Below are positions 1-64,000 of a DNA stretch of 64,000 bases, one piece after another. The translations under genes were made by a program, and so were the position numbers. The stretch is taken from NCBI RefSeq assembly GCF_029892045.1, contig NZ_CP120369.1:372001-436000 (forward strand), given 5' to 3'. The stretch is from Sinorhizobium numidicum (GTDB lineage Bacteria; Pseudomonadota; Alphaproteobacteria; Rhizobiales; Rhizobiaceae). Positions within the stretch are counted from its first letter, which is position 1. Each line of letters begins with the position of its first letter. A model generated the notes under the pieces. It was not told where the DNA came from and did not search any database. It worked only from the letters and a program-made list of their open reading frames with translations.

Positions 1-294
1 AACACCGTGTCGAGCGCACGACCGCCCCACCGAACCCGCAAGAGGCGCTCGTGGCGAGGTCCGCCGAGCGTCAAGCATTCCGCTGATCGCTAAGCCAATA
101 GATTGGCCGATGTCGATCCGGCTCGTGAACTCGCTGATGGGCTCAGCACGCTCGGCCTACAGCCCGAGCACACTGAATTAGGAAGATCGGAGACGAAGGC
201 CGTGGATAACTTCGCTTGCAATGGCAACACTTCAAATGGGCCGGGGCGGCCGCAACTGGTCGTCGCAGGCCGTCCCGCCGCACGGCGACGGCAA
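1..294. other. Left edge, no gene recognised
   Basis: I see no convincing coding sequence here. The reading frame of the LysR gene stays open upstream to a TTG at 103, but that extension has no LysR-type sequence. Confidence 0.4.
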
Positions 295-1239
295 ATGCTA
301 GCGTCGATTGACCTGAACATGCTGTTGACTCTCGGGGCGCTGCTGGAGCACCGCAACGTGACACATGCGGCCAGACACTTGGGCCTGAGCCAACCGCCGG
401 TAAGCCGAGCTTTGACCAGGCTGCGTGGCATTTTCAATAATGATCTTTTGGTTCGCGGCTCGGCCGGCATGGTTCCGACGCCGCACGCCGAACGCTTGGC
501 GAAGACGCTGCCGACGGCGTTGGATTCGATCCGCGGGATGGTGAGCCGCGGCTTTGCCCAGGGCGAATGGCGGTCAACGGTAAGAGTGGCAATGCCTGAT
601 CATCAAGCGGTGGTGCTGCTGCCCCCTCTCCTACCGCTGTTGCGCGAGCGCGCGCCTAATCTAGACATAGTGACCGATGCGGTCCTAGCTGGAGCGCTCC
701 GACGGCTTGAGCACGGCGAGATCGATTTGGCCGTTGGGCAGATCGGTACGGCTCCACAGGGCTACTTTCGGCGCAGGCTCTACACCGAGCACTTTGCTTG
801 CCTGCTACGCAGCAACCACCCAGTCCTGGCGCAGGAATGGACAATCGACACCTTCGCGGCCTTGCGCCACGCCACCATTGCCTCTGGTACTAAGGACGGT
901 TTCAGCCGCGTGCATGACGAGTTGGTCGAGCTGGATCTTCTCGGTCGCGATCCGGTGCTCGTTTCCAACGTCCTGACGGCCGCGTTGGCGATCGTCGCGA
1001 ACGATCTGGTGCTGGTTGTACCACGCCGCGTCGCAACCAGGATCGCCGCCTTGCTGCCGCTAGCGATTGTCGATCCCCCTGTGCAGTTGACGCCCCACGA
1101 GGTCGCGCTCATCTGGCACGAGCGTTGCCATCGCGACCCGGACCATCGTTGGTTACGCCAGGAGATTGCCGCCGTGGCGGCGGGAACAGAGCTGAAGAAA
1201 GGGCGCGGGCACCCGGCTGATGCGTGGTCGAGGCAATGA
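295..1239 (+). CDS. LysR-family transcriptional regulator
   Basis: LysR-type regulator of about 314 residues, a normal length for the family. The N-terminal winged helix-turn-helix covers residues 1-60 (DLNMLLTLGALLEHRNVTHA, then LSQPPVSRALTRLR), followed by a periplasmic-binding-like effector domain. The C-terminal HERCHRDPDHRWLRQ motif is typical of the NahR/PbpR-like branch. I chose the ATG at 295 because LysR homology begins there. It is not a NodD: the NodD-typical N-terminus is absent. Its stop overlaps the ATG of the AraC-type gene (ATGA at 1236-1239), so the two are probably translated together. The target is not evident. Confidence 0.85.
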   Translation: MLASIDLNMLLTLGALLEHRNVTHAARHLGLSQPPVSRALTRLRGIFNNDLLVRGSAGMVPTPHAERLAKTLPTALDSIRGMVSRGFAQGEWRSTVRVAMPDHQAVVLLPPLLPLLRERAPNLDIVTDAVLAGALRRLEHGEIDLAVGQIGTAPQGYFRRRLYTEHFACLLRSNHPVLAQEWTIDTFAALRHATIASGTKDGFSRVHDELVELDLLGRDPVLVSNVLTAALAIVANDLVLVVPRRVATRIAALLPLAIVDPPVQLTPHEVALIWHERCHRDPDHRWLRQEIAAVAAGTELKKGRGHPADAWSRQ

Positions 1240-2219
1240 GTATCACGCGATCCGAAATCTGTTCCGATTGTAGCGGAGACAGTTCGATATCTTCTTGTCC
1301 GCCGGGAGCCGATGCTGGTTACGCTGGGCCAACACAACGAACTCGACGCGAGCCCTTTTCGAGCAAGAATTTGAAGCGAGGGTTTTCGGCAATCTGCCAA
1401 ACAAACGCGTATTCGCACACTCCACCATCTACACACCCTAAGTCTCCCCTCGTCGGCCGCCGTCCGGCGCGCCAAAACTTTAGTAGGCCACATCCTGAGG
1501 GTGAATCCGAGGCGCATGCATCCATTTTGGCCGCGTATCTTGGGTCCGATCCCGTCACACGTATGTTGTTGGCCCAAATGGCGAGCTCTCTGCCGCAGGT
1601 TGATATCGTTGATCACCGTTTGTTGAGGCGGGGACGCTTCGCGCAAATCGTCATCGTCGATTGCCGCGACCAGGCGCAAAACAAGTACGGTCGCGCGAAG
1701 CTCTCATCCGAACTAGTGCAACTAGCCTTGGTTGCGGAAGGCAGCCTGGACCGAAGGGCAGTTTTCTCCAACGGGTACTCCGACTACCTGCTGTGGCCGC
1801 CGGTAGAGCGGGAAGTTCTGAGTAGACTTGCCGCCTGCCTCGCCGAGATAGCGCGGCGTTCGGCGCGGCCATTCTTCTCAGCCGATCCCCTGGTGCAGGA
1901 CTCATGCGATCTGCTCACCCAGCGGGTGGACCAGCAGATAACCCTCAGCAACTTGGCTCGCACCCTCGGCACCAATAAGACGACGCTCGTGAACCGCTTC
2001 GAGGCATCCTTTAACTGCGGCCCTATGACTTGGTTGCGGCACTACCGGATGACCTTGGCTGCCGCGCGCTTGCGAAGCGGGCACGAAAGCGTCGCCAACG
2101 TCGCAGAGTCCTTGGGGTATGAGAACAGCAACAACTTCTCAACAGCGTTCAAGGCGTTTCATGGCCTTTCGCCGCTACGCTACCGCAAAATGGTCGTGGG
2201 CAGAGAAAAGCCTGCCTGA
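1236..2219 (+). CDS. AraC-family regulator with receiver-like N-terminal part
   Basis: The C-terminal ~100 residues form an AraC/XylS double helix-turn-helix (ITLSNLARTLGTNKTTLVNR, later VANVAESLGYENSNNFSTAF and GLSPLRYRK). The middle part (about residues 110-210) loosely resembles a response-regulator receiver: a DxxxxVDCRD-like strand, then SNGYSDYLLWPPVEREVLSR where receivers have a G-x-x-D-Y-L-x-K-P-F motif. The first ~105 residues look low-quality and Pro/Ser-rich, so translation may instead begin at an internal ATG near 1563. The overlap with the LysR stop supports the ATG at 1236. Two regulators in one operon suggest a shared local target, but none is obvious. Confidence 0.7.
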   Translation: MSITRSEICSDCSGDSSISSCPPGADAGYAGPTQRTRREPFSSKNLKRGFSAICQTNAYSHTPPSTHPKSPLVGRRPARQNFSRPHPEGESEAHASILAAYLGSDPVTRMLLAQMASSLPQVDIVDHRLLRRGRFAQIVIVDCRDQAQNKYGRAKLSSELVQLALVAEGSLDRRAVFSNGYSDYLLWPPVEREVLSRLAACLAEIARRSARPFFSADPLVQDSCDLLTQRVDQQITLSNLARTLGTNKTTLVNRFEASFNCGPMTWLRHYRMTLAAARLRSGHESVANVAESLGYENSNNFSTAFKAFHGLSPLRYRKMVVGREKPA

Positions 2220-2351
2220 CGCAAAGGTCGAGACCGGAACGAACTGGTATACAGCAACGAAGTCCCGAAATGGTCTTGCACTGAAGTTGGTGCGCATGCC
2301 GGGCACCTCACGGCTCTTACAGCAACGCTCAGATCTCCCAAGGAGGCAAGC

Positions 2352-3227
2352 ATGTCGAACGGGTTTGCAATGGATATTCACGAGTATGAACAGGGCTATT
2401 CGGACAAGAACTACGAGGCAGCGAGGGCGTTTTTCCGGGGCAAGCCCCTGGCTTTGGCCCAACTAAATGCTGCGCCCCCCAGCGACGACACGATCGCGAA
2501 CGATCAAGGGACAGTACAGTTTCACCTCATCGGCCAGAAAACAGACGACCCCACCTACAGCGGCATTATGAATGAGAACCAAGACAACCTCCTGGCTATA
2601 GGAGGACTCATTCACGACTACATGCACACCCATCATCCCGCTATCGATTCGCAAAAGCTTGACATCAACACCTGGACAGATGTTGTTGCCAACATCCCCG
2701 ACGTCTCGATCGGCGGCCAAAAGCAGAAGAGTTACTTAAACAGATTTGCCGGCACCTCTGTCTCGGCCGCCTTTCTCTCGTTGCTTGCCAAGGCGATCAT
2801 CACCGACGGCGCATCGCTGCTGCTTGAGTTCAACACCTTCCTCGCGGCGATGGGCAACCTCACCTTCAGCGCTGGTGGCAAAGCCCAGCAATACAAGGCA
2901 CTGACATGCACCTACCAGAGCTACCTTCTCGACAATGGGGTAGGCGGATATTACGATTACGGAGCAATCGTTCTGCGGCAGATCGAGTTCAAAGAGCACT
3001 TCCTTCGGCTGAAGTCCTCATGCTCATCAACGCGATACGTCAACGTCAACATGGACTATACCGAGGTCACCAATCTGGTTCAGACCCGACGGATCCGCAA
3101 AGGCGGCCCCGACCACGAAAACTTCCAGGGGCTCGTGAATGAAAACTCCACCGACCAGTTCAAGAAGGCAAAGAACTTCTTCAACGGCGGCTCGAGCCCG
3201 CAAGGAGACATCATACCGCAGGTCTGA
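2352..3227 (+). CDS. Hypothetical protein, 291 residues
   Basis: Well-formed gene with a strong Shine-Dalgarno (AGGAGG, 6-7 nt before the ATG). The product has no signal peptide and no clear transmembrane segment, apart from a moderately hydrophobic stretch around residues 130-170. It is rich in Tyr, Asn and Gly and ends in a polar tail. I do not recognise the family. It stands alone between the AraC-type regulator (133 bp upstream) and a DUF1906 gene about 0.8 kb downstream on the same strand. Confidence 0.6.
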   Translation: MSNGFAMDIHEYEQGYSDKNYEAARAFFRGKPLALAQLNAAPPSDDTIANDQGTVQFHLIGQKTDDPTYSGIMNENQDNLLAIGGLIHDYMHTHHPAIDSQKLDINTWTDVVANIPDVSIGGQKQKSYLNRFAGTSVSAAFLSLLAKAIITDGASLLLEFNTFLAAMGNLTFSAGGKAQQYKALTCTYQSYLLDNGVGGYYDYGAIVLRQIEFKEHFLRLKSSCSSTRYVNVNMDYTEVTNLVQTRRIRKGGPDHENFQGLVNENSTDQFKKAKNFFNGGSSPQGDIIPQV

Positions 3228-3388
3228 TCCTCAGACCTCTGGTGCGCGAAAGGAGCGCACCGAACCAAGGGCCCGTCGTCCGCGTCTGGACGCGAAGAGG
3301 CAGTCCGGCAAGCCTTCGCGAAGCTGCCGATGCGCTGTCGCGCCCCAGTGCTGGCGAACCGGTCTCGCAGTCAAAAGAGGAATCAAAC

Positions 3389-3670
3389 ATGAACCCCTTT
3401 GCAAAAACAACTGCCGGCCTTCATCGGTGCGCGCAGCCGTCGGGGCGAACGTCAGCCCTTGGCAGCAAGAATAACGACTTCTACCTAACTGCGCGTGATC
3501 CGAGTAGGAATGGTCTTCCGGAGGTCTTCACGTCTATGCCTGCCTGCTCGGCAGGGCTGACTGCCTGCGCTTTGCGAGATTCTACAAGAGGTCGATTTCG
3601 GCGGTGTTTTCCCAAGAATAGCCGCTGGCTGCAAACCGGTACGTCCAATGGGCCTTGCGCCGCCGACTGA
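3389..3670 (+). CDS. Possible small hypothetical gene
   Basis: An ATG with a plausible AGAGG ribosome site opens a 93-codon frame rich in Arg, Ser and Cys. No family is recognised. It is the only candidate in the 835 bp between the 291-residue protein and the DUF1906 gene, and could equally be non-coding. Confidence 0.2.
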   Translation: MNPFAKTTAGLHRCAQPSGRTSALGSKNNDFYLTARDPSRNGLPEVFTSMPACSAGLTACALRDSTRGRFRRCFPKNSRWLQTGTSNGPCAAD

Positions 3671-4062
3671 CAAGTCGTGGTTGAAGCGCTCGACAAGAAT
3701 CCAGCGGCAACCAAAACTCGCCCATGCCAAGGCGCTCTCGGCAGCCGCTCGTTGCAAGTGAATACCGCACATACCACTGAGACCGCACTCGCCCTGCCCG
3801 CCCGAGGCGCTTCGGCACCCAAACCTGCGATGGCAACGGGCCCAGCCCTAGTTTCAGAAGAAATCGATGTGGAGCAAGGCATGCCGCTCAACAACTACGC
3901 TGTTCTCAGAGACAGATCGATCAGCAGCCGCCTCCTCCGGTTCCACACCGCGTACGAACTTCTCGCGCCCGAGAACGGTGCCCTACACCGAGTCGCAGTT
4001 ACCGTTCGCTCGTGGGGTGGGACGCGAAGTCGATTGTACGCCTTGTGAGAAGGGGGAAACCG

Positions 4063-4761
4063 ATGGGCTATCGTCACGATTTCTCGAAGGCTGACGGATG
4101 GTCCGCAGCGGATGTCAGCGTCCGCCTCAACAATAACGCGGGCCGGACATTTCTCACATTCTTGCGAAGTTCGGGGGTAAACACTGTCATTCGGTATTAC
4201 GCGATTTCCGCAAGGCTAAAAACCATCACGCCCGAGGAAGCGAAACTGCTCTCTAGGGAAGGCTTTGGCATACTACCTGTTTTCCAGGACAGCAGCCGCC
4301 ACATCTCCAACTTCTCGAGCGCGATCGGCACGGCGAATGCAAAGAGTGCTATGGACTTCGCAAAACGCATCGGCCAGCCAAAAGATAAAGGCAGTACGAT
4401 TCTGTTCGCCGTGGACGCGGACTATACGGCTACCCAGATCGACGGCCTCATCCTCGACTACTTCCAGGCAATTAAAGACGAGATCAACGGCACTTTCGTC
4501 ATTGGCGCCTATGGTAGCGGCGCCGTGCTTTCAAAATTACTCGCGGAGGGCCTGATCACGGTTCTATGGATATCCATGTCAAGGCTATTCCTTGGAACCG
4601 AGCAATTCTTCTATTCCAACCGATGGTGGATGCGGCAGGTACCTCCAGAGCTTACCCATGCCACCTCTGGGGTGGTCTATGATCGCAATATCGTAAGGCT
4701 TCCGCGGCGGGAGATCGGGGCCTACCAGGTTGATGACTCGGGCGTAGGCTCGCTGGCTTAG
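4063..4761 (+). CDS. DUF1906 / Rv2525c-like glycoside-hydrolase-like protein
   Basis: 232-residue protein with the pattern of the DUF1906 (Rv2525c-like, GH25-like TIM barrel) family: a strand VNTVIRYYAISARLKTITPE, then LSREGFGILPVFQDS, then STILFAVDADYTATQIDGLI and GTFVIGAYGSG. Members are thought to bind or cleave cell-envelope glycans; none has a firmly known substrate. The ATG at 4063 follows a purine-rich GAGAAGGGGG site; the longer frame upstream lacks homology. No signal peptide is visible, so a surface role would need another export route. Confidence 0.7.
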   Translation: MGYRHDFSKADGWSAADVSVRLNNNAGRTFLTFLRSSGVNTVIRYYAISARLKTITPEEAKLLSREGFGILPVFQDSSRHISNFSSAIGTANAKSAMDFAKRIGQPKDKGSTILFAVDADYTATQIDGLILDYFQAIKDEINGTFVIGAYGSGAVLSKLLAEGLITVLWISMSRLFLGTEQFFYSNRWWMRQVPPELTHATSGVVYDRNIVRLPRREIGAYQVDDSGVGSLA

Positions 4762-5099
4762 GACCAAGACGCCGATGCGACCCTCGACGGCACATACCGC
4801 CTTGCGGTGAGCGAAATGGATTGATGGCCGCACTCGACTAGTCAGAACAGAGGGATTGCGGCTGCGACACACGCCAAGTGGCCCGTCATTCGCCAGCTTA
4901 CGATCAGAGCGCCCGTGCTGGCAGTCGACGCCACGTCTTGAGGACGGCTGGCGCAAAGCGTTAAGGAAGGCGTCGCTGCGCATCCGCGGATACCCGCGAA
5001 GGCGCAAATTCCGCTTCTTATCGGCTCAATGCCGATTTTGTCGGTATGCCCGCCGTTCTCGGCTCTCGTGTCGGCCGAGGCGTACTCGGGCATGGATAT
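4762..5099. other. Intergenic, nothing recognised
   Basis: No gene, RNA or clear repeat was recognised between the DUF1906 gene and the recombinase remnant. Confidence 0.4.
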
Positions 5100-5510
5100 G
5101 TGTGCCGGGGTTCGCTATAGACGGAAGGTGTCGCGATTGCTCGCGATCGTGTTCGGCTAACATCCAGGTAAGTGCACAGCCGATCGGGGAAGAACTGGTG
5201 CATGAGCGATGGAAGCAACGATCGGCTCATAAGCGCTGGGCGCACGCGGAAGCGAGTGCTAGCAGTTCCGGCACAGCCTCGATGTAGAAGTAGGTATGCT
5301 CCGGGTTCGCATGCCCCGAGATAGGTCCTCGGCTTGATCGTCTCCCGGCTGGATCCATGCCCGACGGGTACCAGATCGGGCATGGTGCGGCCGGCAATGG
5401 CGTGGCCCCCATTGTGGATTCGCGGGGCGCGGGCGCGCCTATGGAACCTTAGCCATTCCGGAAAGCCAAGCGACTGGCGGACCACGGCGAAGTTGTATCT
5501 GGCCCGCCGT
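5100..5510 (-). pseudogene. Tyrosine recombinase (phage-integrase type) remnant
   Basis: Minus-strand frames carry, in order, VVRQSLGFPEWLR, a damaged HxxRH region (ARAPRIHNGGHAIAGRTM), then in another frame SGHANPEHTYFYIEAVPELL, the C-terminal signature of rhizobial XerC/D-like integrases with the catalytic Tyr region. The match switches frame at least once. A short piece at the 3' end (SLLPSLMHQFFPDRL) resembles the start of a second recombinase, as in the tandem integrase sets known on rhizobial plasmids. The gene is broken and inactive. Confidence 0.65.
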
Positions 5511-5791
5511 ATTCCCGACCCGCTCGACAGGATCCGGGACGAAGAACGGCCATGAACTTCGCTCGAGCAGCCGATCCCGCTCATCTGCCTAGGGAGCGAG
5601 TTGGAGGCCAGTGCACTTCTAGACCGAGATCAGCGGGCCCTTGCGAGCTTTCCCTTCCGCAAAGTGAGAACGCATGTTTCAAGATTGACATCATTGCTGT
5701 CGAGTGAGAGAGCCTCGCTGTCCTGACGGCCGGTGACAGCCATCAGCCCAAACAGGACCGAATACATTAACGCGCGGAGGCTTTCGCCCTA

Positions 5792-6091
5792 TCACATCAT
5801 GTCCATTCCACCCATTCCGCCCATGCCGCCCGGCATTGCCGGAGCGTCCTTCTTCGGCAGTTCGGCGATCATGGCTTCGGTGGTGACGAGGAGGCCAGCA
5901 ACCGAGGCTGCATCCTGGAGCGCGGTGCGAACGACCTTGACCGGGTCGATGATGCCCATGGCGATCATGTCGCCATATTCGCCGGTCTGGGCGTTGTAGC
6001 CGAAGTCGTCGCTGTTCTTCTCGAGGATCTTGCCGATAACGATGGAAGCTTCGTCACCAGCGTTTTCAACGATCTGACGGGCCGGAGCCTA
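5792..6091 (-). pseudogene. groEL: groEL 3' fragment (last ~97 codons)
   Basis: Read on the minus strand this gives the C-terminus of a 60-kDa chaperonin: [68 protein letters not shown] and the terminal Gly-Gly-Met repeats ending GGMDMM and a TGA stop. Homology stops abruptly near 6091, where acyl-CoA carboxylase sequence begins on the other strand. It is a truncated copy left by rearrangement; the open frame on the plus strand here (IPPIPPMPP) is a shadow of it. Confidence 0.9.
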
Positions 6092-6119
6092 CAGCACCAA
6101 AATATAATGATAATCGAAG

Positions 6120-6786
6120 ACGACGTGTACGCAACCTTCGCTGCGCTACGGCCGATCTCTGATATGCGGCTTCGCACGCCTTCATGGATACCAATTCGGT
6201 GTTGTGGCGAACAATGGCGTGCTGTTCGACTACAGTGCGCTGAAGGGCGCTCACTTCATCCAATTGTGCGATATGAACCGGACGCCGGTGTTGTTCTTGC
6301 AGAACATCACCGGCTCATGGTTGGCAGCGAATATGAGCAGCGTGGCATCATCAAAAATGGCGCCAAGCTACTCGTGGCCGTGTCTGGAGTGGCGGTGTCC
6401 AAATTCACGGTCATTTGTAACCATTCTCACGGTGCGGGAACATTCGCTATGGCAGGCCGCGCTTTCGATCCGCGTTTTCTGTTCACCCCGGCCGCAGGCT
6501 CAGATTTCAGCCATGGGTGCCGATCAGGCGACGCGAGTGCTTACGGATGTCAAGGCAAAGCAACTGGCGGTCGATGGTAGGCGCTTATCGGCGCAAGACT
6601 ACGAGGTCCGAGACAGTCGATTTTGGAAGACTATAGGGAGCAATCAAGCGCATACTACGCAACGTCTGAAATCTGGGACGACGGGATCTTGATTCTGTCG
6701 ACACCAGAACCACGCTCGCAATCGCCGTGAGTGCTTCGCTCAATGCTCCCCTCGAGACGCCACATTACGGCATCTTTAGAATATAG
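6120..6786 (+). pseudogene. Acyl-CoA carboxylase beta subunit remnant
   Basis: Three frames in succession encode the carboxyltransferase C-terminal half of a biotin-dependent acyl-CoA carboxylase (methylcrotonyl/propionyl type): GFARLHGYQFGVVANNGVLF, SALKGAHFIQLC, FLQNITG, then frame-shifted GSEYEQRGIIKNGAKLLVAV and SKFTVICN, HGAGTFAMAGRAFDPRFLF, then MGADQATRVLTDVKAKQL, YYATSEIWDDGIL and a final piece ending APLETPHYGIFRI and stop. At least three frameshifts make it non-functional. The 5' half is missing and abuts the groEL fragment. Confidence 0.8.
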
Positions 6787-6934
6787 TGGTTGCAATCTGG
6801 TGAGCGTGGGCTGCGCCGATTGTACCAACAGGATGGAATCGAGCTTGATTATGCAACGAGAATGAACTCGGCGGAATCAACACGTCAAAAAAACACCGGA
6901 AAATCTCTCGGGAAAAACCAACTGGCTCCCTGTC

Positions 6935-6971
6935 GGCCTTCCTCCCGACCGAAATACCTGCAAATTATGCG
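6935..6971 (+). promoter_or_regulatory. Conserved leader element before the first MucR-like gene
   Basis: A stretch containing GGCCTTCCTC and AAATACCTGCAAATTATGCG is closely repeated 36 kb away (43005-43042) at about the same distance before the paralogous mucR-like gene. Conservation outside the coding sequence suggests a regulatory site, perhaps autoregulation, which is known for Ros/MucR proteins. That role is inferred. Confidence 0.45.
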
Positions 6972-7008
6972 GACGGATCTAAGTGACAGAAGACACAGGA
7001 GAAGAACA

Positions 7009-7461
7009 TTGAGCCAATCGCGCTTGGCCAGCGAGCAACGGAAACTCGAACTGGCGAGCCGGGTCGTCGCTGCCTATCTAAGCCACAATATCGTTCCTGC
7101 CGCCGACTTGGCCAATCTTATCCAGCAGACGTATTTCTCGCTGTGTGGGACCTCTCCGCCAGATAAAGCGGAGGCTGCCGTCGAGGAACAGCGCCCCGCC
7201 GTCCCGATCAAGAAGTCGGTAACAGCAGACTTCATCATATGCCTGGAGGACGGTGAAAAGTTCAAATCGCTTAGGCGCCACCTGATGGCGAAGTACGGCC
7301 TCACGCCGCAGCAATATCGAGAAAAGTGGGGGCTCCCGACTGATTACCCCATGATTGCTTCAAGCTATGCTCACAAGCGTTCCGAGCTTGGTCGCGCTTC
7401 CGGTCTAGGAAAGAAACGGCACCAGAGCCAGGACCTCGCGCTCGCAAGAAAATCGGTCTGA
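7009..7461 (+). CDS. Ros/MucR-family transcriptional regulator (zinc ligands altered)
   Basis: About 150 residues with the MucR layout: an N-terminal helical segment (SRVVAAYLSHN, then LIQQTYFSLCG), the conserved PAVPIKKSVTADFIICLEDG and the C-terminal DNA-binding fold (KFKSLRRHLMAKYGLTPQQY, REKWGLPTDYPM). In Ros the zinc is held by C-x2-C and two His; here the second Cys is Asp (CLED) and the second His is replaced (RRHLMAKYG), as in the zinc-less Ros homologues of Mesorhizobium. The start is taken as TTG at 7009, preceded by GGAGAA. Family members control exopolysaccharide, motility and symbiosis genes. A paralogue lies at 43080-43553. Confidence 0.8.
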   Translation: MSQSRLASEQRKLELASRVVAAYLSHNIVPAADLANLIQQTYFSLCGTSPPDKAEAAVEEQRPAVPIKKSVTADFIICLEDGEKFKSLRRHLMAKYGLTPQQYREKWGLPTDYPMIASSYAHKRSELGRASGLGKKRHQSQDLALARKSV

Positions 7462-7559
7462 GTCGGCCGCGGCAATATGGCCGAGATCAGATGGCCGGGC
7501 GCCGGATCGAATATTAGCAGGCCGTGACCGCGTAGAAATGATCTTTGACTGAAGGAGCC

Positions 7560-7826
7560 CTAATCACATCGATCTGGCGATTCGGTCAGACCGTTGAGAA
7601 AATCCTGACACCAGCGCGTAACATTGTGTCCCAGCAAGCGATCCGTTATCGCCTTCCAATGCTCCTTCCGGTCTTCCAGCGGCATGCTGAACACGCGCTC
7701 CATAGCGTTTGCGGTACCTTCTATCTCGTATGTATTGACGAGAAGCGCTCCTTGTAGCTCGCGGGCAGCGTCCACGAAGCGCGAACAAGCACACCCGGAT
7801 CGTCGGGATCCTGCAACATCAGCCGC
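7560..7826 (-). pseudogene. otsA: Trehalose-6-phosphate synthase (otsA) 3' fragment
   Basis: The minus strand encodes the C-terminal end of a GT20 trehalose-6-phosphate synthase: QDPDDPGVLV, then one frame away FVDAARELQGALLVN, YEIEGTANAMERVFSMPLED and WCQDFLNGLTES. The catalytic N-terminal domain is absent and there is a frameshift near 7780, so this is a relic. Confidence 0.75.
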
Positions 7827-7838
7827 TGGACCTAGTGT

Positions 7839-8582
7839 CTATTTGCCCGGTTCGGCGCCGTCGAAAACAAATTGAATCCGGTCAGCGGCGTAGCAGGTCA
7901 CGTGGCACCATACGGGTCTGCCGTCTGCGTCCACTTCCACTGCTTTTTTCTCGACCACCGGTCTTGATGGAGATTGATCGAGAAGTTTGGCTTCCTCTTC
8001 CGTCGGCATTCGCGCGATGACCTTGGCGGTGCCGGGCCACAAAGAGGCAAATCCAAATTTCGCCATGGCGATTTCGACATCCGCCTCGGGGCCCATAGCC
8101 TCCACGAAGCCTGAGAAGCGAGGCAATTCCAGAAAATTGGTGCTGAATGCCACCGGTCGACCGTTACTTTCCCCAAGTAGCTGTACTGACAGCACGGTCG
8201 TTTTGGGAGCGAGCTCGAGACACGAACATACCCATATGTCGGCTTGCCTACCTTCAGCGTAGATCAGCTTTCGACTTGGCAGCTGGTTGTTGGACCGAAC
8301 ATTCTGAGGAAATGTCACACGCGAGGCCAGGCGGTATTCAAGCACATCGCTTTCGATGAATGCGCCGCGGCCATGCTCGATCCTGATAAGTCCTTTATTC
8401 TGAAGGATTGCAAGCGCCTTGCGAGAGGTCATGCGGCTGACGCCAAATCGTTCGGCGACCTTCGTATCGGCAGGCAGCCGGCCTTCCTCATCGAACGCAC
8501 CTACGAGGATCTCGCGATGCAAGGTCTCCACGATCATTTTCCAGCGGGGTTGTCCTGAGGTCCCAGACGCGTGTGAGCTCAT
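7839..8582 (-). CDS. GntR/UTRA (PhnF/HutC-like) transcriptional regulator
   Basis: 247 residues: an N-terminal GntR winged helix (residues ~15-80; GRLPADTKVAERFGVSRMTS, then GLIRIEHGRGAFIE) and a C-terminal UTRA ligand domain (residues ~95-245). The YRLASRVTFPQN segment recalls the R-x-R-F-S-x-N linker of PhnF, the E. coli phosphonate-operon repressor. It is divergent from the ABC importer operon at 8697, and the intervening 114 bp hold a perfect palindrome (8617-8632) fitting a GntR operator, so it most likely represses that operon and itself. It is a close paralogue of the regulator at 14619-15332. Confidence 0.8.
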   Translation of the reverse strand: MSSHASGTSGQPRWKMIVETLHREILVGAFDEEGRLPADTKVAERFGVSRMTSRKALAILQNKGLIRIEHGRGAFIESDVLEYRLASRVTFPQNVRSNNQLPSRKLIYAEGRQADIWVCSCLELAPKTTVLSVQLLGESNGRPVAFSTNFLELPRFSGFVEAMGPEADVEIAMAKFGFASLWPGTAKVIARMPTEEEAKLLDQSPSRPVVEKKAVEVDADGRPVWCHVTCYAADRIQFVFDGAEPGK

Positions 8583-8616
8583 GATTGATTCTTTCTGTCA
8601 TGCGGCTGTTACAGAA

Positions 8617-8632
8617 ACTCGTATATACGAGT
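8617..8632. promoter_or_regulatory. 16-bp perfect palindrome, likely GntR operator
   Basis: ACTCGTATATACGAGT is its own reverse complement and contains the GT-N-TA-N-AC core of GntR/HutC operators. It sits between the divergent GntR/UTRA gene and the ABC importer operon. Confidence 0.65.
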
Positions 8633-8696
8633 CGCCAATCGCCCGGCAACGAAAGAGATACGTCGGCTGGACGCGCGTGCAAAGTCTCCTCAAACA

Positions 8697-10265
8697 ATGG
8701 ATTTGGCAATGCTCAATCATCCCATTTCCCGCCGCATGTTCAACATCTCACTCGGCGCCTCCGCTCTTGCGGCGATGACTCGCCCAAGTCTGGCGCAAAC
8801 AAGCGCTAACCCGACCAAGGGCGGCCGGCTCAGGATCATGTTGCAAGAGACGGCTTCGTCTTCCCTGCTCGATCCCACCAAGATCGCTTCCTGGGGCGTC
8901 TACTTTGCCTACTCAACCATCGGAGAAAGATTGGTCGGCGTTGACAGCCGCCTCAACCCTGTCGCGATGCTCGCAGAGAGCTGGGAGCCGGTGAACAACA
9001 GGGTCGATGGCTGGGTATTCAAGCTGCGTCGCGGCGTCGAATTCCATAACGGCAAGAGCCTCACGGCGAAGGATGTCATCTCCAGTCTGAACCGCCTTCG
9101 CGACCCGGCTTTGCAGTCGCCGTTGCGCGTCCTTCTTGAGCACATCACCGACCTCATGGAGGAAGATGCGTATACCCTGCGGTTCACGCTTTCCCGCCCG
9201 GATGCAGATTTTCCCCTGCTCCTGGCACAGGATCGGTTCTACATCTTCCCTGAGGGCTTCTCGACCTTTGATAAGCCAATAGGCACTGGTCCTTTTGTGG
9301 CTGATGGATTGAATCCCGCTGGCGTCAATGTCTACCGCCGCTATCAAAACTACTGGCAGAGCGGTAAACCCTATCTGGACGAGGTGGCGTTCCAGGGAAA
9401 CCAGGACGCCGTCGCACGCGTCTCGGCTCTCCTCGCTGGCGATGTGGATGCCGTGCAGTCGATCAACTTCACGCTCGCGACGCGCATCGCGGCAACATCT
9501 GGCTTCCAGGTTGTGTCCTCTCCAAGCGGCGTGCACAACGTCGTTGCGATGCGGACCAACGCAGCGCCCTTTTACCGGCCCGAGCTTCGCGAGGCGATGA
9601 AATACCTGTTCGACCGCGAGCAAATGCGCGATCGCCTTTGCGCCGGCCATGCGCAGATCGGCAATGATCACCCCATCCCGCCCTTCAGCTCGTTCTACCA
9701 TACCGAGTTGCCGGTACGCGCCTATGATCCCGATCGCGCCAAGGCGATCCTGCAGAAAGCGGGCCTGAGCATTCCGTCACAGGTGCTGCATGCCTCCGAC
9801 GCCGTGACGCCCGGCGTTGCGGTTGATCTCGCGCAAATTTACGCCGACGGTGCGCGCAAGGCGGGCATCTCGCTCGAACCGAAGCGCGATCCGGTCACCG
9901 GTTATTGGGACAATGTCTGGCTGAAGCAGCCGCTTATGGTGAGCGGATGGGGCACGCGCTTCACGCCCGACCTTATGCTGCGCGTCGCCTATCGCTCCGG
10001 CGCGAAATGGAACGAAACACACTGGAGCCATCCGAAGGTGGACGCGATGATGGACGAAGCGGTTGCCACCACCGATGTCAACCGGCGTCGCGAACTGTAC
10101 TGGGCGATCCAGGAGGCGATCCACAACGGCGGCGGCGCAGGCATCCCGCTCTTCTTCGATCAACTCGACGCCATCTCCGGCAAGGTGAAAGGCGTTTCAC
10201 CCTCGCCCCTTGGCTCATTGACCGGCCCAGCTATGGCTGACCTTTGGCTTGATCAGAGCGCCTGA
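8697..10265 (+). CDS. ABC transporter substrate-binding protein, family 5 (peptide/opine type)
   Basis: 522-residue periplasmic solute-binding protein of the DppA/OppA type (SBP_bac_5). The N-terminus carries a twin-arginine-like signal (SRRMFNISLGASALAAM, followed by SLAQ cleavage region). Internal family signatures are WVFKLRRGVEFHNGKSLTAK, DAYTLRFTLSRPDADFPLLL and FDKPIGTGPF. It captures the ligand for the two permeases and the fused ATPase encoded next. Family-5 proteins bind peptides, opines, nickel or sugars; the ligand cannot be read from sequence. The ATG at 8709 is an alternative start. Confidence 0.85.
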   Translation: MDLAMLNHPISRRMFNISLGASALAAMTRPSLAQTSANPTKGGRLRIMLQETASSSLLDPTKIASWGVYFAYSTIGERLVGVDSRLNPVAMLAESWEPVNNRVDGWVFKLRRGVEFHNGKSLTAKDVISSLNRLRDPALQSPLRVLLEHITDLMEEDAYTLRFTLSRPDADFPLLLAQDRFYIFPEGFSTFDKPIGTGPFVADGLNPAGVNVYRRYQNYWQSGKPYLDEVAFQGNQDAVARVSALLAGDVDAVQSINFTLATRIAATSGFQVVSSPSGVHNVVAMRTNAAPFYRPELREAMKYLFDREQMRDRLCAGHAQIGNDHPIPPFSSFYHTELPVRAYDPDRAKAILQKAGLSIPSQVLHASDAVTPGVAVDLAQIYADGARKAGISLEPKRDPVTGYWDNVWLKQPLMVSGWGTRFTPDLMLRVAYRSGAKWNETHWSHPKVDAMMDEAVATTDVNRRRELYWAIQEAIHNGGGAGIPLFFDQLDAISGKVKGVSPSPLGSLTGPAMADLWLDQSA

Positions 10266-10271
10266 TCCGCG

Positions 10272-11261
10272 ATGTACGATCATTCGTTGACTTATGAGCG
10301 AGACGAGCGGAGGTCGCCCTTGGCGAACCTTCCCTCGTTTGCTCTTGAATTGGCTATAAGGGTTGCCATTCTTCTGGCTGCTGCTGCCCTGATCTTCTTC
10401 GGGACGGCACTCATTCCTGGCGACTTCGTGACGGAGTTGCTTGGCCAGGACTATACGCCGGAACTTGCCGCCCAGTTGCGCCACAGCCTCGGACTGGATC
10501 GTCCCTTGCCGGAGCGCTTCGTCACCTGGCTGTTTCACTTCCTTCAAGGAGAATTCGGCCAATCGTTCACCAGCCGCATACCGGTCTGGGACGTCGTGGA
10601 GCCGCGTCTTGCCAATACGCTGATGCTTGCCGGTGCCGCTATTTGCTGGTTTCCGCTTGCCCTGGCGGCCGGCGTGGCGTCGTTCCTCGCGCCACCGCAG
10701 ATCCGACGCTTCCTTCAGCTCTTGATGCAAGTCGTGCTCTGCGCACCGGAGTTTCTAATCGCCTATGTGTTCATCTACGTCTTTGCCGTCCAGCTCCAAT
10801 TGCTGCCGGCCGTTTCTCGATTGGCGCCGGATCAGTCGCTATCCGAGCACATTCGCGTCCTCATTCTGCCAAGCGCGTGTCTTGGCGTCGGCATGATCGC
10901 CTATGTCGGTCGCATGCTGCTGTCGCTGTTGCTGATGGAGGAGAAAAAGGATTATTTCGAATTCGCTCGCCTGCGCGGGTTCAGCCGTAGCTGGATTGCG
11001 CTGCGCTATGCGGTTTCGGCGATCCTCCCTTCGATCATCAACCTCCTGCTCATTTACTGCGCCTATCTGCTGACTGGCGTGCTGGTGATCGAGGTAGTGT
11101 TCGGCATTTCCGGCATCGGGGAGTTAGCCGTGTCATCCGTCGTTTGGCGGGACATCCCGGTCCTGCAGTTCTGCGCGGTGTTCATCACTGCCATCTATGT
11201 GGGCATCTACTCACTGTCGGACCTGATAGCCGGCCGAATTAGCAGAAGAGGCGCGCTATGA
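10272..11261 (+). CDS. ABC transporter permease (DppB-like)
   Basis: 329-residue inner-membrane permease with about six transmembrane segments, the LGLDRPLPERFVTWL segment characteristic of DppB/OppB and the EAA-type loop (YFEFARLRGFSRSWIALRYA). Begins 6 bp after the binding protein and its stop overlaps the next start (ATGA at 11258-11261), so it is in the same operon. Confidence 0.85.
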   Translation: MYDHSLTYERDERRSPLANLPSFALELAIRVAILLAAAALIFFGTALIPGDFVTELLGQDYTPELAAQLRHSLGLDRPLPERFVTWLFHFLQGEFGQSFTSRIPVWDVVEPRLANTLMLAGAAICWFPLALAAGVASFLAPPQIRRFLQLLMQVVLCAPEFLIAYVFIYVFAVQLQLLPAVSRLAPDQSLSEHIRVLILPSACLGVGMIAYVGRMLLSLLLMEEKKDYFEFARLRGFSRSWIALRYAVSAILPSIINLLLIYCAYLLTGVLVIEVVFGISGIGELAVSSVVWRDIPVLQFCAVFITAIYVGIYSLSDLIAGRISRRGAL

Positions 11262-12832
11262 GACCAGCCAGCTCCGAACCGCAGCACACTCGAGAAACCT
11301 CCAGTATTCTTGAGGTCAAGAATCTGTCGGCCGTCATATCCAACTCCGCCACTGGTGGTCGGCGCATTGAGAAGCTGGGCATGGAACTGAAGCCCGGCAC
11401 GCTATCAACCATGACCGGGCCCTCCGGCGTCGGCAAGACAAGTCTTTGTCTCGCTCTTATGGGGTGGATGAGACCCAATGTTCGCATCCTGAATGGCGAG
11501 GTGCTTTTGGGCATGCGCCAGGTGCTGCAGATGCAGCAGCGGCAGAAACAGGCTCTGTGGGGACGCGAGATTCTCTACATTCCGCAGTCCTCCGCGACGG
11601 CGCTCGTGGCGTCGCGCGATGTTGTCAGTCAGATCTCCGAATTTGCTCGTGACACCGCGCAAAAGCGGGGGGAACGCCGCGATCTCCTCCAAGCCGCGTT
11701 TCAGCGGCTGGAGGTTCCTGGCTTCGGGGAGGATCGCTACCCGCACCAATATAGCGGCGGGCAATTGCAGCGCATCCTGATCTCGACGGTGTTTTGCGCC
11801 ACGCCACGACTGATCATTCTCGACGAGCCGACAACTGCACTGCACGCAGACCTCAAGGCAGGCGTCATGCGGGACATCAAGGCCCGCGCTCAGGAAATTG
11901 GTGCTGCAGCGCTCGTGATATCGCACGAACTGCCATTCTTCGCTGAGTGTTCAGATCAGACCATCGATCTCAGCGGCTATGTCATTTCGGATGAAAAGCC
12001 GAAGCCGGTGCGTCCGGCGCCACAGGTCATTGCCACACCTCGGTCCTCACATGTATCCCGGTCTTTGCCGGCTGAGCAGCCACGATTGCAAGTCGATGGA
12101 CTTTGCGTCAATGCACCGAGTGGACGTCCGCTGCTTCGCGATGTGGCCTTTCAGGTGCGGCCTGGAGCCTGCCTCGGGGTCATCGGCCGTTCTGGCGCCG
12201 GCAAGACGACGATCCTGCGTAGCTTGCTTGGGCAGCATGGCGATGCCAAGGGCACCATCGAGGTTGATGGCGAGCGGATGCCGTTGTCCTACTCCCGTCG
12301 GACGCTTGAGCAAAAGCGGCGGCTCGAATATGTGCCACAATCGGTGAAGCTGCATTTGAACCCGGCGCTCAGCGCTGACTATCTCCTCCGCAGGCGGCTA
12401 CGCCAGGCTGGGCGCGATCATTCCGACGACTCCGTCGTAAACGTGCTTGGGCAAGTCCTCTTGCCCCCTGACTACCGTCACAAACGGAGCGCTGAACTTT
12501 CGGGGGGCGAGTGTCAACGGCTTGGCATTGCTCTGGCGCTAGCCACCAATCCGGCAGTTTTGCTGCTCGACGAAGTCACGGCGTCGCTCGATCCGGCGAA
12601 CGCGCACGTCATCGCCGATATCCTCGACAAGCACAGGGCCAGCGGCAACATCGCCATGCTTCTCGTCTCGCACCAGCCGGAGATCGTGGCGCGCCTTGCA
12701 AGCGATGTTCTCGAACTGCGTGACGGTCAGGTCGTGCACCCCGTTCGAAAGAAGCATGGACCCTCCGCACCTCGGGTTGTGAATGGGGGAATTTCCTATC
12801 GTGAGAGTGAGCCTCGGCAATGCGCGCTTTGA
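11258..12832 (+). CDS. ABC transporter ATPase, two fused nucleotide-binding domains (DppD-DppF type)
   Basis: 524 residues with two complete ABC cassettes. First: Walker A GPSGVGKTS, signature YSGGQLQ, Walker B LIILDEPTTAL. Second: Walker A GRSGAGKTT, signature LSGGECQ, Walker B VLLLDEVTAS. Peptide importers often encode these separately; here they are one polypeptide. It overlaps the preceding permease by 4 bp and the following permease by 13 bp, so the stoichiometry is translationally coupled. Confidence 0.88.
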   Translation: MRPASSEPQHTRETSSILEVKNLSAVISNSATGGRRIEKLGMELKPGTLSTMTGPSGVGKTSLCLALMGWMRPNVRILNGEVLLGMRQVLQMQQRQKQALWGREILYIPQSSATALVASRDVVSQISEFARDTAQKRGERRDLLQAAFQRLEVPGFGEDRYPHQYSGGQLQRILISTVFCATPRLIILDEPTTALHADLKAGVMRDIKARAQEIGAAALVISHELPFFAECSDQTIDLSGYVISDEKPKPVRPAPQVIATPRSSHVSRSLPAEQPRLQVDGLCVNAPSGRPLLRDVAFQVRPGACLGVIGRSGAGKTTILRSLLGQHGDAKGTIEVDGERMPLSYSRRTLEQKRRLEYVPQSVKLHLNPALSADYLLRRRLRQAGRDHSDDSVVNVLGQVLLPPDYRHKRSAELSGGECQRLGIALALATNPAVLLLDEVTASLDPANAHVIADILDKHRASGNIAMLLVSHQPEIVARLASDVLELRDGQVVHPVRKKHGPSAPRVVNGGISYRESEPRQCAL

Positions 12833-13602
12833 CATTCATTGGCTTCGTGCTGTTCTTCATGGTCACACCGTATGTCATTGGGACATCGGCGGATACATTT
12901 TCGGGCGGCGGCTTGTTCGAAAGCCCGTCGCCGGCACATCCATTGGGGACCGATTATCTCGGGCGTGACATGCTGCTCGAGATCCTTCGAGCGGGTAGCG
13001 TGACGATGTTCATCTGCGCCGCAGCGACGGTGCTGTCGTTAGTGTGCGGGCTCACCTGCGCGGCACTGTCGAGTGCTCTGCCGTCGATCCCGGGGACAAT
13101 CCTTGCACGTGGCATGGACGCCCTGAACTCCATTCCCAGTCTGATCATCGCGTTCGTGCTCATTGCTGCGTTCGGATCGACCACCACGAGCCTCATCGTC
13201 ATCATCACCGTGGTCGAGTTCACGCGAGCCTATCGCTCGCTCAAGGCGCCGGTCATCCAAATCTTCGCCGAGCCATTCGTCGAGCTCTCCCGAATAAGAG
13301 GGGAAGGGTTCGTCTATCTTGTCACGCGAGATGTCTGGCCGAACCTTCGCCCTTACGCAGCAGTCGAACTCGTCAATCGTTTCGTTGCCTGCCTGATGTT
13401 TCTGAGCGCGATCAGCCTGCTCGGGATTGGCGTCCAGCCGCCAACCACCGACTGGGGGACACTGATCAAACTCAATGCAACCGGTCTTTTGCTCAATTCG
13501 GCCGCGCCGCTCATCCCCGGGCTTTTCATTCTCGTCGCCTCGCTGCTCGCGCTTTTTGCTGCCTCCAATGCTTCTCGCCAACTGGACTTCTCAAAATCAT
13601 GA
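12820..13602 (+). CDS. ABC transporter permease (DppC-like)
   Basis: 260-residue permease with the DppC layout: an N-terminal membrane anchor, the HPLGTDYLGRDMLLEILRAG segment shortly after it, and the EAA loop (PFVELSRIRGEGFVYLVTRD). Pairs with the DppB-like permease. Its stop overlaps the start of the TIM-barrel gene (ATGA at 13599). Confidence 0.85.
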   Translation: MRALTFIGFVLFFMVTPYVIGTSADTFSGGGLFESPSPAHPLGTDYLGRDMLLEILRAGSVTMFICAAATVLSLVCGLTCAALSSALPSIPGTILARGMDALNSIPSLIIAFVLIAAFGSTTTSLIVIITVVEFTRAYRSLKAPVIQIFAEPFVELSRIRGEGFVYLVTRDVWPNLRPYAAVELVNRFVACLMFLSAISLLGIGVQPPTTDWGTLIKLNATGLLLNSAAPLIPGLFILVASLLALFAASNASRQLDFSKS

Positions 13603-14591
13603 CGAAAATATTCCTGCATTCCTACGGCCTGCGTTACCAGTATCGTCACAGGCCGGGTTTCGACGTGTTCTCGCTTGTCGATCTGGCTGCCGATCTAGGG
13701 TTCGACGGGCTGAACGTCTCCTGCTTCGAACTCAACAACTATCTCGAAATCTCTGGAATCGAGCCGGCGCATCTTCGCAAGCTTCGTGCCTATCTTGAAA
13801 AGCGCGGCATCCTCATTGACATCGAGACCGCCGGAACCGAGCCGGCGCACCTCGAGAGGTTGCTCGGCATTGCACGGGAAGTCGGTGCAGGGTACTTGCG
13901 GACCTATACGAACGGAACTCCGGATAGGCGGCTTCGGGTTGAGGAAGCCAAAACCAATCTTTCCCAAGCCGCACTTGCAGCCGAGCGGGCCGGCATACCC
14001 GTGCTTCTCGAAAATCACGAGGATCTCGCGGCCTGCGAGGTCGCTGAAATCCTGGAACACGTCTGCAGCCCATGGATACAGGGCATGTTCGACTACGTGA
14101 ACTCAATGCTGTTCTACGAGGATCCATTGACTTCCCTGGAGTTGATGCGTCCTTGGATAAGGTCGGCGCACCTGAAGGATTGTTTGATTCTGCCCCCAGG
14201 GGAGGGTGGCCTGCTCGGCGTGCCGATCGGCGCAGGCCATGCGCCCGTCGCTGAAATGACTGCAGCCCTTGTGAGCTCCGGTGTCGACCGCGTCTGCTTC
14301 GAGAACACCTGGGGTTATCAGGCGGCGATGCGAGATCGCCGGGGGAGCGCCAAATTGGGAAAGGGCTTTTTCCAACATCCCGGCCGGCCACTTCGTGAAC
14401 CTGGTGAATATACTCACGTACACGATCTCCTGGCAAGAGACCCAGGAAGAGTCGCCGAGCTCGAACATTGGGCTCTCCGGCAATCGCTGCAGTGGCTTAA
14501 AGCTGAGCTTCCGGCATTCGCCAACATCAATATCCCCGAACTGATGATGCAACAGGATGCGGCGGAAAGCGCCGCCTTGGCGCACTACTAG
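13599..14591 (+). CDS. Sugar phosphate isomerase/epimerase-like TIM-barrel protein
   Basis: 330 residues of the xylose-isomerase-like / AP-endonuclease-2 TIM-barrel family. Probable metal-binding segments are LLENHEDL (Glu, His), GMFDYVNS (Asp) and SAHLKD (His), with a late CFENTWGY Glu. It is the last gene of the importer operon, translationally coupled to the permease, so it probably acts on the imported compound (isomerase, epimerase or lyase step). The exact substrate is unknown. Inosose-type enzymes of rhizopine catabolism belong to the same fold, but nothing here proves that role. Confidence 0.75.
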   Translation: MTKIFLHSYGLRYQYRHRPGFDVFSLVDLAADLGFDGLNVSCFELNNYLEISGIEPAHLRKLRAYLEKRGILIDIETAGTEPAHLERLLGIAREVGAGYLRTYTNGTPDRRLRVEEAKTNLSQAALAAERAGIPVLLENHEDLAACEVAEILEHVCSPWIQGMFDYVNSMLFYEDPLTSLELMRPWIRSAHLKDCLILPPGEGGLLGVPIGAGHAPVAEMTAALVSSGVDRVCFENTWGYQAAMRDRRGSAKLGKGFFQHPGRPLREPGEYTHVHDLLARDPGRVAELEHWALRQSLQWLKAELPAFANINIPELMMQQDAAESAALAHY

Positions 14592-14618
14592 TACCGCTCA
14601 AATGTGCAACTGTTGCTA

Positions 14619-15332
14619 CTACTCGCGATCAAATACAAACTTTATTCGGTCCGCCGCATAACAGGCGACGTGGTATCGAAATGGCTCTTCTTCATCGTCT
14701 AAGTCGGCATTTTCCTTCTGTACTACCGGTCGCGCCATTGATTGATCTAAGAGAGCAGCCTCCTCAGACGTCGGCATCCGCGCAAACACTGTAATAGCCT
14801 TCGATTTGAGCCTGCTAACACCGTAGGCGAGAAGAGCGCGCTCAACGTCAACCTGCTCTCCCATTGCTTCAACAAATTTGCCGTATCGTTGAGCATCTAA
14901 GAAGCTTCGGCTAATTGCGAGAGGACGGTTGCCCACAAACCTGAGCAAATCAATGATCAACAGACCGGTCCCCTCGGGAATTCGCAAGCGATCAGCAATT
15001 TCCGGAGCTGCAGTTTCGAATCTGTGAGACAAAAGCTGCCGCCGCGTTTGGCTGTCACTCTCTAGAATGTTCTGCGAACAAGCCATTCTATGTAAAATGC
15101 GGTATTGAATGACGTCTTGTTCAATAAACGTCCCTTTTCCGTGCACAATTCGGATTAGCCCCTTACTCTGCAAACTCGCCAGCGCCTTCCGGGCGGTCAG
15201 CCGACTAGCGCCGAAGCGCTTAGCCACTTCGCTGTCCGCTGGCAGAGTCCCGTCGGGTCCAAATGCTCCTGTGAGAATTTCTTTCGAGAGGGCCTCTTCA
15301 ATTACCCGCCATTTTGCTTGTTTACTATTCAC
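14619..15332 (-). CDS. GntR/UTRA (PhnF-like) transcriptional regulator, second copy
   Basis: 237 residues, strongly similar to the regulator at 7839-8582 in both the winged helix (TLPADSEVAKRFGASRLTAR, then GLIRIVHGKGTFIE) and the UTRA domain, ending YHVACYAADRIKFVFDRE. The recognition helices differ at only a few positions, so they may read related operators. It is the last gene of the minus-strand cluster that starts at 23.6 kb, 49 bp after the methyltransferase, and is convergent with the importer operon. Likely a repressor of the cluster; the effector is unknown. Confidence 0.8.
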   Translation of the reverse strand: MNSKQAKWRVIEEALSKEILTGAFGPDGTLPADSEVAKRFGASRLTARKALASLQSKGLIRIVHGKGTFIEQDVIQYRILHRMACSQNILESDSQTRRQLLSHRFETAAPEIADRLRIPEGTGLLIIDLLRFVGNRPLAISRSFLDAQRYGKFVEAMGEQVDVERALLAYGVSRLKSKAITVFARMPTSEEAALLDQSMARPVVQKENADLDDEEEPFRYHVACYAADRIKFVFDRE

Positions 15333-15381
15333 CCCTTCTGACCCTGCTTTCTTGGCCGTGTCTAGGCAGTAACTTTCGCCT

Positions 15382-16167
15382 TCACCATCTGGTCTTCAGC
15401 TGTACAGTCCAACTCGTGGTTTCATGCGGCAATCGAAGTTCTCGAACGCCGCCAGTCTGCCCTTCAATCCAGGAAAGCAGTTCTTCCCACCGTTCTGCGC
15501 CGACCTGACTGGGGATGTCGTGCACCCCACGCCAGGACAACAAAAAGCGCTCTGGATTTTTTAAGACGATATGCTGACGATGAATCTGCAAGCACTCCGT
15601 AAATGTATCGGGGAGATGAATGACATCCTTGAGGCGCGCCATCAGGTCGCGTACGCCGGGTATGACCCGCTTAAGTCCAGGAAAAGTAGTGGAGATATGA
15701 TTTTCTATCACGGTCCGTATTTCGCAGTTTTGCTGATCAGGTAAGCAAAACATGATCGAAAGAAAGCCGCCGGGCCGGAGTATTCTCCTCATCTCATGTA
15801 AAGTGGCCTGCGGATCCATCCAATGGAAAGCATTACTAACAATCGCCCAATCCACTGAATGGTCGGGCAATGAAGTGTTCTCTCCTGTTCCGGACCGCCA
15901 TTCAAACGCTTGAGAAGCGGCCATTAGTCGCTTCCCTTCACTAAGCATTTCGCCATTGGGCTCGACCGCAAATCCTCTCAAGTGTCGAGACGAAAGGTCA
16001 ATGGTTAGCTTCCCAGTTCCGGCCCCAATATCCGCAACAGTGAAGTCGACGTTCGACGCACATACATGACCCGTCAGAAGATCTAGGACAACGTGGTCGT
16101 AATCAGCCCGTGCAACGTAGTAGGAGGCGGTAGTGGAGAAGTCGCCGTATTTGTAGTTTACGTTCAT
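15382..16167 (-). CDS. Class I SAM-dependent methyltransferase
   Basis: 261 residues. Motif I is VADIGAGTGKLT; acidic loop AVEPNGEM; motif II region SVDWAIVSNAFHWMD; then RRILRPGGFLSIMF. The ATG at 16167 is preceded by GAGGAG at 6 nt. The substrate is not evident. It is a paralogue of the methyltransferase immediately upstream (16322-17098): both share the YGDFS/FGDFS start, FAVEP and HDIPSQ segments, which points to tandem duplication and two related methylations. Confidence 0.8.
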   Translation of the reverse strand: MNVNYKYGDFSTTASYYVARADYDHVVLDLLTGHVCASNVDFTVADIGAGTGKLTIDLSSRHLRGFAVEPNGEMLSEGKRLMAASQAFEWRSGTGENTSLPDHSVDWAIVSNAFHWMDPQATLHEMRRILRPGGFLSIMFCLPDQQNCEIRTVIENHISTTFPGLKRVIPGVRDLMARLKDVIHLPDTFTECLQIHRQHIVLKNPERFLLSWRGVHDIPSQVGAERWEELLSWIEGQTGGVRELRLPHETTSWTVQLKTRW

Positions 16168-16321
16168 GATCAACTCCTCTATTGAGCCCCGTCCAAAGTT
16201 AGCAACCTTCGCTCTATGATTGGAAATGCAGTGGACGAATAAATGGCTGAGATTGCCGCCAATACTGAATAACGGAACTCATACTGATCTATTCATCGAC
16301 TATTATATGCGGGCTCGGATT

Positions 16322-17098
16322 TTAGCGTTTGCGGCTGTGCCATGCTAAGGTCTGAAATCGGATGCTCTCCGGGCTGCGCCTCAGATATGTGTCACGGATC
16401 TTTGCAAGCAGATCTTCCCAATCGGCCTGCCCTAGCTGGCTAGGGATGTCGTGTGATGTTCTCCAGTAGTTGTAATATAGTTCTGCAGTCATCGGAATCT
16501 TTTGCGAAGAACGCAACTGGATCGGCGGTTCCAAGCCTTGGCATTCGATCAGGGCTGGCTCCAACGACGGTATCAACGCCATCACGGGTGCGCGGGCCCG
16601 CCTCAACCCGGGAGCGGTTGCTCGGATAATATTCTCGATCTCGATGTGAATGGGATCGTGTTCCAGGTCAGTTAACAAGTATAGGATTGTGATGAATCCG
16701 CCTGGACGCAAAATTCGTAGGGTTTCGGATATCGCTCCTCGGAAATCCGTCCAATGGAAGGAGGAGCCGTACAAAACCCAGTCGATGCTTTCGTCGGGAA
16801 GTCCGGTACCCTCGCCCGTTCCCTTCAGCCACTCGAGTGAGGCAGAACCTTCGTCACTCCGTTGACCGGCTCTGATCATCTCTGAATCGGGCTCGACTGC
16901 GAATCCAGACAAGCCGTTTTCTACTAGCGTCCAAGCTATTGCTCCTGTTCCTGCGCCAATATCAGCAAAGAGCGCCTCGGGATACTCACGTTGAACGTCA
17001 TTTATAAGATGAGACATCAGCGTTGGCGAATAGCGCGGGCGTAGAAGATATTGCTGAGCGACAGCTGAGAAGTCGCCAAAAGCCTTTGGAAGCGTCAT
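16322..17098 (-). CDS. Class I SAM-dependent methyltransferase (paralogue)
   Basis: 258 residues. Motif I is FADIGAGTGAIA; AVEPDSEM follows, then SIDWVLYGSSFHWTD and LRILRPGGFITILY. I set the start at 17098 because its ATG overlaps the stop of the SelA-like gene (ATGA) and the extension upstream lies inside that gene. Paralogous to 15382-16167. Translational coupling to the PLP enzyme suggests consecutive steps on one compound. Confidence 0.8.
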   Translation of the reverse strand: MTLPKAFGDFSAVAQQYLLRPRYSPTLMSHLINDVQREYPEALFADIGAGTGAIAWTLVENGLSGFAVEPDSEMIRAGQRSDEGSASLEWLKGTGEGTGLPDESIDWVLYGSSFHWTDFRGAISETLRILRPGGFITILYLLTDLEHDPIHIEIENIIRATAPGLRRARAPVMALIPSLEPALIECQGLEPPIQLRSSQKIPMTAELYYNYWRTSHDIPSQLGQADWEDLLAKIRDTYLRRSPESIRFQTLAWHSRKR

Positions 17099-18675
17099 GC
17101 GTGCGCCTCCTTGATTGTCTGCGCCCCGCTCGTTCGTACTGCTTTCCAATCTGCCGTTCCGTATTGTCTCTTAAAAGAAAGACCGGACGAGATCTCGCCT
17201 CCTGCATGAGTAGCGGTCGCAGCGCCCATCTGAACGGTACCCGCTAACTCAGTGGTACCGATGCGTCCGGCAAAGTGGTAGTAAAGATCCATTGGCGCAG
17301 CGGCGAGCTTCGACCTTAATTCGATCTGCGTCCCGTCAATTTTGCCGAGGCAGGCCCCGCTGTGCCGCTCGCCGTAATGAACGCCTCGAACCTCGTTGCC
17401 GGATGTTTCTAGTTCGAGCCGATGGATGCCGCTGCCTACAGAAAATGTTATGTCCAACAGCCACTCACCTGAGATGTCCTGAACAGGCCTCCCCAAGCTA
17501 ACTTTCGTCGGAGGCACCGTATTAGTGATTACTTCGACAAGCGCCTCCGCAACGACCTCAGGCTCACCGGCTGAGAGGTTCGCGGGGTCTACAAAGAAGG
17601 ACTGTTCCCGGATAGAATAATCGTTCAAAACGATGCGCGGTTCGCCGGACCGTAACCTTTCCGCGATTTCGAACCCTGTGACTGGGGTGAGATCCTTATC
17701 TAAAATAATCTGGAGGCGCGGATTGTGAAATATGTCATCGGCGGGAGCAATCTTGGCCTGGACTCCTGGCAACTCTCTTACCGCTTGCTCAATGATCGTG
17801 AGGTGATCAAGCCATTCAACAGTCCATTGCTGGCGCCGGCTCGATTCGACCCAGTCATGTATCGCCACATATGCGCCGACAATTTCGTCTTTTCCCACTT
17901 TGAGAGAGCGCCCGAAGGACTGGAATGGAGGGCCATTGCGATATGCTGCACGACAAAGAGCTTCACATCCGAGCACTAAGCCGGTGGACTGAGGGCCGCG
18001 CAGATACTTTCCGATCGAGTAAATAGTAATACTGGCACCTGAGCTTAACAATTGATCTGGGAATTGTGGAGCACTTCCTGCCGCATCTACTATTATCGGA
18101 ATGTTGAATCGCCTTCCAATCTCACAGATTCTCGAATACTCAACGGAGGACGCACTAATCGCCGATCTGACCAGAAAGATGGCAGCGGCGTTACGTCTCG
18201 CTGCGATCCGCTTAATCTCTTCGCTCGAAGAAGCTATACGAATATCTGCCCCTGCAGCTCTGATGGCGGCCTCGTAGGCAGTCCTGTTGTCGTGGGGAAT
18301 AATGACCGTTTTGCCAGTATTGTGCGGCAGCATGACCATCTTCTCAGGGTCGTTTCCAGCAATGGCGCCGGCGACTGCCAACGTAATGCCAGCCGCACTT
18401 CCGGCGGAGATAAAGCCCCATTGTGCGCCAGTAAGTTTTGCCAATTCTCTCCCGACGCAGTCGTTTAACTCTTCAATGTCAACGAAGGCCTCTGCCGCGG
18501 CGCGCATAGCATCCAGCACTCGTTCGGAGGGATTGCAGCCTCCGTAGCTTGTCCGCACACCGGCGCAGTTAATTAGCGGTTCCACGCCTAACGATCGATA
18601 GATCCAGCCAGGATTCGGGCGGTGGATCGGGTTCACTTGGGGACAACTGACGGTCCTCGCTGAACGAGTATTCAT
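17095..18675 (-). CDS. SelA-like PLP-dependent enzyme with extra C-terminal beta domain
   Basis: About 526 residues. Residues ~15-390 resemble the selenocysteine synthase / D-glucosaminate-6-phosphate ammonia-lyase group of fold-type I PLP enzymes: SLGVEPLINCAGVRTSYGG, WGFISAGSAAGITLAVAGAI, PIIVDAAGSAPQFP and the PLP lysine in YSIGKYLRGPQSTG. Residues ~400-526 form a separate beta-rich domain (ISGEWLLDITFSVGSGIHRL, later DLYYHFAGRIGTTELAGTVQ) of a kind seen in some amidohydrolase-like and SelA-like proteins. The substrate is unknown; family chemistry suggests beta-elimination or replacement on an amino compound. An alternative start at 18735 has a better AGGGA site. Confidence 0.7.
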   Translation of the reverse strand: MNTRSARTVSCPQVNPIHRPNPGWIYRSLGVEPLINCAGVRTSYGGCNPSERVLDAMRAAAEAFVDIEELNDCVGRELAKLTGAQWGFISAGSAAGITLAVAGAIAGNDPEKMVMLPHNTGKTVIIPHDNRTAYEAAIRAAGADIRIASSSEEIKRIAARRNAAAIFLVRSAISASSVEYSRICEIGRRFNIPIIVDAAGSAPQFPDQLLSSGASITIYSIGKYLRGPQSTGLVLGCEALCRAAYRNGPPFQSFGRSLKVGKDEIVGAYVAIHDWVESSRRQQWTVEWLDHLTIIEQAVRELPGVQAKIAPADDIFHNPRLQIILDKDLTPVTGFEIAERLRSGEPRIVLNDYSIREQSFFVDPANLSAGEPEVVAEALVEVITNTVPPTKVSLGRPVQDISGEWLLDITFSVGSGIHRLELETSGNEVRGVHYGERHSGACLGKIDGTQIELRSKLAAAPMDLYYHFAGRIGTTELAGTVQMGAATATHAGGEISSGLSFKRQYGTADWKAVRTSGAQTIKEAHA

Positions 18676-18783
18676 CCCCGAGACTTCATAGCCGCTGGCA
18701 GCGCTGCTCGGTGAAAATGACGACCTTATGAACATGGCGCGATCCCTGAAAGCGGCGGCACAATGCCTAACGTTGCCGATCAA

Positions 18784-19148
18784 CTAGCGGCAAAGCCTTC
18801 GATGAGATAATTCACTCCCACGCCGCTCTCGACAGCGCGGGCTAGGGCATTCTTGACGGCGGCAACAGAACAGCTGCGAGCGTGACCATAGCGCGATCTG
18901 CATGGCGCGTTTGCGGAAAACCAAGCACGTACCGTGCCAGATGAAATTGCCTCTTTAAATCAATGTAATAGCTCAACGCTGCTATGTCGCATTTCCGACA
19001 TTGTCTGACATCAATGAGCATCGGCGCCGCCACGGCGATCAAGAAATAAACAGACGCTGAAGATCAGACCCCGGATCAAAAATGTTCCTATCGATGCTGC
19101 GGTCCAAGTCAGCGACTATTGGTTCGCTTCTCCCCATTGTCTTTGCGA
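18784..19148. other. 365-bp gap, probable promoter region of the SelA-like operon
   Basis: No gene was recognised. It separates the AsnB-type gene from the SelA-like gene, so the cluster may be two transcripts. At 18985-19000 lies TGTCG-N6-CGACA, a short inverted repeat that could be an operator. Confidence 0.35.
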
Positions 19149-21044
19149 TCAGACGTGCTGTTGCAGAAAGAGTTCCAGGTTACACAACAGCCAGACCTGT
19201 TTTCCAAACGCGTCGTTAGGAGACGAGCTACTGCGCCGGTACCACTCTCGGACCGCGTCCATGTCGAAGAACTGCTCGGAAGCAGAGCAGCTCGAGAACA
19301 AACGTCTCCGGAAGGAGGAAGATGCTTCGCTCGTTGCCCATTTGCCCAAGGGAAGAGCAAAACCAACTTTCCTCCGCTTAAGCACCTCAGCCGGCAGTGC
19401 GTTTCGATAAAGGTCCCGAAGAATTACCTTTGTGGTGTCGGCTCGTTCACTAAAAGCAGTTATTGGTCTGCAGAGAGCATAAAGCAGGTGGAATATCGAC
19501 CGCCATCGGATGACATCCAGCTTTGGCAACGACAGAGCATGACCTATCACCCTGTCATCGACGAACGGGACCCGTGCTTCGATACCGGCTGCCATTGTAG
19601 TATTGTCCACCATTTCAAGAAGTGCCGGGAGATGATGACGCAACAAGAACTGTGTGACACGTGAAAACAGGTTGTCGCCCGCCTCTTCGAATTCGTCACG
19701 AAGCATTGATGCCTGCTTCACTCCCGCGTCGGCCAGGGCACTACGGCAGTTCTTGTTGAAAAGGGACAGCTTCGCGTCCTCGGGAAAGTGGCAATAGTGC
19801 CTAAGAAAGAAATCAAACTGCGAAGGCTGGAACGGCGCTATGCCCAGTCGTTTTCGTGCGGCTGTTGACCAGCTGCTGGGCAGCGCGGCAAGCAACCGCG
19901 CGCGGGCATAATCAAAATCGAGTCGATAAAGGCGACTATAGCCCGCGAAAAGCTCATCAGCGCCCTCGCCCGTTAGCACAACTTTGTGTTCGGCGGATAC
20001 TGCTCGGGCAAGTGCAAACATTGCAACTTCATTGTGCATGCCAAGTGGGTGGCAACGAAGGGCGATCAGTTGTGATACGAGGGAAACATCATCAGGCGGT
20101 GGAATCTCAACAACCCGATGCTCAAGGCCGAACTTTGCGGCGACTGATCTGGCGTAGGGTGACTCATCGTATCCATCGCCTACGACTGCACCCGTGAAGC
20201 AAATGGGAGAGAGCATTGTCCTTTGGGCTATCTCGGAAATGATGATGCTTGAGTCTATCCCACCTGAAAGTAACGCTGCGACAGGGACGTCGCTGACGGT
20301 ATGAACGGTTACGGAATCGCCAAGTTGCTCCCGCAAAGACAACTTGCCAGCGTCTTCATTCTTGGCGCTTGACAGCTGCCACCATTCATGAATAACCGAA
20401 CAGCCATTGGCTATTTCCAGGTAGTGCCCCGGCGGCACCTTCTTTATACGTTCGAAAAAAGACCCGTCACCATAAACGGCGCGAAAGGAGAGGAAAGATG
20501 AAATCGCCTCTATGCTGATTGTGGTTCTGGTCTCCGGCCAACGGAGAATCGCGGAAGGTTGAGAGGCAAACAGAATACGTCCGGACAGCTCCATATAGTA
20601 AAGAGGTTTTATTCCCATACGATCACGAACGAGAAAAGAACGGCCGCTTGATCGATCATAAAGGCCGAAGGCGAACATGCCTCTGAGTCGTTGCAGACAA
20701 TCCATACCCCATCGGTGGAATGCTTTACACAGGACTTCGGTATCCGAGGAACTCCGAAAATGATATCCGGCCGCCTTCAATTCGGCATGGAGATCCCGGT
20801 AATTGAAGATTTCTCCGTTGTAGGTGAGAACAACGTTGCATTCGGGATCGACGAATGGCTGATTGGAACGATCATCAACGTCGATGATCGCCAGTCGGCG
20901 GTGGCCGAATCCGACAGCCTCGTCGACGTAAACTCCCACGCCATCGGGACCGCGATGAGCAAGCGCGTCAGTGCATTTACGCACTAGTTTTGCTGAAATC
21001 GAATCACCACGCGTAAAGTTGACTAATCCGAATATTCCGCACAT
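19149..21044 (-). CDS. AsnB-type glutamine-dependent amidotransferase (asparagine synthase family)
   Basis: 631 residues, typical for the family. It starts MCGIFGLV with the catalytic Cys2 of a class II glutaminase (residues 1-~215; HRGPDGVG, FGHRRLAIID, TYNGEIFNYRD, SSSDTEV). The synthetase domain has the PP-loop ATP site VAALLSGGIDSSIIIS and VVLTGEGADELFAGYSR. Such enzymes transfer ammonia from glutamine to an ATP-activated carboxylate. In a biosynthetic cluster the substrate is often not aspartate. Transcribed after the formyltransferase (92-bp gap). Confidence 0.85.
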   Translation of the reverse strand: MCGIFGLVNFTRGDSISAKLVRKCTDALAHRGPDGVGVYVDEAVGFGHRRLAIIDVDDRSNQPFVDPECNVVLTYNGEIFNYRDLHAELKAAGYHFRSSSDTEVLCKAFHRWGMDCLQRLRGMFAFGLYDRSSGRSFLVRDRMGIKPLYYMELSGRILFASQPSAILRWPETRTTISIEAISSFLSFRAVYGDGSFFERIKKVPPGHYLEIANGCSVIHEWWQLSSAKNEDAGKLSLREQLGDSVTVHTVSDVPVAALLSGGIDSSIIISEIAQRTMLSPICFTGAVVGDGYDESPYARSVAAKFGLEHRVVEIPPPDDVSLVSQLIALRCHPLGMHNEVAMFALARAVSAEHKVVLTGEGADELFAGYSRLYRLDFDYARARLLAALPSSWSTAARKRLGIAPFQPSQFDFFLRHYCHFPEDAKLSLFNKNCRSALADAGVKQASMLRDEFEEAGDNLFSRVTQFLLRHHLPALLEMVDNTTMAAGIEARVPFVDDRVIGHALSLPKLDVIRWRSIFHLLYALCRPITAFSERADTTKVILRDLYRNALPAEVLKRRKVGFALPLGKWATSEASSSFRRRLFSSCSASEQFFDMDAVREWYRRSSSSPNDAFGKQVWLLCNLELFLQQHV

Positions 21045-21136
21045 GTCAGCCCGCCTCGCAACTTTCTTGTTTGATGCCGCGTAACTCCGTGGGGCTACGC
21101 GCCCTCACGGCAGGAAGTGTCGAGGAATCGCAACTC

Positions 21137-21946
21137 TCATTTGTTCCCCTGCGCTGACGGGGGCCAGTTCAAACGCTGCAGGAGATCACTTCCGGCTAAG
21201 CGTCGGCAGAGCCAATCCGGCGGTGTGATGCGTGGAGGGAGGAAGAGTGCGCGAAACAGGCGCTGCAATTCGTCCTCCGATCGGGGCGCATCTTCTGAGG
21301 CAATCAGGTCGTCCATCGCCGACAAAGGATAAAATCTAGCGCGGCGTTGACCACTGGCTATCAGGCTGCTTTGGTCAACGGCCGTCGAGGAACCGTCCAA
21401 GAGGCGAAGCCAAGTCAAACAAAATAGCGGAAATCCGTACTCTTGAGCTCTCAGGTCGAGGCTTATCGCGGTCTCATCCGGTTGGATGGGAAATTCCAGC
21501 TCAGCGATGATGTCTCCGGTGTCGACCCGTTCAAACAGATGGTGGATCGTGACACCAAAAACCTCTTCTCGGTTAATAATGGCGTGTGTGCGAGCGAAGC
21601 TTCCACGATACTGCGGCAAAGGAGCCGGGTGAAAATTGATACCACCGTTTGACGCACGCTGCAGCACATTCTGTGGAAAGACATGATTCCACATGACGCT
21701 TACGATAAAGTTGTAATCCGCGCCGGCAGCCTCGCACTCGTCAAGATAAGGGATGTCGTGTTTATCGGACACTTCCCAAAGTTCAGGCTGCCCCTCCGAA
21801 GGCCACCAAGTCGGTCCGTCTCGGGGCGCGCCTAATATCGCAGTAACCTTATTCGTTCCAGGCGCAGAGAGGAGATAGTTGAGGCATTTGGTCGCTAACG
21901 GCCGAGTGCCCGCGAATAAAATGCGAGAAGATGCCAGTGGAACCAT
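21137..21946 (-). CDS. Formyltransferase-family protein (Fmt-like fold)
   Basis: 269 residues with the 10-formyltetrahydrofolate-dependent transferase core: ILFAGTRPLATKCLNYL, then the catalytic-loop region GGINFHPAPLPQYRGSFART (Asn and His of the N-x-H...D triad), and VTIHHLFERVDTGDIIAELE with the Asp. It lacks the full C-terminal tRNA-binding domain, so it is not the housekeeping methionyl-tRNA enzyme. It probably N-formylates a small amine or sugar in the surrounding pathway. Confidence 0.75.
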   Translation of the reverse strand: MVPLASSRILFAGTRPLATKCLNYLLSAPGTNKVTAILGAPRDGPTWWPSEGQPELWEVSDKHDIPYLDECEAAGADYNFIVSVMWNHVFPQNVLQRASNGGINFHPAPLPQYRGSFARTHAIINREEVFGVTIHHLFERVDTGDIIAELEFPIQPDETAISLDLRAQEYGFPLFCLTWLRLLDGSSTAVDQSSLIASGQRRARFYPLSAMDDLIASEDAPRSEDELQRLFRALFLPPRITPPDWLCRRLAGSDLLQRLNWPPSAQGNK

Positions 21947-22074
21947 AGCTCGTCACCGTGGTTGCGGTCGCTTCTTTCGTAAAGTCGAGTTGAGATCGCC
22001 CGAGTTGTCTGCCATTTCGAGCCGAAAGCGAGATACCTGCTGGGCATCTTTGTATTTCCAAGCAAGCGCAGAAA

Positions 22075-22983
22075 CTAAACCTTCCTGCCGATCATCTGGA
22101 TGCAGCCGTCACCAAACCAAAATCTCGCAACCGGGTGGTCGTAGTTGAGGTACATTGGAGCGAGATAGCGGCGGAGATTGTGAAAGCCTTTGGTATACCG
22201 CGAAATTCTTCGCACATCGCTGAAGCCATTCTCGGCGAACCATGAGCGAATTTGCTCTTCGGTAAAATCGAATTCGTGATATGTCGGCGCCTGGAGCCGG
22301 TCGCGCAGAGTCACGAAAAGGTCGTCATCGAACAGGCTCCGAACGAAGTCGTCTTCGCCTTCAAGAAGAGGGCATTCGTTTTGGTTCTTGACGGCTAGCA
22401 GCCAATTGAGCGCCTCCTTCGCTGTCCGCCCGTCAAGATCGTCGATCGTCCGCCGGAACCCAGCATCGGACGTATAGAGCGCGCGTAGGTGATTGATGCA
22501 ACGATAGAGAACTCCGTTTCCAGTGCCCATGATGGTCAGGAAGAAATGGCCGCTCGGTCGCGTCACTCGCGCCAGTTCATCAAAGCCCCGTCGCGGATCA
22601 GCCGTGTGGGGCAAGACACCCGCGCAATGCACCAAATCAAAATCTCGGTCATCAAAAGGCAAGTCCAACACGCTCCCGCCAACGAGCGCCGATCTCATGC
22701 CGAAACTCGAAAGGCGCCGCGCAGCACAATCCATCCACTCCTGCCCAAGCTCGAGCGAGGTGACCTTTGCGGCACCCTTTTCTAGAAATGCAAAGGATGC
22801 ATTTGCGTTGGACCCGCAGCCGGCGTCGAGAATACTAAGTCCTTTGAAGCCACCGGGATCGAATCCGAAGTATTCTTCGTCGACCAACGAGACCAATCTG
22901 GTGAAGATATGCTCGTCATTCTCTTGCTGCCGCTGGTGACGATCAAAAACCGCGCGTGTTTCGATTTCAAGAGTCGTTTCCAT
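22075..22983 (-). CDS. SAM-dependent methyltransferase
   Basis: 302 residues. Motif I is LSILDAGCGSNANASF; then KVTSLELGQEWMD, VLDLPFDDRDFDLVHCAGVL, HTADPRRGFDEL and a long C-terminal part (HEFDFTEEQIRSWFAENGF). The ATG at 22983 has an ideal GGAGGAG site; an in-frame GTG 15 bp upstream is less likely. It follows the CDP-alcohol phosphotransferase with an 18-bp gap, so it is in the same transcript. Confidence 0.8.
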   Translation of the reverse strand: METTLEIETRAVFDRHQRQQENDEHIFTRLVSLVDEEYFGFDPGGFKGLSILDAGCGSNANASFAFLEKGAAKVTSLELGQEWMDCAARRLSSFGMRSALVGGSVLDLPFDDRDFDLVHCAGVLPHTADPRRGFDELARVTRPSGHFFLTIMGTGNGVLYRCINHLRALYTSDAGFRRTIDDLDGRTAKEALNWLLAVKNQNECPLLEGEDDFVRSLFDDDLFVTLRDRLQAPTYHEFDFTEEQIRSWFAENGFSDVRRISRYTKGFHNLRRYLAPMYLNYDHPVARFWFGDGCIQMIGRKV

Positions 22984-23001
22984 AACTCCTCCTCCCACCG
23001 T

Positions 23002-23619
23002 CTACGATGTAAATGCTGTCGCCAGCAGCGCAATCGAAGCCCCTGCCGCAAGCGCGAGATTCGTCAACCTCAACGCGTTCCCGGTCCCGGGATATTTGAG
23101 ATTGGAGAGATGAAGTACGGACAATATCAACGCTGCGCCGATCAAAATAGCGCCGAGTTGCTGGATCACGAAAAGGCGGTTTGCGGCAAAGATCGTCGCC
23201 AATACAAACAGGTCATTGTTCAACGGCAGCCCTCTGCTGAATCCGTCTGCATCCAGCCCAAACGTCGAAAAGTAGCTGAGGCGGAGAGCTCCTGACAGGA
23301 CGAGGCAGACAGCGGCCAGAAAGGCCGGACCAGAGAACGCGTTGAAACATAAGATTAGCACAGCCGGAAACACGGCTGCGTAGACTAGATCCGCAAATCC
23401 ATCGAAGGCGGCTCCGACTTGCGCCGTTGGAGCCGATCTATTTGAGGAGCTTTTGGCGATCATGCCGTCCGCGTCATCCGCAAGAAGCGCCCACAAGGCA
23501 AAACAGATGCCGATTTCAAACTGCCCAACCATAGCAAAGTATATAGCGGTCGTAGCGAAGATGAGTCCAAGCGCCGTGACGGCATTTGCAGCATCGAAGA
23601 GATATTTTATCATCGCCAC
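23002..23619 (-). CDS. CDP-alcohol phosphatidyltransferase-family membrane enzyme
   Basis: 205-residue integral membrane protein with about six hydrophobic segments. It carries the family motif D-x2-D-G-x2-A-(R/K)...G-x3-D-x3-D as DDADGMIAK then GAAFDGFAD. The gap between A-K and the G is 12 residues where PssA/PgsA enzymes have 8-9, and Arg is replaced by Lys, so its donor or acceptor may be atypical. These enzymes displace CMP from a CDP- or CMP-activated substrate with an alcohol. With a phosphonate cytidylyltransferase 5 kb away, a CMP-phosphonate donor is conceivable (inference). The start is GTG 23619 or ATG 23613. Confidence 0.78.
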   Translation of the reverse strand: MAMIKYLFDAANAVTALGLIFATTAIYFAMVGQFEIGICFALWALLADDADGMIAKSSSNRSAPTAQVGAAFDGFADLVYAAVFPAVLILCFNAFSGPAFLAAVCLVLSGALRLSYFSTFGLDADGFSRGLPLNNDLFVLATIFAANRLFVIQQLGAILIGAALILSVLHLSNLKYPGTGNALRLTNLALAAGASIALLATAFTS

Positions 23620-24898
23620 TCAAATCACCTATCCATTGGTCACTCATCTCGTCAAATTAATATTGAATGTTCTTCGAGCCGCAATCAAGCACAATTCGGG
23701 CATATGATCAGATATATTCGAATACGGCTCCCTTGTGCGGCCTGTAGAGATAAGATATATTGCGCTCTACACATCGCAAATCGACCATGCTCGGCGGGCA
23801 TTGAGCCCGATCTGGTGGAACAGTCAGATATGGTACCTTGCGCAATTGTGGCTGGGCCCGTGCCAGGGTAAAAGTTTTGGGCGCTGCGCTCCTGATGATG
23901 AGAGCTGGGTCGTTCCACTTCGGCACCAGCTTACGGCATTTACCCCGAGTGCGGACGGCGGAGCCGATATGGCTGGCTAACCTGCAGTCTTCAGGGCTTC
24001 CGGCTGGGGCCAGTTGAAGCTTATTTACTGGGACGGCAAAGATTTCTGACTTAAGCGAGGCGACTTTCCCTGCCCGGCGTCGAAGGGTGGCGCGGTGGAC
24101 CTGACAACTTGCTATGTGGGGAGGATTGATTGGCGGCGTCCGGACCAGTGTTCGCCTCCTGCGGGTCGGGCGATTTATCTTTATGAATCTACTTGTTTTC
24201 GTGGCTAGGCTATTCTTCGTGACCTGTGGTGGCCGGATGCATGCGGAATGCCCCCGAAAATCGGATCTGGACGTATGCCCGCGGTCAACGTCCCTGGCGG
24301 GCGCTGCTGCACCAGGCGCGGTCTACTACTTTGCTCGCGAAGGAAGACCTCGTCCACCATCACCTCAGGCAGGCGAGCGGCATCCTTCAAGCTGAGCAAT
24401 GGGTACGCGACTTCCATGATATCTGAAACTCGAATAAATTCGAGATCGCGTGCGAGGCCCTCGATAGCATCGGCGCGCTTTGCGACATGCCGGCGCCACA
24501 AACACTTGTGTACCGCTTCATGAAGTCGCCTCGTCTTTTCTCCTCGACAGGCGATCAAAGACTGATCACCTCTCAAACCAGTCCCACTCAAACGCGAGAT
24601 TCTGCATACTGCATCACGCAAAAGCATGGCCGATTCGCCCCAACCTCGGTGCGAGATGCCGTGATCCCTTCACCCCCTCCGAGTTGTGCTGCTGCTCATG
24701 GCTTATCCTGACGCATCTGCTTGATAAACCAAAAATTATCGGGCGTGCATTTTCCTGCAAAATGAGTGAGCGCCCATGGCATGGCAGCTCAAGTGCTTGG
24801 TTTCAGAGGCTACCTGCCGTCCAGCGAAGACTGGTGACGACATACGAAACCACATGAATTGGGTCTGAACTGCTAGCACACCGTAGAATCAGCATGCT
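23620..24898. other. 1.3-kb region without a recognised gene
   Basis: Presumably contains the promoter of the minus-strand cluster at its left end; a TTGACG-like -35 lies about 40-50 bp before the start at 23619. Several overlapping frames exist (for example a 140-codon minus-strand frame at 24205-24627), but none shows a recognisable family or a good ribosome site. Confidence 0.4.
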
Positions 24899-24917
24899 AT
24901 GCTCGATTTTCGAGCAT
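24899..24917. promoter_or_regulatory. Inverted repeat, possible operator of the FadR/FCD-type regulator
   Basis: ATGCTCGA-TTT-TCGAGCAT is a perfect 8-bp inverted repeat with a 3-nt spacer, about 100 bp before the GntR-type gene at 25020. No T-run follows, so it is unlikely to be a terminator. Confidence 0.4.
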
Positions 24918-25019
24918 CATACGATCCTCACAATCGGTTCATCCGCTTCATTGGTGAAAATCTTATCCGCTTTCGTGGCTACGTCAGGTGACGGGTGAAG
25001 GACCTCGGGAAGGAATAGC

Positions 25020-25736
25020 TTGGAGATGTGGCTCTGTGAAAAATTGCCCCAGTGTCGTGGAATAGAAATGCCGAGTTTAGCTTGTGGGCCCACGATGCGC
25101 GGAAAAGCCGATCGAGCCTACGATGCGGTCCTGCAGTTGCTCTATAGCTGCACTCACATGCCAGGGCAGCATCTTAATGAAAAAGAGCTAGCCTCCAAAC
25201 TCAACATCGGCCGGACTCCAGTTCGCGAAGCACTGATCCGGCTCGCTGCAGAAGGAAGGATCGTATCCGTTCCTCGAGAAGGCTTCTTCACGCGGCCATT
25301 GCTCGAGTGGGCTCTGCTGGATTCCTACATCATAGCCCGCCAAATTCTCACCTTTGCACTAACGCGTGTACAGCCCCGAGCATCCCACCACTCTTTGTCC
25401 TCCGATGTGTCATCTCCGTCGGTACTCGCTCTCCAGGCGGAAACGATATTCGCGGTGATAGCGCAGGGGTCGTCAAGCTGCGAGCTTTGCCAGATCATCG
25501 AGAAATTTTGTTTTGGCTCCCATCCTCTGCGCATGGAAATAGCCGCGTCAGAGCTCTCTCCTGGTTTCGAGGCGAGTCTCGCAAGGCTCACAGACGTCAT
25601 GCCTCAGTTCGGCAAGACGCCGGACGTGGTGAAATCCGCATTGATGAACCACTTAGATTTTGAGGAAGCAGCGATACCCGGGGTTCTACAAGAGTTCAGC
25701 AGACGACGGCTGGAAAGCTTCCCGTTAATCACGTAG
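25020..25736 (+). CDS. GntR-family regulator (FadR/FCD-like)
   Basis: 238 residues. The winged helix is at residues ~35-100 (RAYDAVLQLLYSCTHMPGQH, ELASKLNIGRTPVREALIRL, VSVPREGFF). The C-terminal helical part is short and diverged from the FCD metal-binding domain, and I do not see its conserved His set. Start taken as the TTG at 25020 after GGAAGGA; ATGs at 25026, 25068 or 25095 are possible. It lies upstream of the phosphonate genes on the same strand, separated by an IS remnant, so control of them is possible but unproven. Confidence 0.7.
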   Translation: MEMWLCEKLPQCRGIEMPSLACGPTMRGKADRAYDAVLQLLYSCTHMPGQHLNEKELASKLNIGRTPVREALIRLAAEGRIVSVPREGFFTRPLLEWALLDSYIIARQILTFALTRVQPRASHHSLSSDVSSPSVLALQAETIFAVIAQGSSSCELCQIIEKFCFGSHPLRMEIAASELSPGFEASLARLTDVMPQFGKTPDVVKSALMNHLDFEEAAIPGVLQEFSRRRLESFPLIT

Positions 25737-25739
25737 ACG

Positions 25740-26092
25740 TGTGAGTGCACTGCGACGACGTCGTCGCTCCACGCACCTCTGTTGATGCCTGGTTGATGGG
25801 CGGTGTTGGCGCGAGCGTTGTCTTTCGTGGTGGCGCGACTGACGTCCTCGGCGGGATTGACGTCGAGCATCCAACGCAAGCGGTTTTCGATCTCCCACCG
25901 GGAGCGGCTGATGGTGAGCGCGCTCGGGCTGATTGCAGCAGATACCATAAACAGGCGCGACGCCCAGCATGGCCTCGTCGCGTAGGCTGGTGAGGCTGCC
26001 ATCAGCGCGGTTGGTGCGGCGATGACCTCGGCCAGGCGCTCGATTTGGCCGGCTTCGCTTGTGCCACAGCCGCCTTTTCCGGCCGCTACCAA
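25740..26092 (-). mobile_element. ISAs1-family transposase remnant
   Basis: The minus strand encodes MVSAAISPSALTISRSRWEI and ENRLRWMLDVNPAEDVSRAT, matching the conserved W-x-IENxLHWxLDVxFxED region near the C-terminus of ISAs1/H-repeat transposases. The match then drifts out of frame, and no full-length gene or terminal repeats are visible. Confidence 0.6.
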
Positions 26093-26530
26093 ATGATGGC
26101 AGTTGCCCTTTAGCGCGAGTATGTGGTCCCGCGCGGTTCGCAGGCAGCCTCAGCCGCGGGTATGGCAGTGAGTGGCGTGACGATTTTGGCGTTCACAGCA
26201 AGCCTATCGCCTCACTGATGATGGAGTTCGGAATTCAAAAGCGCCTGCTCATCGGCATACGGACCATTATCGGCCATCGCGTGCTCTGTCTTGTAAAACA
26301 TGCGGCGGTAAGTTGGAGGCCTGGATTAGACGGTAGAAACCTCTTGGAGATTGAGGACAACAAACGGATAGCTTGGGCTGGCAAAAGGTGCCTTCGCCAT
26401 GCGTGTCGTTGGAATTATTTTCGCATTGTGACAAATATATCTGCTGGCACATTTATTAGAATAATCAATGGCTTACTTGCTTTTTTCTGAGATGGGGCCC
26501 ACTCTCCAGTCTCAGGAAGGAAGCATAACA
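26093..26530. other. Leader and promoter region before the phosphonate operon
   Basis: No reliable gene. The last ~130 bp are AT-rich and should hold the promoter for the PEP mutase gene. A good GGAAGG ribosome site precedes the ATG at 26531. Confidence 0.4.
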
Positions 26531-27454
26531 ATGAACAGGTCAACTTCATTTCCGGCCAGCGGCGAAGTGTCGTCACCGACCATCTCATCGGCAATTCTTC
26601 GTGAACTCATTCTTTCGAGTGATCTCACATTTCTGATGGAAGCGCATGACGGACTGTCGGCAGCTATCGCTGAGCGCGCGGGGTTCAAGGGCCTGTGGGC
26701 TTCTGGCCTTTCGATCTCCTCGGTCCTTGGCTATCGGGATGCCAGCGAAGCAAGTTGGACGCAGATCGTCGACATAGTCGAACGCATCGTCGATGCAACC
26801 AGTATTCCGGTTCTCGTCGACGGCGACAGCGGTTTTGGTAATTTCAATAACGCTCGCATTGTCGCACGCAAGCTTGAACAACGCGGTGCCGCCGGGCTGT
26901 GCCTTGAGGACAAGCAGTTCCCAAAAACGAACTCCTTCGTCGGCGACAGACATGCGTTAGCCGATATCGACGAATTTTCCGGACGCCTCAAGGCTGTAAA
27001 GGACACCACCGGACCCGGTTTCGTTCTCGTCGCCCGCATCGAGGCGATGATCGCCGGCCACGGTATCGACGAGGCAATTGTTCGAGCCGACGCATATGCG
27101 GAAGCCGGTGCCGACGCCATCCTCATCCACTCCCGCAAGCCGGTTGCTGACGAGATCCTGGCCTTTGCCAAGGAATGGAACAACAAGTTGCCAGTCGTCA
27201 TAGTGCCGACGAAATACTACAAGACGCCGGTTTCAGCCTATCGCGATGCCAGAATTTCCACCGTCATCTGGGCTAACCACACGATGCGAGCGGCCATTGC
27301 CGGCATGCGCCACATCTGCGGCCGAATTCATGCGGAACAAAGCGTTGCGGCTATTGAGGACGAAGTTGCCGGCCTTGATGAGCTGTTCAGGCTGATGGCC
27401 TATGACGAGCTGGCTAAGGCGGAAGAGCAGTATCTGCCGAAACAAACAACGTAG
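26531..27454 (+). CDS. pepM: Phosphoenolpyruvate phosphomutase
   Basis: 307 residues of the isocitrate lyase/PEP mutase superfamily. The diagnostic PEP mutase signature E-D-K-x5-N-S is present as EDKQFPKTNS (residues 126-135). Other family segments are FLMEAHDGLSAAIAERAGFK, GLWASGLSISSVLGYRD, LVDGDSGFGN (metal-binding Asp) and ARIEAMIAGHG. The enzyme converts PEP to phosphonopyruvate, the committed step of nearly all known phosphonate biosynthesis. The equilibrium favours PEP, so a following step must pull it forward. No phosphonopyruvate decarboxylase gene is seen; the next gene is an aminotransferase 46 bp downstream. Confidence 0.9.
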   Translation: MNRSTSFPASGEVSSPTISSAILRELILSSDLTFLMEAHDGLSAAIAERAGFKGLWASGLSISSVLGYRDASEASWTQIVDIVERIVDATSIPVLVDGDSGFGNFNNARIVARKLEQRGAAGLCLEDKQFPKTNSFVGDRHALADIDEFSGRLKAVKDTTGPGFVLVARIEAMIAGHGIDEAIVRADAYAEAGADAILIHSRKPVADEILAFAKEWNNKLPVVIVPTKYYKTPVSAYRDARISTVIWANHTMRAAIAGMRHICGRIHAEQSVAAIEDEVAGLDELFRLMAYDELAKAEEQYLPKQTT

Positions 27455-27500
27455 CCGCCGAAGGGGCGTGAACCCGTAGAACGGTAGTGGGGGGGTGCAC

Positions 27501-28691
27501 ATGCTTGCGCAAAGGACAAACCTGTTTAGTTCATCGGGGACGGCCGCGGCACGCGCGGCAGCAAAAGCAGCCGCCGATGCCGGCATGGAAATAATCGATC
27601 TCACCGCCGGAGAAATATGGACCAACCTCGCGCCTGTCATTCGTGATGGCGCGATCGAGGCCATCAATAAGGGCATCAACCGTTACACCGAAACGATCGG
27701 CACTATGGAGCTGCGAGAGGCGCTGGCAAGGAAGATTTCGCTCGATACTGGCCAGATCTGGAAGGCCGAAGAGATAGCTGTGACGTCCGGCGCCAAGCAG
27801 GCTTTGTTCAACGCCGCGATGGTGCTCCTGAACCCCGGCGACGCGGTGATCATCCCGGCGCCCTATTGGACGACGTTTCCGGCGCAGGTGCTGATTGCCG
27901 GCGGCACCCCAGTCTTCGTCGATACGGGCACAAGCGGCTATGTGCCTCGCGTTGTGGATATCAAGGCAGCGGTAACGGATCGGACGCGGGCTATTGTCAT
28001 CAACACGCCCAACAATCCCACGGGCGCCGTTTACGACGTCCCGACACTGCGCGGCATCGCCGATCTCGCCGTCAAAAGGAATCTCTGGATCATTTTCGAC
28101 GAATGCTACGGCGACTTCGTGCATGGGCACCACACGCATCACCCGATCGCCTCGATAATTCCAGGGGTGCGCTCGCGTACCCTGATCGTCAACGGGTTCA
28201 GCAAATCGCTTGCTCTAACCGGCTGGCGGATCGGCTACCTTGCGGGTCCGAAAGAGGTGATCAATGCCGTTAAAGCATTTCAGTCGCACACGACTTCCAA
28301 CCCCAATGTGATCGCGCAGCACGCGGTGCTCGCCCACTTGCAACGCGGGGATGGAGCCTATGAAAGCAAGCTGCGGTCACAGCTCGCCAGTGCCAGGCAG
28401 ATGGGCCTTGACGTCCTTTCCTCACTGACGCGCGTCCCTGTGCCGAAAGCCGCAGGCGGCTTCTATTTCTATCTCAATCTTTCACGTCTGCTGCAGTCGG
28501 CATCCGGAAACGGCGGCCGGACAACAGCCGATGATATAGTCGATTCGTTGCTCTCGGAAGCCGGCGTCGCAGCTGTTTCGGGTACCACATTCGGTGATCC
28601 TACCGGTCTTCGTCTCTCTTACGGGATTCCACCCGAAAGGCTTCGGATTGGCTTGAGCCGGCTTGTCGAGGTTCTCAACGCTTGGCAATGA
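27501..28691 (+). CDS. Class I aminotransferase (candidate phosphonopyruvate aminotransferase)
   Basis: 396-residue fold-type I PLP enzyme of the AspC-like group: NRYTETIGTMELREALARKI, TSGAKQALFNAAMVLLNPGD, NTPNNPTGAVY, FDECYGDFV and the PLP lysine in NGFSKSLALTGWRIGYLAG. Located between PEP mutase and the cytidylyltransferase, it probably aminates phosphonopyruvate to phosphonoalanine (2-amino-3-phosphonopropionate), which would drive the mutase forward. The alternative, 2-aminoethylphosphonate formation, would need a decarboxylase not seen here. The ATG at 27501 follows a G-rich site; the GTG at 27495 is possible. Confidence 0.82.
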   Translation: MLAQRTNLFSSSGTAAARAAAKAAADAGMEIIDLTAGEIWTNLAPVIRDGAIEAINKGINRYTETIGTMELREALARKISLDTGQIWKAEEIAVTSGAKQALFNAAMVLLNPGDAVIIPAPYWTTFPAQVLIAGGTPVFVDTGTSGYVPRVVDIKAAVTDRTRAIVINTPNNPTGAVYDVPTLRGIADLAVKRNLWIIFDECYGDFVHGHHTHHPIASIIPGVRSRTLIVNGFSKSLALTGWRIGYLAGPKEVINAVKAFQSHTTSNPNVIAQHAVLAHLQRGDGAYESKLRSQLASARQMGLDVLSSLTRVPVPKAAGGFYFYLNLSRLLQSASGNGGRTTADDIVDSLLSEAGVAAVSGTTFGDPTGLRLSYGIPPERLRIGLSRLVEVLNAWQ

Positions 28692-28726
28692 CACCCGTCA
28701 CTTGTGCAACGAAGAAGGGGAATGCA

Positions 28727-29500
28727 ATGCCCATTACTGGACCGAAAAAGGCGGTCATTCTCGCCGCCGGTTTGGGCTCACGTCTGCGTCCGCTGACCGA
28801 TCTGCAACCGAAACCGCTCGTCAAGGTCAACGGCACGCCGATCCTCCACAATGCCTTGCGCAACCTCGAGGCGGTCGGCGTCCAGGAGGTGACGATCGTC
28901 GTCGGCTACCGCAAAGATGCCATTCAGTATGCCTGCGGCAGGCGCTTCGGCGGACTCGAGATCAACTATGTCGAGTCATCCCTCTTCGAGCGTACGGGCA
29001 GCGCCTATTCCCTTTGGCTGGCGCGGGACACTTTGCTGTCCGGCGACTGCTATGTTCTCGAAGGCGACGTTTTCTTCGAAGAGGATGCGCTACGCTGCCT
29101 GATGATGGCCGATGCGCTGAATGCCGCGGCGGTCGCACCTTTCGATTCTTCGATGGAAGGCTCAGGCGTTGTGGTCGCTAAGGACGGCCTAATATTCGAA
29201 GTCAGATTGAACCAGACGGCGGCCAGCCTCCTATCGGACGGGCCTTCGCTATTCAAGACGATGAATCTATTGCGCTTTTCCAGCATTGCGCTGAGCATGA
29301 CGATCGTTCCGGCCCTGGACGAGCTCATCGGCTCCGGTGCGTCGAAAGCCTACACGGAGGAAGTGCTTGCTTATCTCATCGAGAAGCGCGGGCTGCAACT
29401 CGCCGCTGCACGCTGCGACGACCAAAGGTGGTACGAGATCGACAGTGTAGGTGATCTGCGAGTCGCCGAACGCATCTTCGGCACGCAAGCACTTGGATAG
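28727..29500 (+). CDS. Nucleotidyltransferase, PntC/LicC-like (phosphonate CTP transferase)
   Basis: 257 residues of the NTP_transferase family: KAVILAAGLGSRLRPLTDLQ (nucleotide loop), KPLVKVNGTPILHNALRNLE, TIVVGYRKDAIQ, AYSLWLAR and VLEGDVFFEED (metal Asp). The layout matches small cytidylyltransferases that activate phosphocholine (LicC) or 2-aminoethylphosphonate (PntC). Being third in the PEP mutase operon, 35 bp after the aminotransferase, it probably makes a CMP-phosphonate for transfer to a lipid or glycan. No fused transferase domain is present, so a separate transferase must act; a CDP-alcohol phosphotransferase is encoded at 23002-23619. Confidence 0.82.
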   Translation: MPITGPKKAVILAAGLGSRLRPLTDLQPKPLVKVNGTPILHNALRNLEAVGVQEVTIVVGYRKDAIQYACGRRFGGLEINYVESSLFERTGSAYSLWLARDTLLSGDCYVLEGDVFFEEDALRCLMMADALNAAAVAPFDSSMEGSGVVVAKDGLIFEVRLNQTAASLLSDGPSLFKTMNLLRFSSIALSMTIVPALDELIGSGASKAYTEEVLAYLIEKRGLQLAAARCDDQRWYEIDSVGDLRVAERIFGTQALG

Positions 29501-29939
29501 AGGGCGGCGTTGCGGGTCGATCCCCTTGGAGCAACGGACAAACGGTCGGCAGATGAGCTGCCTTAGGACCCTCAGACGCGCTATTTACGGCCGAGCCGGA
29601 ACTAAGCTCCTGCGCGCCAGGATCCCCGCGGCCGACATCAGGTCCCGCCAACTCTCGACCGCGCCGACTGATGCATGCAAGCGGGGTCCAAGGTGACTGT
29701 AAAAAGGCGCTTTCGCTGACTTTTTACACATAGCGTCGAGCCTCGGTTGTGCAAATGGAGGTCCGCTGCGCAACAAAAGCAGTCTCGCGAGAATGTCGCA
29801 TCGGAACTACAATATCCGCCTTTCATCAACGGCTTTCTGCCACCGGCGCCGGATTTTATGTGGTGCTCACGAGCGCGCTAGCTTCAAGGCGGGACTCATG
29901 CGAGCCGATCAACATTCTATTGCCTCGCCAATGTGTGCT
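29501..29939. other. Intergenic, no gene recognised
   Basis: Apart from the inverted repeat at 29698-29728 nothing is recognised. No clear terminator follows the cytidylyltransferase gene. Confidence 0.4.
29698..29728. repeat. 9-bp perfect inverted repeat
   Basis: TGTAAAAAG, a 13-nt loop, then CTTTTTACA. The arms are A/T-rich. It could be a protein-binding site, a recombination remnant or a weak terminator for the phosphonate operon ~200 bp upstream. Confidence 0.4.
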
Positions 29940-30890
29940 GACTGCAACCGAACTGCGAACCCACACTATCGGGAGCAACGCATCGCGCATGAACATGGCA
30001 AAGAGCGACCCTCCGAAAGATACCAGTTCTTCCGGTACAAGAGGACGAGTTCCGGCAAGTAGCTAGCCCTTCCGACAAAACCAGCCATGGCCAGCACACC
30101 GTGGCCTGCAACAACAGCGGCGATCACCGACCGCAGAAATGGCGGCACCAGGCCAGCCAGGATTTTGTGCGAGAAGAAGTGAGGAAAGGTCACGCGTCGC
30201 AAATCTCGCCCATCAGCACTGCCGAGCCCACATCTCCCGAAATGACTTGGTGCCCAGTGGCTGCTCGAATAGCGAGGCGACCAGGTGCACTTTCAAGCCG
30301 AGGCTTCGGACGAGTTTCGTTGCGGCCGCATCCTCGACAATTTCCACGCGAGTGCCTGGACGCCGCCGCGGGCATCCAGCATGCTCTTACGCCAGAGCAT
30401 GCTTTTGCCCTCCGCAGACGCGTATCCAACGGCTTCGACCGCATACTGCCAGCGCCTGGTGGGCATTGAGGAACGCACATTCAACCTCCGCCCAGAATCC
30501 AGATGGGCGTGAAACGAGTGGGGTCGAGCATACCAGCCCGGTATCCCGCTGCCACTCTGCCATTAGGCGGACGAGATAATCTCTTGGCATGAGAACGTTA
30601 GAGTCGGCGAGAACCACCCATCCATGCGAAGCCGCATTCCAGCCTTTCACGCAATTGTTCAGCTTGGGATTGGCGCTGATCAAGTCGTCACCGACAAGAG
30701 TCTTCGCAGGAATCGATGGATGGCGCTGACGCGCTTCCCCGATCAACGGGATCACCGGATCCTTGGCGTCAGCCACGCAAAGGATGATTTCGTAGTCGCC
30801 AGGCGGAACGCGCTGTCGAGCGTTTCTGGGGAGAACTCCTCGACACCGCTGGTCCCCGGCAAGCGGTTCCGTTCCTCCTTGATGACTTGA
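29940..30890 (-). pseudogene. Ceramide glucosyltransferase-like (GT21) pseudogene
   Basis: Successive minus-strand frames read VEEFSPETLDSAFRLA, then DYEIILCVADAKDPVIPLIG, DDLISANPKLNNCVKGWNAA, DSNVLMPRDYLVRLMAEWQR, GFWAEVECAFLNAHQ, then RRWQYAVEAVGYASAEGKSM, later RVTFPHFFSHKILAG and ELVLLYRKNWYLS. This is a bacterial ceramide glucosyltransferase/HpnI-like GT2-21 enzyme with at least four frameshifts. It is non-functional. Confidence 0.8.
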
Positions 30891-30999
30891 CGAGCGGCCT
30901 GCTATTGCAGTTTATCGAGCCGGCGGGGGTTGGCACTGATACAGACACTGGCGGAGCGATAGGCGGGGAGTTCTATCGCTGAAAGATATGGAGAAGCGT

Positions 31000-31434
31000 A
31001 TGCTGAATTCTAGCCCCGAAAAAGCGAAGGGAAAGCCTGAACCCGTCGATATTCATGTCGGCCGTCGAATTCGGATGCGCCGGGTGTGGATCCAGGTCAC
31101 ACAGGTGGCTCTTGCGGAGGCTATCGGAGTGACGTTTCAGCAGTTACAAAAATACGAGAAAGGCACCAACCGCGTAGGTGCAAGCCGCCTCCAACAGATT
31201 GCAGACGCGCTGGATGCGCCAGTTTCCTACTTCTTCGCGGATATGCCCGGCGCAGCGGCGGTCGGCGGCGACGACCGCAGTGGCCAAAAGAAGCTGCAAC
31301 CAGAAATCATGGAGTTTGCGTCAAGCGATGAAGGTCTTGCGCTTATTCGCGCTTTCAGCCGGATCACAGATGAAAGAGTGCGGAGCCGGACCCTCGGCCT
31401 TGTGAAGGCGCTCGCCGAACAGGATCCGTCATAA
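31000..31434 (+). CDS. XRE-family helix-turn-helix regulator
   Basis: About 144 residues. The HTH_XRE domain is at residues ~20-75 (VGRRIRMRRVWIQVTQVALA, then GVTFQQLQKYEKGTNRVGAS, LQQIADALDAPVSYFF), with a helical C-terminal tail (LALIRAFSRITDERVRSRTL). This is the common alphaproteobacterial type of ~140 residues. GGAG stands 7 nt before the ATG at 31000, so I prefer it to the ATG at 30988. The target is unknown. Confidence 0.8.
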   Translation: MLNSSPEKAKGKPEPVDIHVGRRIRMRRVWIQVTQVALAEAIGVTFQQLQKYEKGTNRVGASRLQQIADALDAPVSYFFADMPGAAAVGGDDRSGQKKLQPEIMEFASSDEGLALIRAFSRITDERVRSRTLGLVKALAEQDPS

Positions 31435-31615
31435 GCGCCGGTACCGAACGGCTCAGGCACATAAAGAGCAGTCCATGAGTGTCACGACGGATTTCATTTC
31501 TGAGTTAATACCTGCCGCAAACAAGCCCGAGGAGTTGTCGCTTTAGGACGAGCTCTAGGTGTTTGATCCCAGGCTTTGATGGTGCAATGTCTTCGCCGGC
31601 TTGGAGAGAGGCACC

Positions 31616-31910
31616 ATGGGACATGTTCTACACAGCAGCGCCACGATGACAGAGGCAATGCGTCGAGCAATACAAAATATTCAAGAGAGCCTGAGGGCGC
31701 TTTCGAAGCGGTACGGGATCAATCCGAAGACGGTGGCGAAGTGGAAGAAACGTAGCTCCGTTGCCGATCGTTCGACCGGTCCGCGGGAGCCGCGCTCGAC
31801 GGTCCTGTCGCCGGAGGAAGAAGCGGTCATCGTGGCCTTTCGCAAGCACGCTCTCTTGCCGCTCGACGATTGCCTCTAATTCACTGCAGCCGACCATTCC
31901 TGGGACTGAA
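31616..31910 (+). mobile_element. IS481-family transposase, 5' remnant
   Basis: The first ~88 residues of an IS481-type transposase are intact: ATMTEAMRRAIQNIQESLRA, LSKRYGINPKTVAKWKKR, RSTVLSPEEEAVIVAFRKHA, LLPLDDCL. It then stops, with SLQPTIP continuing one frame over. The DDE catalytic domain is missing. Confidence 0.75.
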
Positions 31911-32105
31911 GGCCTAGAGCGAGAGGCTGTATCGGAGGCAACTGAGCCGATCTGAAATCACAACTTAGTCAGCGTGCGACAAGGCTTTCTGTAAAAGGAT
32001 GTGATTTGCCAAGCGGCGGAAACGCTTTGTTTACTACTGAGTTAGAGAGTGTAGTGACGCCACCAGATTTTTGTTCACATTTTGTTCTCTTTATGAGATA
32101 AAGCT

Positions 32106-32123
32106 GTGGAGAAAAAAATCCAC
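32106..32123. promoter_or_regulatory. Inverted repeat before the dCTP deaminase pair
   Basis: GTGGA-N8-TCCAC, 50-65 bp upstream of the ATG at 32172. It may be an operator. A few bases downstream an ATCGAATCAGTCGATTTT stretch looks like the 3' half of a nod box, but the 5' half is absent. Confidence 0.3.
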
Positions 32124-32171
32124 GATATCGAATCAGTCGATTTTCCGGTCTGATGTCCAAAATGGAGGGAT

Positions 32172-32417
32172 ATGGCTATGAAAGTTAAAGTCACCCAAGT
32201 AGGTCATGGGACACATCCCAGCGAGGTGATTGTTACCGTCGATACGACGAGTGGGCCAGAAAGGCTGGTCGTCCACCAGAGGTCCATCAAGGATAACGGA
32301 CTCGACATCGGATACCCGATTAACCGAGATCGAAACAGCTTCCTAGTTGAATTGCCGAGAGAAACCATTTCTGGCTCTTGGCGTGTCTGGGTGCCTGAAG
32401 CAGTGGTGGTTGAATAA
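32172..32417 (+). CDS. Hypothetical protein, 81 residues, paired with dCTP deaminase
   Basis: Small soluble protein predicted to be mostly beta (VKVTQVGHGTHPSEVIVTVD, ERLVVHQRSIKDNG, SFLVELPRETISGSWRVWVP). A strong GGAGG site lies 6 nt before the ATG. No family is recognised. It ends 24 bp before the dCTP deaminase gene and is very probably cotranscribed with it. Confidence 0.6.
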   Translation: MAMKVKVTQVGHGTHPSEVIVTVDTTSGPERLVVHQRSIKDNGLDIGYPINRDRNSFLVELPRETISGSWRVWVPEAVVVE

Positions 32418-32441
32418 TCGGGTCACTGGGGCTGACGCGCA

Positions 32442-33008
32442 ATGATTTTGACTGATCGCGAAATACAGATTGCAATACAGACTGGCGCCATCATTGTTGA
32501 TCCAGACCCAGATCTATCCTTATACAGCTCCACCAGTCTTGATTTGACGCTTGACGGAAGGCTAACTCTTTTCAAAGAGCCAAAGGGCGGATTGGCGATA
32601 ACAATCGACCCTTCAGACCCCAAGTATAATCACGAAGAGATTCTGGGGGAGACTACTTCACCCCACGATATCGATGCCGTGCTAGGATATGACTTTAAGC
32701 CTGGCCAGATGTTGCTGGCATGGACCAGGGAATATGTCGAACTTAAGTCCCAATCGCGCATAGCAGCTAGGGTGGAGGGCAAGAGCTCACTTGCTAGGCT
32801 GGGGATAGGCATTCATCTGACAGCGCCTACCATTCATGCGGGTTTTTCCGGGCAGATTCGGCTTGAGATGGTGAACCACAACAAATTTCCGATTAAACTT
32901 CGCCCCGGCATGAAGATATGTCAGCTTATCTTTGAACAGACAGTTGGCACGCCTGTACGAGGCTATGAGGGCCGGTTCGCGGGACAAACGAACGCGAAGA
33001 AGGGATAA
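32442..33008 (+). CDS. dcd: dCTP deaminase (Dcd/DUT superfamily)
   Basis: 188 residues. The family signature is clear: RVEGKSSLARLGIGIHLTAP followed by TIHAGFSGQIRLEMVNHNK (with the catalytic-type Glu) and LRPGMKICQLIFE. The N-terminus MILTDREIQIAIQTGAIIVD also fits. The enzyme deaminates dCTP to dUTP, normally for dTMP synthesis. A plasmid copy paired with a small unknown gene amid IS debris resembles stand-alone phage-defence dCTP deaminases, which deplete dCTP during infection. That reading is inference; an ordinary accessory nucleotide enzyme is the alternative. Confidence 0.85.
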   Translation: MILTDREIQIAIQTGAIIVDPDPDLSLYSSTSLDLTLDGRLTLFKEPKGGLAITIDPSDPKYNHEEILGETTSPHDIDAVLGYDFKPGQMLLAWTREYVELKSQSRIAARVEGKSSLARLGIGIHLTAPTIHAGFSGQIRLEMVNHNKFPIKLRPGMKICQLIFEQTVGTPVRGYEGRFAGQTNAKKG

Positions 33009-33159
33009 CTATTCCGCTCCCAAGTCGGCTCAGAACTCCAGTTCCGACACCCGTCGATTCGCTTGACCTCTGCGCGCCCACGTCGGTGACAACCCTGCTC
33101 CGGCCTCATCCTCTACCCAGGGGGGCGTGTGCCCTTTGCGGTGTCGTCTACTTGCAGTC

Positions 33160-34060
33160 ACCGCGTTCGTGAAACACACGCACGAACGAACCGGACAGTT
33201 AAAGCGAAGCACGTGGCGCCAACGCGTGGTTGACGGCAACACTGGCGCCGATCGTCGGCGCTGGATCCACGTCTTCCATGATCCCGGTCATTGCTCGACC
33301 AGTGGTCGCCGGTGTCCTCGATGCCGAATCTCAAGCCGCCCTGAATGCCGCCGCTGATCGTAAGAGCGCCTAACCGTGTTCGCCGCTCGGGCTGACGACG
33401 CCAACCGGAATCTTTTGCCGGTAGCTGATGATTCTTTCGCAGTCTGGAGCCTTCCAGTGGTCGTCTCGGAAGCGACCCTTGCTCGAATAGCTGCCCGATC
33501 CGCCATACGCAGTCCACTTGACGTCGGTATAGCGGATACGGCGCCGACCGCGATACTGCTGCTGTCATCGCCGTAGATGATCCCGTCCAACTCGATCGCT
33601 CCGGCGACATAGTGATCGAGTTGGATATCGGGATGGATGGAGCGGTGGCTCCATTCATCGTGCCCGCCGCTCAGCCAGTCGCAGTCAACCATGTGACCGG
33701 TGCCGCCGGTGCCGAAGTTAACGCTGCCCTTCAAGCTCCAGTCGTCGTCAATCTGCGCGTCGGCGCCGACTGTAAAAAGGGTGATGCCCTTGCTCTCCCA
33801 GTTCAGCTGGCTGCACTTGTGGCCCTTGCGCTCGCAACCCGAGTCTGTGCACTCCTCGGCGCCGCGATCGACAAATTCCTGGGCCTCGATGTTAGCAAGG
33901 CCGATTCCGCCGAAAACGATGAAATTGCCGTCGTCGGACGAAAACAGAGCGGCGTGGGAGGCAGCGAGTGACGGGGTGGCCATCAGAAAACACGAAGTGA
34001 CTACGGATCCGACGATGACGCGCTTTACAAGCTGATCGCGTGCTTTGTCCAACACCTCAG
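33160..34060 (-). pseudogene. Omptin-family outer-membrane protease pseudogene
   Basis: The minus strand begins with a signal peptide (VKRVIVGSVVTSCFLMATPS, LAAS) and the omptin barrel start (NFIVFGGIGLANIEAQEF), then SQLNWESKGITLFTVGADAQ, GTGGTGHMVDCDWLSGG (the Asp-x-Asp pair) and DWSL/SIHPDIQLDHYVAGAI. After SSIAVGA the frame is lost. Homology resumes in another frame as ALTISGGIQGGLRFGIEDTG and DHW. At least two frameshifts make it inactive. Confidence 0.8.
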
Positions 34061-34392
34061 TGTTGGGCCTGAGCTTTCTCGCCTGAGACGCAAGTCTCGC
34101 TCGATAGACACGATCCCCGACATGCGCGAGCAAACTGCCGCCGTAGCGGAATCGCGCACGAGACGTCCTGATCGATCTCCGGATATCGTCGGCGCCCTCG
34201 CGACCTTTCGGCTGAAGAGGTCAGAGTGTCTGGGTGGACGCGGCCGAAGAAAATCCCGTTGGACCCGGACCGAGTGAGCCGACCGTAGGCGAGCGATGTC
34301 ACCGGCGCGAATACTTCGCAACAATCTTCTGAGCTCGGGCCTTGACGGCACTCGCCAATCAGAACAAAATCAGAACATTGGCGGAGGCTCTC

Positions 34393-34563
34393 ATGGCCCA
34401 TGCGGAAGAAGTGATTGAGCGCGCTCACTCGGTCTTGGCCGCGCTGCGCGCAAAAAGAGAGCGCGAGGCAGAGCGGCGCAAGGAAGTGTTTGGACGCATC
34501 GACATCAGCAAACCCTTAAGGATGCCAAAACGCGGCATTCAGCTGAGCCTGAAATTGCAATGA
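34393..34563 (+). CDS. Possible small basic hypothetical protein
   Basis: 56-codon frame with a charged, probably coiled-coil stretch (EEVIERAHSVLAALRAKRER, EAERRKEVFGR). No family is recognised. An in-frame TTG lies 51 bp upstream. Could be a remnant. Confidence 0.25.
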   Translation: MAHAEEVIERAHSVLAALRAKREREAERRKEVFGRIDISKPLRMPKRGIQLSLKLQ

Positions 34564-35170
34564 CCTCGCAGAAAGGAAGGCCGATCGCGCAACCTCGCCT
34601 GGCCCGTCAAGATGTGCAAGCGACCCCGTGCTCGACTGCAAGCATCTGCGGGAGCAGCTCACGCTTGCTGAGCAGTACATGAGCTGCGGCCTCACGCGCG
34701 GCTGGTCACCGCAATATCAGAGGCCAGAAGACTGACGCAGCTAAAGTGGCGACTCTCGTCGAAGCGGATCCGGCGTCTTCACACGAGAGGCGGCTCGCTC
34801 CGGGGAAAAGAAGATAATCGCTATCTACCGCCGACGCACAGTTCCAGCTCAAGAAACGGACCGGGTTGCGGGTTTCGGCGGCCCTTGCTTTGCACCTGCG
34901 ATCTTCCACGGGGCTTTTGTTTTTGCACGTTGGTTGCGGGGCAGGATTAAACCTGCAAGGTACGCCTCGGCCTGCTTTGCATCGGATGCGGCAGGAGACC
35001 GCAAGGGAGAAGTTGAGCACAGATCGGATGGTCGCTGCCGCTACCGGACCCGTCGGACCCGTGAAAGTCTCGCGTCAATCATCTGGAAGTGTCGCCGCCG
35101 AAAAAATCGACATCCAGCGATGCCTTGCATCGTTGTCTTTTGAACTTATATTGCACTTACTTCGGCATTC
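34564..35170. other. About 600 bp, nothing recognised
   Basis: No open frame here shows a recognisable domain, and no clear repeat or RNA gene is seen. Confidence 0.4.
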
Positions 35171-35400
35171 TTAAAGCGGAATAGCAGCCCCTCTGCTCAC
35201 CATCGTGGGGCAGATTTGTTGCGGGCGCGGACCGATCTGCTGAGTGACGAGCCCGGCCGCCAACGACCCCAGATGGCCGCAATCCTTGAAGCTGCGACCA
35301 GTCGTGTAACCGTAGAGAAAACGGGCGGCATAGGAGTCGCCGACGCCCGTTGTGTGTCGACCAGTTCCGTCTTGGCCGTGCCTTAATGCTTGGCACTGAA
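35171..35400 (-). pseudogene. PfkB-family (adenosine/ribokinase-like) kinase remnant
   Basis: The minus strand reads TTGVGDSYAARFLYGYTTGR and SFKDCGHLGSLAAGLVTQQI, then GPRPQ: the C-terminal anion-hole and ATP-site signature of PfkB kinases (normally DTTGAGD). The rest of the gene is missing. Confidence 0.7.
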
Positions 35401-35462
35401 TTAGGTTTTCCCTCTTCCTCACTTCGTATGGTGGTGCAGTTGGTTGAGGGTAGCTGGGGGCT

Positions 35463-35726
35463 CTAAGGAGTCCTGGCCCCTTCCGATAGTTCAGCAGGAA
35501 ACATGGAGCTTGGCACTCGAAGTGCAGCGGCGATACGCCTGAGCCTGCCCGGCTCGACATCAGCACCCTGTTCGATCCTTGTAATCTCGGCGCAAGTCAG
35601 ACCGCAGGTTAATGCGAGGTCCTCAATGCTATATCCGACCGCTTCGCGGAATCGCCGGACAGTGTCACCTATATCGACCTGACCACGGCACGTGTCAAAA
35701 GCGTCCACGTTTATTAAGTTTGTCAT
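35463..35726 (-). CDS. Small XRE-family regulator
   Basis: 87 residues. HTH_XRE at ~20-80: VRRFREAVGYSIEDLALTCG, LTCAEITRIEQGADVEPGRL, RRIAAALRVPSSMF. An AAGGAG site 7 nt before the ATG at 35726 supports this start rather than the longer frame. It lies 260 bp beyond the nodL stop on the same strand. Function unknown. Confidence 0.7.
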   Translation of the reverse strand: MTNLINVDAFDTCRGQVDIGDTVRRFREAVGYSIEDLALTCGLTCAEITRIEQGADVEPGRLRRIAAALRVPSSMFPAELSEGARTP

Positions 35727-35985
35727 GAGATGACTCCTTCGGTCATTGCAAGGAGCGCGCGCTCCTACCGTGAAGGGATGGACAAAGTCGGACATGAGAC
35801 ACTGCACTGCCAGCGTGACCACATTGCTTCAAACGATTTTCGGGTAGACACAGCAGTTGCTCCGATAAACCGAGCTGATCTCCAGTTGAGGAACTCAGAT
35901 GATGCGACCTCCCAAGTCATCGCGGCCAGCCCCATCCGGCTTCAGTCCGAAGACTAGGTCCCCACAAGTTCCAGGAGGCTTTGTG

Positions 35986-36537
35986 TCAGCCCCTGTCCCG
36001 AGCTGGACTTCCGACGACCTTTGCCCCTGCAGGAACATCTCGCGTGACGACGCTGCCAGCGCCCACGACCGCATGATCGCCAATCGTCACGCCCGGGAGA
36101 ATGATTGCTCCACCGCCAATCCAGGCGTGGCGGCCAATGCGGACAGGTCGTCCGAGCTGCAACCCGACCTGCCGCTGCTCGGGATCATGTGGATGATCGG
36201 CCGTATAGATCTGCACAGCAGGCCCAATTGCAGTTCCTTCGCCAATCGCGACCTCTGCCACGTCAAGGATGACGCAGTTGAAATTGACGTAAACATGGGC
36301 TCCGAGCCGGATGTTGAAGCCGTAGTCGCAGTAAAAGGGGGGGCGGATGACCGCTCCAAGCCCAACCTCTCCCAGCCGTTCGCAGAGGAGTACATGCCAC
36401 TGATCGGGGCGGGCGTCCAGTGCATCATTATACCGCTTCAGCCAAGCCCCGGTGGCGAGCAGGTCGGCTTGGATTTCCGGATCCGCCGCATTGTACATCT
36501 CGCCTGCAAGCATCTTCTCTTTTTGACTGCGTGTCAT
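35986..36537 (-). CDS. nodL: NodL O-acetyltransferase
   Basis: 183-residue left-handed beta-helix acetyltransferase of the NodL/maltose acetyltransferase family. Begins KEKMLAGEMYNAADPEIQAD (the Mac domain), followed by hexapeptide repeats such as VYVNFNCVILDVAEVAIGEG, with IYTADHPHDPEQRQ (catalytic His) and WIGGGAIILPGVTIGDHAVV. NodL adds an acetyl group to C6 of the non-reducing glucosamine of Nod factor. It follows nolO by 70 bp and is presumably driven by the same nod box. A plain maltose/galactoside acetyltransferase is the alternative; context argues for NodL. Confidence 0.85.
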   Translation of the reverse strand: MTRSQKEKMLAGEMYNAADPEIQADLLATGAWLKRYNDALDARPDQWHVLLCERLGEVGLGAVIRPPFYCDYGFNIRLGAHVYVNFNCVILDVAEVAIGEGTAIGPAVQIYTADHPHDPEQRQVGLQLGRPVRIGRHAWIGGGAIILPGVTIGDHAVVGAGSVVTRDVPAGAKVVGSPARDRG

Positions 36538-36607
36538 TGTTTCTTCTCAGATCGTGTTCCATAGGCCAATCGATTTCTGCCGATTCAGAAAGTCCCCGGA
36601 CGGACAC

Positions 36608-38683
36608 TTAGTCCGGCGTTTTATCGCTGTTTTGCTGGACGCGAGCAGCTTGTGAGGGATGCAACCGAACGAGGCGCTGTTCCCACAGTCGTCGCAGGTC
36701 CTCCATCAGACCTTCACGCTTACCCTGATCCGGCCCAATTGCATCGAGGAGATCTCCCAGCACGGACTCGCCCTCAATCCGCATCAGCAGTTCAAACAAG
36801 TGATGTGAAACTCGCACACTGTCACTGTTGGAGTGGGTCGTACGGAGCTCGCAGACTGTCTCCTGACGATCTCCCGCTGTGTAAGCGCGGGCTTGATGGA
36901 GCGACGTATAAGGCGGCAATGAAACCGCGAGCGCAGTCCAATCCTGCAGCGTTGCAGCCCGCTTTTTGACTAGGAACGGCCCGACCACAAGTCCATCCAG
37001 CTCTGTCGTCAAAAATGTGGCAATCGCGTCTGCAACCGAATCCACGATCGGCTCGGCATTGTTGTTAAAGGACGTATTGAGCAGAATTGGCGTGCCTGTC
37101 CGCTTCTTGAATGCATTGATGAGCTCCCAGTAGGCGGGATTGGCCTTGCGCGATACTGTTTGCAGGCGAGCCGTACCGTCGACGTGCGTAATAGCGCCGA
37201 GTAAGGCACGCTTTGAGTCACGCACGCGAACGACGAAATTCATGAATGGAAATTCGTGCCTGCCATCCGGGAGGTCGAAAAATTCGCTCGCGTCTTCTTC
37301 CAGCACAGATGGTGCGAACGGCCGATAGCCTTCGCGCTTCTTGACCATCGCATTGATCCGGTCCTTGTTTGCGGCGGGTCGAGGGTCGGCAAGAATGCTA
37401 CGGTTGCCCAGCGCCCGTGGCCCGAACTCCGAACGACCCTGCACCCAGCCGATCACGGCGCCGTTGGCGATCCAGTCGGCTGCACTACTTGCCACGTCAT
37501 CAGAGCGTTCAAACTCGAGATGTCCGGCCCATGCATTCAGTTCCTGCTGCACGGCGCAGTCGCTGCCGAGATCAGGGCCCCAATAGACGTCCTGCAGTCG
37601 CTCACGGGGCGCGGGACGGCCCAGCTCGTTAGATGCGATCAGCGCAGCGCCTAACGCGCAACCGGCGTCGTGAGACGCGGGCTGCACGAAGATGTCTTCG
37701 AAAAGCCCTGAATACAGCAGCTTACCGTTCATCGTGCAGTTGTGGGCAACCCCCCCAGCCAGGCACAACCGCTTCATACCGGTGGTCTCACGGTGATGCC
37801 GGACAATGTGGAACACGATCCGCTCCAGTGCTTCCTGCAGTGATGCACTCACATCTCGATGCTGCTGGGTGAACGGCATTCCCTTTCGCCTGACCTCGAG
37901 GTTGCGGAGTAACGCCGGACCGATGCGGTCGAGGTAAACACGGTAGCCACCGTTGGCGGAGAGCTCATAAAAGCGCTCGAAGATCTCGCGATAGGGAGCG
38001 GGATCGCCGTAGGGGGCGAGTCCCATGACCTTATATTCATCGAACATGCCGTAGCCGAGATACCGGATCGTCTCGAGATAAAACAGCCCAAGGGAATTGT
38101 TCTCGGGGAAAGCCTCGAGTTGCGTAATTTCTGTGCCAGACCCCACGGCCAAGAGGCCCGACAGGAAATCACCACAGCCATCAATCGCTAGAATAAGACT
38201 TCGTTCGAAGCCCGACATTGCAAAAGCGCTCACGGCGTGCGCCTGGTGATGGCTTACGAATGAAATACGCGAACTGTCCAACTCCGAACCGAATTCACGC
38301 GCTAACAGATGCTGCACCAGCACTTTAGCACCCAGAGGAATGGAGGCGTCAGCAGTTGTGACCATCGATCCTGATCCAGCCGACTGTTGCAATCGAGCGG
38401 ACATACCCTCAAGCAAGGCGTTGGCATAGGGCTCGCTAGCGTAGACGGCGACACGATCAATGTCGCTGAGCTGAACCCCCGCCGTTGAAAGACAGTATTG
38501 AATCGCACGACTTGGGAACTTGTTGGAGTGTTTGATCCGATTGAGGCGTTCCTCTTCTACGGCCGCTATCACCTGTCCGTCTCGGACGAGCACCGCGGCG
38601 CCATCGTGCATAAAGGCGTTCGGAAGCTCGGACCGGTTTTCATGGACTTGGTCAAGTCCGCCGCTAATTCCTAGACACAGCAT
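36608..38683 (-). CDS. nolO: NolO-type Nod factor carbamoyltransferase
   Basis: 691 residues of the NodU/NolO/TobZ carbamoyltransferase family, longer than NodU (~560) and near NolO (~680). Segments: MLCLGISGG, FMHDGAAVLVRDGQVIAAVE, VSHHQAHAVSAFAMSGFERS (metal His), LAGGVAHNCTMNGKLL, SEFGPRALGNRSILADPRPA and GTPILLNTSFNNNAEPIVDS. Residues ~575-691 form an extra C-terminal part whose SHHLFELLMRIEGESVLGDL and LRRLWEQRLVRLHP look like a small winged-helix (PqqD-like) unit. NolO carbamoylates O3/O4 of the non-reducing end of Nod factor. The start is placed at 38683 (AGGA five nt upstream). A nod box lies ~110 bp upstream. Confidence 0.8.
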   Translation of the reverse strand: MLCLGISGGLDQVHENRSELPNAFMHDGAAVLVRDGQVIAAVEEERLNRIKHSNKFPSRAIQYCLSTAGVQLSDIDRVAVYASEPYANALLEGMSARLQQSAGSGSMVTTADASIPLGAKVLVQHLLAREFGSELDSSRISFVSHHQAHAVSAFAMSGFERSLILAIDGCGDFLSGLLAVGSGTEITQLEAFPENNSLGLFYLETIRYLGYGMFDEYKVMGLAPYGDPAPYREIFERFYELSANGGYRVYLDRIGPALLRNLEVRRKGMPFTQQHRDVSASLQEALERIVFHIVRHHRETTGMKRLCLAGGVAHNCTMNGKLLYSGLFEDIFVQPASHDAGCALGAALIASNELGRPAPRERLQDVYWGPDLGSDCAVQQELNAWAGHLEFERSDDVASSAADWIANGAVIGWVQGRSEFGPRALGNRSILADPRPAANKDRINAMVKKREGYRPFAPSVLEEDASEFFDLPDGRHEFPFMNFVVRVRDSKRALLGAITHVDGTARLQTVSRKANPAYWELINAFKKRTGTPILLNTSFNNNAEPIVDSVADAIATFLTTELDGLVVGPFLVKKRAATLQDWTALAVSLPPYTSLHQARAYTAGDRQETVCELRTTHSNSDSVRVSHHLFELLMRIEGESVLGDLLDAIGPDQGKREGLMEDLRRLWEQRLVRLHPSQAARVQQNSDKTPD

Positions 38684-38791
38684 TTCGTTCCTCATACGGT
38701 GACGGCAAGCTAAATTGGCCCGTCATCTAAATAGGGGCATTTTCTCCTTAGCGGCGCGCGTAAGGGTGGTTTTGTCCTTGCAACATTTCGG

Positions 38792-38840
38792 AAGAGTGAT
38801 GAAATCGTTTGTTTCGATCAAACCCATCCACGTTATGGAT
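38792..38840 (-). promoter_or_regulatory. nod box upstream of nolO-nodL
   Basis: Read on the minus strand: ATCCAT-AA-CGTGGATG, then TGATCGAAACAA and CGATTT, then CACTCTT. This matches the NodD-binding consensus ATCCAY-N2-YRYRGATG-N4-YNATCNAAACAATCRATTTT almost throughout. It ends about 100 bp before the nolO start, the usual spacing. Confidence 0.88.
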
Positions 38841-39267
38841 GACTGCCGGACATGCGCTTCAAAGGGCTTCAGGCGCCAAGCTTGACTGCGGTGTGGCCCG
38901 CCGGCCCGTCGAAGGCGACATCGGTCTCATCGTCGTTCATCATGTGGCCGCCGGGTTGCGCACCAAGTTCTGCGTGGTCCAATCGTCGTTACCTACCGCG
39001 TAGTGCATGCCTACGCGGCGTTGTCGAGCGCGCCGATCTTGCCGGCAAGCGCAACGAAGCCGTCCCATTCGGTCGGGGATTTTTTCCAGCCATACTCGTC
39101 GATGAGTTCATGAAGCAGCGGCGCGTGAATCGAGTGGCGAGGTATATTCCTTTGTGCTCGGACATAGCGCTTCCCGCCGCGCGTCGCTCTATGAGACAGG
39201 AATGGCGCTGCCGACGTTAGACGCTGCATCCGGAAGCGACAAGCGAGTCGCGGTTGCGACAACACAG
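38841..39267. other. Intergenic between divergent symbiotic promoters
   Basis: About 430 bp between the nod box and the NifA-type site, with no gene recognised. A minus-strand frame around 39011-39190 contains RHSIHAPLLHELIDEYGWKK, possibly a decayed fragment of an unknown gene. Confidence 0.35.
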
Positions 39268-39283
39268 TGCGGCTTTTCCTACA
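39268..39283 (+). promoter_or_regulatory. Possible NifA upstream activator site
   Basis: TGC-N10-ACA, one mismatch from the NifA site TGT-N10-ACA, about 70 bp upstream of the sigma54 promoter. The spacing fits an enhancer. Confidence 0.4.
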
Positions 39284-39336
39284 CGGCCTCCCAACAGCCC
39301 CACGAAAATCCCCCTTGAAACTCAAATATATCTGGC

Positions 39337-39352
39337 TGGCACGGGTCTTGCC
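39337..39352 (+). promoter_or_regulatory. Sigma54 (-24/-12) promoter
   Basis: TGGCACGGGTCTTGCC: the invariant GG and GC are exactly 10 bp apart, and the match to TGGCAC-N5-TTGC is complete. It lies ~75 bp before the prolyl oligopeptidase start. Confidence 0.75.
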
Positions 39353-39423
39353 TAGAAGTGAGGCGAAGCGGTGAGTTTGAACCGCTTCGGATACGTTCAT
39401 CGAGGCTTTCGAAGGGGCAAACC

Positions 39424-41613
39424 ATGCGCGGTGCATTTCTAAACAGCTTTATGATGGCAATCGCCTTGGCTACGGTGATTACCATGGCGGCTTCCGCCCA
39501 GCCCCGGATGACCACCGTCGCCAAGGCGATCGATTCCAACCCCAACAAGGCTCCCAAGGACGCCGCCGACCCTCGCGCCTATCTGAACGAGATCGACGGC
39601 GACAAGGCGATGACCTGGGTCAAGGCGCATAACGTGTCGACCGTCAGTAAGCTGTCGAAAGATCAGCGCTACAGCGAATACCAGGCGGACATTCTAAAGA
39701 TCCTACAGGCCACCGATCGCATTGCTTCGCCCGGCTTCGCCCACGGCGGCATGATCGACAACTTTTGGCAGGACGGCACGCACGTGCAGGGTCTGTGGCG
39801 GCGTACGACGTGGGAATCCTACAGGTCCGGCAAGCCGCAATGGCGCACTATTCTCGACGTCGATGCGCTTTCCAAGGCCGAGGGCACGACCTGGGTGTTC
39901 GAAGGCGAGGACTGCCTGCCGCCTGCCAACAATCTCTGCCTGATCAGCCTGTCCGATGGCGGTAAGGATGCAGATGTGGTGCGCGAATTCGACGTTGCCA
40001 AGGGTGAATTTGTAAAGGAGGGCTTCGTCCTGCCCGAAGGCAAGCAGTCGGTGACCTGGGTGGACGAGAACACCATGTATGTGACCCGGGAATGGACGCC
40101 CGGCGAAGTGACCGCTTCCGGCTATGCCTACGTCACCAAGGTGTTGAAGCGCAGCCAGAGCCTGGATCAGGCGGTCGAGATTTTCCGCGGCGACAAGAAG
40201 CACGTCTCGGCCGCGCGCCGCGTGCTGCGCGACATCGCCGGCAAGTATGTGATGGACACCTCTTATCGCGCCCTCGACTTCTTCAATACCGAACAAGGCT
40301 TTTACCCGAACGGTCGTACCGATACCCACAAGGTGGTCCTGCCCCTCCCGACCACGGCGACCTTTAGCGGCTACTACAAGGGCCAGGCAATCTATCAGTT
40401 GAAGTCGGACTGGACCTCGGCAAAGGGCACCGTCTTCCACAATGGCGCGATCATCGCTTTCGATCTCAAGGCGGCGCTCGCCGACCCGGCGCACGTCGAG
40501 CCGCTTGTGCTGTTCATGCCAGACGAGCACCAGTCTGTCGAAGGGACTACCCAGACCAAGAACCGTCTCGTGCTGTCGATCCTGTCGAATGTCACCAGCG
40601 AGCTACGCAGCTTCGATTTCGGCAAGGGCGGCTGGTCGTCTTTTAAGTTGGCGCTGCCGCAAAATTCGACTCTGTCCCTGACGTCTAGCGACGATGAGAG
40701 CGACCACCTGTTCGTCTTCTCGGAAGGTTTCCTCGAATCTTCCAGCCTGTTTTGCGCCGATGCTGCAAGCGGCAAAGTCGAAATGATCAAGTCGACCCCG
40801 GAACGCTTCGATGCCGAGGGCCTGCAAGTACAGCAGTTCTGGGCGACCTCGAAAGATGGCACGAAGGTTCCCTACTTTCTCGTGGCCCCCAAGGACCTCA
40901 AGCTGGACGGCACGAACCCGACCATCCTCTACGCCTATGGCGGTTTCGAAATTCCAATGCAGCCCAGCTATTCGGCATCGCTTGGCATGCTATGGCTGGA
41001 AAAAGGGGGGGCCTACGCGCTGGCCAACATCCGCGGCGGCGGTGAATTCGGACCGAAATGGCACGAAGCCGGTTTGAAGACCCATCGTCAGCGCGTCTAT
41101 GACGACTTCCAAGCCGTGGCGCAGGACCTGATCGCGAAGAAGCTCACCTCGCCACCGCATCTCGGGATCATGGGTGGTTCGAACGGCGGGCTGCTTATGG
41201 GCGTGCAGTTGACCGAGCGCCCCGATCTGTGGAACGCGGTCGTGATCCGGGTGCCGCTTCTCGACATGGTCAATTTCACCCACATGTCAGCAGGAGCCTC
41301 CTGGCAGGGCGAATATGGCGATCCCGACGATCCAGTCGAAGGCGCCTTCCTGCGCTCGATCTCGCCTTATCATAACGTCAGGGCGGGCGTGGCCTATCCG
41401 GAACCTTTCTTCGAGACTTCGACCAAGGATGACCGCGTCGGTCCGGTGCACGCGCGCAAGATGGCCGCCCTGTTCGAAGATATGGGTCTGCCCTTCTACT
41501 ATTATGAAAATGTCGAGGGCGGTCACGCCGCCGCCGCCAACCTGCAGGAACACGCCCGCCGTTACGCGCTCGAATACACCTACATGTCTCAAAAACTCAT
41601 GGACAATAAATAA
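39424..41613 (+). CDS. Prolyl oligopeptidase family serine peptidase (S9A), exported
   Basis: 729 residues. An N-terminal signal peptide (FLNSFMMAIALATVITMAAS, then AQ) is followed by a propeller region (~residues 30-450) and a C-terminal alpha/beta-hydrolase domain. The catalytic triad is visible: Ser in MGGSNGGLLMGV, Asp in STKDDRVGPVHARKM, His in VEGGHAAAANLQEHARRYA. NPTILYAYGGFEIPM and NIRGGGEFGPKWHEAGLK are family hallmarks. It cleaves proline-containing peptides, probably in the periplasm. The sigma54 promoter and possible NifA site upstream suggest expression in nitrogen-fixing bacteroids. The start follows a GAAGGGG site. Confidence 0.88.
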   Translation: MRGAFLNSFMMAIALATVITMAASAQPRMTTVAKAIDSNPNKAPKDAADPRAYLNEIDGDKAMTWVKAHNVSTVSKLSKDQRYSEYQADILKILQATDRIASPGFAHGGMIDNFWQDGTHVQGLWRRTTWESYRSGKPQWRTILDVDALSKAEGTTWVFEGEDCLPPANNLCLISLSDGGKDADVVREFDVAKGEFVKEGFVLPEGKQSVTWVDENTMYVTREWTPGEVTASGYAYVTKVLKRSQSLDQAVEIFRGDKKHVSAARRVLRDIAGKYVMDTSYRALDFFNTEQGFYPNGRTDTHKVVLPLPTTATFSGYYKGQAIYQLKSDWTSAKGTVFHNGAIIAFDLKAALADPAHVEPLVLFMPDEHQSVEGTTQTKNRLVLSILSNVTSELRSFDFGKGGWSSFKLALPQNSTLSLTSSDDESDHLFVFSEGFLESSSLFCADAASGKVEMIKSTPERFDAEGLQVQQFWATSKDGTKVPYFLVAPKDLKLDGTNPTILYAYGGFEIPMQPSYSASLGMLWLEKGGAYALANIRGGGEFGPKWHEAGLKTHRQRVYDDFQAVAQDLIAKKLTSPPHLGIMGGSNGGLLMGVQLTERPDLWNAVVIRVPLLDMVNFTHMSAGASWQGEYGDPDDPVEGAFLRSISPYHNVRAGVAYPEPFFETSTKDDRVGPVHARKMAALFEDMGLPFYYYENVEGGHAAAANLQEHARRYALEYTYMSQKLMDNK

Positions 41614-41624
41614 GTGCGTAAGCC

Positions 41625-42345
41625 TCAGGCCGTGAGGGAGGCGAAGTTTCGCTTGTCTCCTCAAAGCGTAGCGCGACGCGCTTGAAGCGCTTGAGCTTGC
41701 CGACGGCCTGCTCGATGCGGGCACGACCTTTGTAGAGCATCGTCTTGGCGAAGAGGGCACGCTTACTTTCTCATGGCCTCGTGTGGAATGACAGGAACGA
41801 TGCCGCGGTCTCGCGATTGGCCTTCTGGCTGGCAGCCATTGTCGCCGGTCGTCGAGCGAGAATCGACATCGAGAGCGAGGCCGAGCAGGATGGGAAAGTG
41901 CGGCGCGTTCTTCCTCTCGTCACCGGTCAGGTCGAAGGCGATGGGATGGCTTCGAGGTCGGTTCGCAGGTGGATCTTCGTCGAGAAGCGCCGCGCAAACG
42001 GCCGAGCGCTTAACATTCCTGCCCCCTTTTGCCCCTGCGGCGGATACGTGGGCGCACCACGGTGGTATCGAACATCCGCACCAGATTAAGCCGAGGATGA
42101 GAGCGCGGCGAGGTAGTCGAAGAAGATTTCGAGCACACACCCGCCTTGCTCGGCCCGTCGAACCGTTTCCAAACGCTGTTCTCAATACCGAACCGCTCCG
42201 GCAGCGCCCATTAGGTGATGTTGTGAACCGAGGAACAGTGAAGAGCCTCCCGGTACAGCCGGTCGTCCCGGCCGGTTGACCTTGTAAGAAAAAGCAAGTC
42301 ACATCCGGCAGCGAGACGTCCGCTGGGCACTGAGTGAATCTCATT
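41625..42345 (-). mobile_element. IS5-family transposase remnant
   Basis: Minus-strand frames give FGNGSTGRARRVCARNLLRL, MCGCSIPPWCAHVSAAGAKG (normally VRAHVSAAGAKGG), HPIAFDLTGDERKNAPHFPI, DRGIVPVIPHEA, then ALFAKTMLYKGRARIEQAVG and KLKRFKRVALRFE. This is an IS5-type DDE transposase with several frameshifts, starting 12 bp after the peptidase stop. Confidence 0.75.
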
Positions 42346-43004
42346 GCTATGTCGACTTAGCTATTACCTGATCCCACGCAACAGCGATCTCCGTTGCGCC
42401 GGTCTCGGTGTTGAATTCTGTTCACGACAGCCGCAACCGCGACCGGCGGAACGTGCCTGCGGATATTCGCGAACCTACCGGCGCCGAAATTCGACCGGCT
42501 GGCGAGAGCCGCCGCGAACAGTGCCCACTGTCCTTCCATGCGCTTCTTGGACTGTTCGCTGTGTCGCGCGACGTGAGGCGCAGCGGAACGTGGCGTGCAC
42601 TATGGGCCTCGACCCGAATTGCCGTAGCCTACCGAAAGCCACCACAAGACGTCAGGCTTTAAATCGATCCACAAGCACTTAGGGGCAGCGGTATCCGCAA
42701 GCCTTCAGGCAATCCTTTGTGCCGAACAGACTGCGCTGAGCGAAGATGCGCACACGTGAATGTTGGCTCGCCTTCAGTAGCTCCGCGAAAGCGCGAAGTG
42801 GTATGATGGAATGGTTTTATGGCGGGACGCGGGAAACATTCGAGTTGTTATGGCATCGTTATCAGTATTGGTGGTGCTGATGGACCGAGTAAGCCCGGGA
42901 CGAGAGCTATCGAGATAGAACGCCGGCCATGCTTGGGCAACGGAATTGGTCTAGAGCTAAGAAAACTCCTGCGGAAGCAGTCAATGAACATCGACTCCAA
43001 TCTG
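42346..43004. other. About 660 bp without a recognised gene
   Basis: No domain or clear repeat was recognised. The right end leads into the conserved mucR leader element. Confidence 0.4.
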
Positions 43005-43042
43005 CAGCCTTCCTTCAGACCAAAATACCTGCAAGTTATGCG
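43005..43042 (+). promoter_or_regulatory. Conserved leader element before the second MucR-like gene
   Basis: CAGCCTTCCTTC and CAAAATACCTGCAAGTTATG, nearly the same as 6935-6971 before the paralogue. It ends ~38 bp before the coding start in both cases. Confidence 0.45.
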
Positions 43043-43079
43043 ATTCGTTTTTTGTTCGATTACAGGCAAGGAGAATAGC

Positions 43080-43553
43080 ATGACCGAATCGCGCATGGAC
43101 ACCCGGGAACGCAGACTTGAGCTCACCAGCCGTATCGTCGCGGCCTATCTGAGCGGCAATACTGTGCCCGCCGGGGAAGTGCGACGCCTGATTGAACAGA
43201 CCTACGACTCCTTATGTGGCACATCTCAGGCGGAAAAAACCGAACCGGCCAGCGAGTCGCGCCCCGCAGTGCCGATCAAGAAATCGGTCACTGCGGATTT
43301 CATCATCTGCCTGGAAAATGGCAAGAAATTCAAATCGCTGAAGCGACATCTGATGGCCAAGTACGGCCTCACTCCGGAGCAGTATCGTGAGAAGTGGAAG
43401 CTTCCCTTCGACTATCCAATGACCGCTCCAAACTACGCTCACCAGCGCTCCCAACTAGCGCGTGCGATTGGTCTCGGAAAGAACCCTGAAGGGCCGGCGC
43501 CTGCATCCGCGCCCGCCGCGGGAGCTCGTGCCCGCAAGAAGATAAACCTCTAG
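43080..43553 (+). CDS. Ros/MucR-family transcriptional regulator, second copy
   Basis: 157 residues, about 70% identical by eye to the copy at 7009-7461. Same helical N-terminus (SRIVAAYLSGNTVPAGEVRR), RPAVPIKKSVTADFIICLEN and DNA-binding region (FKSLKRHLMAKYGLTPEQYR, EKWKLPFDYPMTAPNYAHQR), with an Ala/Pro-rich tail ending RARKKINL. As in the first copy, the second Cys and second His of the Ros zinc site are missing. The ATG at 43080 follows AAGGAG. Confidence 0.85.
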   Translation: MTESRMDTRERRLELTSRIVAAYLSGNTVPAGEVRRLIEQTYDSLCGTSQAEKTEPASESRPAVPIKKSVTADFIICLENGKKFKSLKRHLMAKYGLTPEQYREKWKLPFDYPMTAPNYAHQRSQLARAIGLGKNPEGPAPASAPAAGARARKKINL

Positions 43554-44849
43554 TTCCGGTGACATCTGTTGCTCCAGCCCACGGACACCGGTGTGCGGCG
43601 CCGACAGAAGCAGCGGCCGTCAACGACGACTGGGAGGGCAGTGCCGTTCTAGCGACGCTCTACCACCAGGATGTGTAAAAGACGGCCAAGCGTTCGCCAG
43701 CCGGTTGACAGGAATTGGCCACAAGGGCGAGATCATCGTCGATGTCGCGGCCGTCGGACATGCCGAAGCAAAAGCCTTCGGTATGGGGCATGCGACCCGA
43801 ATCGCTCCGAAATGAAACGGACGAAGCTCCCTGCGAAGTCCTGCGACCGCACATCGATGGGCAGCGTTAGGGACGGCATTGTCTCATTGTTTGCCGCCTG
43901 TTTTAGATGGAAGCCTTATTTTCTTATCCGCGGGAGACTATTCCTCGAACGGCTTTCGGCCGGAAGCAGTGGCGGCTCCGCCCTATGATCCGCGTCATCG
44001 TACCATGCTCAGGAGCCTTCGGATGTTGACTTGGCCGGCCTTGGATACCCGACTAAGCCGCTCCTTACGCCCGCGGAGTGCTGTCGTGGTACAAGCCCCA
44101 ATCACGGCCGCGAAATCGTGGGCAGCGGAGAAGGGATCCATGTCGGCGCGAAAGCGCCAATGGGCAGCACCACCAAGAGGCAGACACCAGGTGTGAGAAG
44201 TCGATGACCTGAATGGGCGCATGATCGAACAGATCTGGACCGGGAAAACCACGATTTAGCTGTGGGCGGGAGCTCGTTGGCAGATTTGGACCGATCCGCA
44301 GATCATACCGGCCAGCGGCTTCTCAAGTGCCATAGAGAAAGGCCTGACAAGACCGCACTCGATCGCCGGGGCCACCGGGGGTCTTGGATGAGAAGCGGGA
44401 AGAGATCATCCCACGACCATCAAGAGAGACTACCACCATCACGCGAGACCAACCAACAGTTTCGCGCTTGGTCCGGATGTGCAAACGAAGTCGATGTGCA
44501 AACGAACTGCATGTCGGCCGGGCCCGTCGAACGATCAACGCGTCTCGGGTACCTCGACCTGCAGAAGCGCGCCATGCGACCGACGAAAACGTAATCGTGG
44601 AGGAGACAATACACCGGTCCTGGAATGTTTGGGGGATATCTCGTAGTTGATGAGGAATTCCGGGTCCGATGGCTGGGTCACATGGCGATCTTCTCCGCAA
44701 TTCGAATCCTCTTCGTCGCACCGCCTGGCAACGCTCGGCATTCATCCGGGGAAAGCCGTCACCGAACGCTGCCTTATCTTTAGACAGCAGCGCAATGGTT
44801 CGATCACCGCCCGACGATCTGACAACTCCTCTCAAACGCATTTTCGTAT
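43554..44849. other. 1.3-kb region upstream of the nodM nod box
   Basis: No intact gene is recognised. A short frame ending GEIIVDVAAVGHAEAKAFGM and ATRIAPK (stop ~43815) may be the tail of a lost gene. The repeat at 43804-43922 follows it. The rest shows nothing I can name. Confidence 0.4.
43804..43922 (+). repeat. Dispersed repeat, copy 1 (other copy 51803-51899)
   Basis: Shares CCGAAATGAAA and, further on, GTCTCATTG, CCTGTTTTAGATGGA and GCCTTATT in the same order with 51803-51899, about 80% identity over the last 50 bp. The two copies flank the nodM-nolFG-nodN operon in direct orientation. Confidence 0.6.
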
Positions 44850-44897
44850 ATCCATAAGGTGGATGCTTGTTATCCCAACTATCGATTATACCAATCC
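44850..44897 (+). promoter_or_regulatory. nod box upstream of nodM
   Basis: ATCCATAAGGTGGATG, then TTATCCCAACTATCGATTAT and ACCAATCC, a near-full match to the NodD-binding consensus, about 100 bp before nodM. It should drive nodM-nolF-nolG-nodN. Confidence 0.92.
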
Positions 44898-45000
44898 TGA
44901 CCAATGCTATTAGAAGATCCTGAATGAAGGCGCGCCCGGCGGGTGTCCGTCCTTGTGATTACTGCGTCGGCTGAAGTGCCGGAATGAATTCGGAGAGAAC

Positions 45001-46827
45001 ATGTGCGGGATTGTTGGCATCGTGGGGACAGAGCCCGTATCGGAGCGGCTGGTCGACGCGTTGAAGCGGCTGGAATATCGCGGCTATGATTCGGCCGGCG
45101 TTGCGACGATCACCGAGGGCGCTTTGCATCGCCGGCGCGCCGAAGGCAAGCTCGTCAATCTCGAAGCGAGGCTGAAGGAAGAGGCGCTGAGTGGCACCAT
45201 CGGCATCGCCCACACGCGCTGGGCAACCCACGGCGCTCCGACGGAGCGCAATGCCCACCCGCATTTCACCGACGGTGTCGCCGTGGTCCACAACGGCATC
45301 ATCGAGAATTTTGCGGAAATCAAGGACGAATTGTCGGCGGTCGGAGCGGAGTTTCTGACTGAAACCGACACGGAGGTCGTCGCGCATCTTCTCGCGAAAT
45401 ACCGCCGCGAGGGCATGGGGCGGCGTGAGGCCATGCATGCGATGCTGAAGCGGGTCAGGGGCGCCTATGCGCTTGCGGTCCTCTTCGAGGACGATCCGTC
45501 GACCATCATGGCCGCACGCAACGGACCGCCTCTGGCGATCGGCCACGGCAACGGCGAGATGTTCCTCGGATCCGACGCGATCGCGCTCGCACCCTTCACC
45601 AACGAAATCACCTATCTGGTCGATGGCGACTGGGCCGTCATCGGCAGGACCGGCGTGCACATCTTCGACACCGAGGGCAACGTCGTCACGCGCCCGCGGC
45701 AGGTCTCGATGGCTGCCGCCTATCTGGTCGACAAGGGCAATCATCGTCACTTCATGGAGAAGGAGATCTACGAGCAACCGGAGGTGATCTCCCATGCTCT
45801 CGGCCACTACTTCAACTTCATCGACAATCGGGTCGTGCCCGTTTCCGACGGCATCGATTTTGCCAAGGCTCCGAGCCTCGCCATCTCCGCCTGTGGCACG
45901 GCCTATCTGGCCGGGCTGATCGGCAAATACTGGTTCGAGCGTTATGCGCGCCTGCCGGTCGAAATCGACGTCGCCTCAGAGTTCCGCTACCGGGAAATCC
46001 CGCTCTCGCCGCAGTCGGCCGCCCTTTTCCTTTCGCAATCGGGCGAGACGGCCGATACGCTTGCATCGCTCCGGTATTGCAAGGAGCACGGCCTAAAGAT
46101 CGGTGCCGTCGTGAATGTCCGCGAATCGACCATTGCCCGGGAGTCCGACGCCGTCTTTCCGATCCTCGCCGGCCCGGAGATCGGCGTTGCGTCGACCAAG
46201 GCATTCACTTGTCAGCTTGCCGTCCTTGCTGCGCTCGCCATCGGTGCGGGCAAGGCGCGGGGCACCGTCAGCGACAAGGAGGAACAGGCGCTCGTCAGAA
46301 GTCTCGCCGAGATGCCGCGGATCATGGGCCAGGTGCTGAACAGCATCCAGCCGAAGATCGAGACTCTGTCGCGTGAGCTCTCCAAATGCCGCCACGTGCT
46401 CTATCTCGGCCGCGGCACGAGTTTCCCCTTAGCCATGGAAGGCGCGCTGAAGCTCAAGGAGATCTCCTATATCCACGCGGAAGGCTATGCCGCCGGCGAA
46501 CTGAAGCATGGGCCGATCGCGCTGATTGATGAAAACATGCCGGTCATCGTCATCGCGCCGCACGACCGCTTCTTCGACAAGACCGTCTCCAATATGCAGG
46601 AGGTGGCCGCCCGGGGCGGGCGGATCATTCTCATCACCGACGAGAGGGGAGCCTCCGTATCGAAGATCGACACGATGCACACGATCGTGCTGCCGAACGT
46701 CGATGAGGTCATCGCTCCGATGATCTTCTCCTTGCCGGTGCAGCTCCTCGCTTACCATACGGCCGTCTTCACGGGGACCGATGTGGACCAGCCGCGCAAT
46801 CTCGCCAAATCGGTGACCGTCGAATGA
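45001..46827 (+). CDS. nodM: NodM glucosamine-6-phosphate synthase
   Basis: 608 residues, the full GlmS length. The N-terminal glutaminase domain starts MCGIVGIVG with Cys2 as nucleophile (HTRWATHGAPTERNAHPH, GIIENFAEIKDEL). Two SIS domains follow (LSQSGETADTLASLRYCKEH, VASTKAFTCQLAV, YLGRGTSFPLAMEGALKLKE), ending PRNLAKSVTVE. It makes glucosamine-6-phosphate from fructose-6-phosphate and glutamine for the Nod factor chitin backbone. Distinguished from housekeeping GlmS by the nod box and the nolFG-nodN neighbours. Confidence 0.93.
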   Translation: MCGIVGIVGTEPVSERLVDALKRLEYRGYDSAGVATITEGALHRRRAEGKLVNLEARLKEEALSGTIGIAHTRWATHGAPTERNAHPHFTDGVAVVHNGIIENFAEIKDELSAVGAEFLTETDTEVVAHLLAKYRREGMGRREAMHAMLKRVRGAYALAVLFEDDPSTIMAARNGPPLAIGHGNGEMFLGSDAIALAPFTNEITYLVDGDWAVIGRTGVHIFDTEGNVVTRPRQVSMAAAYLVDKGNHRHFMEKEIYEQPEVISHALGHYFNFIDNRVVPVSDGIDFAKAPSLAISACGTAYLAGLIGKYWFERYARLPVEIDVASEFRYREIPLSPQSAALFLSQSGETADTLASLRYCKEHGLKIGAVVNVRESTIARESDAVFPILAGPEIGVASTKAFTCQLAVLAALAIGAGKARGTVSDKEEQALVRSLAEMPRIMGQVLNSIQPKIETLSRELSKCRHVLYLGRGTSFPLAMEGALKLKEISYIHAEGYAAGELKHGPIALIDENMPVIVIAPHDRFFDKTVSNMQEVAARGGRIILITDERGASVSKIDTMHTIVLPNVDEVIAPMIFSLPVQLLAYHTAVFTGTDVDQPRNLAKSVTVE

Positions 46828-46915
46828 TTGTGACACTTTCATAGGTGGCAAGTCTCCTCCATCGGAAAACGCCAACACTTCGTACTTAGAAATCAAAGCC
46901 CGGATAGAGATCCAG

Positions 46916-48019
46916 ATGACGATAATTGCTCGGTGCAATTTCGGGAAACTCGCAGTCGCCATCACCATGGTAATCGCCACCCTCCTTTCCGCAGGTTGGG
47001 CGGTTGCGCAGATTAAACGTGACAGGCCGATCGAGCTTGCTCAAGCCGACGTTAGCACCGCCGTTCGGCAGGACATCGTAAACGAAGTCCGTATAGCCGG
47101 CTCTCTTACGCCCATTCGACGTTCGACAATGACATCTCGGATATCCTCGACAATCATTGAGCTGCCCGTGCAGATCGGAGACGTGGTCAAAGCCGGCGAC
47201 CTCCTCGTCCGTTTTGATACGGAAGCTCTCGGATCGGCAGTGACAGCACGAACAGCAGAGATGGATGCCCTTAACGCCCAAATCGAACTCGCTGAGTCGG
47301 TGCTTGAGCGAAACACCACGCTGGGTGAACGAGGCGCGGCATCGGAGGCGACGAGGCTTTCAGCGCGGGCGAACGTGCTCAAACTTCGCGCGCAGCTCAG
47401 ATCGAAACAGGCCGAGGTCGCGGATGCCGAACGCTCACTCTCCTACTCAGAATTGCGCGCCGAGTTCGATGGCGTCATTGCTGCGCGTCCGGTGGAACAG
47501 GGCCAGACCGTGCCGGTGAACACCGAACTGATGACTATTGTCGAGCTCAAGCGGATGGAGGTTGAAGCCGGGGTTCCTACGAGCCGCATCCCACTGGTTC
47601 GCCTCAAGCAGCTCGTAGACCTGACTGTAGAAGGTTTTCCGGGCCGCACGTTCCCTGGTGAGGTCGTCCGTATCTCGCCCACCGCGGTCGCCGGATCGCG
47701 CGCTGTGAGGGTATTCATCGCCATCAATAACAAGGACGGCCTATTGAGAGGCGGGATGTTCACCACCGGCATCCTCAAAATTGACGACCAGAAGGATGTT
47801 ATAGCACTTCCGCTGGCCGCCATCCGGCATGACGCAGATGGATCTTTCGTTCTCAAGGTGGAAGGAGGCGTTTTGCGCAGGCAACCTGTCGAGCTCGGCA
47901 GGCGTTGGAGCGGCCGAAATCTTGTGCAGCTGTCGGGGGTGAATGAGGGTGATGTTATCGTCACCGCCCCCTTGCCCGATCTCGTCCCCGACACGCCCGT
48001 GGCCATCGAGGGCACCTGA
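46916..48019 (+). CDS. nolF: NolF, RND efflux periplasmic adaptor
   Basis: 367-residue membrane-fusion protein with an N-terminal signal/anchor (KLAVAITMVIATLLSAGWAV). The lipoyl/barrel-sandwich halves are IIELPVQIGDVVKAGDLLVR and LRAEFDGVIAARPVEQGQTV, separated by a coiled-coil hairpin; a beta-barrel region ends at PDTPVAIEG. It links the NolG pump to an outer-membrane channel. NolFG are nod-inducible in Sinorhizobium and thought to export a nodulation-related compound. Stop is 3 bp before nolG. Confidence 0.9.
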   Translation: MTIIARCNFGKLAVAITMVIATLLSAGWAVAQIKRDRPIELAQADVSTAVRQDIVNEVRIAGSLTPIRRSTMTSRISSTIIELPVQIGDVVKAGDLLVRFDTEALGSAVTARTAEMDALNAQIELAESVLERNTTLGERGAASEATRLSARANVLKLRAQLRSKQAEVADAERSLSYSELRAEFDGVIAARPVEQGQTVPVNTELMTIVELKRMEVEAGVPTSRIPLVRLKQLVDLTVEGFPGRTFPGEVVRISPTAVAGSRAVRVFIAINNKDGLLRGGMFTTGILKIDDQKDVIALPLAAIRHDADGSFVLKVEGGVLRRQPVELGRRWSGRNLVQLSGVNEGDVIVTAPLPDLVPDTPVAIEGT

Positions 48020-48022
48020 CGG

Positions 48023-51000
48023 ATGTTCCTTACGCGTATCAGCGTCAACCATCCGGTCTTCGCCACCATGATGATGGTGACGATCCTTGTCCTTGGACTC
48101 TTTTCATATGGTCGGCTGGGCGTCGATCACTACCCCGAAACCGACGTCCCGATCGTCGTGGTCGAGACCACCTACACCGGAGCGTCACCGGTATCGGTCG
48201 AAACCGAGATCTCACGGACGATTGAATCGGCGCTCAACACGATCGGCGGCATCGACAGCATCACCTCGGAATCCTACGAAGGACGTTCGATCGTTGCGGT
48301 CCAGTTCGAACTCGATGTGGACCCACAAATCGCGGCGCAGGAGGTACGCGAGAAAGTTGCGCGGCTGCAAGCGACGTTCCCCGACGGAGTCGATACACCT
48401 CAAGTCTCGCGCTTCAAACCGGACGACCAGCCAATTCTCTCTGTTGCGGCATCCTCGCAAAGCCGGACGCTGCCCGAAATCACCACGCTTGCCAATCGCG
48501 TGATTACTAATCGCCTGAGCGTCATATCCGGCGTCGGCCAGATTTCACTGGTTGGCGGTAGCGAGCGGCAGGTTCTCGTGATGGTGGATCCTGATCGTTT
48601 GGAGGCTTATGGCGTCGGTGTCTCTACCGTCATCGATGCAATCCGACGCGAGAACCAGGACCGGGCGGCGGGAACGCTCATATCCGGCATCAACCAGCGG
48701 ATCGTGACGGTCGAGGGACGCATCGCGGACGCTTCAGGCTTCAACAGCATCATCGTCGCTCAAAGCGGCGGCTATCCCGTCTACCTCTCGGATGTGGCGA
48801 CTGTTCTCGACACAGGCGCTGAAGTGACCAGCCGTGCGAACTTTCAGAGCATGACATCTCTTGGGGTGGATATCGTCAAGATCCGCGGCGCGAACACGGT
48901 AGAGGTGGCGTCCGCGCTTCGCAGGGAAATCGCTGCGTTGAACGCAGAACTAGCAAAGGAGAACGTTCAGCTCACCATCACGCGTGACAACTCCCGGCCC
49001 ATAGCCTCCCAGGTTTCCGAAGTTCAGCGAACGCTGATCGAAGGCGGTGTTCTGGCCGTGCTGGTCGTGTTCGTGTTTTTGAACTCCTGGCGATCCACGG
49101 TCATCACCGGCCTTGCGCTCCCCATTTCAGTCATCGGCACATTCGCGACCATCTACGCTTTCGGCTTCACGCTGAACGTCATGACGCTGATGGCACTCTC
49201 CCTGTCGATCGGTATTCTCATTGACGACGCGATAGTCGTTCGTGAAAACATCACCCGGCATCTCCATATGGGCAAGGATCATGTCAGGGCGGCGCTCGAT
49301 GGCACCAACGAGATTGGCCTTGCCGTTCTGTCGACTACACTGTGCATTGTCGCGGTGTTTCTACCTGTGGCGTTCATGGGCGGGCTGATTGGTCGCTTCT
49401 TCCTGCAGTTTGGCGTTACCGTCGCCGTGGCCGTGGTGATTTCGCTCTTTGTCTCCTTTAGCCTCGATCCGATGCTGTCGAGCGTTTGGTACGACCCCCA
49501 ATCTCAAAAAGGTGCTAAGCGAGGCTTCTTCGGTCGGATGATTGAGCGATTCGATCAATGGTTCGAGGGTCTCACGAGCCGGTACCGCTCTGTCATTCAC
49601 TGGTCATTCGACCACCGGAAAACGACGATTGCTGTTGTCGTTGGCATGTTCGTTGGCAGCCTAGTGCTTGTGCCGCGCATCGGAACTGAGTTTTTGCCGC
49701 CAGCCGACCAGGGTGAAGTGAGCATATCGCTAGAAGCCAACGAAGGCGCTTCCCTCGATTATATGGCCGCAAAGGTCGGCCAAGTCGAACAAGTGCTGCG
49801 GGAATTCGATTATGTCGCCTCGACCTATTCCACCATCAACTCCCGCGGAGTGCGCGGCTCGAACCAGGCCATGGTGGCCGTGCAACTTGTGCCCAGCGAT
49901 CAACGGAGGCTGACGACGGCGGAAACCATTGATCCCATCCGTCAGCGGCTTGCTAGAATCGCCGGCCTAGATATCTCCGTCAGACAGCCTTCCGGGCTGA
50001 GCGGATCGTTGAAGCCGCTGGAACTCTCGATTCTCGGGGATGGTGATGAAGAGCTGCGACGGCTCTCCGATCAAATCACCTCGGCGCTCGCGGCCATCCC
50101 AGGCGCGACGGAAATCGAATCTTCGATTGAAAATGTTCGACCAACGCTGGCGGTCCGGGTACGCCGAGAGGCGGCGAGCGATCTGGGCGTGTCGATCGCG
50201 ATGATCGGCGATACGCTCAGGCCACTCATCGCCGGCGATGCGATATCCGTATGGAACGGCCCCGACGGAGAGCCCCATGATGTTGTGGTGCATCTGCCCC
50301 CGACCGGCCGACGGGATGCCGCACAGCTCCGCAATCTCACAATCTCGACCGGCCGTACGGACGATAACGGCAAGCCGGTAACAGTATTGCTGGATCAAGT
50401 CGCCGACGTCGTCGAGGGCACCGCGGCTGATGCAATCACCCGCAAGGATCTATCGCGGGAGGTCCGCATATCCAGTAATATCGAAGGAAGAGCTTTGGGC
50501 GACGTTGCGGCCGATCTGAACGCCGCGATCGCAAAGATGGACATCCCGGTCGGATTTCGCATCTCGTTCGGCGGTGATGCGAAGAACCTGGCCGAGAGCA
50601 CCGCCTATGCACTCCAGTCGCTGGTGCTAGCCGCAATCTTCATCTACATCATTCTGGCTTCTCAGTTCGGCTCCTTCATCCAGCCAATTGCTATTATGAT
50701 GACATTGCCGCTATCCCTGATGGGCGCCCTACTTGGTCTTCTGTTTACCGGCTCGACTCTCAACATGTTCTCGATGATCGGCTTCGTCATGCTGATGGGG
50801 CTGGTGACCAAGAACGCGATTCTTCTCGTCGACTACTCCAATCTGGGCGTTCGGGAAGGCAAGAGTCTGCGTCAGAGCCTTGCTGATGCCGGAGCGGTAA
50901 GGCTCCGGCCGATCGTAATGACGACCCTCGCCATGATCTTCGGTATGCTCCCGACGGCCTTGGGCTTGGGCGAAGGCGGCGCCCAGCGTGCCCCGATGGC

Positions 51001-51244
51001 CCATGCGGTCATCGGTGGGTTGATATCGTCGACCCTCCTCACTTTGGTCTTTGTGCCTGTCGTACTCACGTACCTCGATGCCTTTGCCAGGCGCGTCAAA
51101 CGCTGGCTCACGCATCCTACAGAGACGAACGCCTCGGCTCAGCCCAATGACTTCGATAAGCACGAAAGTCGTACTGTCTCTGTCGCAGGCGATCAGACCA
51201 CGATAACACCGACCGGATGTCAGTTCGGCACAGCAAATAAGTGA
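48023..51244 (+). CDS. nolG: NolG, RND-family efflux pump
   Basis: 1073-residue AcrB/MexB-type inner-membrane pump with 12 transmembrane segments in two halves and large periplasmic loops. Features: [20 protein letters not shown] start; proton-relay Asp pair in [20 protein letters not shown] (TM4); [15 protein letters not shown] (TM10 region with Lys); [20 protein letters not shown]. Works with NolF. Earlier S. meliloti reports split this locus into several genes, but here it is one open frame. Confidence 0.92.
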
Positions 51245-51250
51245 GGTCGT

Positions 51251-51736
51251 ATGCATGAAATTTCCCTCGCGGACGTACCGGGTCTGGTTGGCCAGGAACT
51301 CGGTACATCCAAATGGATCACTGTCGATCAAAGAATGATCAACCTCTTCGCCGATGCGACCCATGACCATCAATTCATTCACGTGGACCCGGAGCGCGCA
51401 GCGGCCAAAAGCCCGTTCGGCGGCACGATCGCGCATGGTTTCCTGACGCTTTCTCTTCTGTCGGTGATGAACTTCAACGGTTTACCGAAGATCCGCGAAC
51501 AGACCATGGGCCTCAATTACGGCTTCGAGCGCGTCCGCTTCATGTCGCCGGTGAAGACCGGCAGCCGTGTACGTGGCCGCTTCAAGTTTTCGGATTGCCG
51601 CTTTCGCGGTGCCAGCATGCTGGTGACCACCTACGAGGTGATGGTCGAGATCGAGAACGAGAATAAACCGGCACTCACTGCCACTTGGATCGCTATCGTC
51701 CAGTTCGATCCCAAGGATCGGCCCAAAGGCGTATGA
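51251..51736 (+). CDS. nodN: NodN, MaoC-like hot-dog protein
   Basis: 161 residues, single hot-dog fold of the MaoC/(R)-hydratase group: FADATHDHQFIHVDPERAAA (hydratase Asp/His motif) and PFGGTIAHGFLTLSLLSVMN. NodN is needed for full nodulation efficiency, perhaps acting on an acyl chain; its exact reaction is not settled. Last gene of the nodM operon, 6 bp after nolG. Confidence 0.9.
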   Translation: MHEISLADVPGLVGQELGTSKWITVDQRMINLFADATHDHQFIHVDPERAAAKSPFGGTIAHGFLTLSLLSVMNFNGLPKIREQTMGLNYGFERVRFMSPVKTGSRVRGRFKFSDCRFRGASMLVTTYEVMVEIENENKPALTATWIAIVQFDPKDRPKGV

Positions 51737-52264
51737 CGTTCGCCCGCCGGATTACATCTTCTTGTTGGTACTTATGGGGACGAGCTGGCCGCGACCGATC
51801 CCACCGAAATGAAAAAGACGTGCACCCGGTAGCGATGGCCCGCGTTTCGAACGGCACCGTCTCATTGGTTATCGTCCTGTTTTAGATGGAGGCCTTATTC
51901 CGCAGAGAACCGGTGAAGCCGGAGACATAGGCTTCGCGTTGACGCCTCCGAACCCGACGTCGCCGCCCCAACTCGCGCGCGCCGCTTCCAGGTCGGATGC
52001 TGCCGTCAGCATTAGTAAGCTGCCGCGCCTCGCTTCCTCCGCCGACGCTGCGGTGAGCAGCGCCGCCGTTTTTAGACGCAGGCGCGGTCAGCAACATGCA
52101 ACAAGGTTCAGGGCCGATGTCAATCTTTTGCTGACTTTTCCTGGCGCACATCCTTGAGGCCTTGGAGCAAAGCTGTGCTGGTAAAACTTACGTCTGAGCT
52201 CAAGCACTCGAACCACCACAGTTCACTCCGCCGCTTCTGCGCCGACAATCTCCGCCGCGTCGAT
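51737..52264. other. Intergenic between nodN and the fix block
   Basis: About 530 bp. It contains the second copy of the dispersed repeat (51803-51899); no gene is recognised. Confidence 0.4.
51803..51899 (+). repeat. Dispersed repeat, copy 2
   Basis: Counterpart of 43804-43922 (see there). In both copies a short frame ends ...R-I-x-P-K just before the repeat, suggesting both are tails of one lost mobile or duplicated gene. Confidence 0.6.
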
Positions 52265-52957
52265 TCAACCATCACGTCGGAACCGCTCGAGCGCGCGCCG
52301 GTCGTGGATCTCGATCATTCGACCTTTTACCATGACGCCCGACTCGCGTAGCCTCGAAAAGGTGCGCGACAGGCCTTCCGGGGCAATGCCGAGCATGCCC
52401 GCGAGCACGCGCTTCTGGAAGGGCAGGCGGAACGAGAAGCTGGCCGTGTCTTTCGGACAATGGCTGAGAACATAGTTTGCAACACGCTGAGGGGCGGTGA
52501 GCAGGCGATCTTCCGCGAGCAGGTCCTCCGTCATCTTTCCGCGATAGCACAGGTGCTCGATCATTGCTTGCGCCATGCCGGGATCTGCCGCGGCAAGCTG
52601 CCGAAGCTTGCGGCTATCGACCCGCACTACGATCGATGCTTCGGCGGCAACGGCGCTGGTCGTGGCGCGCTGGCCCAAAAACATCGCGTTCTCGCCGAAC
52701 ATTTCGCCTCTTGCGAGTACGGCAACATCGGCCTGGCGCCCGTCCTTTCCCAGCCGGCAAAGCCGGACCAGACCGGAAAGCACGAAAAACACATCGGCAA
52801 TGTCGTCGCCCTGATGGAACAGGACGTCCTGCTTTCCAAAGGTCGATAGCGTCGCTCCTTCGAGAATAGCCTCGACGCTGGAGCCCGGCAGCCGCGCGAA
52901 AAAACGGGACGCGGAAAAGATCGCCCGACCCCTCGAAGTCAATTGCAAGGTCTTCAT
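52265..52957 (-). CDS. Crp/Fnr-family transcriptional regulator
   Basis: 230 residues: cyclic-nucleotide-type beta barrel (DVLFHQGDDIADVFFVLSGL, GEMFGENAMFLGQRATTSAV), dimer helix and C-terminal winged helix (RVLAGMLGIAPEGLSRTFSR with the E-x2-S-R contact residues of Fnr/FixK-like proteins). The Cys cluster for an iron-sulfur centre is absent. It lies just beyond fixS on the same strand, as in S. meliloti. A perfect FixK-type box (53011-53024) is centred where an activator site should be, so it is probably in the FixK regulon or self-regulated. Confidence 0.88.
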   Translation of the reverse strand: MKTLQLTSRGRAIFSASRFFARLPGSSVEAILEGATLSTFGKQDVLFHQGDDIADVFFVLSGLVRLCRLGKDGRQADVAVLARGEMFGENAMFLGQRATTSAVAAEASIVVRVDSRKLRQLAAADPGMAQAMIEHLCYRGKMTEDLLAEDRLLTAPQRVANYVLSHCPKDTASFSFRLPFQKRVLAGMLGIAPEGLSRTFSRLRESGVMVKGRMIEIHDRRALERFRRDG

Positions 52958-53010
52958 GCACGTGCCCTAACTAAGATCACATCAATCTAGCCTTCTTGCG
53001 GAAAAGTTGG

Positions 53011-53024
53011 TTGACCTCGGTCAA
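53011..53024 (-). promoter_or_regulatory. FixK/FNR-type box before the Crp/Fnr regulator gene
   Basis: TTGACCTCGGTCAA, a perfect 14-bp anaerobox, ~54 bp before the ATG at 52957 and just beyond fixS. Confidence 0.8.
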
Positions 53025-53040
53025 ACAACTGAAGAGCCTG

Positions 53041-53196
53041 TCAGTCTTGCGGTCTGCCGTCGCCGTCGTCGAGAACGCGCCAGGACGCACCGTCCAGATC
53101 TTCATATTGTCCGCTCTTCAGCGCCCAGAGGAAGGCGGCGAGGCCGAGACCGCCGAGGACCAACGCAATCGGCATAAGATAGACCAGCGTGTTCAT
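53041..53196 (-). CDS. fixS: FixS, cbb3 oxidase maturation protein
   Basis: 51-residue membrane peptide with one N-terminal helix (TLVYLMPIALVLGGLGLAAF) followed by WALKSGQYEDLDG, the CcoS/FixS signature. Needed for cofactor insertion into the cbb3 oxidase. The ATG overlaps the fixI stop (ATGA), which fixes the start. Confidence 0.92.
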   Translation of the reverse strand: MNTLVYLMPIALVLGGLGLAAFLWALKSGQYEDLDGASWRVLDDGDGRPQD

Positions 53197-55478
53197 CTGC
53201 CGCTGCCTGACGGTTGCGCGGCGGCGGCAGACCATCTGCCTTCGTGGGCGCTCGACGATGCGAGGCCGTTCAGCCGCAAGGCATTGGCAACGACGATCAG
53301 CGACGAGGTGGACATCGCGACCGCCGCTACCAGAGGTGTCGCATAGCCGAGGATCGCAATCGGGACGGCAATCAGATTGTAGCCGATTGCCAACGCGAAA
53401 TTCTGGCGGATGAGTCTGCCCGCCCGTCGCGACGTTTCGATCGCGAAGGGGACGGCGGTCAGCGGCTGATGCATGAACACGAAATCCGCCGCCTGACGGC
53501 CCACGTCGGCCGCAGCCGCCGGCGCCATCGAAACGTGGGCGGCACGCAAAGCCGGCGCGTCATTGATGCCGTCGCCTACCATCAGCGCCCTGCCACCGCT
53601 ATCAGAGACGTCAGCGCAGACTTGAACCTTGTCGCGAGGCGACAGTTCGGCCTTCCAGTCTTTGATCTCCAATTGCTCCGCGAGTGCCTGTACGACCAGC
53701 TTGCGGTCGCCGGACAATATTGCGACCGTCAGTCCCATTTCGCCGATTTGGTCAATCGCGCTCGCGGTTGCCGGACGCAGACGATCCTCGAAGCGAAAGC
53801 ATGCAAGCTCCCGCCGATCAAGAGAGAGGACCGCCTCCGATTGCCCGCTTGCTGAACCCGGCCCACCAGTCGCAAAGTTCCGGCTGCCGAGCCGGTACAC
53901 ACCGCCCGGCGTCTCAACCTCGATTCCTGCGCCGGGGATCTCCCGGACGTCGGCCTCGAGCGGCGACACTCGCGGTGCGGCGTCCTGGATCGCCGTTGCG
54001 ATCGGGTGCTTTGAGTGCACGGCAAGCGCAGCGGCCATGGCGAGGGCATCGGGCGCAATCTGCGCCGCGTTCACCAGCCGCGGTCTGCCGACCGTCAGCG
54101 TGCCGGTCTTGTCGAACAGCACCGTGTCGATTTCGGCGAGCCGCTCCATGGCCGAGCCATCCTTGACCATGACGCCGCCTCGAAAAAGCCGTCCGGCGGC
54201 AACGACCTGTACGACGGGCACTGCAAGCCCCAATGCGCAGGGGCAGGTGATGATGAGGACGGCAACGGCGACCAGCATGGCATGGCGAGCATCGCCTTCG
54301 ATGATCATCCAGCCCACGAAGGTCAAAAGCGCAAGCAAGTGGACGACCGGCGAATAATATTGTGCGGCACGATCGGCAATTCGGCGATAGCGGGCCCTGC
54401 CGCCTTCGGCCGCCTCCATCAGGCCCATAATCTCGGCCAGGAAGGATTCCCGCGCACTCGCGGTCGCCTCAAGCACCAGCGGACCCGTCAGGTTGAGCGT
54501 GCCGGCCTCGACGATATCGCCGGCGGCTACCCGCATAGGCGCGCTCTCGCCGCTAACCACCGCGCGGTCGAGATCGCTGCTGCCCAAGACCACGCGTCCG
54601 TCGACCGGTATTCGCTCGCCGGCAGCGATCATCAGGCGCTCGCCGGGCTCGATCTCGTCGACAGCGCGGTATTCCCGCGAACCGTCGGCATGCAAGACTG
54701 TCGCTCCGCGCGGCGACAGCCGCGCCAGACCGCTGATCGCGGAGCGTGCACGGTCCCGCATCATGTGGTCGAGCGTCCGGCCGATGAGCAGGAAGAACAG
54801 GAGTGTGACCGTCGCATCGAACCAGGCATGCGTCCCATGGCCAATCGTCTCTAGTAGCGACATGCCGTAGGAGAGCGTGACCGCAAGCGCGATCGGTACG
54901 TCCATGTTGGTCCGCCCGTGGCGAAGCGCGTTCCAGGCGGATTGGTAGAAGAAGCGGCCGGCATAGATCAGCGTCGGCCCCGCCATCATTGCCGATACCC
55001 AGTGGAAGAGATCGCGTGTAGCCGCGTCCGCCCCCGACCAGACGGACACGGAAAGCAGCATGATATTGGCCGCAGCAAAGCCGGACACGGCGACCGCCCG
55101 GATCAATTGCTTCAGGACGGAATCGCCTTCCTCCTCGCGGGGGGTGAAGAGATGCGTCTCATAGCCCCGCTCGCTGATGGCGCGCACGAGTTCTGCAGGA
55201 TCGCTGCGTTTACCGGCAACTTCCTCCTTCCAGACGATCGAAACGCGCCGGGAGGAAAGGCTGACGCGCGCCCGTTCGACTTCGGGCCTCGCCCGCAACG
55301 CCGCCTCGATCGTGGTGATGCAGGCGCCGCAGTGAACGCCCGGCACGCTGAGGTCCGTCCGACGCAACCCGCCTCGAAGCGCCCGGCTCGCGAGCCAGAG
55401 CTCTTCGGAAGTGGGCAGCGTCTGCCCCGCCTTCCCCGCATCCAAGGTGGTCGCGACTGCAGTCGCACAGCAGCTCAT
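53193..55478 (-). CDS. fixI: FixI, copper-transporting P1B-type ATPase
   Basis: 761 residues. N-terminal heavy-metal domain with VPGVHCGACITTIEAAL; eight membrane helices; the CPC ion motif in LIITCPCALGLAVPVV; phosphorylation site DKTGTLT; hinge GDGINDAPAL. It supplies copper for the FixN catalytic subunit (CcoI family). An MSCCATA Cys pair at the extreme N-terminus may also bind metal. The ATG at 55478 overlaps the fixH stop; the stop overlaps fixS. Confidence 0.94.
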   Translation of the reverse strand: MSCCATAVATTLDAGKAGQTLPTSEELWLASRALRGGLRRTDLSVPGVHCGACITTIEAALRARPEVERARVSLSSRRVSIVWKEEVAGKRSDPAELVRAISERGYETHLFTPREEEGDSVLKQLIRAVAVSGFAAANIMLLSVSVWSGADAATRDLFHWVSAMMAGPTLIYAGRFFYQSAWNALRHGRTNMDVPIALAVTLSYGMSLLETIGHGTHAWFDATVTLLFFLLIGRTLDHMMRDRARSAISGLARLSPRGATVLHADGSREYRAVDEIEPGERLMIAAGERIPVDGRVVLGSSDLDRAVVSGESAPMRVAAGDIVEAGTLNLTGPLVLEATASARESFLAEIMGLMEAAEGGRARYRRIADRAAQYYSPVVHLLALLTFVGWMIIEGDARHAMLVAVAVLIITCPCALGLAVPVVQVVAAGRLFRGGVMVKDGSAMERLAEIDTVLFDKTGTLTVGRPRLVNAAQIAPDALAMAAALAVHSKHPIATAIQDAAPRVSPLEADVREIPGAGIEVETPGGVYRLGSRNFATGGPGSASGQSEAVLSLDRRELACFRFEDRLRPATASAIDQIGEMGLTVAILSGDRKLVVQALAEQLEIKDWKAELSPRDKVQVCADVSDSGGRALMVGDGINDAPALRAAHVSMAPAAAADVGRQAADFVFMHQPLTAVPFAIETSRRAGRLIRQNFALAIGYNLIAVPIAILGYATPLVAAVAMSTSSLIVVANALRLNGLASSSAHEGRWSAAAAQPSGSGR

Positions 55479-55969
55479 CGGCCCTCTCCCGGCGCGATGA
55501 AACGAACGGCCTGCCGGTAGACGAGCGCTCCACCCGCCATAGCCGTCACGTCGGCGATCCACTGGCCGGGTTTCAACGCCTGCGCGGAAACGAAAATGCC
55601 CTCGCCCTTGCGGACGAGCTCGACGCGAATATCCTCATGCGCTTCGACGGGTCGCTTGAGCACGGCGACGACCTTGTCGACCGCCCTCTCCGGCTCGCCC
55701 TTGCGGGTCAGCACGTAGTGGATGGCACCGGACTCGGCCGTGAGTTCACCCCTGATGCCGCTCTCTGCGAAGGCGCGGGTCTCGGCCACTTTCCCATTGA
55801 ACTGTTGGCTGGCGACGTAGGAGTTCTCGACCACGAGGCCGCTCCAGCTTCGGCTGGCATTCCAGGCCATAACGAGATTGACGGAGATGATGGTGCCGAA
55901 GAACAGGCCCGTCACTGCCACCATGTGCCAGCCGGTGAATCCGCGCGTTTCGCTGCGTTGCCTGATCAT
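55475..55969 (-). CDS. fixH: FixH, cbb3 oxidase assembly protein
   Basis: 164 residues: a single N-terminal membrane helix (GWHMVAVTGLFFGTIISVNL) and a periplasmic beta domain (NSYVASQQFNGKVAETRAFA). Belongs to the CcoH/FixH family, which stabilises the assembling oxidase. The ATG at 55969 is 7 bp after the fixG stop, with a GAGCGG site; the longer frame overlaps fixG and is not used. Confidence 0.92.
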   Translation of the reverse strand: MIRQRSETRGFTGWHMVAVTGLFFGTIISVNLVMAWNASRSWSGLVVENSYVASQQFNGKVAETRAFAESGIRGELTAESGAIHYVLTRKGEPERAVDKVVAVLKRPVEAHEDIRVELVRKGEGIFVSAQALKPGQWIADVTAMAGGALVYRQAVRFIAPGEGR

Positions 55970-55976
55970 GAGCCGC

Positions 55977-57551
55977 TCACTTTGCTGTTCCGGGTTGATT
56001 GAAGTTGGCTCGATAGACATCTTGTTCGTGGCTGGAAGGATCTTCCGCTCTGAGCGAGAAGCCGTCTTTGGCCTCGGCCAGCTTCTCCCGCGGCAGTGTG
56101 ACGAAAATCTTGAGCGGCGTGACCTTGTCCGGATCGACGGCAACCGAGAAACTGCGGCCGTCGCCAGCCGCCTGGCCGGCAATCCGCATATCAGCCGACG
56201 GCATGCCGTCGAGGGTGAGTGTGATCCGCCGCTGCTCGGGGATCATGTTCAGCAGCTTGACCATATAGCCGTTGCGCACCGATCCGTCCGAATCGACCAC
56301 GTATTGCGGATTGCGGTCATGCAGCACGTTGAGCTCGAGCCGGTCGCGCGCCACGAGCGCATAGAGCATGCCGATGCCGACGAGCGCCCAGACGCTGAAA
56401 TAGAGGAGGACGCGCGGCCGGAAAATGATCCGCCAGTCGAACTGCCGGACCTGCTCGACGAAGACGCCGTTGGCGTTGCGCACGCGCCGCGGGTTGACTG
56501 CCGTCGCGCCGTTGTTGGTGGCAAGCGCCATGTTGGCGGCATAGTCGCTGAGTGTCGCATAGGAAATCAGGGCGCGTTCGCGGCCAAGCTTGTCCATGAC
56601 GCCGTCGCACGCATCGATGCAGAGCGCGCAGGTGATGCATTCGAGTTGCTGGCCATCGCGGATATCGATCCCCATGGGACAGACCGCGACGCAGGCATTG
56701 CAGTCGACGCAATCACCGACGACCTCGCCGGCTGGGGCTGCCTTCTTGGCATGGCGCGAGCGCCTCTCGCCGCGCCAGTCGTTATAGGTGACGACGAGGG
56801 AGTTCTCATCCAGCATCGCCGCCTGTATGCGCGGCCAGGGGCACATATAGGTGCAGACCTGCTCGCGCATCAGCCCGCCGAAAACGTAAGTCGTGGTCGT
56901 TAGAACAGCGATGGTGGTATAAGCGACGGGCGGCGCATCGACCGTGAGCAAGCCCGCCAGAAGCGATGGCGCATCGGCAAAATAGAATATCCAGGCGCCT
57001 CCAGTCGCAACCCCGATTGCCAGCCAGATCGCATGCTTGCCAACGCGTTTGCGGATCTTGTCGAGCCTCCAGGGCGCTGCGTCGAGGCGCATTCGGGCAT
57101 TGCGGTCACCTTCGATAAAGCGCTCGACGACCAGGAAGAGATCGACCCAAACCGTCTGTGGGCAGGTATAGCCACACCAGGCGCGACCGACCGCCGAGGT
57201 CACGAGGAAAAGGCCGAAGCCCGCCATCACCAGAAGCCCCGCAACGAAGAAGAATTCCTGCGGCCAGATTTCGATGAAGAAGAAATAGAAGCGCCGGGAA
57301 GCGAGATCGATGAGCACAGCCTGATCTGGCGCATGTATGCCGCGGTCCCAGCGGATCCAGGGTGTTGAATAGTAGATGCCGAGCGTCACCAGCATGACCA
57401 GCCACTTGAACCGGCGGAAGCGGCCTTCTGCCCGTTTCGGGAAGATCTTCCGCCGTTTCTCGTAAAGCGGCCTGCGGTGCCGCGCGACATTGCCCGGCTC
57501 GGCTTCGAGCCGCTCGACGGAGCCAGCATTGGAGGCGGGCTGGTGAAGCAT
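55977..57551 (-). CDS. fixG: FixG, ferredoxin-like cbb3 oxidase maturation protein
   Basis: 524 residues with about five membrane helices (CcoG family) and two [4Fe-4S] clusters: VGDCVDCNACVAVCPMGIDI and LECITCALCIDACDGVMD. It reduces copper for delivery to the oxidase. The frame is open upstream to 57626 but the FixK box (57613-57626) overlaps that region, so the start must be downstream. The ATG at 57551 gives a leader of ~27 nt and the usual family length. First gene of fixGHIS. Confidence 0.92.
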   Translation of the reverse strand: MLHQPASNAGSVERLEAEPGNVARHRRPLYEKRRKIFPKRAEGRFRRFKWLVMLVTLGIYYSTPWIRWDRGIHAPDQAVLIDLASRRFYFFFIEIWPQEFFFVAGLLVMAGFGLFLVTSAVGRAWCGYTCPQTVWVDLFLVVERFIEGDRNARMRLDAAPWRLDKIRKRVGKHAIWLAIGVATGGAWIFYFADAPSLLAGLLTVDAPPVAYTTIAVLTTTTYVFGGLMREQVCTYMCPWPRIQAAMLDENSLVVTYNDWRGERRSRHAKKAAPAGEVVGDCVDCNACVAVCPMGIDIRDGQQLECITCALCIDACDGVMDKLGRERALISYATLSDYAANMALATNNGATAVNPRRVRNANGVFVEQVRQFDWRIIFRPRVLLYFSVWALVGIGMLYALVARDRLELNVLHDRNPQYVVDSDGSVRNGYMVKLLNMIPEQRRITLTLDGMPSADMRIAGQAAGDGRSFSVAVDPDKVTPLKIFVTLPREKLAEAKDGFSLRAEDPSSHEQDVYRANFNQPGTAK

Positions 57552-57612
57552 CTGAACAGTCCCGACTGAACTCAACATCAGGTGGTTTTGCGCCAAGTGG
57601 CGGTTGCGCGCC

Positions 57613-57626
57613 TTGATCTGCATCAA
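57613..57626 (-). promoter_or_regulatory. FixK box upstream of fixG
   Basis: TTGATCTGCATCAA, a perfect match to TTGAT-N4-ATCAA, in the 245-bp gap between fixP and fixG, centred ~68 bp before the chosen fixG start. Confidence 0.9.
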
Positions 57627-57795
57627 GTTGGGGGGCGGGTGCCGCCACTCGAAGTGAAGCCACCCACTCCGGGGTAGCCGCTCGACCGTGTGTCAGACCA
57701 TTGGATGGACCGGACCTTCGCGGCGGTCGTTTCGAATCGCCATTTTGCTGCGGCGGCCGCACTGCTTTCGCGCGGCCGCCAGGATTCCGCGCTTG

Positions 57796-58665
57796 CTATT
57801 CGCCGCCGCCCAGAGAATGGACGAAGATCGCGAGCTCTTTTACCATCGGATCGCCGATGCGCTGCAGCCAGGCGGGCATGACGCCATGCTTCGGCGACCG
57901 CATCTGGTCGATGATCGCCTGCTCGCCCTCACCCTTGAGCCAGATCGCGTCGGCGAGATTGGGCGCGCCGAATTCGCGGCTGCCCTTTGCATCTGCACCA
58001 TGGCATGAGGCGCAATTGTCGGTGAAGAGCTGCTTGCCGGTTTCCACGAGTGCCGGGTTGGAGGGTATTCCGGTGAGGCTCACGACATAGGCCGCGGTTG
58101 CGCGGAGCTCCTCCGACGCCAGCATGTCGGCAAAGGCCGGCATTTCCGACACCCGCGTCTCCCCGTCACCTTGGTGACGGACGCCATGCGCGACCGTCTG
58201 GTAGATCTGCTCGGGTTTGCCTCCCCAGAGCCACTCGTCATCGTTCAGGTTCGGGAAACCCTTGCCACCGGCCCCACCCGAACCGTGACATTGCGCGCAG
58301 TTCACCTTGAAAGCGGAGGCTCCGGCCGAGATGGCGAACTGCTTCAGTTGCGGATCGGCCATGATGTCCTCGACCGTCCCCGAGGCGATGCGTTCAAGGT
58401 TGCTGGCCTGCGCGGCCTTGGCGGCGGACAACTCCGCGGTGACCTCGGCGCGGCTAGAATAGCCGAGCACGCCCTTGGTCGCCTCCGTCAGCATCGGCCA
58501 GGAGGGATAGGCGATCGCGTAGCAGACAGCCCACAGAATAGTGGCGTAGAAGGTATAGACCCACCAGCGCGGCATCGGGTTGTTGAGCTCTCGGATGCCG
58601 TCCCATTCGTGCCCGGTGGTGTCTACGCCGCTCAGCTCGTCAACGTGCTTATGCTTGTCCGCCAT
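57796..58665 (-). CDS. fixP: FixP, diheme cytochrome c subunit of cbb3 oxidase
   Basis: 289 residues. An N-terminal membrane anchor (WWVYTFYATILWAVCYAIAY) and two c-type heme motifs, NCAQCHG (middle) and NCASCHG (C-terminal half), with axial Met regions. It passes electrons from cytochrome bc1 to FixO/FixN. Begins 3 bp after the fixQ stop. Confidence 0.95.
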   Translation of the reverse strand: MADKHKHVDELSGVDTTGHEWDGIRELNNPMPRWWVYTFYATILWAVCYAIAYPSWPMLTEATKGVLGYSSRAEVTAELSAAKAAQASNLERIASGTVEDIMADPQLKQFAISAGASAFKVNCAQCHGSGGAGGKGFPNLNDDEWLWGGKPEQIYQTVAHGVRHQGDGETRVSEMPAFADMLASEELRATAAYVVSLTGIPSNPALVETGKQLFTDNCASCHGADAKGSREFGAPNLADAIWLKGEGEQAIIDQMRSPKHGVMPAWLQRIGDPMVKELAIFVHSLGGGE

Positions 58666-58668
58666 GGA

Positions 58669-58821
58669 TCAGTCCTCCTTCAGGGGGATGGCAGAGGCCT
58701 GAGCGGCGGCCTTTTTGGCGCCCGGCCGGAAGTTGAAAAGGACGACACCGAGGAAGAAAAACGTCATGCCGAGCAGTCCCCAGCTATCGGCGAAATGGCG
58801 CATGGCCGTGTAGGTTTCCAT
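58669..58821 (-). CDS. fixQ: FixQ, small cbb3 oxidase subunit
   Basis: 50-residue single-helix membrane protein (METYTAMRHFADSWGLLGMT, then FFFLGVVLFNFRPGAKK), the CcoQ/FixQ signature. It stabilises the oxidase complex. Preceded by GAGAGGAA and lying 11 bp after fixO. Confidence 0.95.
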   Translation of the reverse strand: METYTAMRHFADSWGLLGMTFFFLGVVLFNFRPGAKKAAAQASAIPLKED

Positions 58822-58832
58822 CTGCGTTCCTC

Positions 58833-59564
58833 TCAGCGGTAGCCCGTGGTGTTGTCATAGGTGGAGAAGTCTACGAGCGTGCCCAGCATCTGCAGATAGG
58901 CGACGAGCGCGTCCATCTCCGTCAGCCTTTGCGGGTCACCGTCAAAGTCACCGAACTTGGCCTTGGGATAGCGGGCCTCGACGCCCGACGTATCGGAGTT
59001 GGGATCCGCCTGAGCTTTGAGGTCCGCGGCCGCATTGTCGATCATCTCTTCGGTGTAAGGAACGCCGACGGCTCTGTTGGCCTTGAGTTTCATGGAAACG
59101 TTCTTAACCTCGAGCGGTGCCTCCTTGAGGAAAGCATAGCTCGGCATTACCGATTCCGGCACGACCGAGCGCGGCTCGATCATGTGCTGGACGTGCCATT
59201 CGTTGGAGTAGCGGTCGCCGACACGGGCGAGGTCCGGCCCGGTGCGCTTCGACCCCCATTGGAAGGGGTGATCGTACATCGACTCCGCCGCCAGCGAATA
59301 ATGGCCGTAGCGCTCGACCTCGTCGCGGAACGGGCGGATCATCTGACTGTGGCAGACATAGCAGCCTTCACGGATGTAGATGTCGCGGCCGGCAAGCTCC
59401 AGCGGCGAATAGGGCCGCATGCCTTCCACCTTCTCGATCGTGTTTTCGAGATAGAAGAGCGGCGCGATTTCCACGATTCCGCCAATGGAGACGACGAGCA
59501 GGGAGCCTACGAGCAGCAAGGTGGCGTTGCGTTCAATCAGCCCGTGTTTGTCGAAAATGGACAT
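58833..59564 (-). CDS. fixO: FixO, monoheme cytochrome c subunit of cbb3 oxidase
   Basis: 243 residues: N-terminal membrane anchor ([20 protein letters not shown]), one heme motif in [20 protein letters not shown], and conserved [20 protein letters not shown]. CcoO family. Begins 11 bp after fixN. Confidence 0.95.
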
Positions 59565-59575
59565 GATCTACACTC

Positions 59576-61195
59576 CTATCGCGCAGACGCGGGCTGCGGC
59601 GCGGCACCGACGATCGGGGCTTCGTCGCGCACGCGTCCGAGAATTGTCATTGTTACGTTGAAGGCCATGACGAGTGCGCCTGCGAGGAACAGGGCGCCGC
59701 CGGCGGCGCGCATGACATAGTAGGGGAACATGGCCGCGACCGTTTCCGCGAAGGAATAGACGAGGAAGCCCTGGTCGTCGTATTCGCGCCACATCAGCCC
59801 CTGCTGGATACCAGCGACCCACATGGTGGCGGCGTAAACGACGATGCCGAGGGTGGCGAGCCAGAAGTGCCAATTGACCATGCGCAGGCTGTAGAGCCGT
59901 TTGCGCTTCCAGAGCTTCGGCACCAGAAAATAGACGGCACCGAAGGTGATCAGGCCGTTCCAGCCGAGTGCGCCGGAATGCACGTGGCCGATGGTCCAGT
60001 CCGTATAGTGGCTGAGCGAGTTTACGGTCTTGATCGACATCATCGGTCCCTCGAAGGTCGCCATGCCGTAGAAGGCGACAGCCATGACCATCATTCGGAC
60101 GACGGGATCGGTACGGATCTTGTCCCAGGCGCCGGAAAGGGTCATCAGGCCGTTGATCATGCCGCCCCAGGAGGGCATCCAGAGCATGACGGAAAACACC
60201 ATGCCGAGCGTTTGAGCCCAGTCGGGCAGCGCCGTGTAGTGCAGGTGGTGGGGACCGGCCCAGATGTACATGAAGATCAGCGCCCAGAAATGGACGATCG
60301 ACAGCCGGTAGGAATAGACGGGACGGTTCACCTGCTTGGGGATGAAGTAGTACATCATCGCCAGGAACCCGGCCGTCAGGAAGAAGCCGACGGCATTGTG
60401 CCCGTACCACCATTGCGTCAGCGCGTCCTGGACACCCGAGAAGGCGGAATAGCTCTTCGAACCGAGGAAGGAGACCGGCACCGCCAGGTTGTTGACGATG
60501 TGCAGCATGGCGATGGTGACGATGAAGGCCAGATAGAACCAGTTCGCCACATAGATGTGCGGCTCCTTGCGCTTGAGGATTGTGCCGAGAAAGACGATGA
60601 GATAGGCGACCCAGACGATCGTCAGCCAGAGATCGACATACCATTCCGGTTCCGCGTATTCGCGCGCTTGGGTGATGCCGAGCAGATAGCCGGTTGCCGC
60701 AAGCACGATGAAGAGCTGATAACCCCAGAACACGAACCAGCCGAGATTGCCGCCGAAGAGACGCGCGCGGCTGGTGCGCTGGACGACATAGAAAGAAGTC
60801 GCGATCAGCGCGTTGCCGCCGAATGCGAAGATGACGGCGGAGGTGTGCAACGGACGGACCCGGCCAAAATTAAACCAGGGTTCGACGTTAAGGTCCGGGA
60901 AAGCGAGTTGCAACGCCACGATCAAGCCAACGAGGAACCCCACTACGCCCCAGAACACGGTGGCGATGACGCCGTATTTCACGACCTCGTCGAAGTATTC
61001 TGTTTGGCGGGCTTCGCGACGCGCGGCCACCGGCCGGAAGTTGACGCGGCGCATGAGCACTAGCGTACCGCCGATCAGCGCGAAGAACAGAACCCACAGA
61101 TGCGCGCCGAATAGGTGGTCCTGGGCAAAGCCGGCTCCGACCAGCGCCACGAAGGCGCCGGCAGCAAGCACGACTATCTCGACTGAATGTTTCAT
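59576..61195 (-). CDS. fixN: FixN, catalytic heme-copper subunit of cbb3 oxidase
   Basis: 539 residues, about 12 helices. Heme and Cu_B ligands lie in [40 protein letters not shown] and [20 protein letters not shown]. High-affinity terminal oxidase for respiration at nodule oxygen levels. The ATG at 61195 ([10 protein letters not shown]) gives the family length; the long upstream frame crosses the promoter. A FixK box is centred ~100 bp upstream. Confidence 0.96.
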
Positions 61196-61288
61196 GAAAG
61201 GCCCCAACTCTTTTCCAAACTGGCGTACGACTCGGCACACAGGCCGCCGGAGTCTTCTGAGAATTGTCACAGCGGAGTTCTCGACACC

Positions 61289-61302
61289 TTGATCCAGATC
61301 AA
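61289..61302 (-). promoter_or_regulatory. FixK box upstream of fixN
   Basis: TTGATCCAGATCAA, a perfect anaerobox, centred ~100 bp before the fixN ATG, which places transcription start near 61254. Confidence 0.92.
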
Positions 61303-61874
61303 GGTCGCGCTTCGACCGCTCGCAAAGCATGTCTCGAAAGTTGAGAACGGGGGGCGGGCGGCGAGGCAAGACGTGGGGCACCCGGGGGGTACTACGCTCG
61401 ATCTGTCTATATGGAGGGAGACCAAACTCACCTCGTAGGCTGAAAGACCGGTCGTCTCGTCGGATCGGCGCACACAAGTATGCGCCGACGGCTCTGAAAT
61501 CTTCCGCGGCATTAAGTGTCAGTCCGCTTGGCTCGCACCACTGGCCTTCTTTTCAACCCGGACAATGCATGAAGCTGCTTGCTGTGGCGGGCTGCCGCTG
61601 CCGGGAGCTTGCGGTGTCGATCTGTTAGGAGCGCGCTCTTTCACTCGCGCTATCAAATTGTCGATCTGAGGACGACCTTGCCACGCACTCAGTCCATTTT
61701 CTGGGCGGGGCTTGCAAAACCATAGAGCCCGTTGCTCCAGGCGCTTAGTTGATCCACATGGCTGGTCGCGTCCCAGCAGGTCGCTCGCGCCCAATCTCCG
61801 GCCGCAACGAGCCATGACTTTCCTGGCCGTTTCTGGCGAGCATCGCTCTCCTCCTCCGCTGGATCCCGGATGAG

Positions 61875-61924
61875 CTGGAGCGGGATGAGGTCGGATAGGA
61901 CCAGCTTTCCTCATCCCGCTCCAG
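61875..61924. repeat. 16-bp perfect inverted repeat (intergenic palindromic element)
   Basis: CTGGAGCGGGATGAGG, 18-nt loop, CCTCATCCCGCTCCAG. The GAGCGGGATGAGG arm recalls the abundant intergenic palindromes of Sinorhizobium genomes (RIME-like). It may also terminate or stabilise the fixK transcript, which ends ~100 bp upstream. Confidence 0.65.
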
Positions 61925-62020
61925 GCCCTGGCCACCACCCCTCCCCAAAGCGACACGGAGAGCGACGGCGCCGGTACAAAGGCAGACAGATTGCCTGCGT
62001 GCGCAGGCGCGCAGACGGCC

Positions 62021-62659
62021 TCAGTTGCAAAGCGACCGGAGAGCGTCCGGCTTCATGATGTCGATCGTTCTTGCGCCTCTAAGAGCGATGACGCTGCGGT
62101 CTTTGAGTTTTGTCATCACGCGCGATACTGTCTCGATCGTGAGGCCGAGATAGTCGGCAATGTCCTGCCGCAACATCGGCAATCGCAACTGCCTGCCTCC
62201 TCCTTGACGCTCGCAAATATCGATCAGGAATGCGGCAATTCGTTCCACGGCACATTGCCTGCCGATCACCAGAAGATGCTGCTGAGCCCGCGCCATGCCG
62301 ATCAAGGCGAGAGCGAGAAGCTCTCGCGAACGCTCCTGCATATGCCGCCGCCCGAAGACGGCCAGGGTTGTTTCCGTGATGGCCTCGGCAAAGAAAGAAT
62401 GGTTGGAGCCCGCTTCGAAACCGAACATTTCGCCTGGCAGATGAAAAGATACGACCTGTCGCCGTCCGTCCGAGAGCAGGCGATAGATACGCACGGCGCC
62501 AGTAGAAACCTGATAGCACTTCTCGATCAAATCGCCCTCGGCATAAATCTCCCGACCAGCCCTGTAGGTGGCGACAAGGTGGGGCCCCGAAATTTGGGTC
62601 CGTGCAACGTCTTCGGCCGGTCGGAAGGGCTGTTCTTTGGGTTGTGCAGCGGCGTACAT
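62021..62659 (-). CDS. fixK: FixK, Crp/Fnr-family activator
   Basis: 212 residues: nucleotide-fold barrel (REIYAEGDLIEKCYQVSTGA, PGEMFGFEAGSNHSFFAEAI) and winged helix with LRQDIADYLGLTIETVSRVM (Glu, Ser and Arg contacts for TTGA half sites). It lacks the Fnr cysteine cluster and so does not sense oxygen directly. Activates fixN and fixG through the boxes found here. Start at MYAAAQ (62659); the longer frame begins 42 bp upstream. Its own promoter has a FixJ site at 62730-62745. Confidence 0.93.
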   Translation of the reverse strand: MYAAAQPKEQPFRPAEDVARTQISGPHLVATYRAGREIYAEGDLIEKCYQVSTGAVRIYRLLSDGRRQVVSFHLPGEMFGFEAGSNHSFFAEAITETTLAVFGRRHMQERSRELLALALIGMARAQQHLLVIGRQCAVERIAAFLIDICERQGGGRQLRLPMLRQDIADYLGLTIETVSRVMTKLKDRSVIALRGARTIDIMKPDALRSLCN

Positions 62660-62729
62660 GTCGTGTCCCCTGTTCAGTGTGGGGACAGATTGACAGTTCA
62701 CGCGACTTGGAGAAATTCGGTTAGACCAC

Positions 62730-62745
62730 TAAGGGAAATTACTTA
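62730..62745 (-). promoter_or_regulatory. FixJ-binding site of the fixK promoter
   Basis: On the minus strand TAAGTAATTTCCCTTA, the motif known from the S. meliloti fixK promoter. It overlaps the stop codon of the FixT-like gene, ~75 bp before the fixK start. Confidence 0.75.
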
Positions 62746-63158
62746 GCCGCTTCGATCAGGCTGTTGATCACGCCGAGCAGGTCGGGACCGGTGAACGGCT
62801 TCGTCAAGACGTTGTCGACAGGCGCTTGGTGCGCCGACAGCCCGTCAACCAGCAGAATGGCCCTCGCTCCGAGCTTCTTGAGGAATTGCGCGGCGGCCTG
62901 CGGCTCTGATCTCAGTATCTCATCATCGAGAATTGTGCACAGCGCCTCGCGGGAAGAGTCTTCGGCCTTCTGCACGGTGTCGTAGGACTCGGTCGAATAT
63001 CCTTCGACCTCAAGCGCGAAAGCCACGGACCTTCGGAGTCCGTGGTCGGCTGCAACGACGACAATGCTTCTTCCACCTAACAACTTGAAATCCCGCTCAT
63101 CTGGCGTGTGTTGGCAGCCATCAGCCGGCATTAGAGCGCTTGCGGCAATGCGACGCAT
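62739..63158 (-). CDS. Degenerate receiver-domain protein, FixT-like
   Basis: Up to 139 residues. Residues ~28-138 follow the response-regulator receiver fold (SIVVVAADHGLRRSVAFALE; late TKPFTGPDLLGVIN with the conserved Lys-Pro). The acidic pair is reduced to AADH, and the phospho-Asp strand reads CTILDDEI, so normal phosphotransfer is doubtful. It sits between fixJ and fixK, the place where S. meliloti carries fixT, whose product inhibits FixL; Caulobacter FixT is also a single receiver-like domain. I am unsure of the name and start (63158 or 63131). A degenerate FixK box (TTGATCTCGCGCAA) lies at 63158-63171. Confidence 0.65.
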   Translation of the reverse strand: MRRIAASALMPADGCQHTPDERDFKLLGGRSIVVVAADHGLRRSVAFALEVEGYSTESYDTVQKAEDSSREALCTILDDEILRSEPQAAAQFLKKLGARAILLVDGLSAHQAPVDNVLTKPFTGPDLLGVINSLIEAAK

Positions 63159-63181
63159 TGCGCGAGATCAACTCGGCCAAA

Positions 63182-63796
63182 CTAGGGAGGACCGAAACCC
63201 GCGGCGAGAGCCATTCGAACAAGATGCGCAAGGCTCTTTGCCTTCATCTTGGTCATCACATTGGCGCGGTGCACCTCAACGGTGCGCGGGCTGATGTCCA
63301 GGTCGTAGGCGATCGACTTGTTGGGAAGGCCCGCCACCACAGCCGAGAGCACCTGGCGTTCTCTCCCACTGAGAGTCTGCAGGCGTGCCTGAATGTCGAC
63401 GACTTCCTCTGCATCGGCTTCCGGAACGGCCAGATGTTCAGATGCTCTCTCGATCGCCTCGATGATCACGGAATCCTCGAAAGGTTTCTCGATGAAATCC
63501 ACGGCCCCGGCTTTCATAGCCTCCACCGCCATGGGCACGTCACCGTGACCGGTGATCACAATCGAAGGTATCTTGATTTTGCGGTCGCCGAGGTTGCGCA
63601 GCAGATCGACGCCGGACATTTCCGGCATCCTCAGATCCGTCACGAGAATCCCGTCTCTGACGTTCGGTGCGAAAGCGCGAAAGGCATCGGCCGATTGATG
63701 AATTTTCACAGCGAAGCCGTTCATCGTCAGCATGAAGGCAAGCGATTTCCTGACTGCCTCTTCGTCATCGACAATGTGGACTGTAAAGTCAGTCAT
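63182..63796 (-). CDS. fixJ: FixJ response regulator
   Basis: 204 residues. Receiver domain residues 1-~120 ([20 protein letters not shown]; phospho-Asp in [13 protein letters not shown]; Lys in FIEKPFED) and a LuxR-type HTH at ~140-200 ([34 protein letters not shown]). Phosphorylated by FixL under low oxygen; activates fixK (site at 62730-62745) and nifA elsewhere. The ATG at 63796 lies inside the end of fixL (8-bp overlap). Confidence 0.95.
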
Positions 63797-64000
63797 TGGA
63801 ATCGATCCGTTCATCTTCATATGCGGGAAGCGTGAAGCGGAAAGTAGCCCCACCGGCCGTATTTTTCGAGACAATCATCTCACCGCCATGCGCCTCGACG
63901 ATGCGTTTCGAAATGGAAAGCCCGATGCCCATTCCGCTTGCCTTTGTCGTAACGAACGGCTTGAAAAGCTGACCGGCGATTTCCTCTGGAATGCCTCCGC
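63789..64000 (-). CDS. fixL: FixL oxygen-sensor kinase, C-terminal fragment (runs off the window)
   Basis: The last ~70 codons of a histidine kinase: [20 protein letters not shown] and [20 protein letters not shown] (G1/G2 boxes of the ATPase domain), then [20 protein letters not shown] and stop. The heme-PAS sensor and His-box lie beyond 64000. Identified as FixL by its overlap with fixJ. Confidence 0.92.

Follow-up and report, generated by a model that had tools for sequence, protein, structure and literature searches.

A phosphonate gene block beside an SBP_5-type importer on a Sinorhizobium numidicum NodA plasmid: a candidate rhizopine-like system

The agrocinopine opines of Ti plasmids are phosphodiester-type compounds whose systems include a phosphodiesterase and an importer of the SBP_5 type. 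The system proposed here would share these three traits, and would differ in its phosphonate core and bacterial producer, whereas agrocinopines are made by plant cells. Rhizopines serve symbiotic bacteria as nutrients of their own, which they produce and later recover. The rhizopine (L-3-O-methyl-scyllo-inosamine) system mos/moc, as outlined in PMC10107442, has NifA-type control of its synthesis genes, linked import and catabolism genes on the symbiosis plasmid, and a patchy distribution. In Mesorhizobium loti R7A, according to a 2013 report, pepM, aatA and asnB are strongly expressed in nodules and NifA2-dependent: lacZ fusions gave 2456 (aatA), 827 (pepM) and 862 (asnB) units in nodules, 16, 8 and 22 units in a nifA2 mutant, and less than 20 units in broth, with aatA::lacZ showing the highest nodule value among the R7A fusions listed. 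Mutants in the three genes formed a fully effective symbiosis, i.e. the genes are dispensable for fixation; the authors considered direct activation by NifA highly unlikely and treated the genes as metabolic functions, and the part of the report at hand proposes no joint pathway. Two phosphonate routes are also close: the phosphonoalamide route, in which the PepM PnaD works with PnaA, a transaminase of the aspartate aminotransferase superfamily (PMC11867202), and the PntC/LicC type of activation, in which a LicC-like nucleotidyltransferase adjoins PEP mutase (PMC6697681).

We analysed a stretch of 64,000 nucleotides from Sinorhizobium numidicum (the window), in which a block at 7839..29500, carried on a 629-kb NodA plasmid (contig C3), contains the following genes.

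7839..8582, minus strand: PhnF-like GntR/UTRA repressor 1 (UTRA 56.3 bits; TIGR02325 154.4 bits, just under the cut-off of 156.8)
8697..10265, plus strand: substrate-binding protein, SBP_bac_5 family (PF00496, 228.7 bits)
10272..11261, plus strand: ABC permease 1 (BPD_transp_1)
11258..12832, plus strand: ABC ATPase with two ABC domains (ABC_tran, two stretches)
12820..13602, plus strand: ABC permease 2 (BPD_transp_1)
13599..14591, plus strand: xylose-isomerase-like TIM barrel (AP_endonuc_2, 55.5 bits, on a longer reading frame)
14619..15332, minus strand: PhnF-like GntR/UTRA repressor 2 (TIGR02325 164.8 bits, above the cut-off of 156.8)
15382..16173, minus strand: SAM methyltransferase MT1 (Methyltransf_11)
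16322..17149, minus strand: SAM methyltransferase MT2 (family scan; 16322-17098 with the RefSeq start)
17095..18735, minus strand: SelA/DgaE-like PLP enzyme (TIGR01437 151.6 bits, cut-off 385.3; PDB 8t7j and 7lc0; start per RefSeq)
19149..21044, minus strand: AsnB-type glutamine amidotransferase (Asn_synthase 223.5 bits, GATase_6/7)
21137..21946, minus strand: formyltransferase (Formyl_trans_N 71.9 bits; 21137-21772 with the RefSeq start)
22075..22998, minus strand: SAM methyltransferase MT3 (family scan)
23002..23619, minus strand: CDP-alcohol phosphotransferase (NCBIfam archaetidylserine synthase and pssA models below their cut-offs; Asp motif; RefSeq name)
25020..25736, plus strand: third GntR regulator (GntR 58.4 bits)
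26531..27454, plus strand: phosphoenolpyruvate mutase, PepM/AepX (TIGR02320 342.2 bits, cut-off 319.55; PDB 1m1b, 355.9 bits)
27495..28691, plus strand: aspartate-type aminotransferase, predicted phosphonopyruvate transaminase (Aminotran_1_2, 215 bits; top PDB matches are aspartate aminotransferases)
28682..29500, plus strand: LicC/PntC-like nucleotidyltransferase, predicted CTP:phosphonate cytidylyltransferase (NTP_transferase)

An earlier note on this DNA had listed most of these genes, and family scans and RefSeq names recover every gene that it named: the three methyltransferases, the formyltransferase, AsnB and the SelA/DgaE-like enzyme (all by family scans), and a complete ABC importer (SBP_bac_5 protein, two permeases and one ATPase with two ABC domains) with its TIM barrel. 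The two PhnF-like repressors, described there as paralogous, share 47.9% identity. The third GntR regulator, which was absent from that list, adjoins the PEP mutase gene; it is 98% identical in S. garamanticum and found in the same place in loci L005 (98%) and L006 (89%).

Phosphonate biosynthesis is indicated by a PEP mutase that scores above its cut-off and has an aminotransferase gene adjacent; its alignment shows EDKQFPKTNS, in which EDK...NS is what we take to be the PEP mutase catalytic motif. The best PDB match of the nucleotidyltransferase is the CTP:phosphocholine cytidylyltransferase 1jyk (62.5 bits). The CDP-alcohol phosphotransferase matches its families weakly (archaetidylserine synthase, 58.2 bits against a cut-off of 200), has no Pfam match at E 0.001 and no PDB match at E 0.01, and was not recovered by a PF01066 search of its own genome; its putative assignment is consistent with both the Asp motif and the RefSeq name. 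D46, D49, G50, A53, G67, D71 and D75 are invariant across 13 aligned sequences, following D-x2-DG-x2-A-R...G-x3-D-x3-D, presumably the motif of this family, with the Arg replaced by Lys in the window. PEP mutase, the aminotransferase, the nucleotidyltransferase and the phosphotransferase make up a core that should activate a phosphonate and join it to an alcohol. The pairing of PEP mutase with a member of the aspartate aminotransferase superfamily is shared with the phosphonoalamide route, but no ATP-grasp peptide ligase was found among the scanned genes of the block, and nucleotidyl activation followed by CDP-alcohol transfer is predicted instead. Compared with the PntC/LicC type, the window nucleotidyltransferase is a separate protein rather than a fused one, no surface-glycan genes (glycosyltransferase or LicD-type) were identified among the scanned genes of the block, and importer and C-P lyase are frequent partners of such cores.

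Among the tailoring genes, MT1 has an 82% identical homologue in R. jaguaris next to the same repressor, MT2 is a paralogue of MT1 (38%), the SelA/DgaE-like enzyme carries SGGK as a motif when aligned with its family, and the formyltransferase shares 54% identity with a formyltransferase in the vicinity of the S. garamanticum cluster. A relationship between window MT1 and the S. fredii MT1 that lies behind a NifA-type promoter was rejected (no BLAST match at 1e-3).

The substrate-binding protein is the sole PF00496 match on its plasmid, and importer and core lie 5.4 kb apart on this NodA plasmid, so that synthesis and uptake genes are linked in the way known from rhizopines. The gene of repressor 1 is divergent from the importer genes, and repressor 1 has 85–88% identical counterparts in R. 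jaguaris, Microvirga and Phyllobacterium, where they accompany the same type of importer. A 79% identical homologue of the TIM barrel in Microvirga is followed by phnM-phnGHIJKL; the S. numidicum strain has a C-P lyase (PhnJ) on another contig (C1), and in its genome neither a relative of the S. fredii phosphodiesterase nor an above-cut-off phosphonopyruvate hydrolase was found. In other loci, the import modules combine C-P lyase with a phosphodiesterase of type I, which is the reverse of the synthetic steps. In genome G248, the importer adjoins an aminotransferase and a phosphonopyruvate hydrolase (377.1 bits, cut-off 374.4), which may form a phosphonoalanine route. A plasmid of Microvirga sp. 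VF16 carries F-, G- and W-type importer modules (substrate-binding protein identity 83–88%). C-P lyase genes accompany every one of these modules, with nine PhnJ altogether, and the plasmid showed no biosynthetic core.

We propose that the block probably encodes both synthesis and recycling of a soluble phosphonate that would act as a rhizopine. What is observed directly is the gene content, the conserved linkage and the promoter sequence described below, together with the published nodule expression of the R7A counterparts. In the scheme that we infer, which covers all reactions, the identity of the alcohol, export, and uptake of the product by the window importer, PEP mutase would convert PEP to phosphonopyruvate, the aminotransferase would pull this towards phosphonoalanine, the nucleotidyltransferase would form a CMP-phosphonate, and the CDP-alcohol phosphotransferase would transfer the phosphonyl group to an alcohol, with amidation, formylation, methylation and a SelA-like step as finishing reactions. 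The tailoring operon would be switched on by NifA/sigma54 in nitrogen-fixing bacteroids; the compound would leave the nodule and be imported by free-living kin via the SBP_5 system, derepressed through the PhnF-like repressors; either a phosphodiesterase or the TIM-barrel enzyme would cleave its ester, and C-P lyase, here encoded on another replicon, the C-P bond. Likeness to mos/moc would lie only in the way of working (NifA-type control, linkage, patchiness, and dispensability of the R7A counterpart for fixation), not in chemistry: a C-P compound from PEP is predicted rather than an inositol amine, no NifA promoter is visible before the PEP mutase operon of the window, and general family scans of 7.8-29.5 kb named neither mosB nor mosDEF (inositol-amine chemistry).

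A predicted NifA/sigma54-type promoter precedes the SelA-MT2-MT1-PhnF2 operon and consists of two elements.

18924..18940, minus strand: sigma54 -24/-12 element CTGGCACGGTACGTGCT (10 of 11 consensus positions; the -24 element is 204 nt before the SelA start)
18985..19000, minus strand: NifA upstream activator sequence TGTCGGAAATGCGACA (TGT-N10-ACA; lies 61 nt before the -24 element)

This combination of activator and -24/-12 pair is the single instance found in the 64 kb (mean of 0.05 at this score in 100 shuffled windows). The scored search recovered it with GTGC; it had escaped two -24/-12 patterns restricted to TTG or ATG at -12, which gave no NifA promoter anywhere in the block. By the scored test, the PEP mutase, CDP-alcohol, AsnB and formyltransferase units of the window have no NifA promoter, and the pattern used for FixK boxes found none at 7.8-30.2 kb. 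Across 13 loci, 10 of 28 biosynthetic units had a NifA-type promoter (at least 9/11) in the preceding 1 kb, vs none of 10 importer or regulator units, where gene starts were set manually (some approximately) and some units may share an operon; the units tested in L005, L014, L015, L017, L018 and L105 had none. An earlier promoter search had covered 27 chosen sequences. The R7A island genes (ICEMlSymR7A msi327-msi320, including pepM, aatA, asnB and msi321) have the same core as the window. The R7A-type locus L016, with a PEP mutase 74% and an aminotransferase 81% identical to those of the window, contains the msi321-320 and msi332-331 promoter sequences exactly as published; in L016 and L073, a CobD-like enzyme replaces the SelA-like one, the importer is of another type, and C-P lyase lies inside the cluster. 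The comparison with rhizopines made in the earlier note thus gains backing from the conserved linkage, the window NifA-type promoter and the published nodule expression of the R7A counterparts.

An alternative is a bioactive phosphonate (antibacterial or plant-acting) made in nodules, with importer and C-P lyase serving only phosphorus salvage or self-protection. Phosphonates are often inhibitors (PMC11867202), and R. jaguaris has an MFS transporter gene behind a NifA-type promoter with NRPS genes nearby. However, the import modules resemble dedicated catabolic operons and occur without a core on the Microvirga plasmid, and the fully effective R7A mutants disfavour an essential plant effect (not an antibacterial one); we regard this explanation as unlikely.

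In the clusters with a close phosphotransferase (window included), MT3 adjoins the phosphotransferase, an SBP_5 importer lies nearby in 12/12 (of non-orthologous types), and several also contain a phosphodiesterase and C-P lyase. NodA is present in 12/12 of the genomes or plasmids with a close phosphotransferase vs 0/3 of the distant genomes. In another alternative, the core would supply the bacteroid surface with a head group of phosphonolipid or phosphonoglycan type, and the importer would be a separate phosphonate scavenger. CDP-alcohol phosphotransferases usually make lipids, which speaks for such a product. So does the view, in PMC6697681, that nucleotidyl activation of bacterial phosphonates serves mostly surface glycans and lipids. 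Against it, the core is repeatedly linked to SBP_5 importers, phosphodiesterase and C-P lyase, and the block shows none of the surface-glycan gene types named above. Out of the earlier wording 'phosphonate or phosphonolipid', the phosphonate cluster stands; a phosphonolipid is less likely because the partner importers are SBP_5 systems for soluble compounds, several of them beside phosphodiesterase and C-P lyase, and we consider a head group quite improbable.

Among 27 loci where one contig carries both PEP mutase and CDP-alcohol phosphotransferase, the stretch read contains an SBP_5-type importer in 18, as compared to 1 (L089) of 8 control loci with a fused PEP mutase and no phosphotransferase. 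The other nine (L021, L023, L059, L060, L063, L070, L071, L102 and L104) have none in the stretch read, where L063 ends at a contig end and L102 and L104 were judged by annotation. The count takes three Agrobacterium core records as one (phosphotransferase by annotation) and leaves out L013 and L019 (PEP mutase on another stretch; both with importer) and R. jaguaris plasmid b (PEP mutase far away). The ORF comparison left out L001-L004, L010 and L011, and the homologue lists are bounded by E limits that differ per search (1e-60, 1e-15, 1e-10, 1e-80, 1e-100 and 1e-150). Five importer kinds with 24–34% mutual identity adjoin cores whose PEP mutase is at least 73% identical to that of the window. 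On six plasmids, random placement would bring importer and core as close together as observed with a probability of 0.04–0.28 each. G248 and G265 have core and importer without NodA, so the pairing is not restricted to symbiosis.

The three blocks were expected to co-occur across genomes if they belong together: their linkage does recur, but not as one fixed unit. The window importer type occurs without a biosynthetic PEP mutase match on the same plasmid in Microvirga (beside C-P lyase) and in R. jaguaris (beside a nucleotidyltransferase/GHMP-kinase/CDP-alcohol set), and its exact pairing with the core was seen in this window alone among the loci compared. The separate homologues of the three blocks, this importer type apart from the PEP mutase core and the 9/27 loci would fit chance neighbours on transporter-rich accessory plasmids, an explanation that we find very improbable given that the window importer is the sole SBP_5 system on its plasmid and that the linkage recurs with non-orthologous importers (18/27 vs 1/8).

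A phosphonate metallophore re-imported with its metal, hinted at by matches of the window substrate-binding protein to NCBIfam nickel and staphylopine binder models (all below cut-off) and by Agrobacterium clusters in which the core is accompanied by genes for ornithine cyclodeaminase and cysteine-synthase-like proteins, both of which occur in metallophore pathways, is highly improbable, since C-P lyase and phosphodiesterase in several import modules of rhizobia point to degradation, and PhnF-like repressors suggest phosphonate sensing.

The phosphonate rhizopine reading rests on the importer linkage against its control and the five importer kinds beside related cores; on the phosphodiesterase/C-P lyase import modules and the NifA-type promoters before biosynthetic rather than importer units; and on R7A nodule expression, NodA co-occurrence and the core-less Microvirga modules. 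Counted against it were the window importer type unseen beside other PEP mutase cores, the core loci with no importer and the L089 control, as well as the promoter-less window units, the R7A authors' view against direct NifA activation, a genome lacking a phosphodiesterase relative or above-cut-off hydrolase, and G248 and G265. Among the papers listed in literature searches, none joins phosphonates and rhizopines beyond unrelated genome surveys; subscription journals were thinly covered, so absence is unproven. In PMC3732241, NGR234 bacteroids strongly induce phosphonate transporters, which its authors read as phosphorus limitation; uptake inside the nodule is thus also possible, and phosphonate synthesis there would be costly.

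More tentatively, and short of an even chance in our judgement, phosphonates may be a class of nodule-made opines with variable products, built by one PEPM-AT-NTase-CDP-alcohol core, with a dedicated importer and breakdown module for every product. Such systems would have spread on symbiosis plasmids or islands in Sinorhizobium, Rhizobium, Mesorhizobium and Aminobacter; plasmids of Agrobacterium have related cores, and non-producing scavengers (e.g. Microvirga sp. VF16) would collect several import modules. If the rhizopine reading is true, the R7A island genes published in 2013, strongly nodule-expressed yet dispensable, would gain a role, carbon-phosphorus chemistry would join the opine idea as a new chemical kind of rhizopine, and the phosphorus economy of nodules would be tied to how free-living rhizobia compete. 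Since pepM, aatA and asnB mutants have been described, this reading is directly testable.

We also note a group of five phosphotransferases (L064-L068, 34–36%) with no PEP mutase match in the stretch, one of which (L067) is accompanied by an SBP_5 importer (27%).

The best reading of the cluster at 7839..29500, held with moderate confidence, is a rhizopine-like phosphonate system. By analogy, such a system would function as a rhizopine does, its product being made by nodule bacteria and reclaimed by free-living kin; we do not class it with the inositol-amine rhizopines. The genes that the earlier note had named in this block were borne out by Pfam and NCBIfam, and a third GntR regulator was found in addition.

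The PEP mutase (PEPM) of the window scores above the curated cut-off and keeps the EDK...NS motif, and the family scans of the block's genes brought up no phosphonopyruvate decarboxylase. The adjoining aminotransferase (AT) is of the aspartate type, like PnaA, which is described as converting phosphonopyruvate to phosphonoalanine (PMC11867202). The closest PDB entry to the nucleotidyltransferase (NTase) is CTP:phosphocholine cytidylyltransferase, and related enzymes are described as turning phosphonates into CMP conjugates (PMC6697681). Following nucleotidyl activation, the CDP-alcohol phosphotransferase would pass the phosphonyl group to an alcohol; we infer the reaction order PEPM, AT, NTase, phosphotransferase.

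Every cluster with a close phosphotransferase has an SBP_5 importer, and three forms of it can be told apart.

Importer forms and the clusters that carry them
F type (importer, type I phosphodiesterase, PhnF and C-P lyase): CJ3sym with the R7A island, S. fredii 83666, S. meliloti 4H41, R. gallicum, S. chiapasense
G type (DeoR regulator and importer, phosphodiesterase-family gene nearby): six Mesorhizobium/Aminobacter loci, S. garamanticum, R. mayense, R. jaguaris plasmid b
W type: the window

Among the loci compared, a W-type importer beside the PEP mutase core was seen nowhere but in the window. PEP mutase and a CDP-alcohol phosphotransferase occur together at 27 of the loci read. An SBP_5-type importer lies in the stretch at 18 of them and is missing from it at nine (L021, L023, L059, L060, L063, L070, L071, L102 and L104); C-P lyase genes are present at two of these nine, L023 and L071. 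The control set was eight loci (L078-L084, L089) that have a fused-type PEP mutase and no phosphotransferase in the stretch, and among these L089 alone has such an importer. Five importer kinds share 24-34% mutual identity. Six plasmids, each bearing between one and three SBP_5 genes that pass the cut-off, were compared with random placement, under which such closeness of core and importer has a probability of 0.04-0.28; these values are not independent, because clusters of the same type have a common origin.

Other settings were also observed. On R. jaguaris pRCCGE525a (L007, 1-44430), large NRPS and NRPS/PKS genes flank a W-type importer and a kinase/NTase/CDP-alcohol set on both sides. Three Agrobacterium/R. 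rhizogenes loci (L098, L099 and L101; two pTi plasmids and one pAt plasmid) have a PEP mutase core ~72% identical, accompanied by ornithine cyclodeaminase, alanine racemase, cysteine-synthase-like, sugar-phosphate-isomerase-like and SBP importer genes; in a fourth record read, L100, the surroundings of PEP mutase differ. R. leguminosarum Vaf10 (L103, 19785-23889) has one phosphonate cluster with two AsnB-like genes, and on R. gallicum plasmid NZ_CP017104.1 (L105, 1-43001) the C-P lyase genes are grouped with the synthesis genes, flanked by nifS/nifQ/rpoN on one side and nifHDK on the other.

A pattern-based scan of 84,980 species genomes, using an alignment of four phosphotransferases and two peptide patterns (so that more distant relatives can be missed), yielded nine loci in rhizobia (72-79% identity) and three in other alphaproteobacteria (38-44%), 12 in all. 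The phosphotransferase follows PEPM-AT-NTase directly in 9 of the 12; the sequence of L013 ends after the NTase, L012 has its PEP mutase ~25 kb off on the same contig, and L019 has the two genes on separate contigs. NodA was found in 12 of 12 cases, comprising the nine rhizobial genomes, the window's genome (on the window's own contig, G000:C3:81934) and the plasmids of S. garamanticum and S. fredii CCBAU 83666. No NodA was found in the three genomes with distant loci, and it is also absent from the plasmid records of R. jaguaris (plasmid a), Microvirga and Phyllobacterium, which hold importers only or other gene sets. Phosphotransferase relatives occur in 62 plasmid records (E 1e-10; 8 at >=60% identity), all from Rhizobium, Sinorhizobium, Mesorhizobium or Bradyrhizobium; Microvirga plasmids are absent from these matches. 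Within the family, 14 of 394 genomes have a match (E 1e-15), and of the 13 besides the window's, NodA is found in four (G639, G370, G450 and G670) and not in nine. The match coordinates of G639 and G370 equal those of G297 and G305, so these two probably repeat the genomes already counted as L012 and L020. The coordinates of G670 are those of S. terangae plasmid NZ_CP121661.1; here (L094, 977-3338) a SelA-like/MT2 pair lies ~10 kb from the core, whose own SelA-like ORF is short.

The window's minus strand has TGTCGGAAATGCGACA 61 nt before TGGCACGGTACGTGC; the latter lies 204 nt before the SelA-like gene, at the head of the SelA-MT2-MT1-PhnF2 run. No other UAS and -24/-12 pair of this kind turned up in the 64 kb (over 100 shuffles, the mean per window was 0.05 pairs at 10/11 positions and 0.3 at 9), and in R. 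jaguaris a pair with spacing 60 and a nearly identical -24/-12 element precedes MFS-MT1-PhnF2. Across 13 loci, a NifA-type promoter was found within 1 kb upstream of 10 of 28 biosynthetic units (seven at 10/11, three at 9/11) and of 0 of 10 importer or regulator units; there was none within this distance in L005 (S. garamanticum), L014, L015, L017, L018 and L105, or for the window's other four biosynthetic units.

Locus L016 contains the exact -24/-12 strings printed for ICEMlSymR7A msi321-320 and msi332-331, so its PEP mutase, aminotransferase and AsnB genes should be msi327, msi326 and msi323. For R7A pepM, aatA and asnB, beta-galactosidase is reported to reach 827, 2456 and 862 in nodules, against 7.7, 16.2 and 22.0 when nifA2 is mutated and <20 in broth, and mutants in the three genes are fully effective in symbiosis; the authors saw no NifA promoter at these genes and deemed direct activation highly unlikely (PMC3538637). 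In L016, a candidate NifA promoter that has an altered first base and a UAS lies 203 nt before the PEP mutase gene. Phosphonate transporters are described as strongly induced in NGR234 bacteroids (PMC3732241), which counts against a simple picture.

Synthesis would end in an alcohol ester of a phosphonate, and, judged by protein family, the import-side genes fit this predicted product: of the phosphodiesterase family, one protein from an F and one from a G module were scanned and both match PF01663, and C-P lyase is present in the F modules. A search run without a positive control found no match to the S. fredii phosphodiesterase in the window's genome, nor does any phosphonopyruvate hydrolase there pass the cut-off; the genome's one PhnJ is on a contig other than the block's. 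At a guess, the TIM-barrel enzyme may stand in for the phosphodiesterase. Genome G248 has the core, an AsnB-like gene, an EamA transporter and an SBP_5 importer in this order, followed on the opposite strand by genes for an aminotransferase and for a phosphonopyruvate hydrolase that passes the cut-off; G265 is similarly arranged, with a stop in its hydrolase match. These two opposite-strand genes correspond to the breakdown route of phosphonoalanine. Since G248 and G265 have core and importer without NodA, the recycling pair may predate its symbiotic use.

The 1.4-Mb Microvirga sp. VF16 plasmid (NZ_CP069355.1) has a W module (SBP 88%, TIM barrel 79%) followed by phnM-phnGHIJKL, and, elsewhere, F and G modules (SBP 83% each), each with its own C-P lyase genes; nine PhnJ matches were found. 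Two PEP-mutase-like matches have 40-41% identity to the window's, and the one of them that was scanned passes the cut-off as a phosphonopyruvate hydrolase. The plasmid (L008, L091, L092, L110 and L111) has no fewer than five loci with an SBP_5 importer, and two genes resembling phosphonopyruvate hydrolase.

The 629-kb S. numidicum plasmid NZ_CP120372.1, of an isolate from Argyrolobium uniflorum, is 100% identical over the 24 kb of the window tested. In the RefSeq annotation, the sequence some 7 to 35 kb past the block has a carbamoyltransferase, a glmS copy and an RND pair, which we take to be nodU, nodM and nolFG, together with cbb3 oxidase genes and fixLJ. The carbamoyltransferase, ~7 kb from the cluster, adjoins a sugar O-acetyltransferase (35986-38683), and from their RefSeq names the two are presumably NodU-like and NodL-like.
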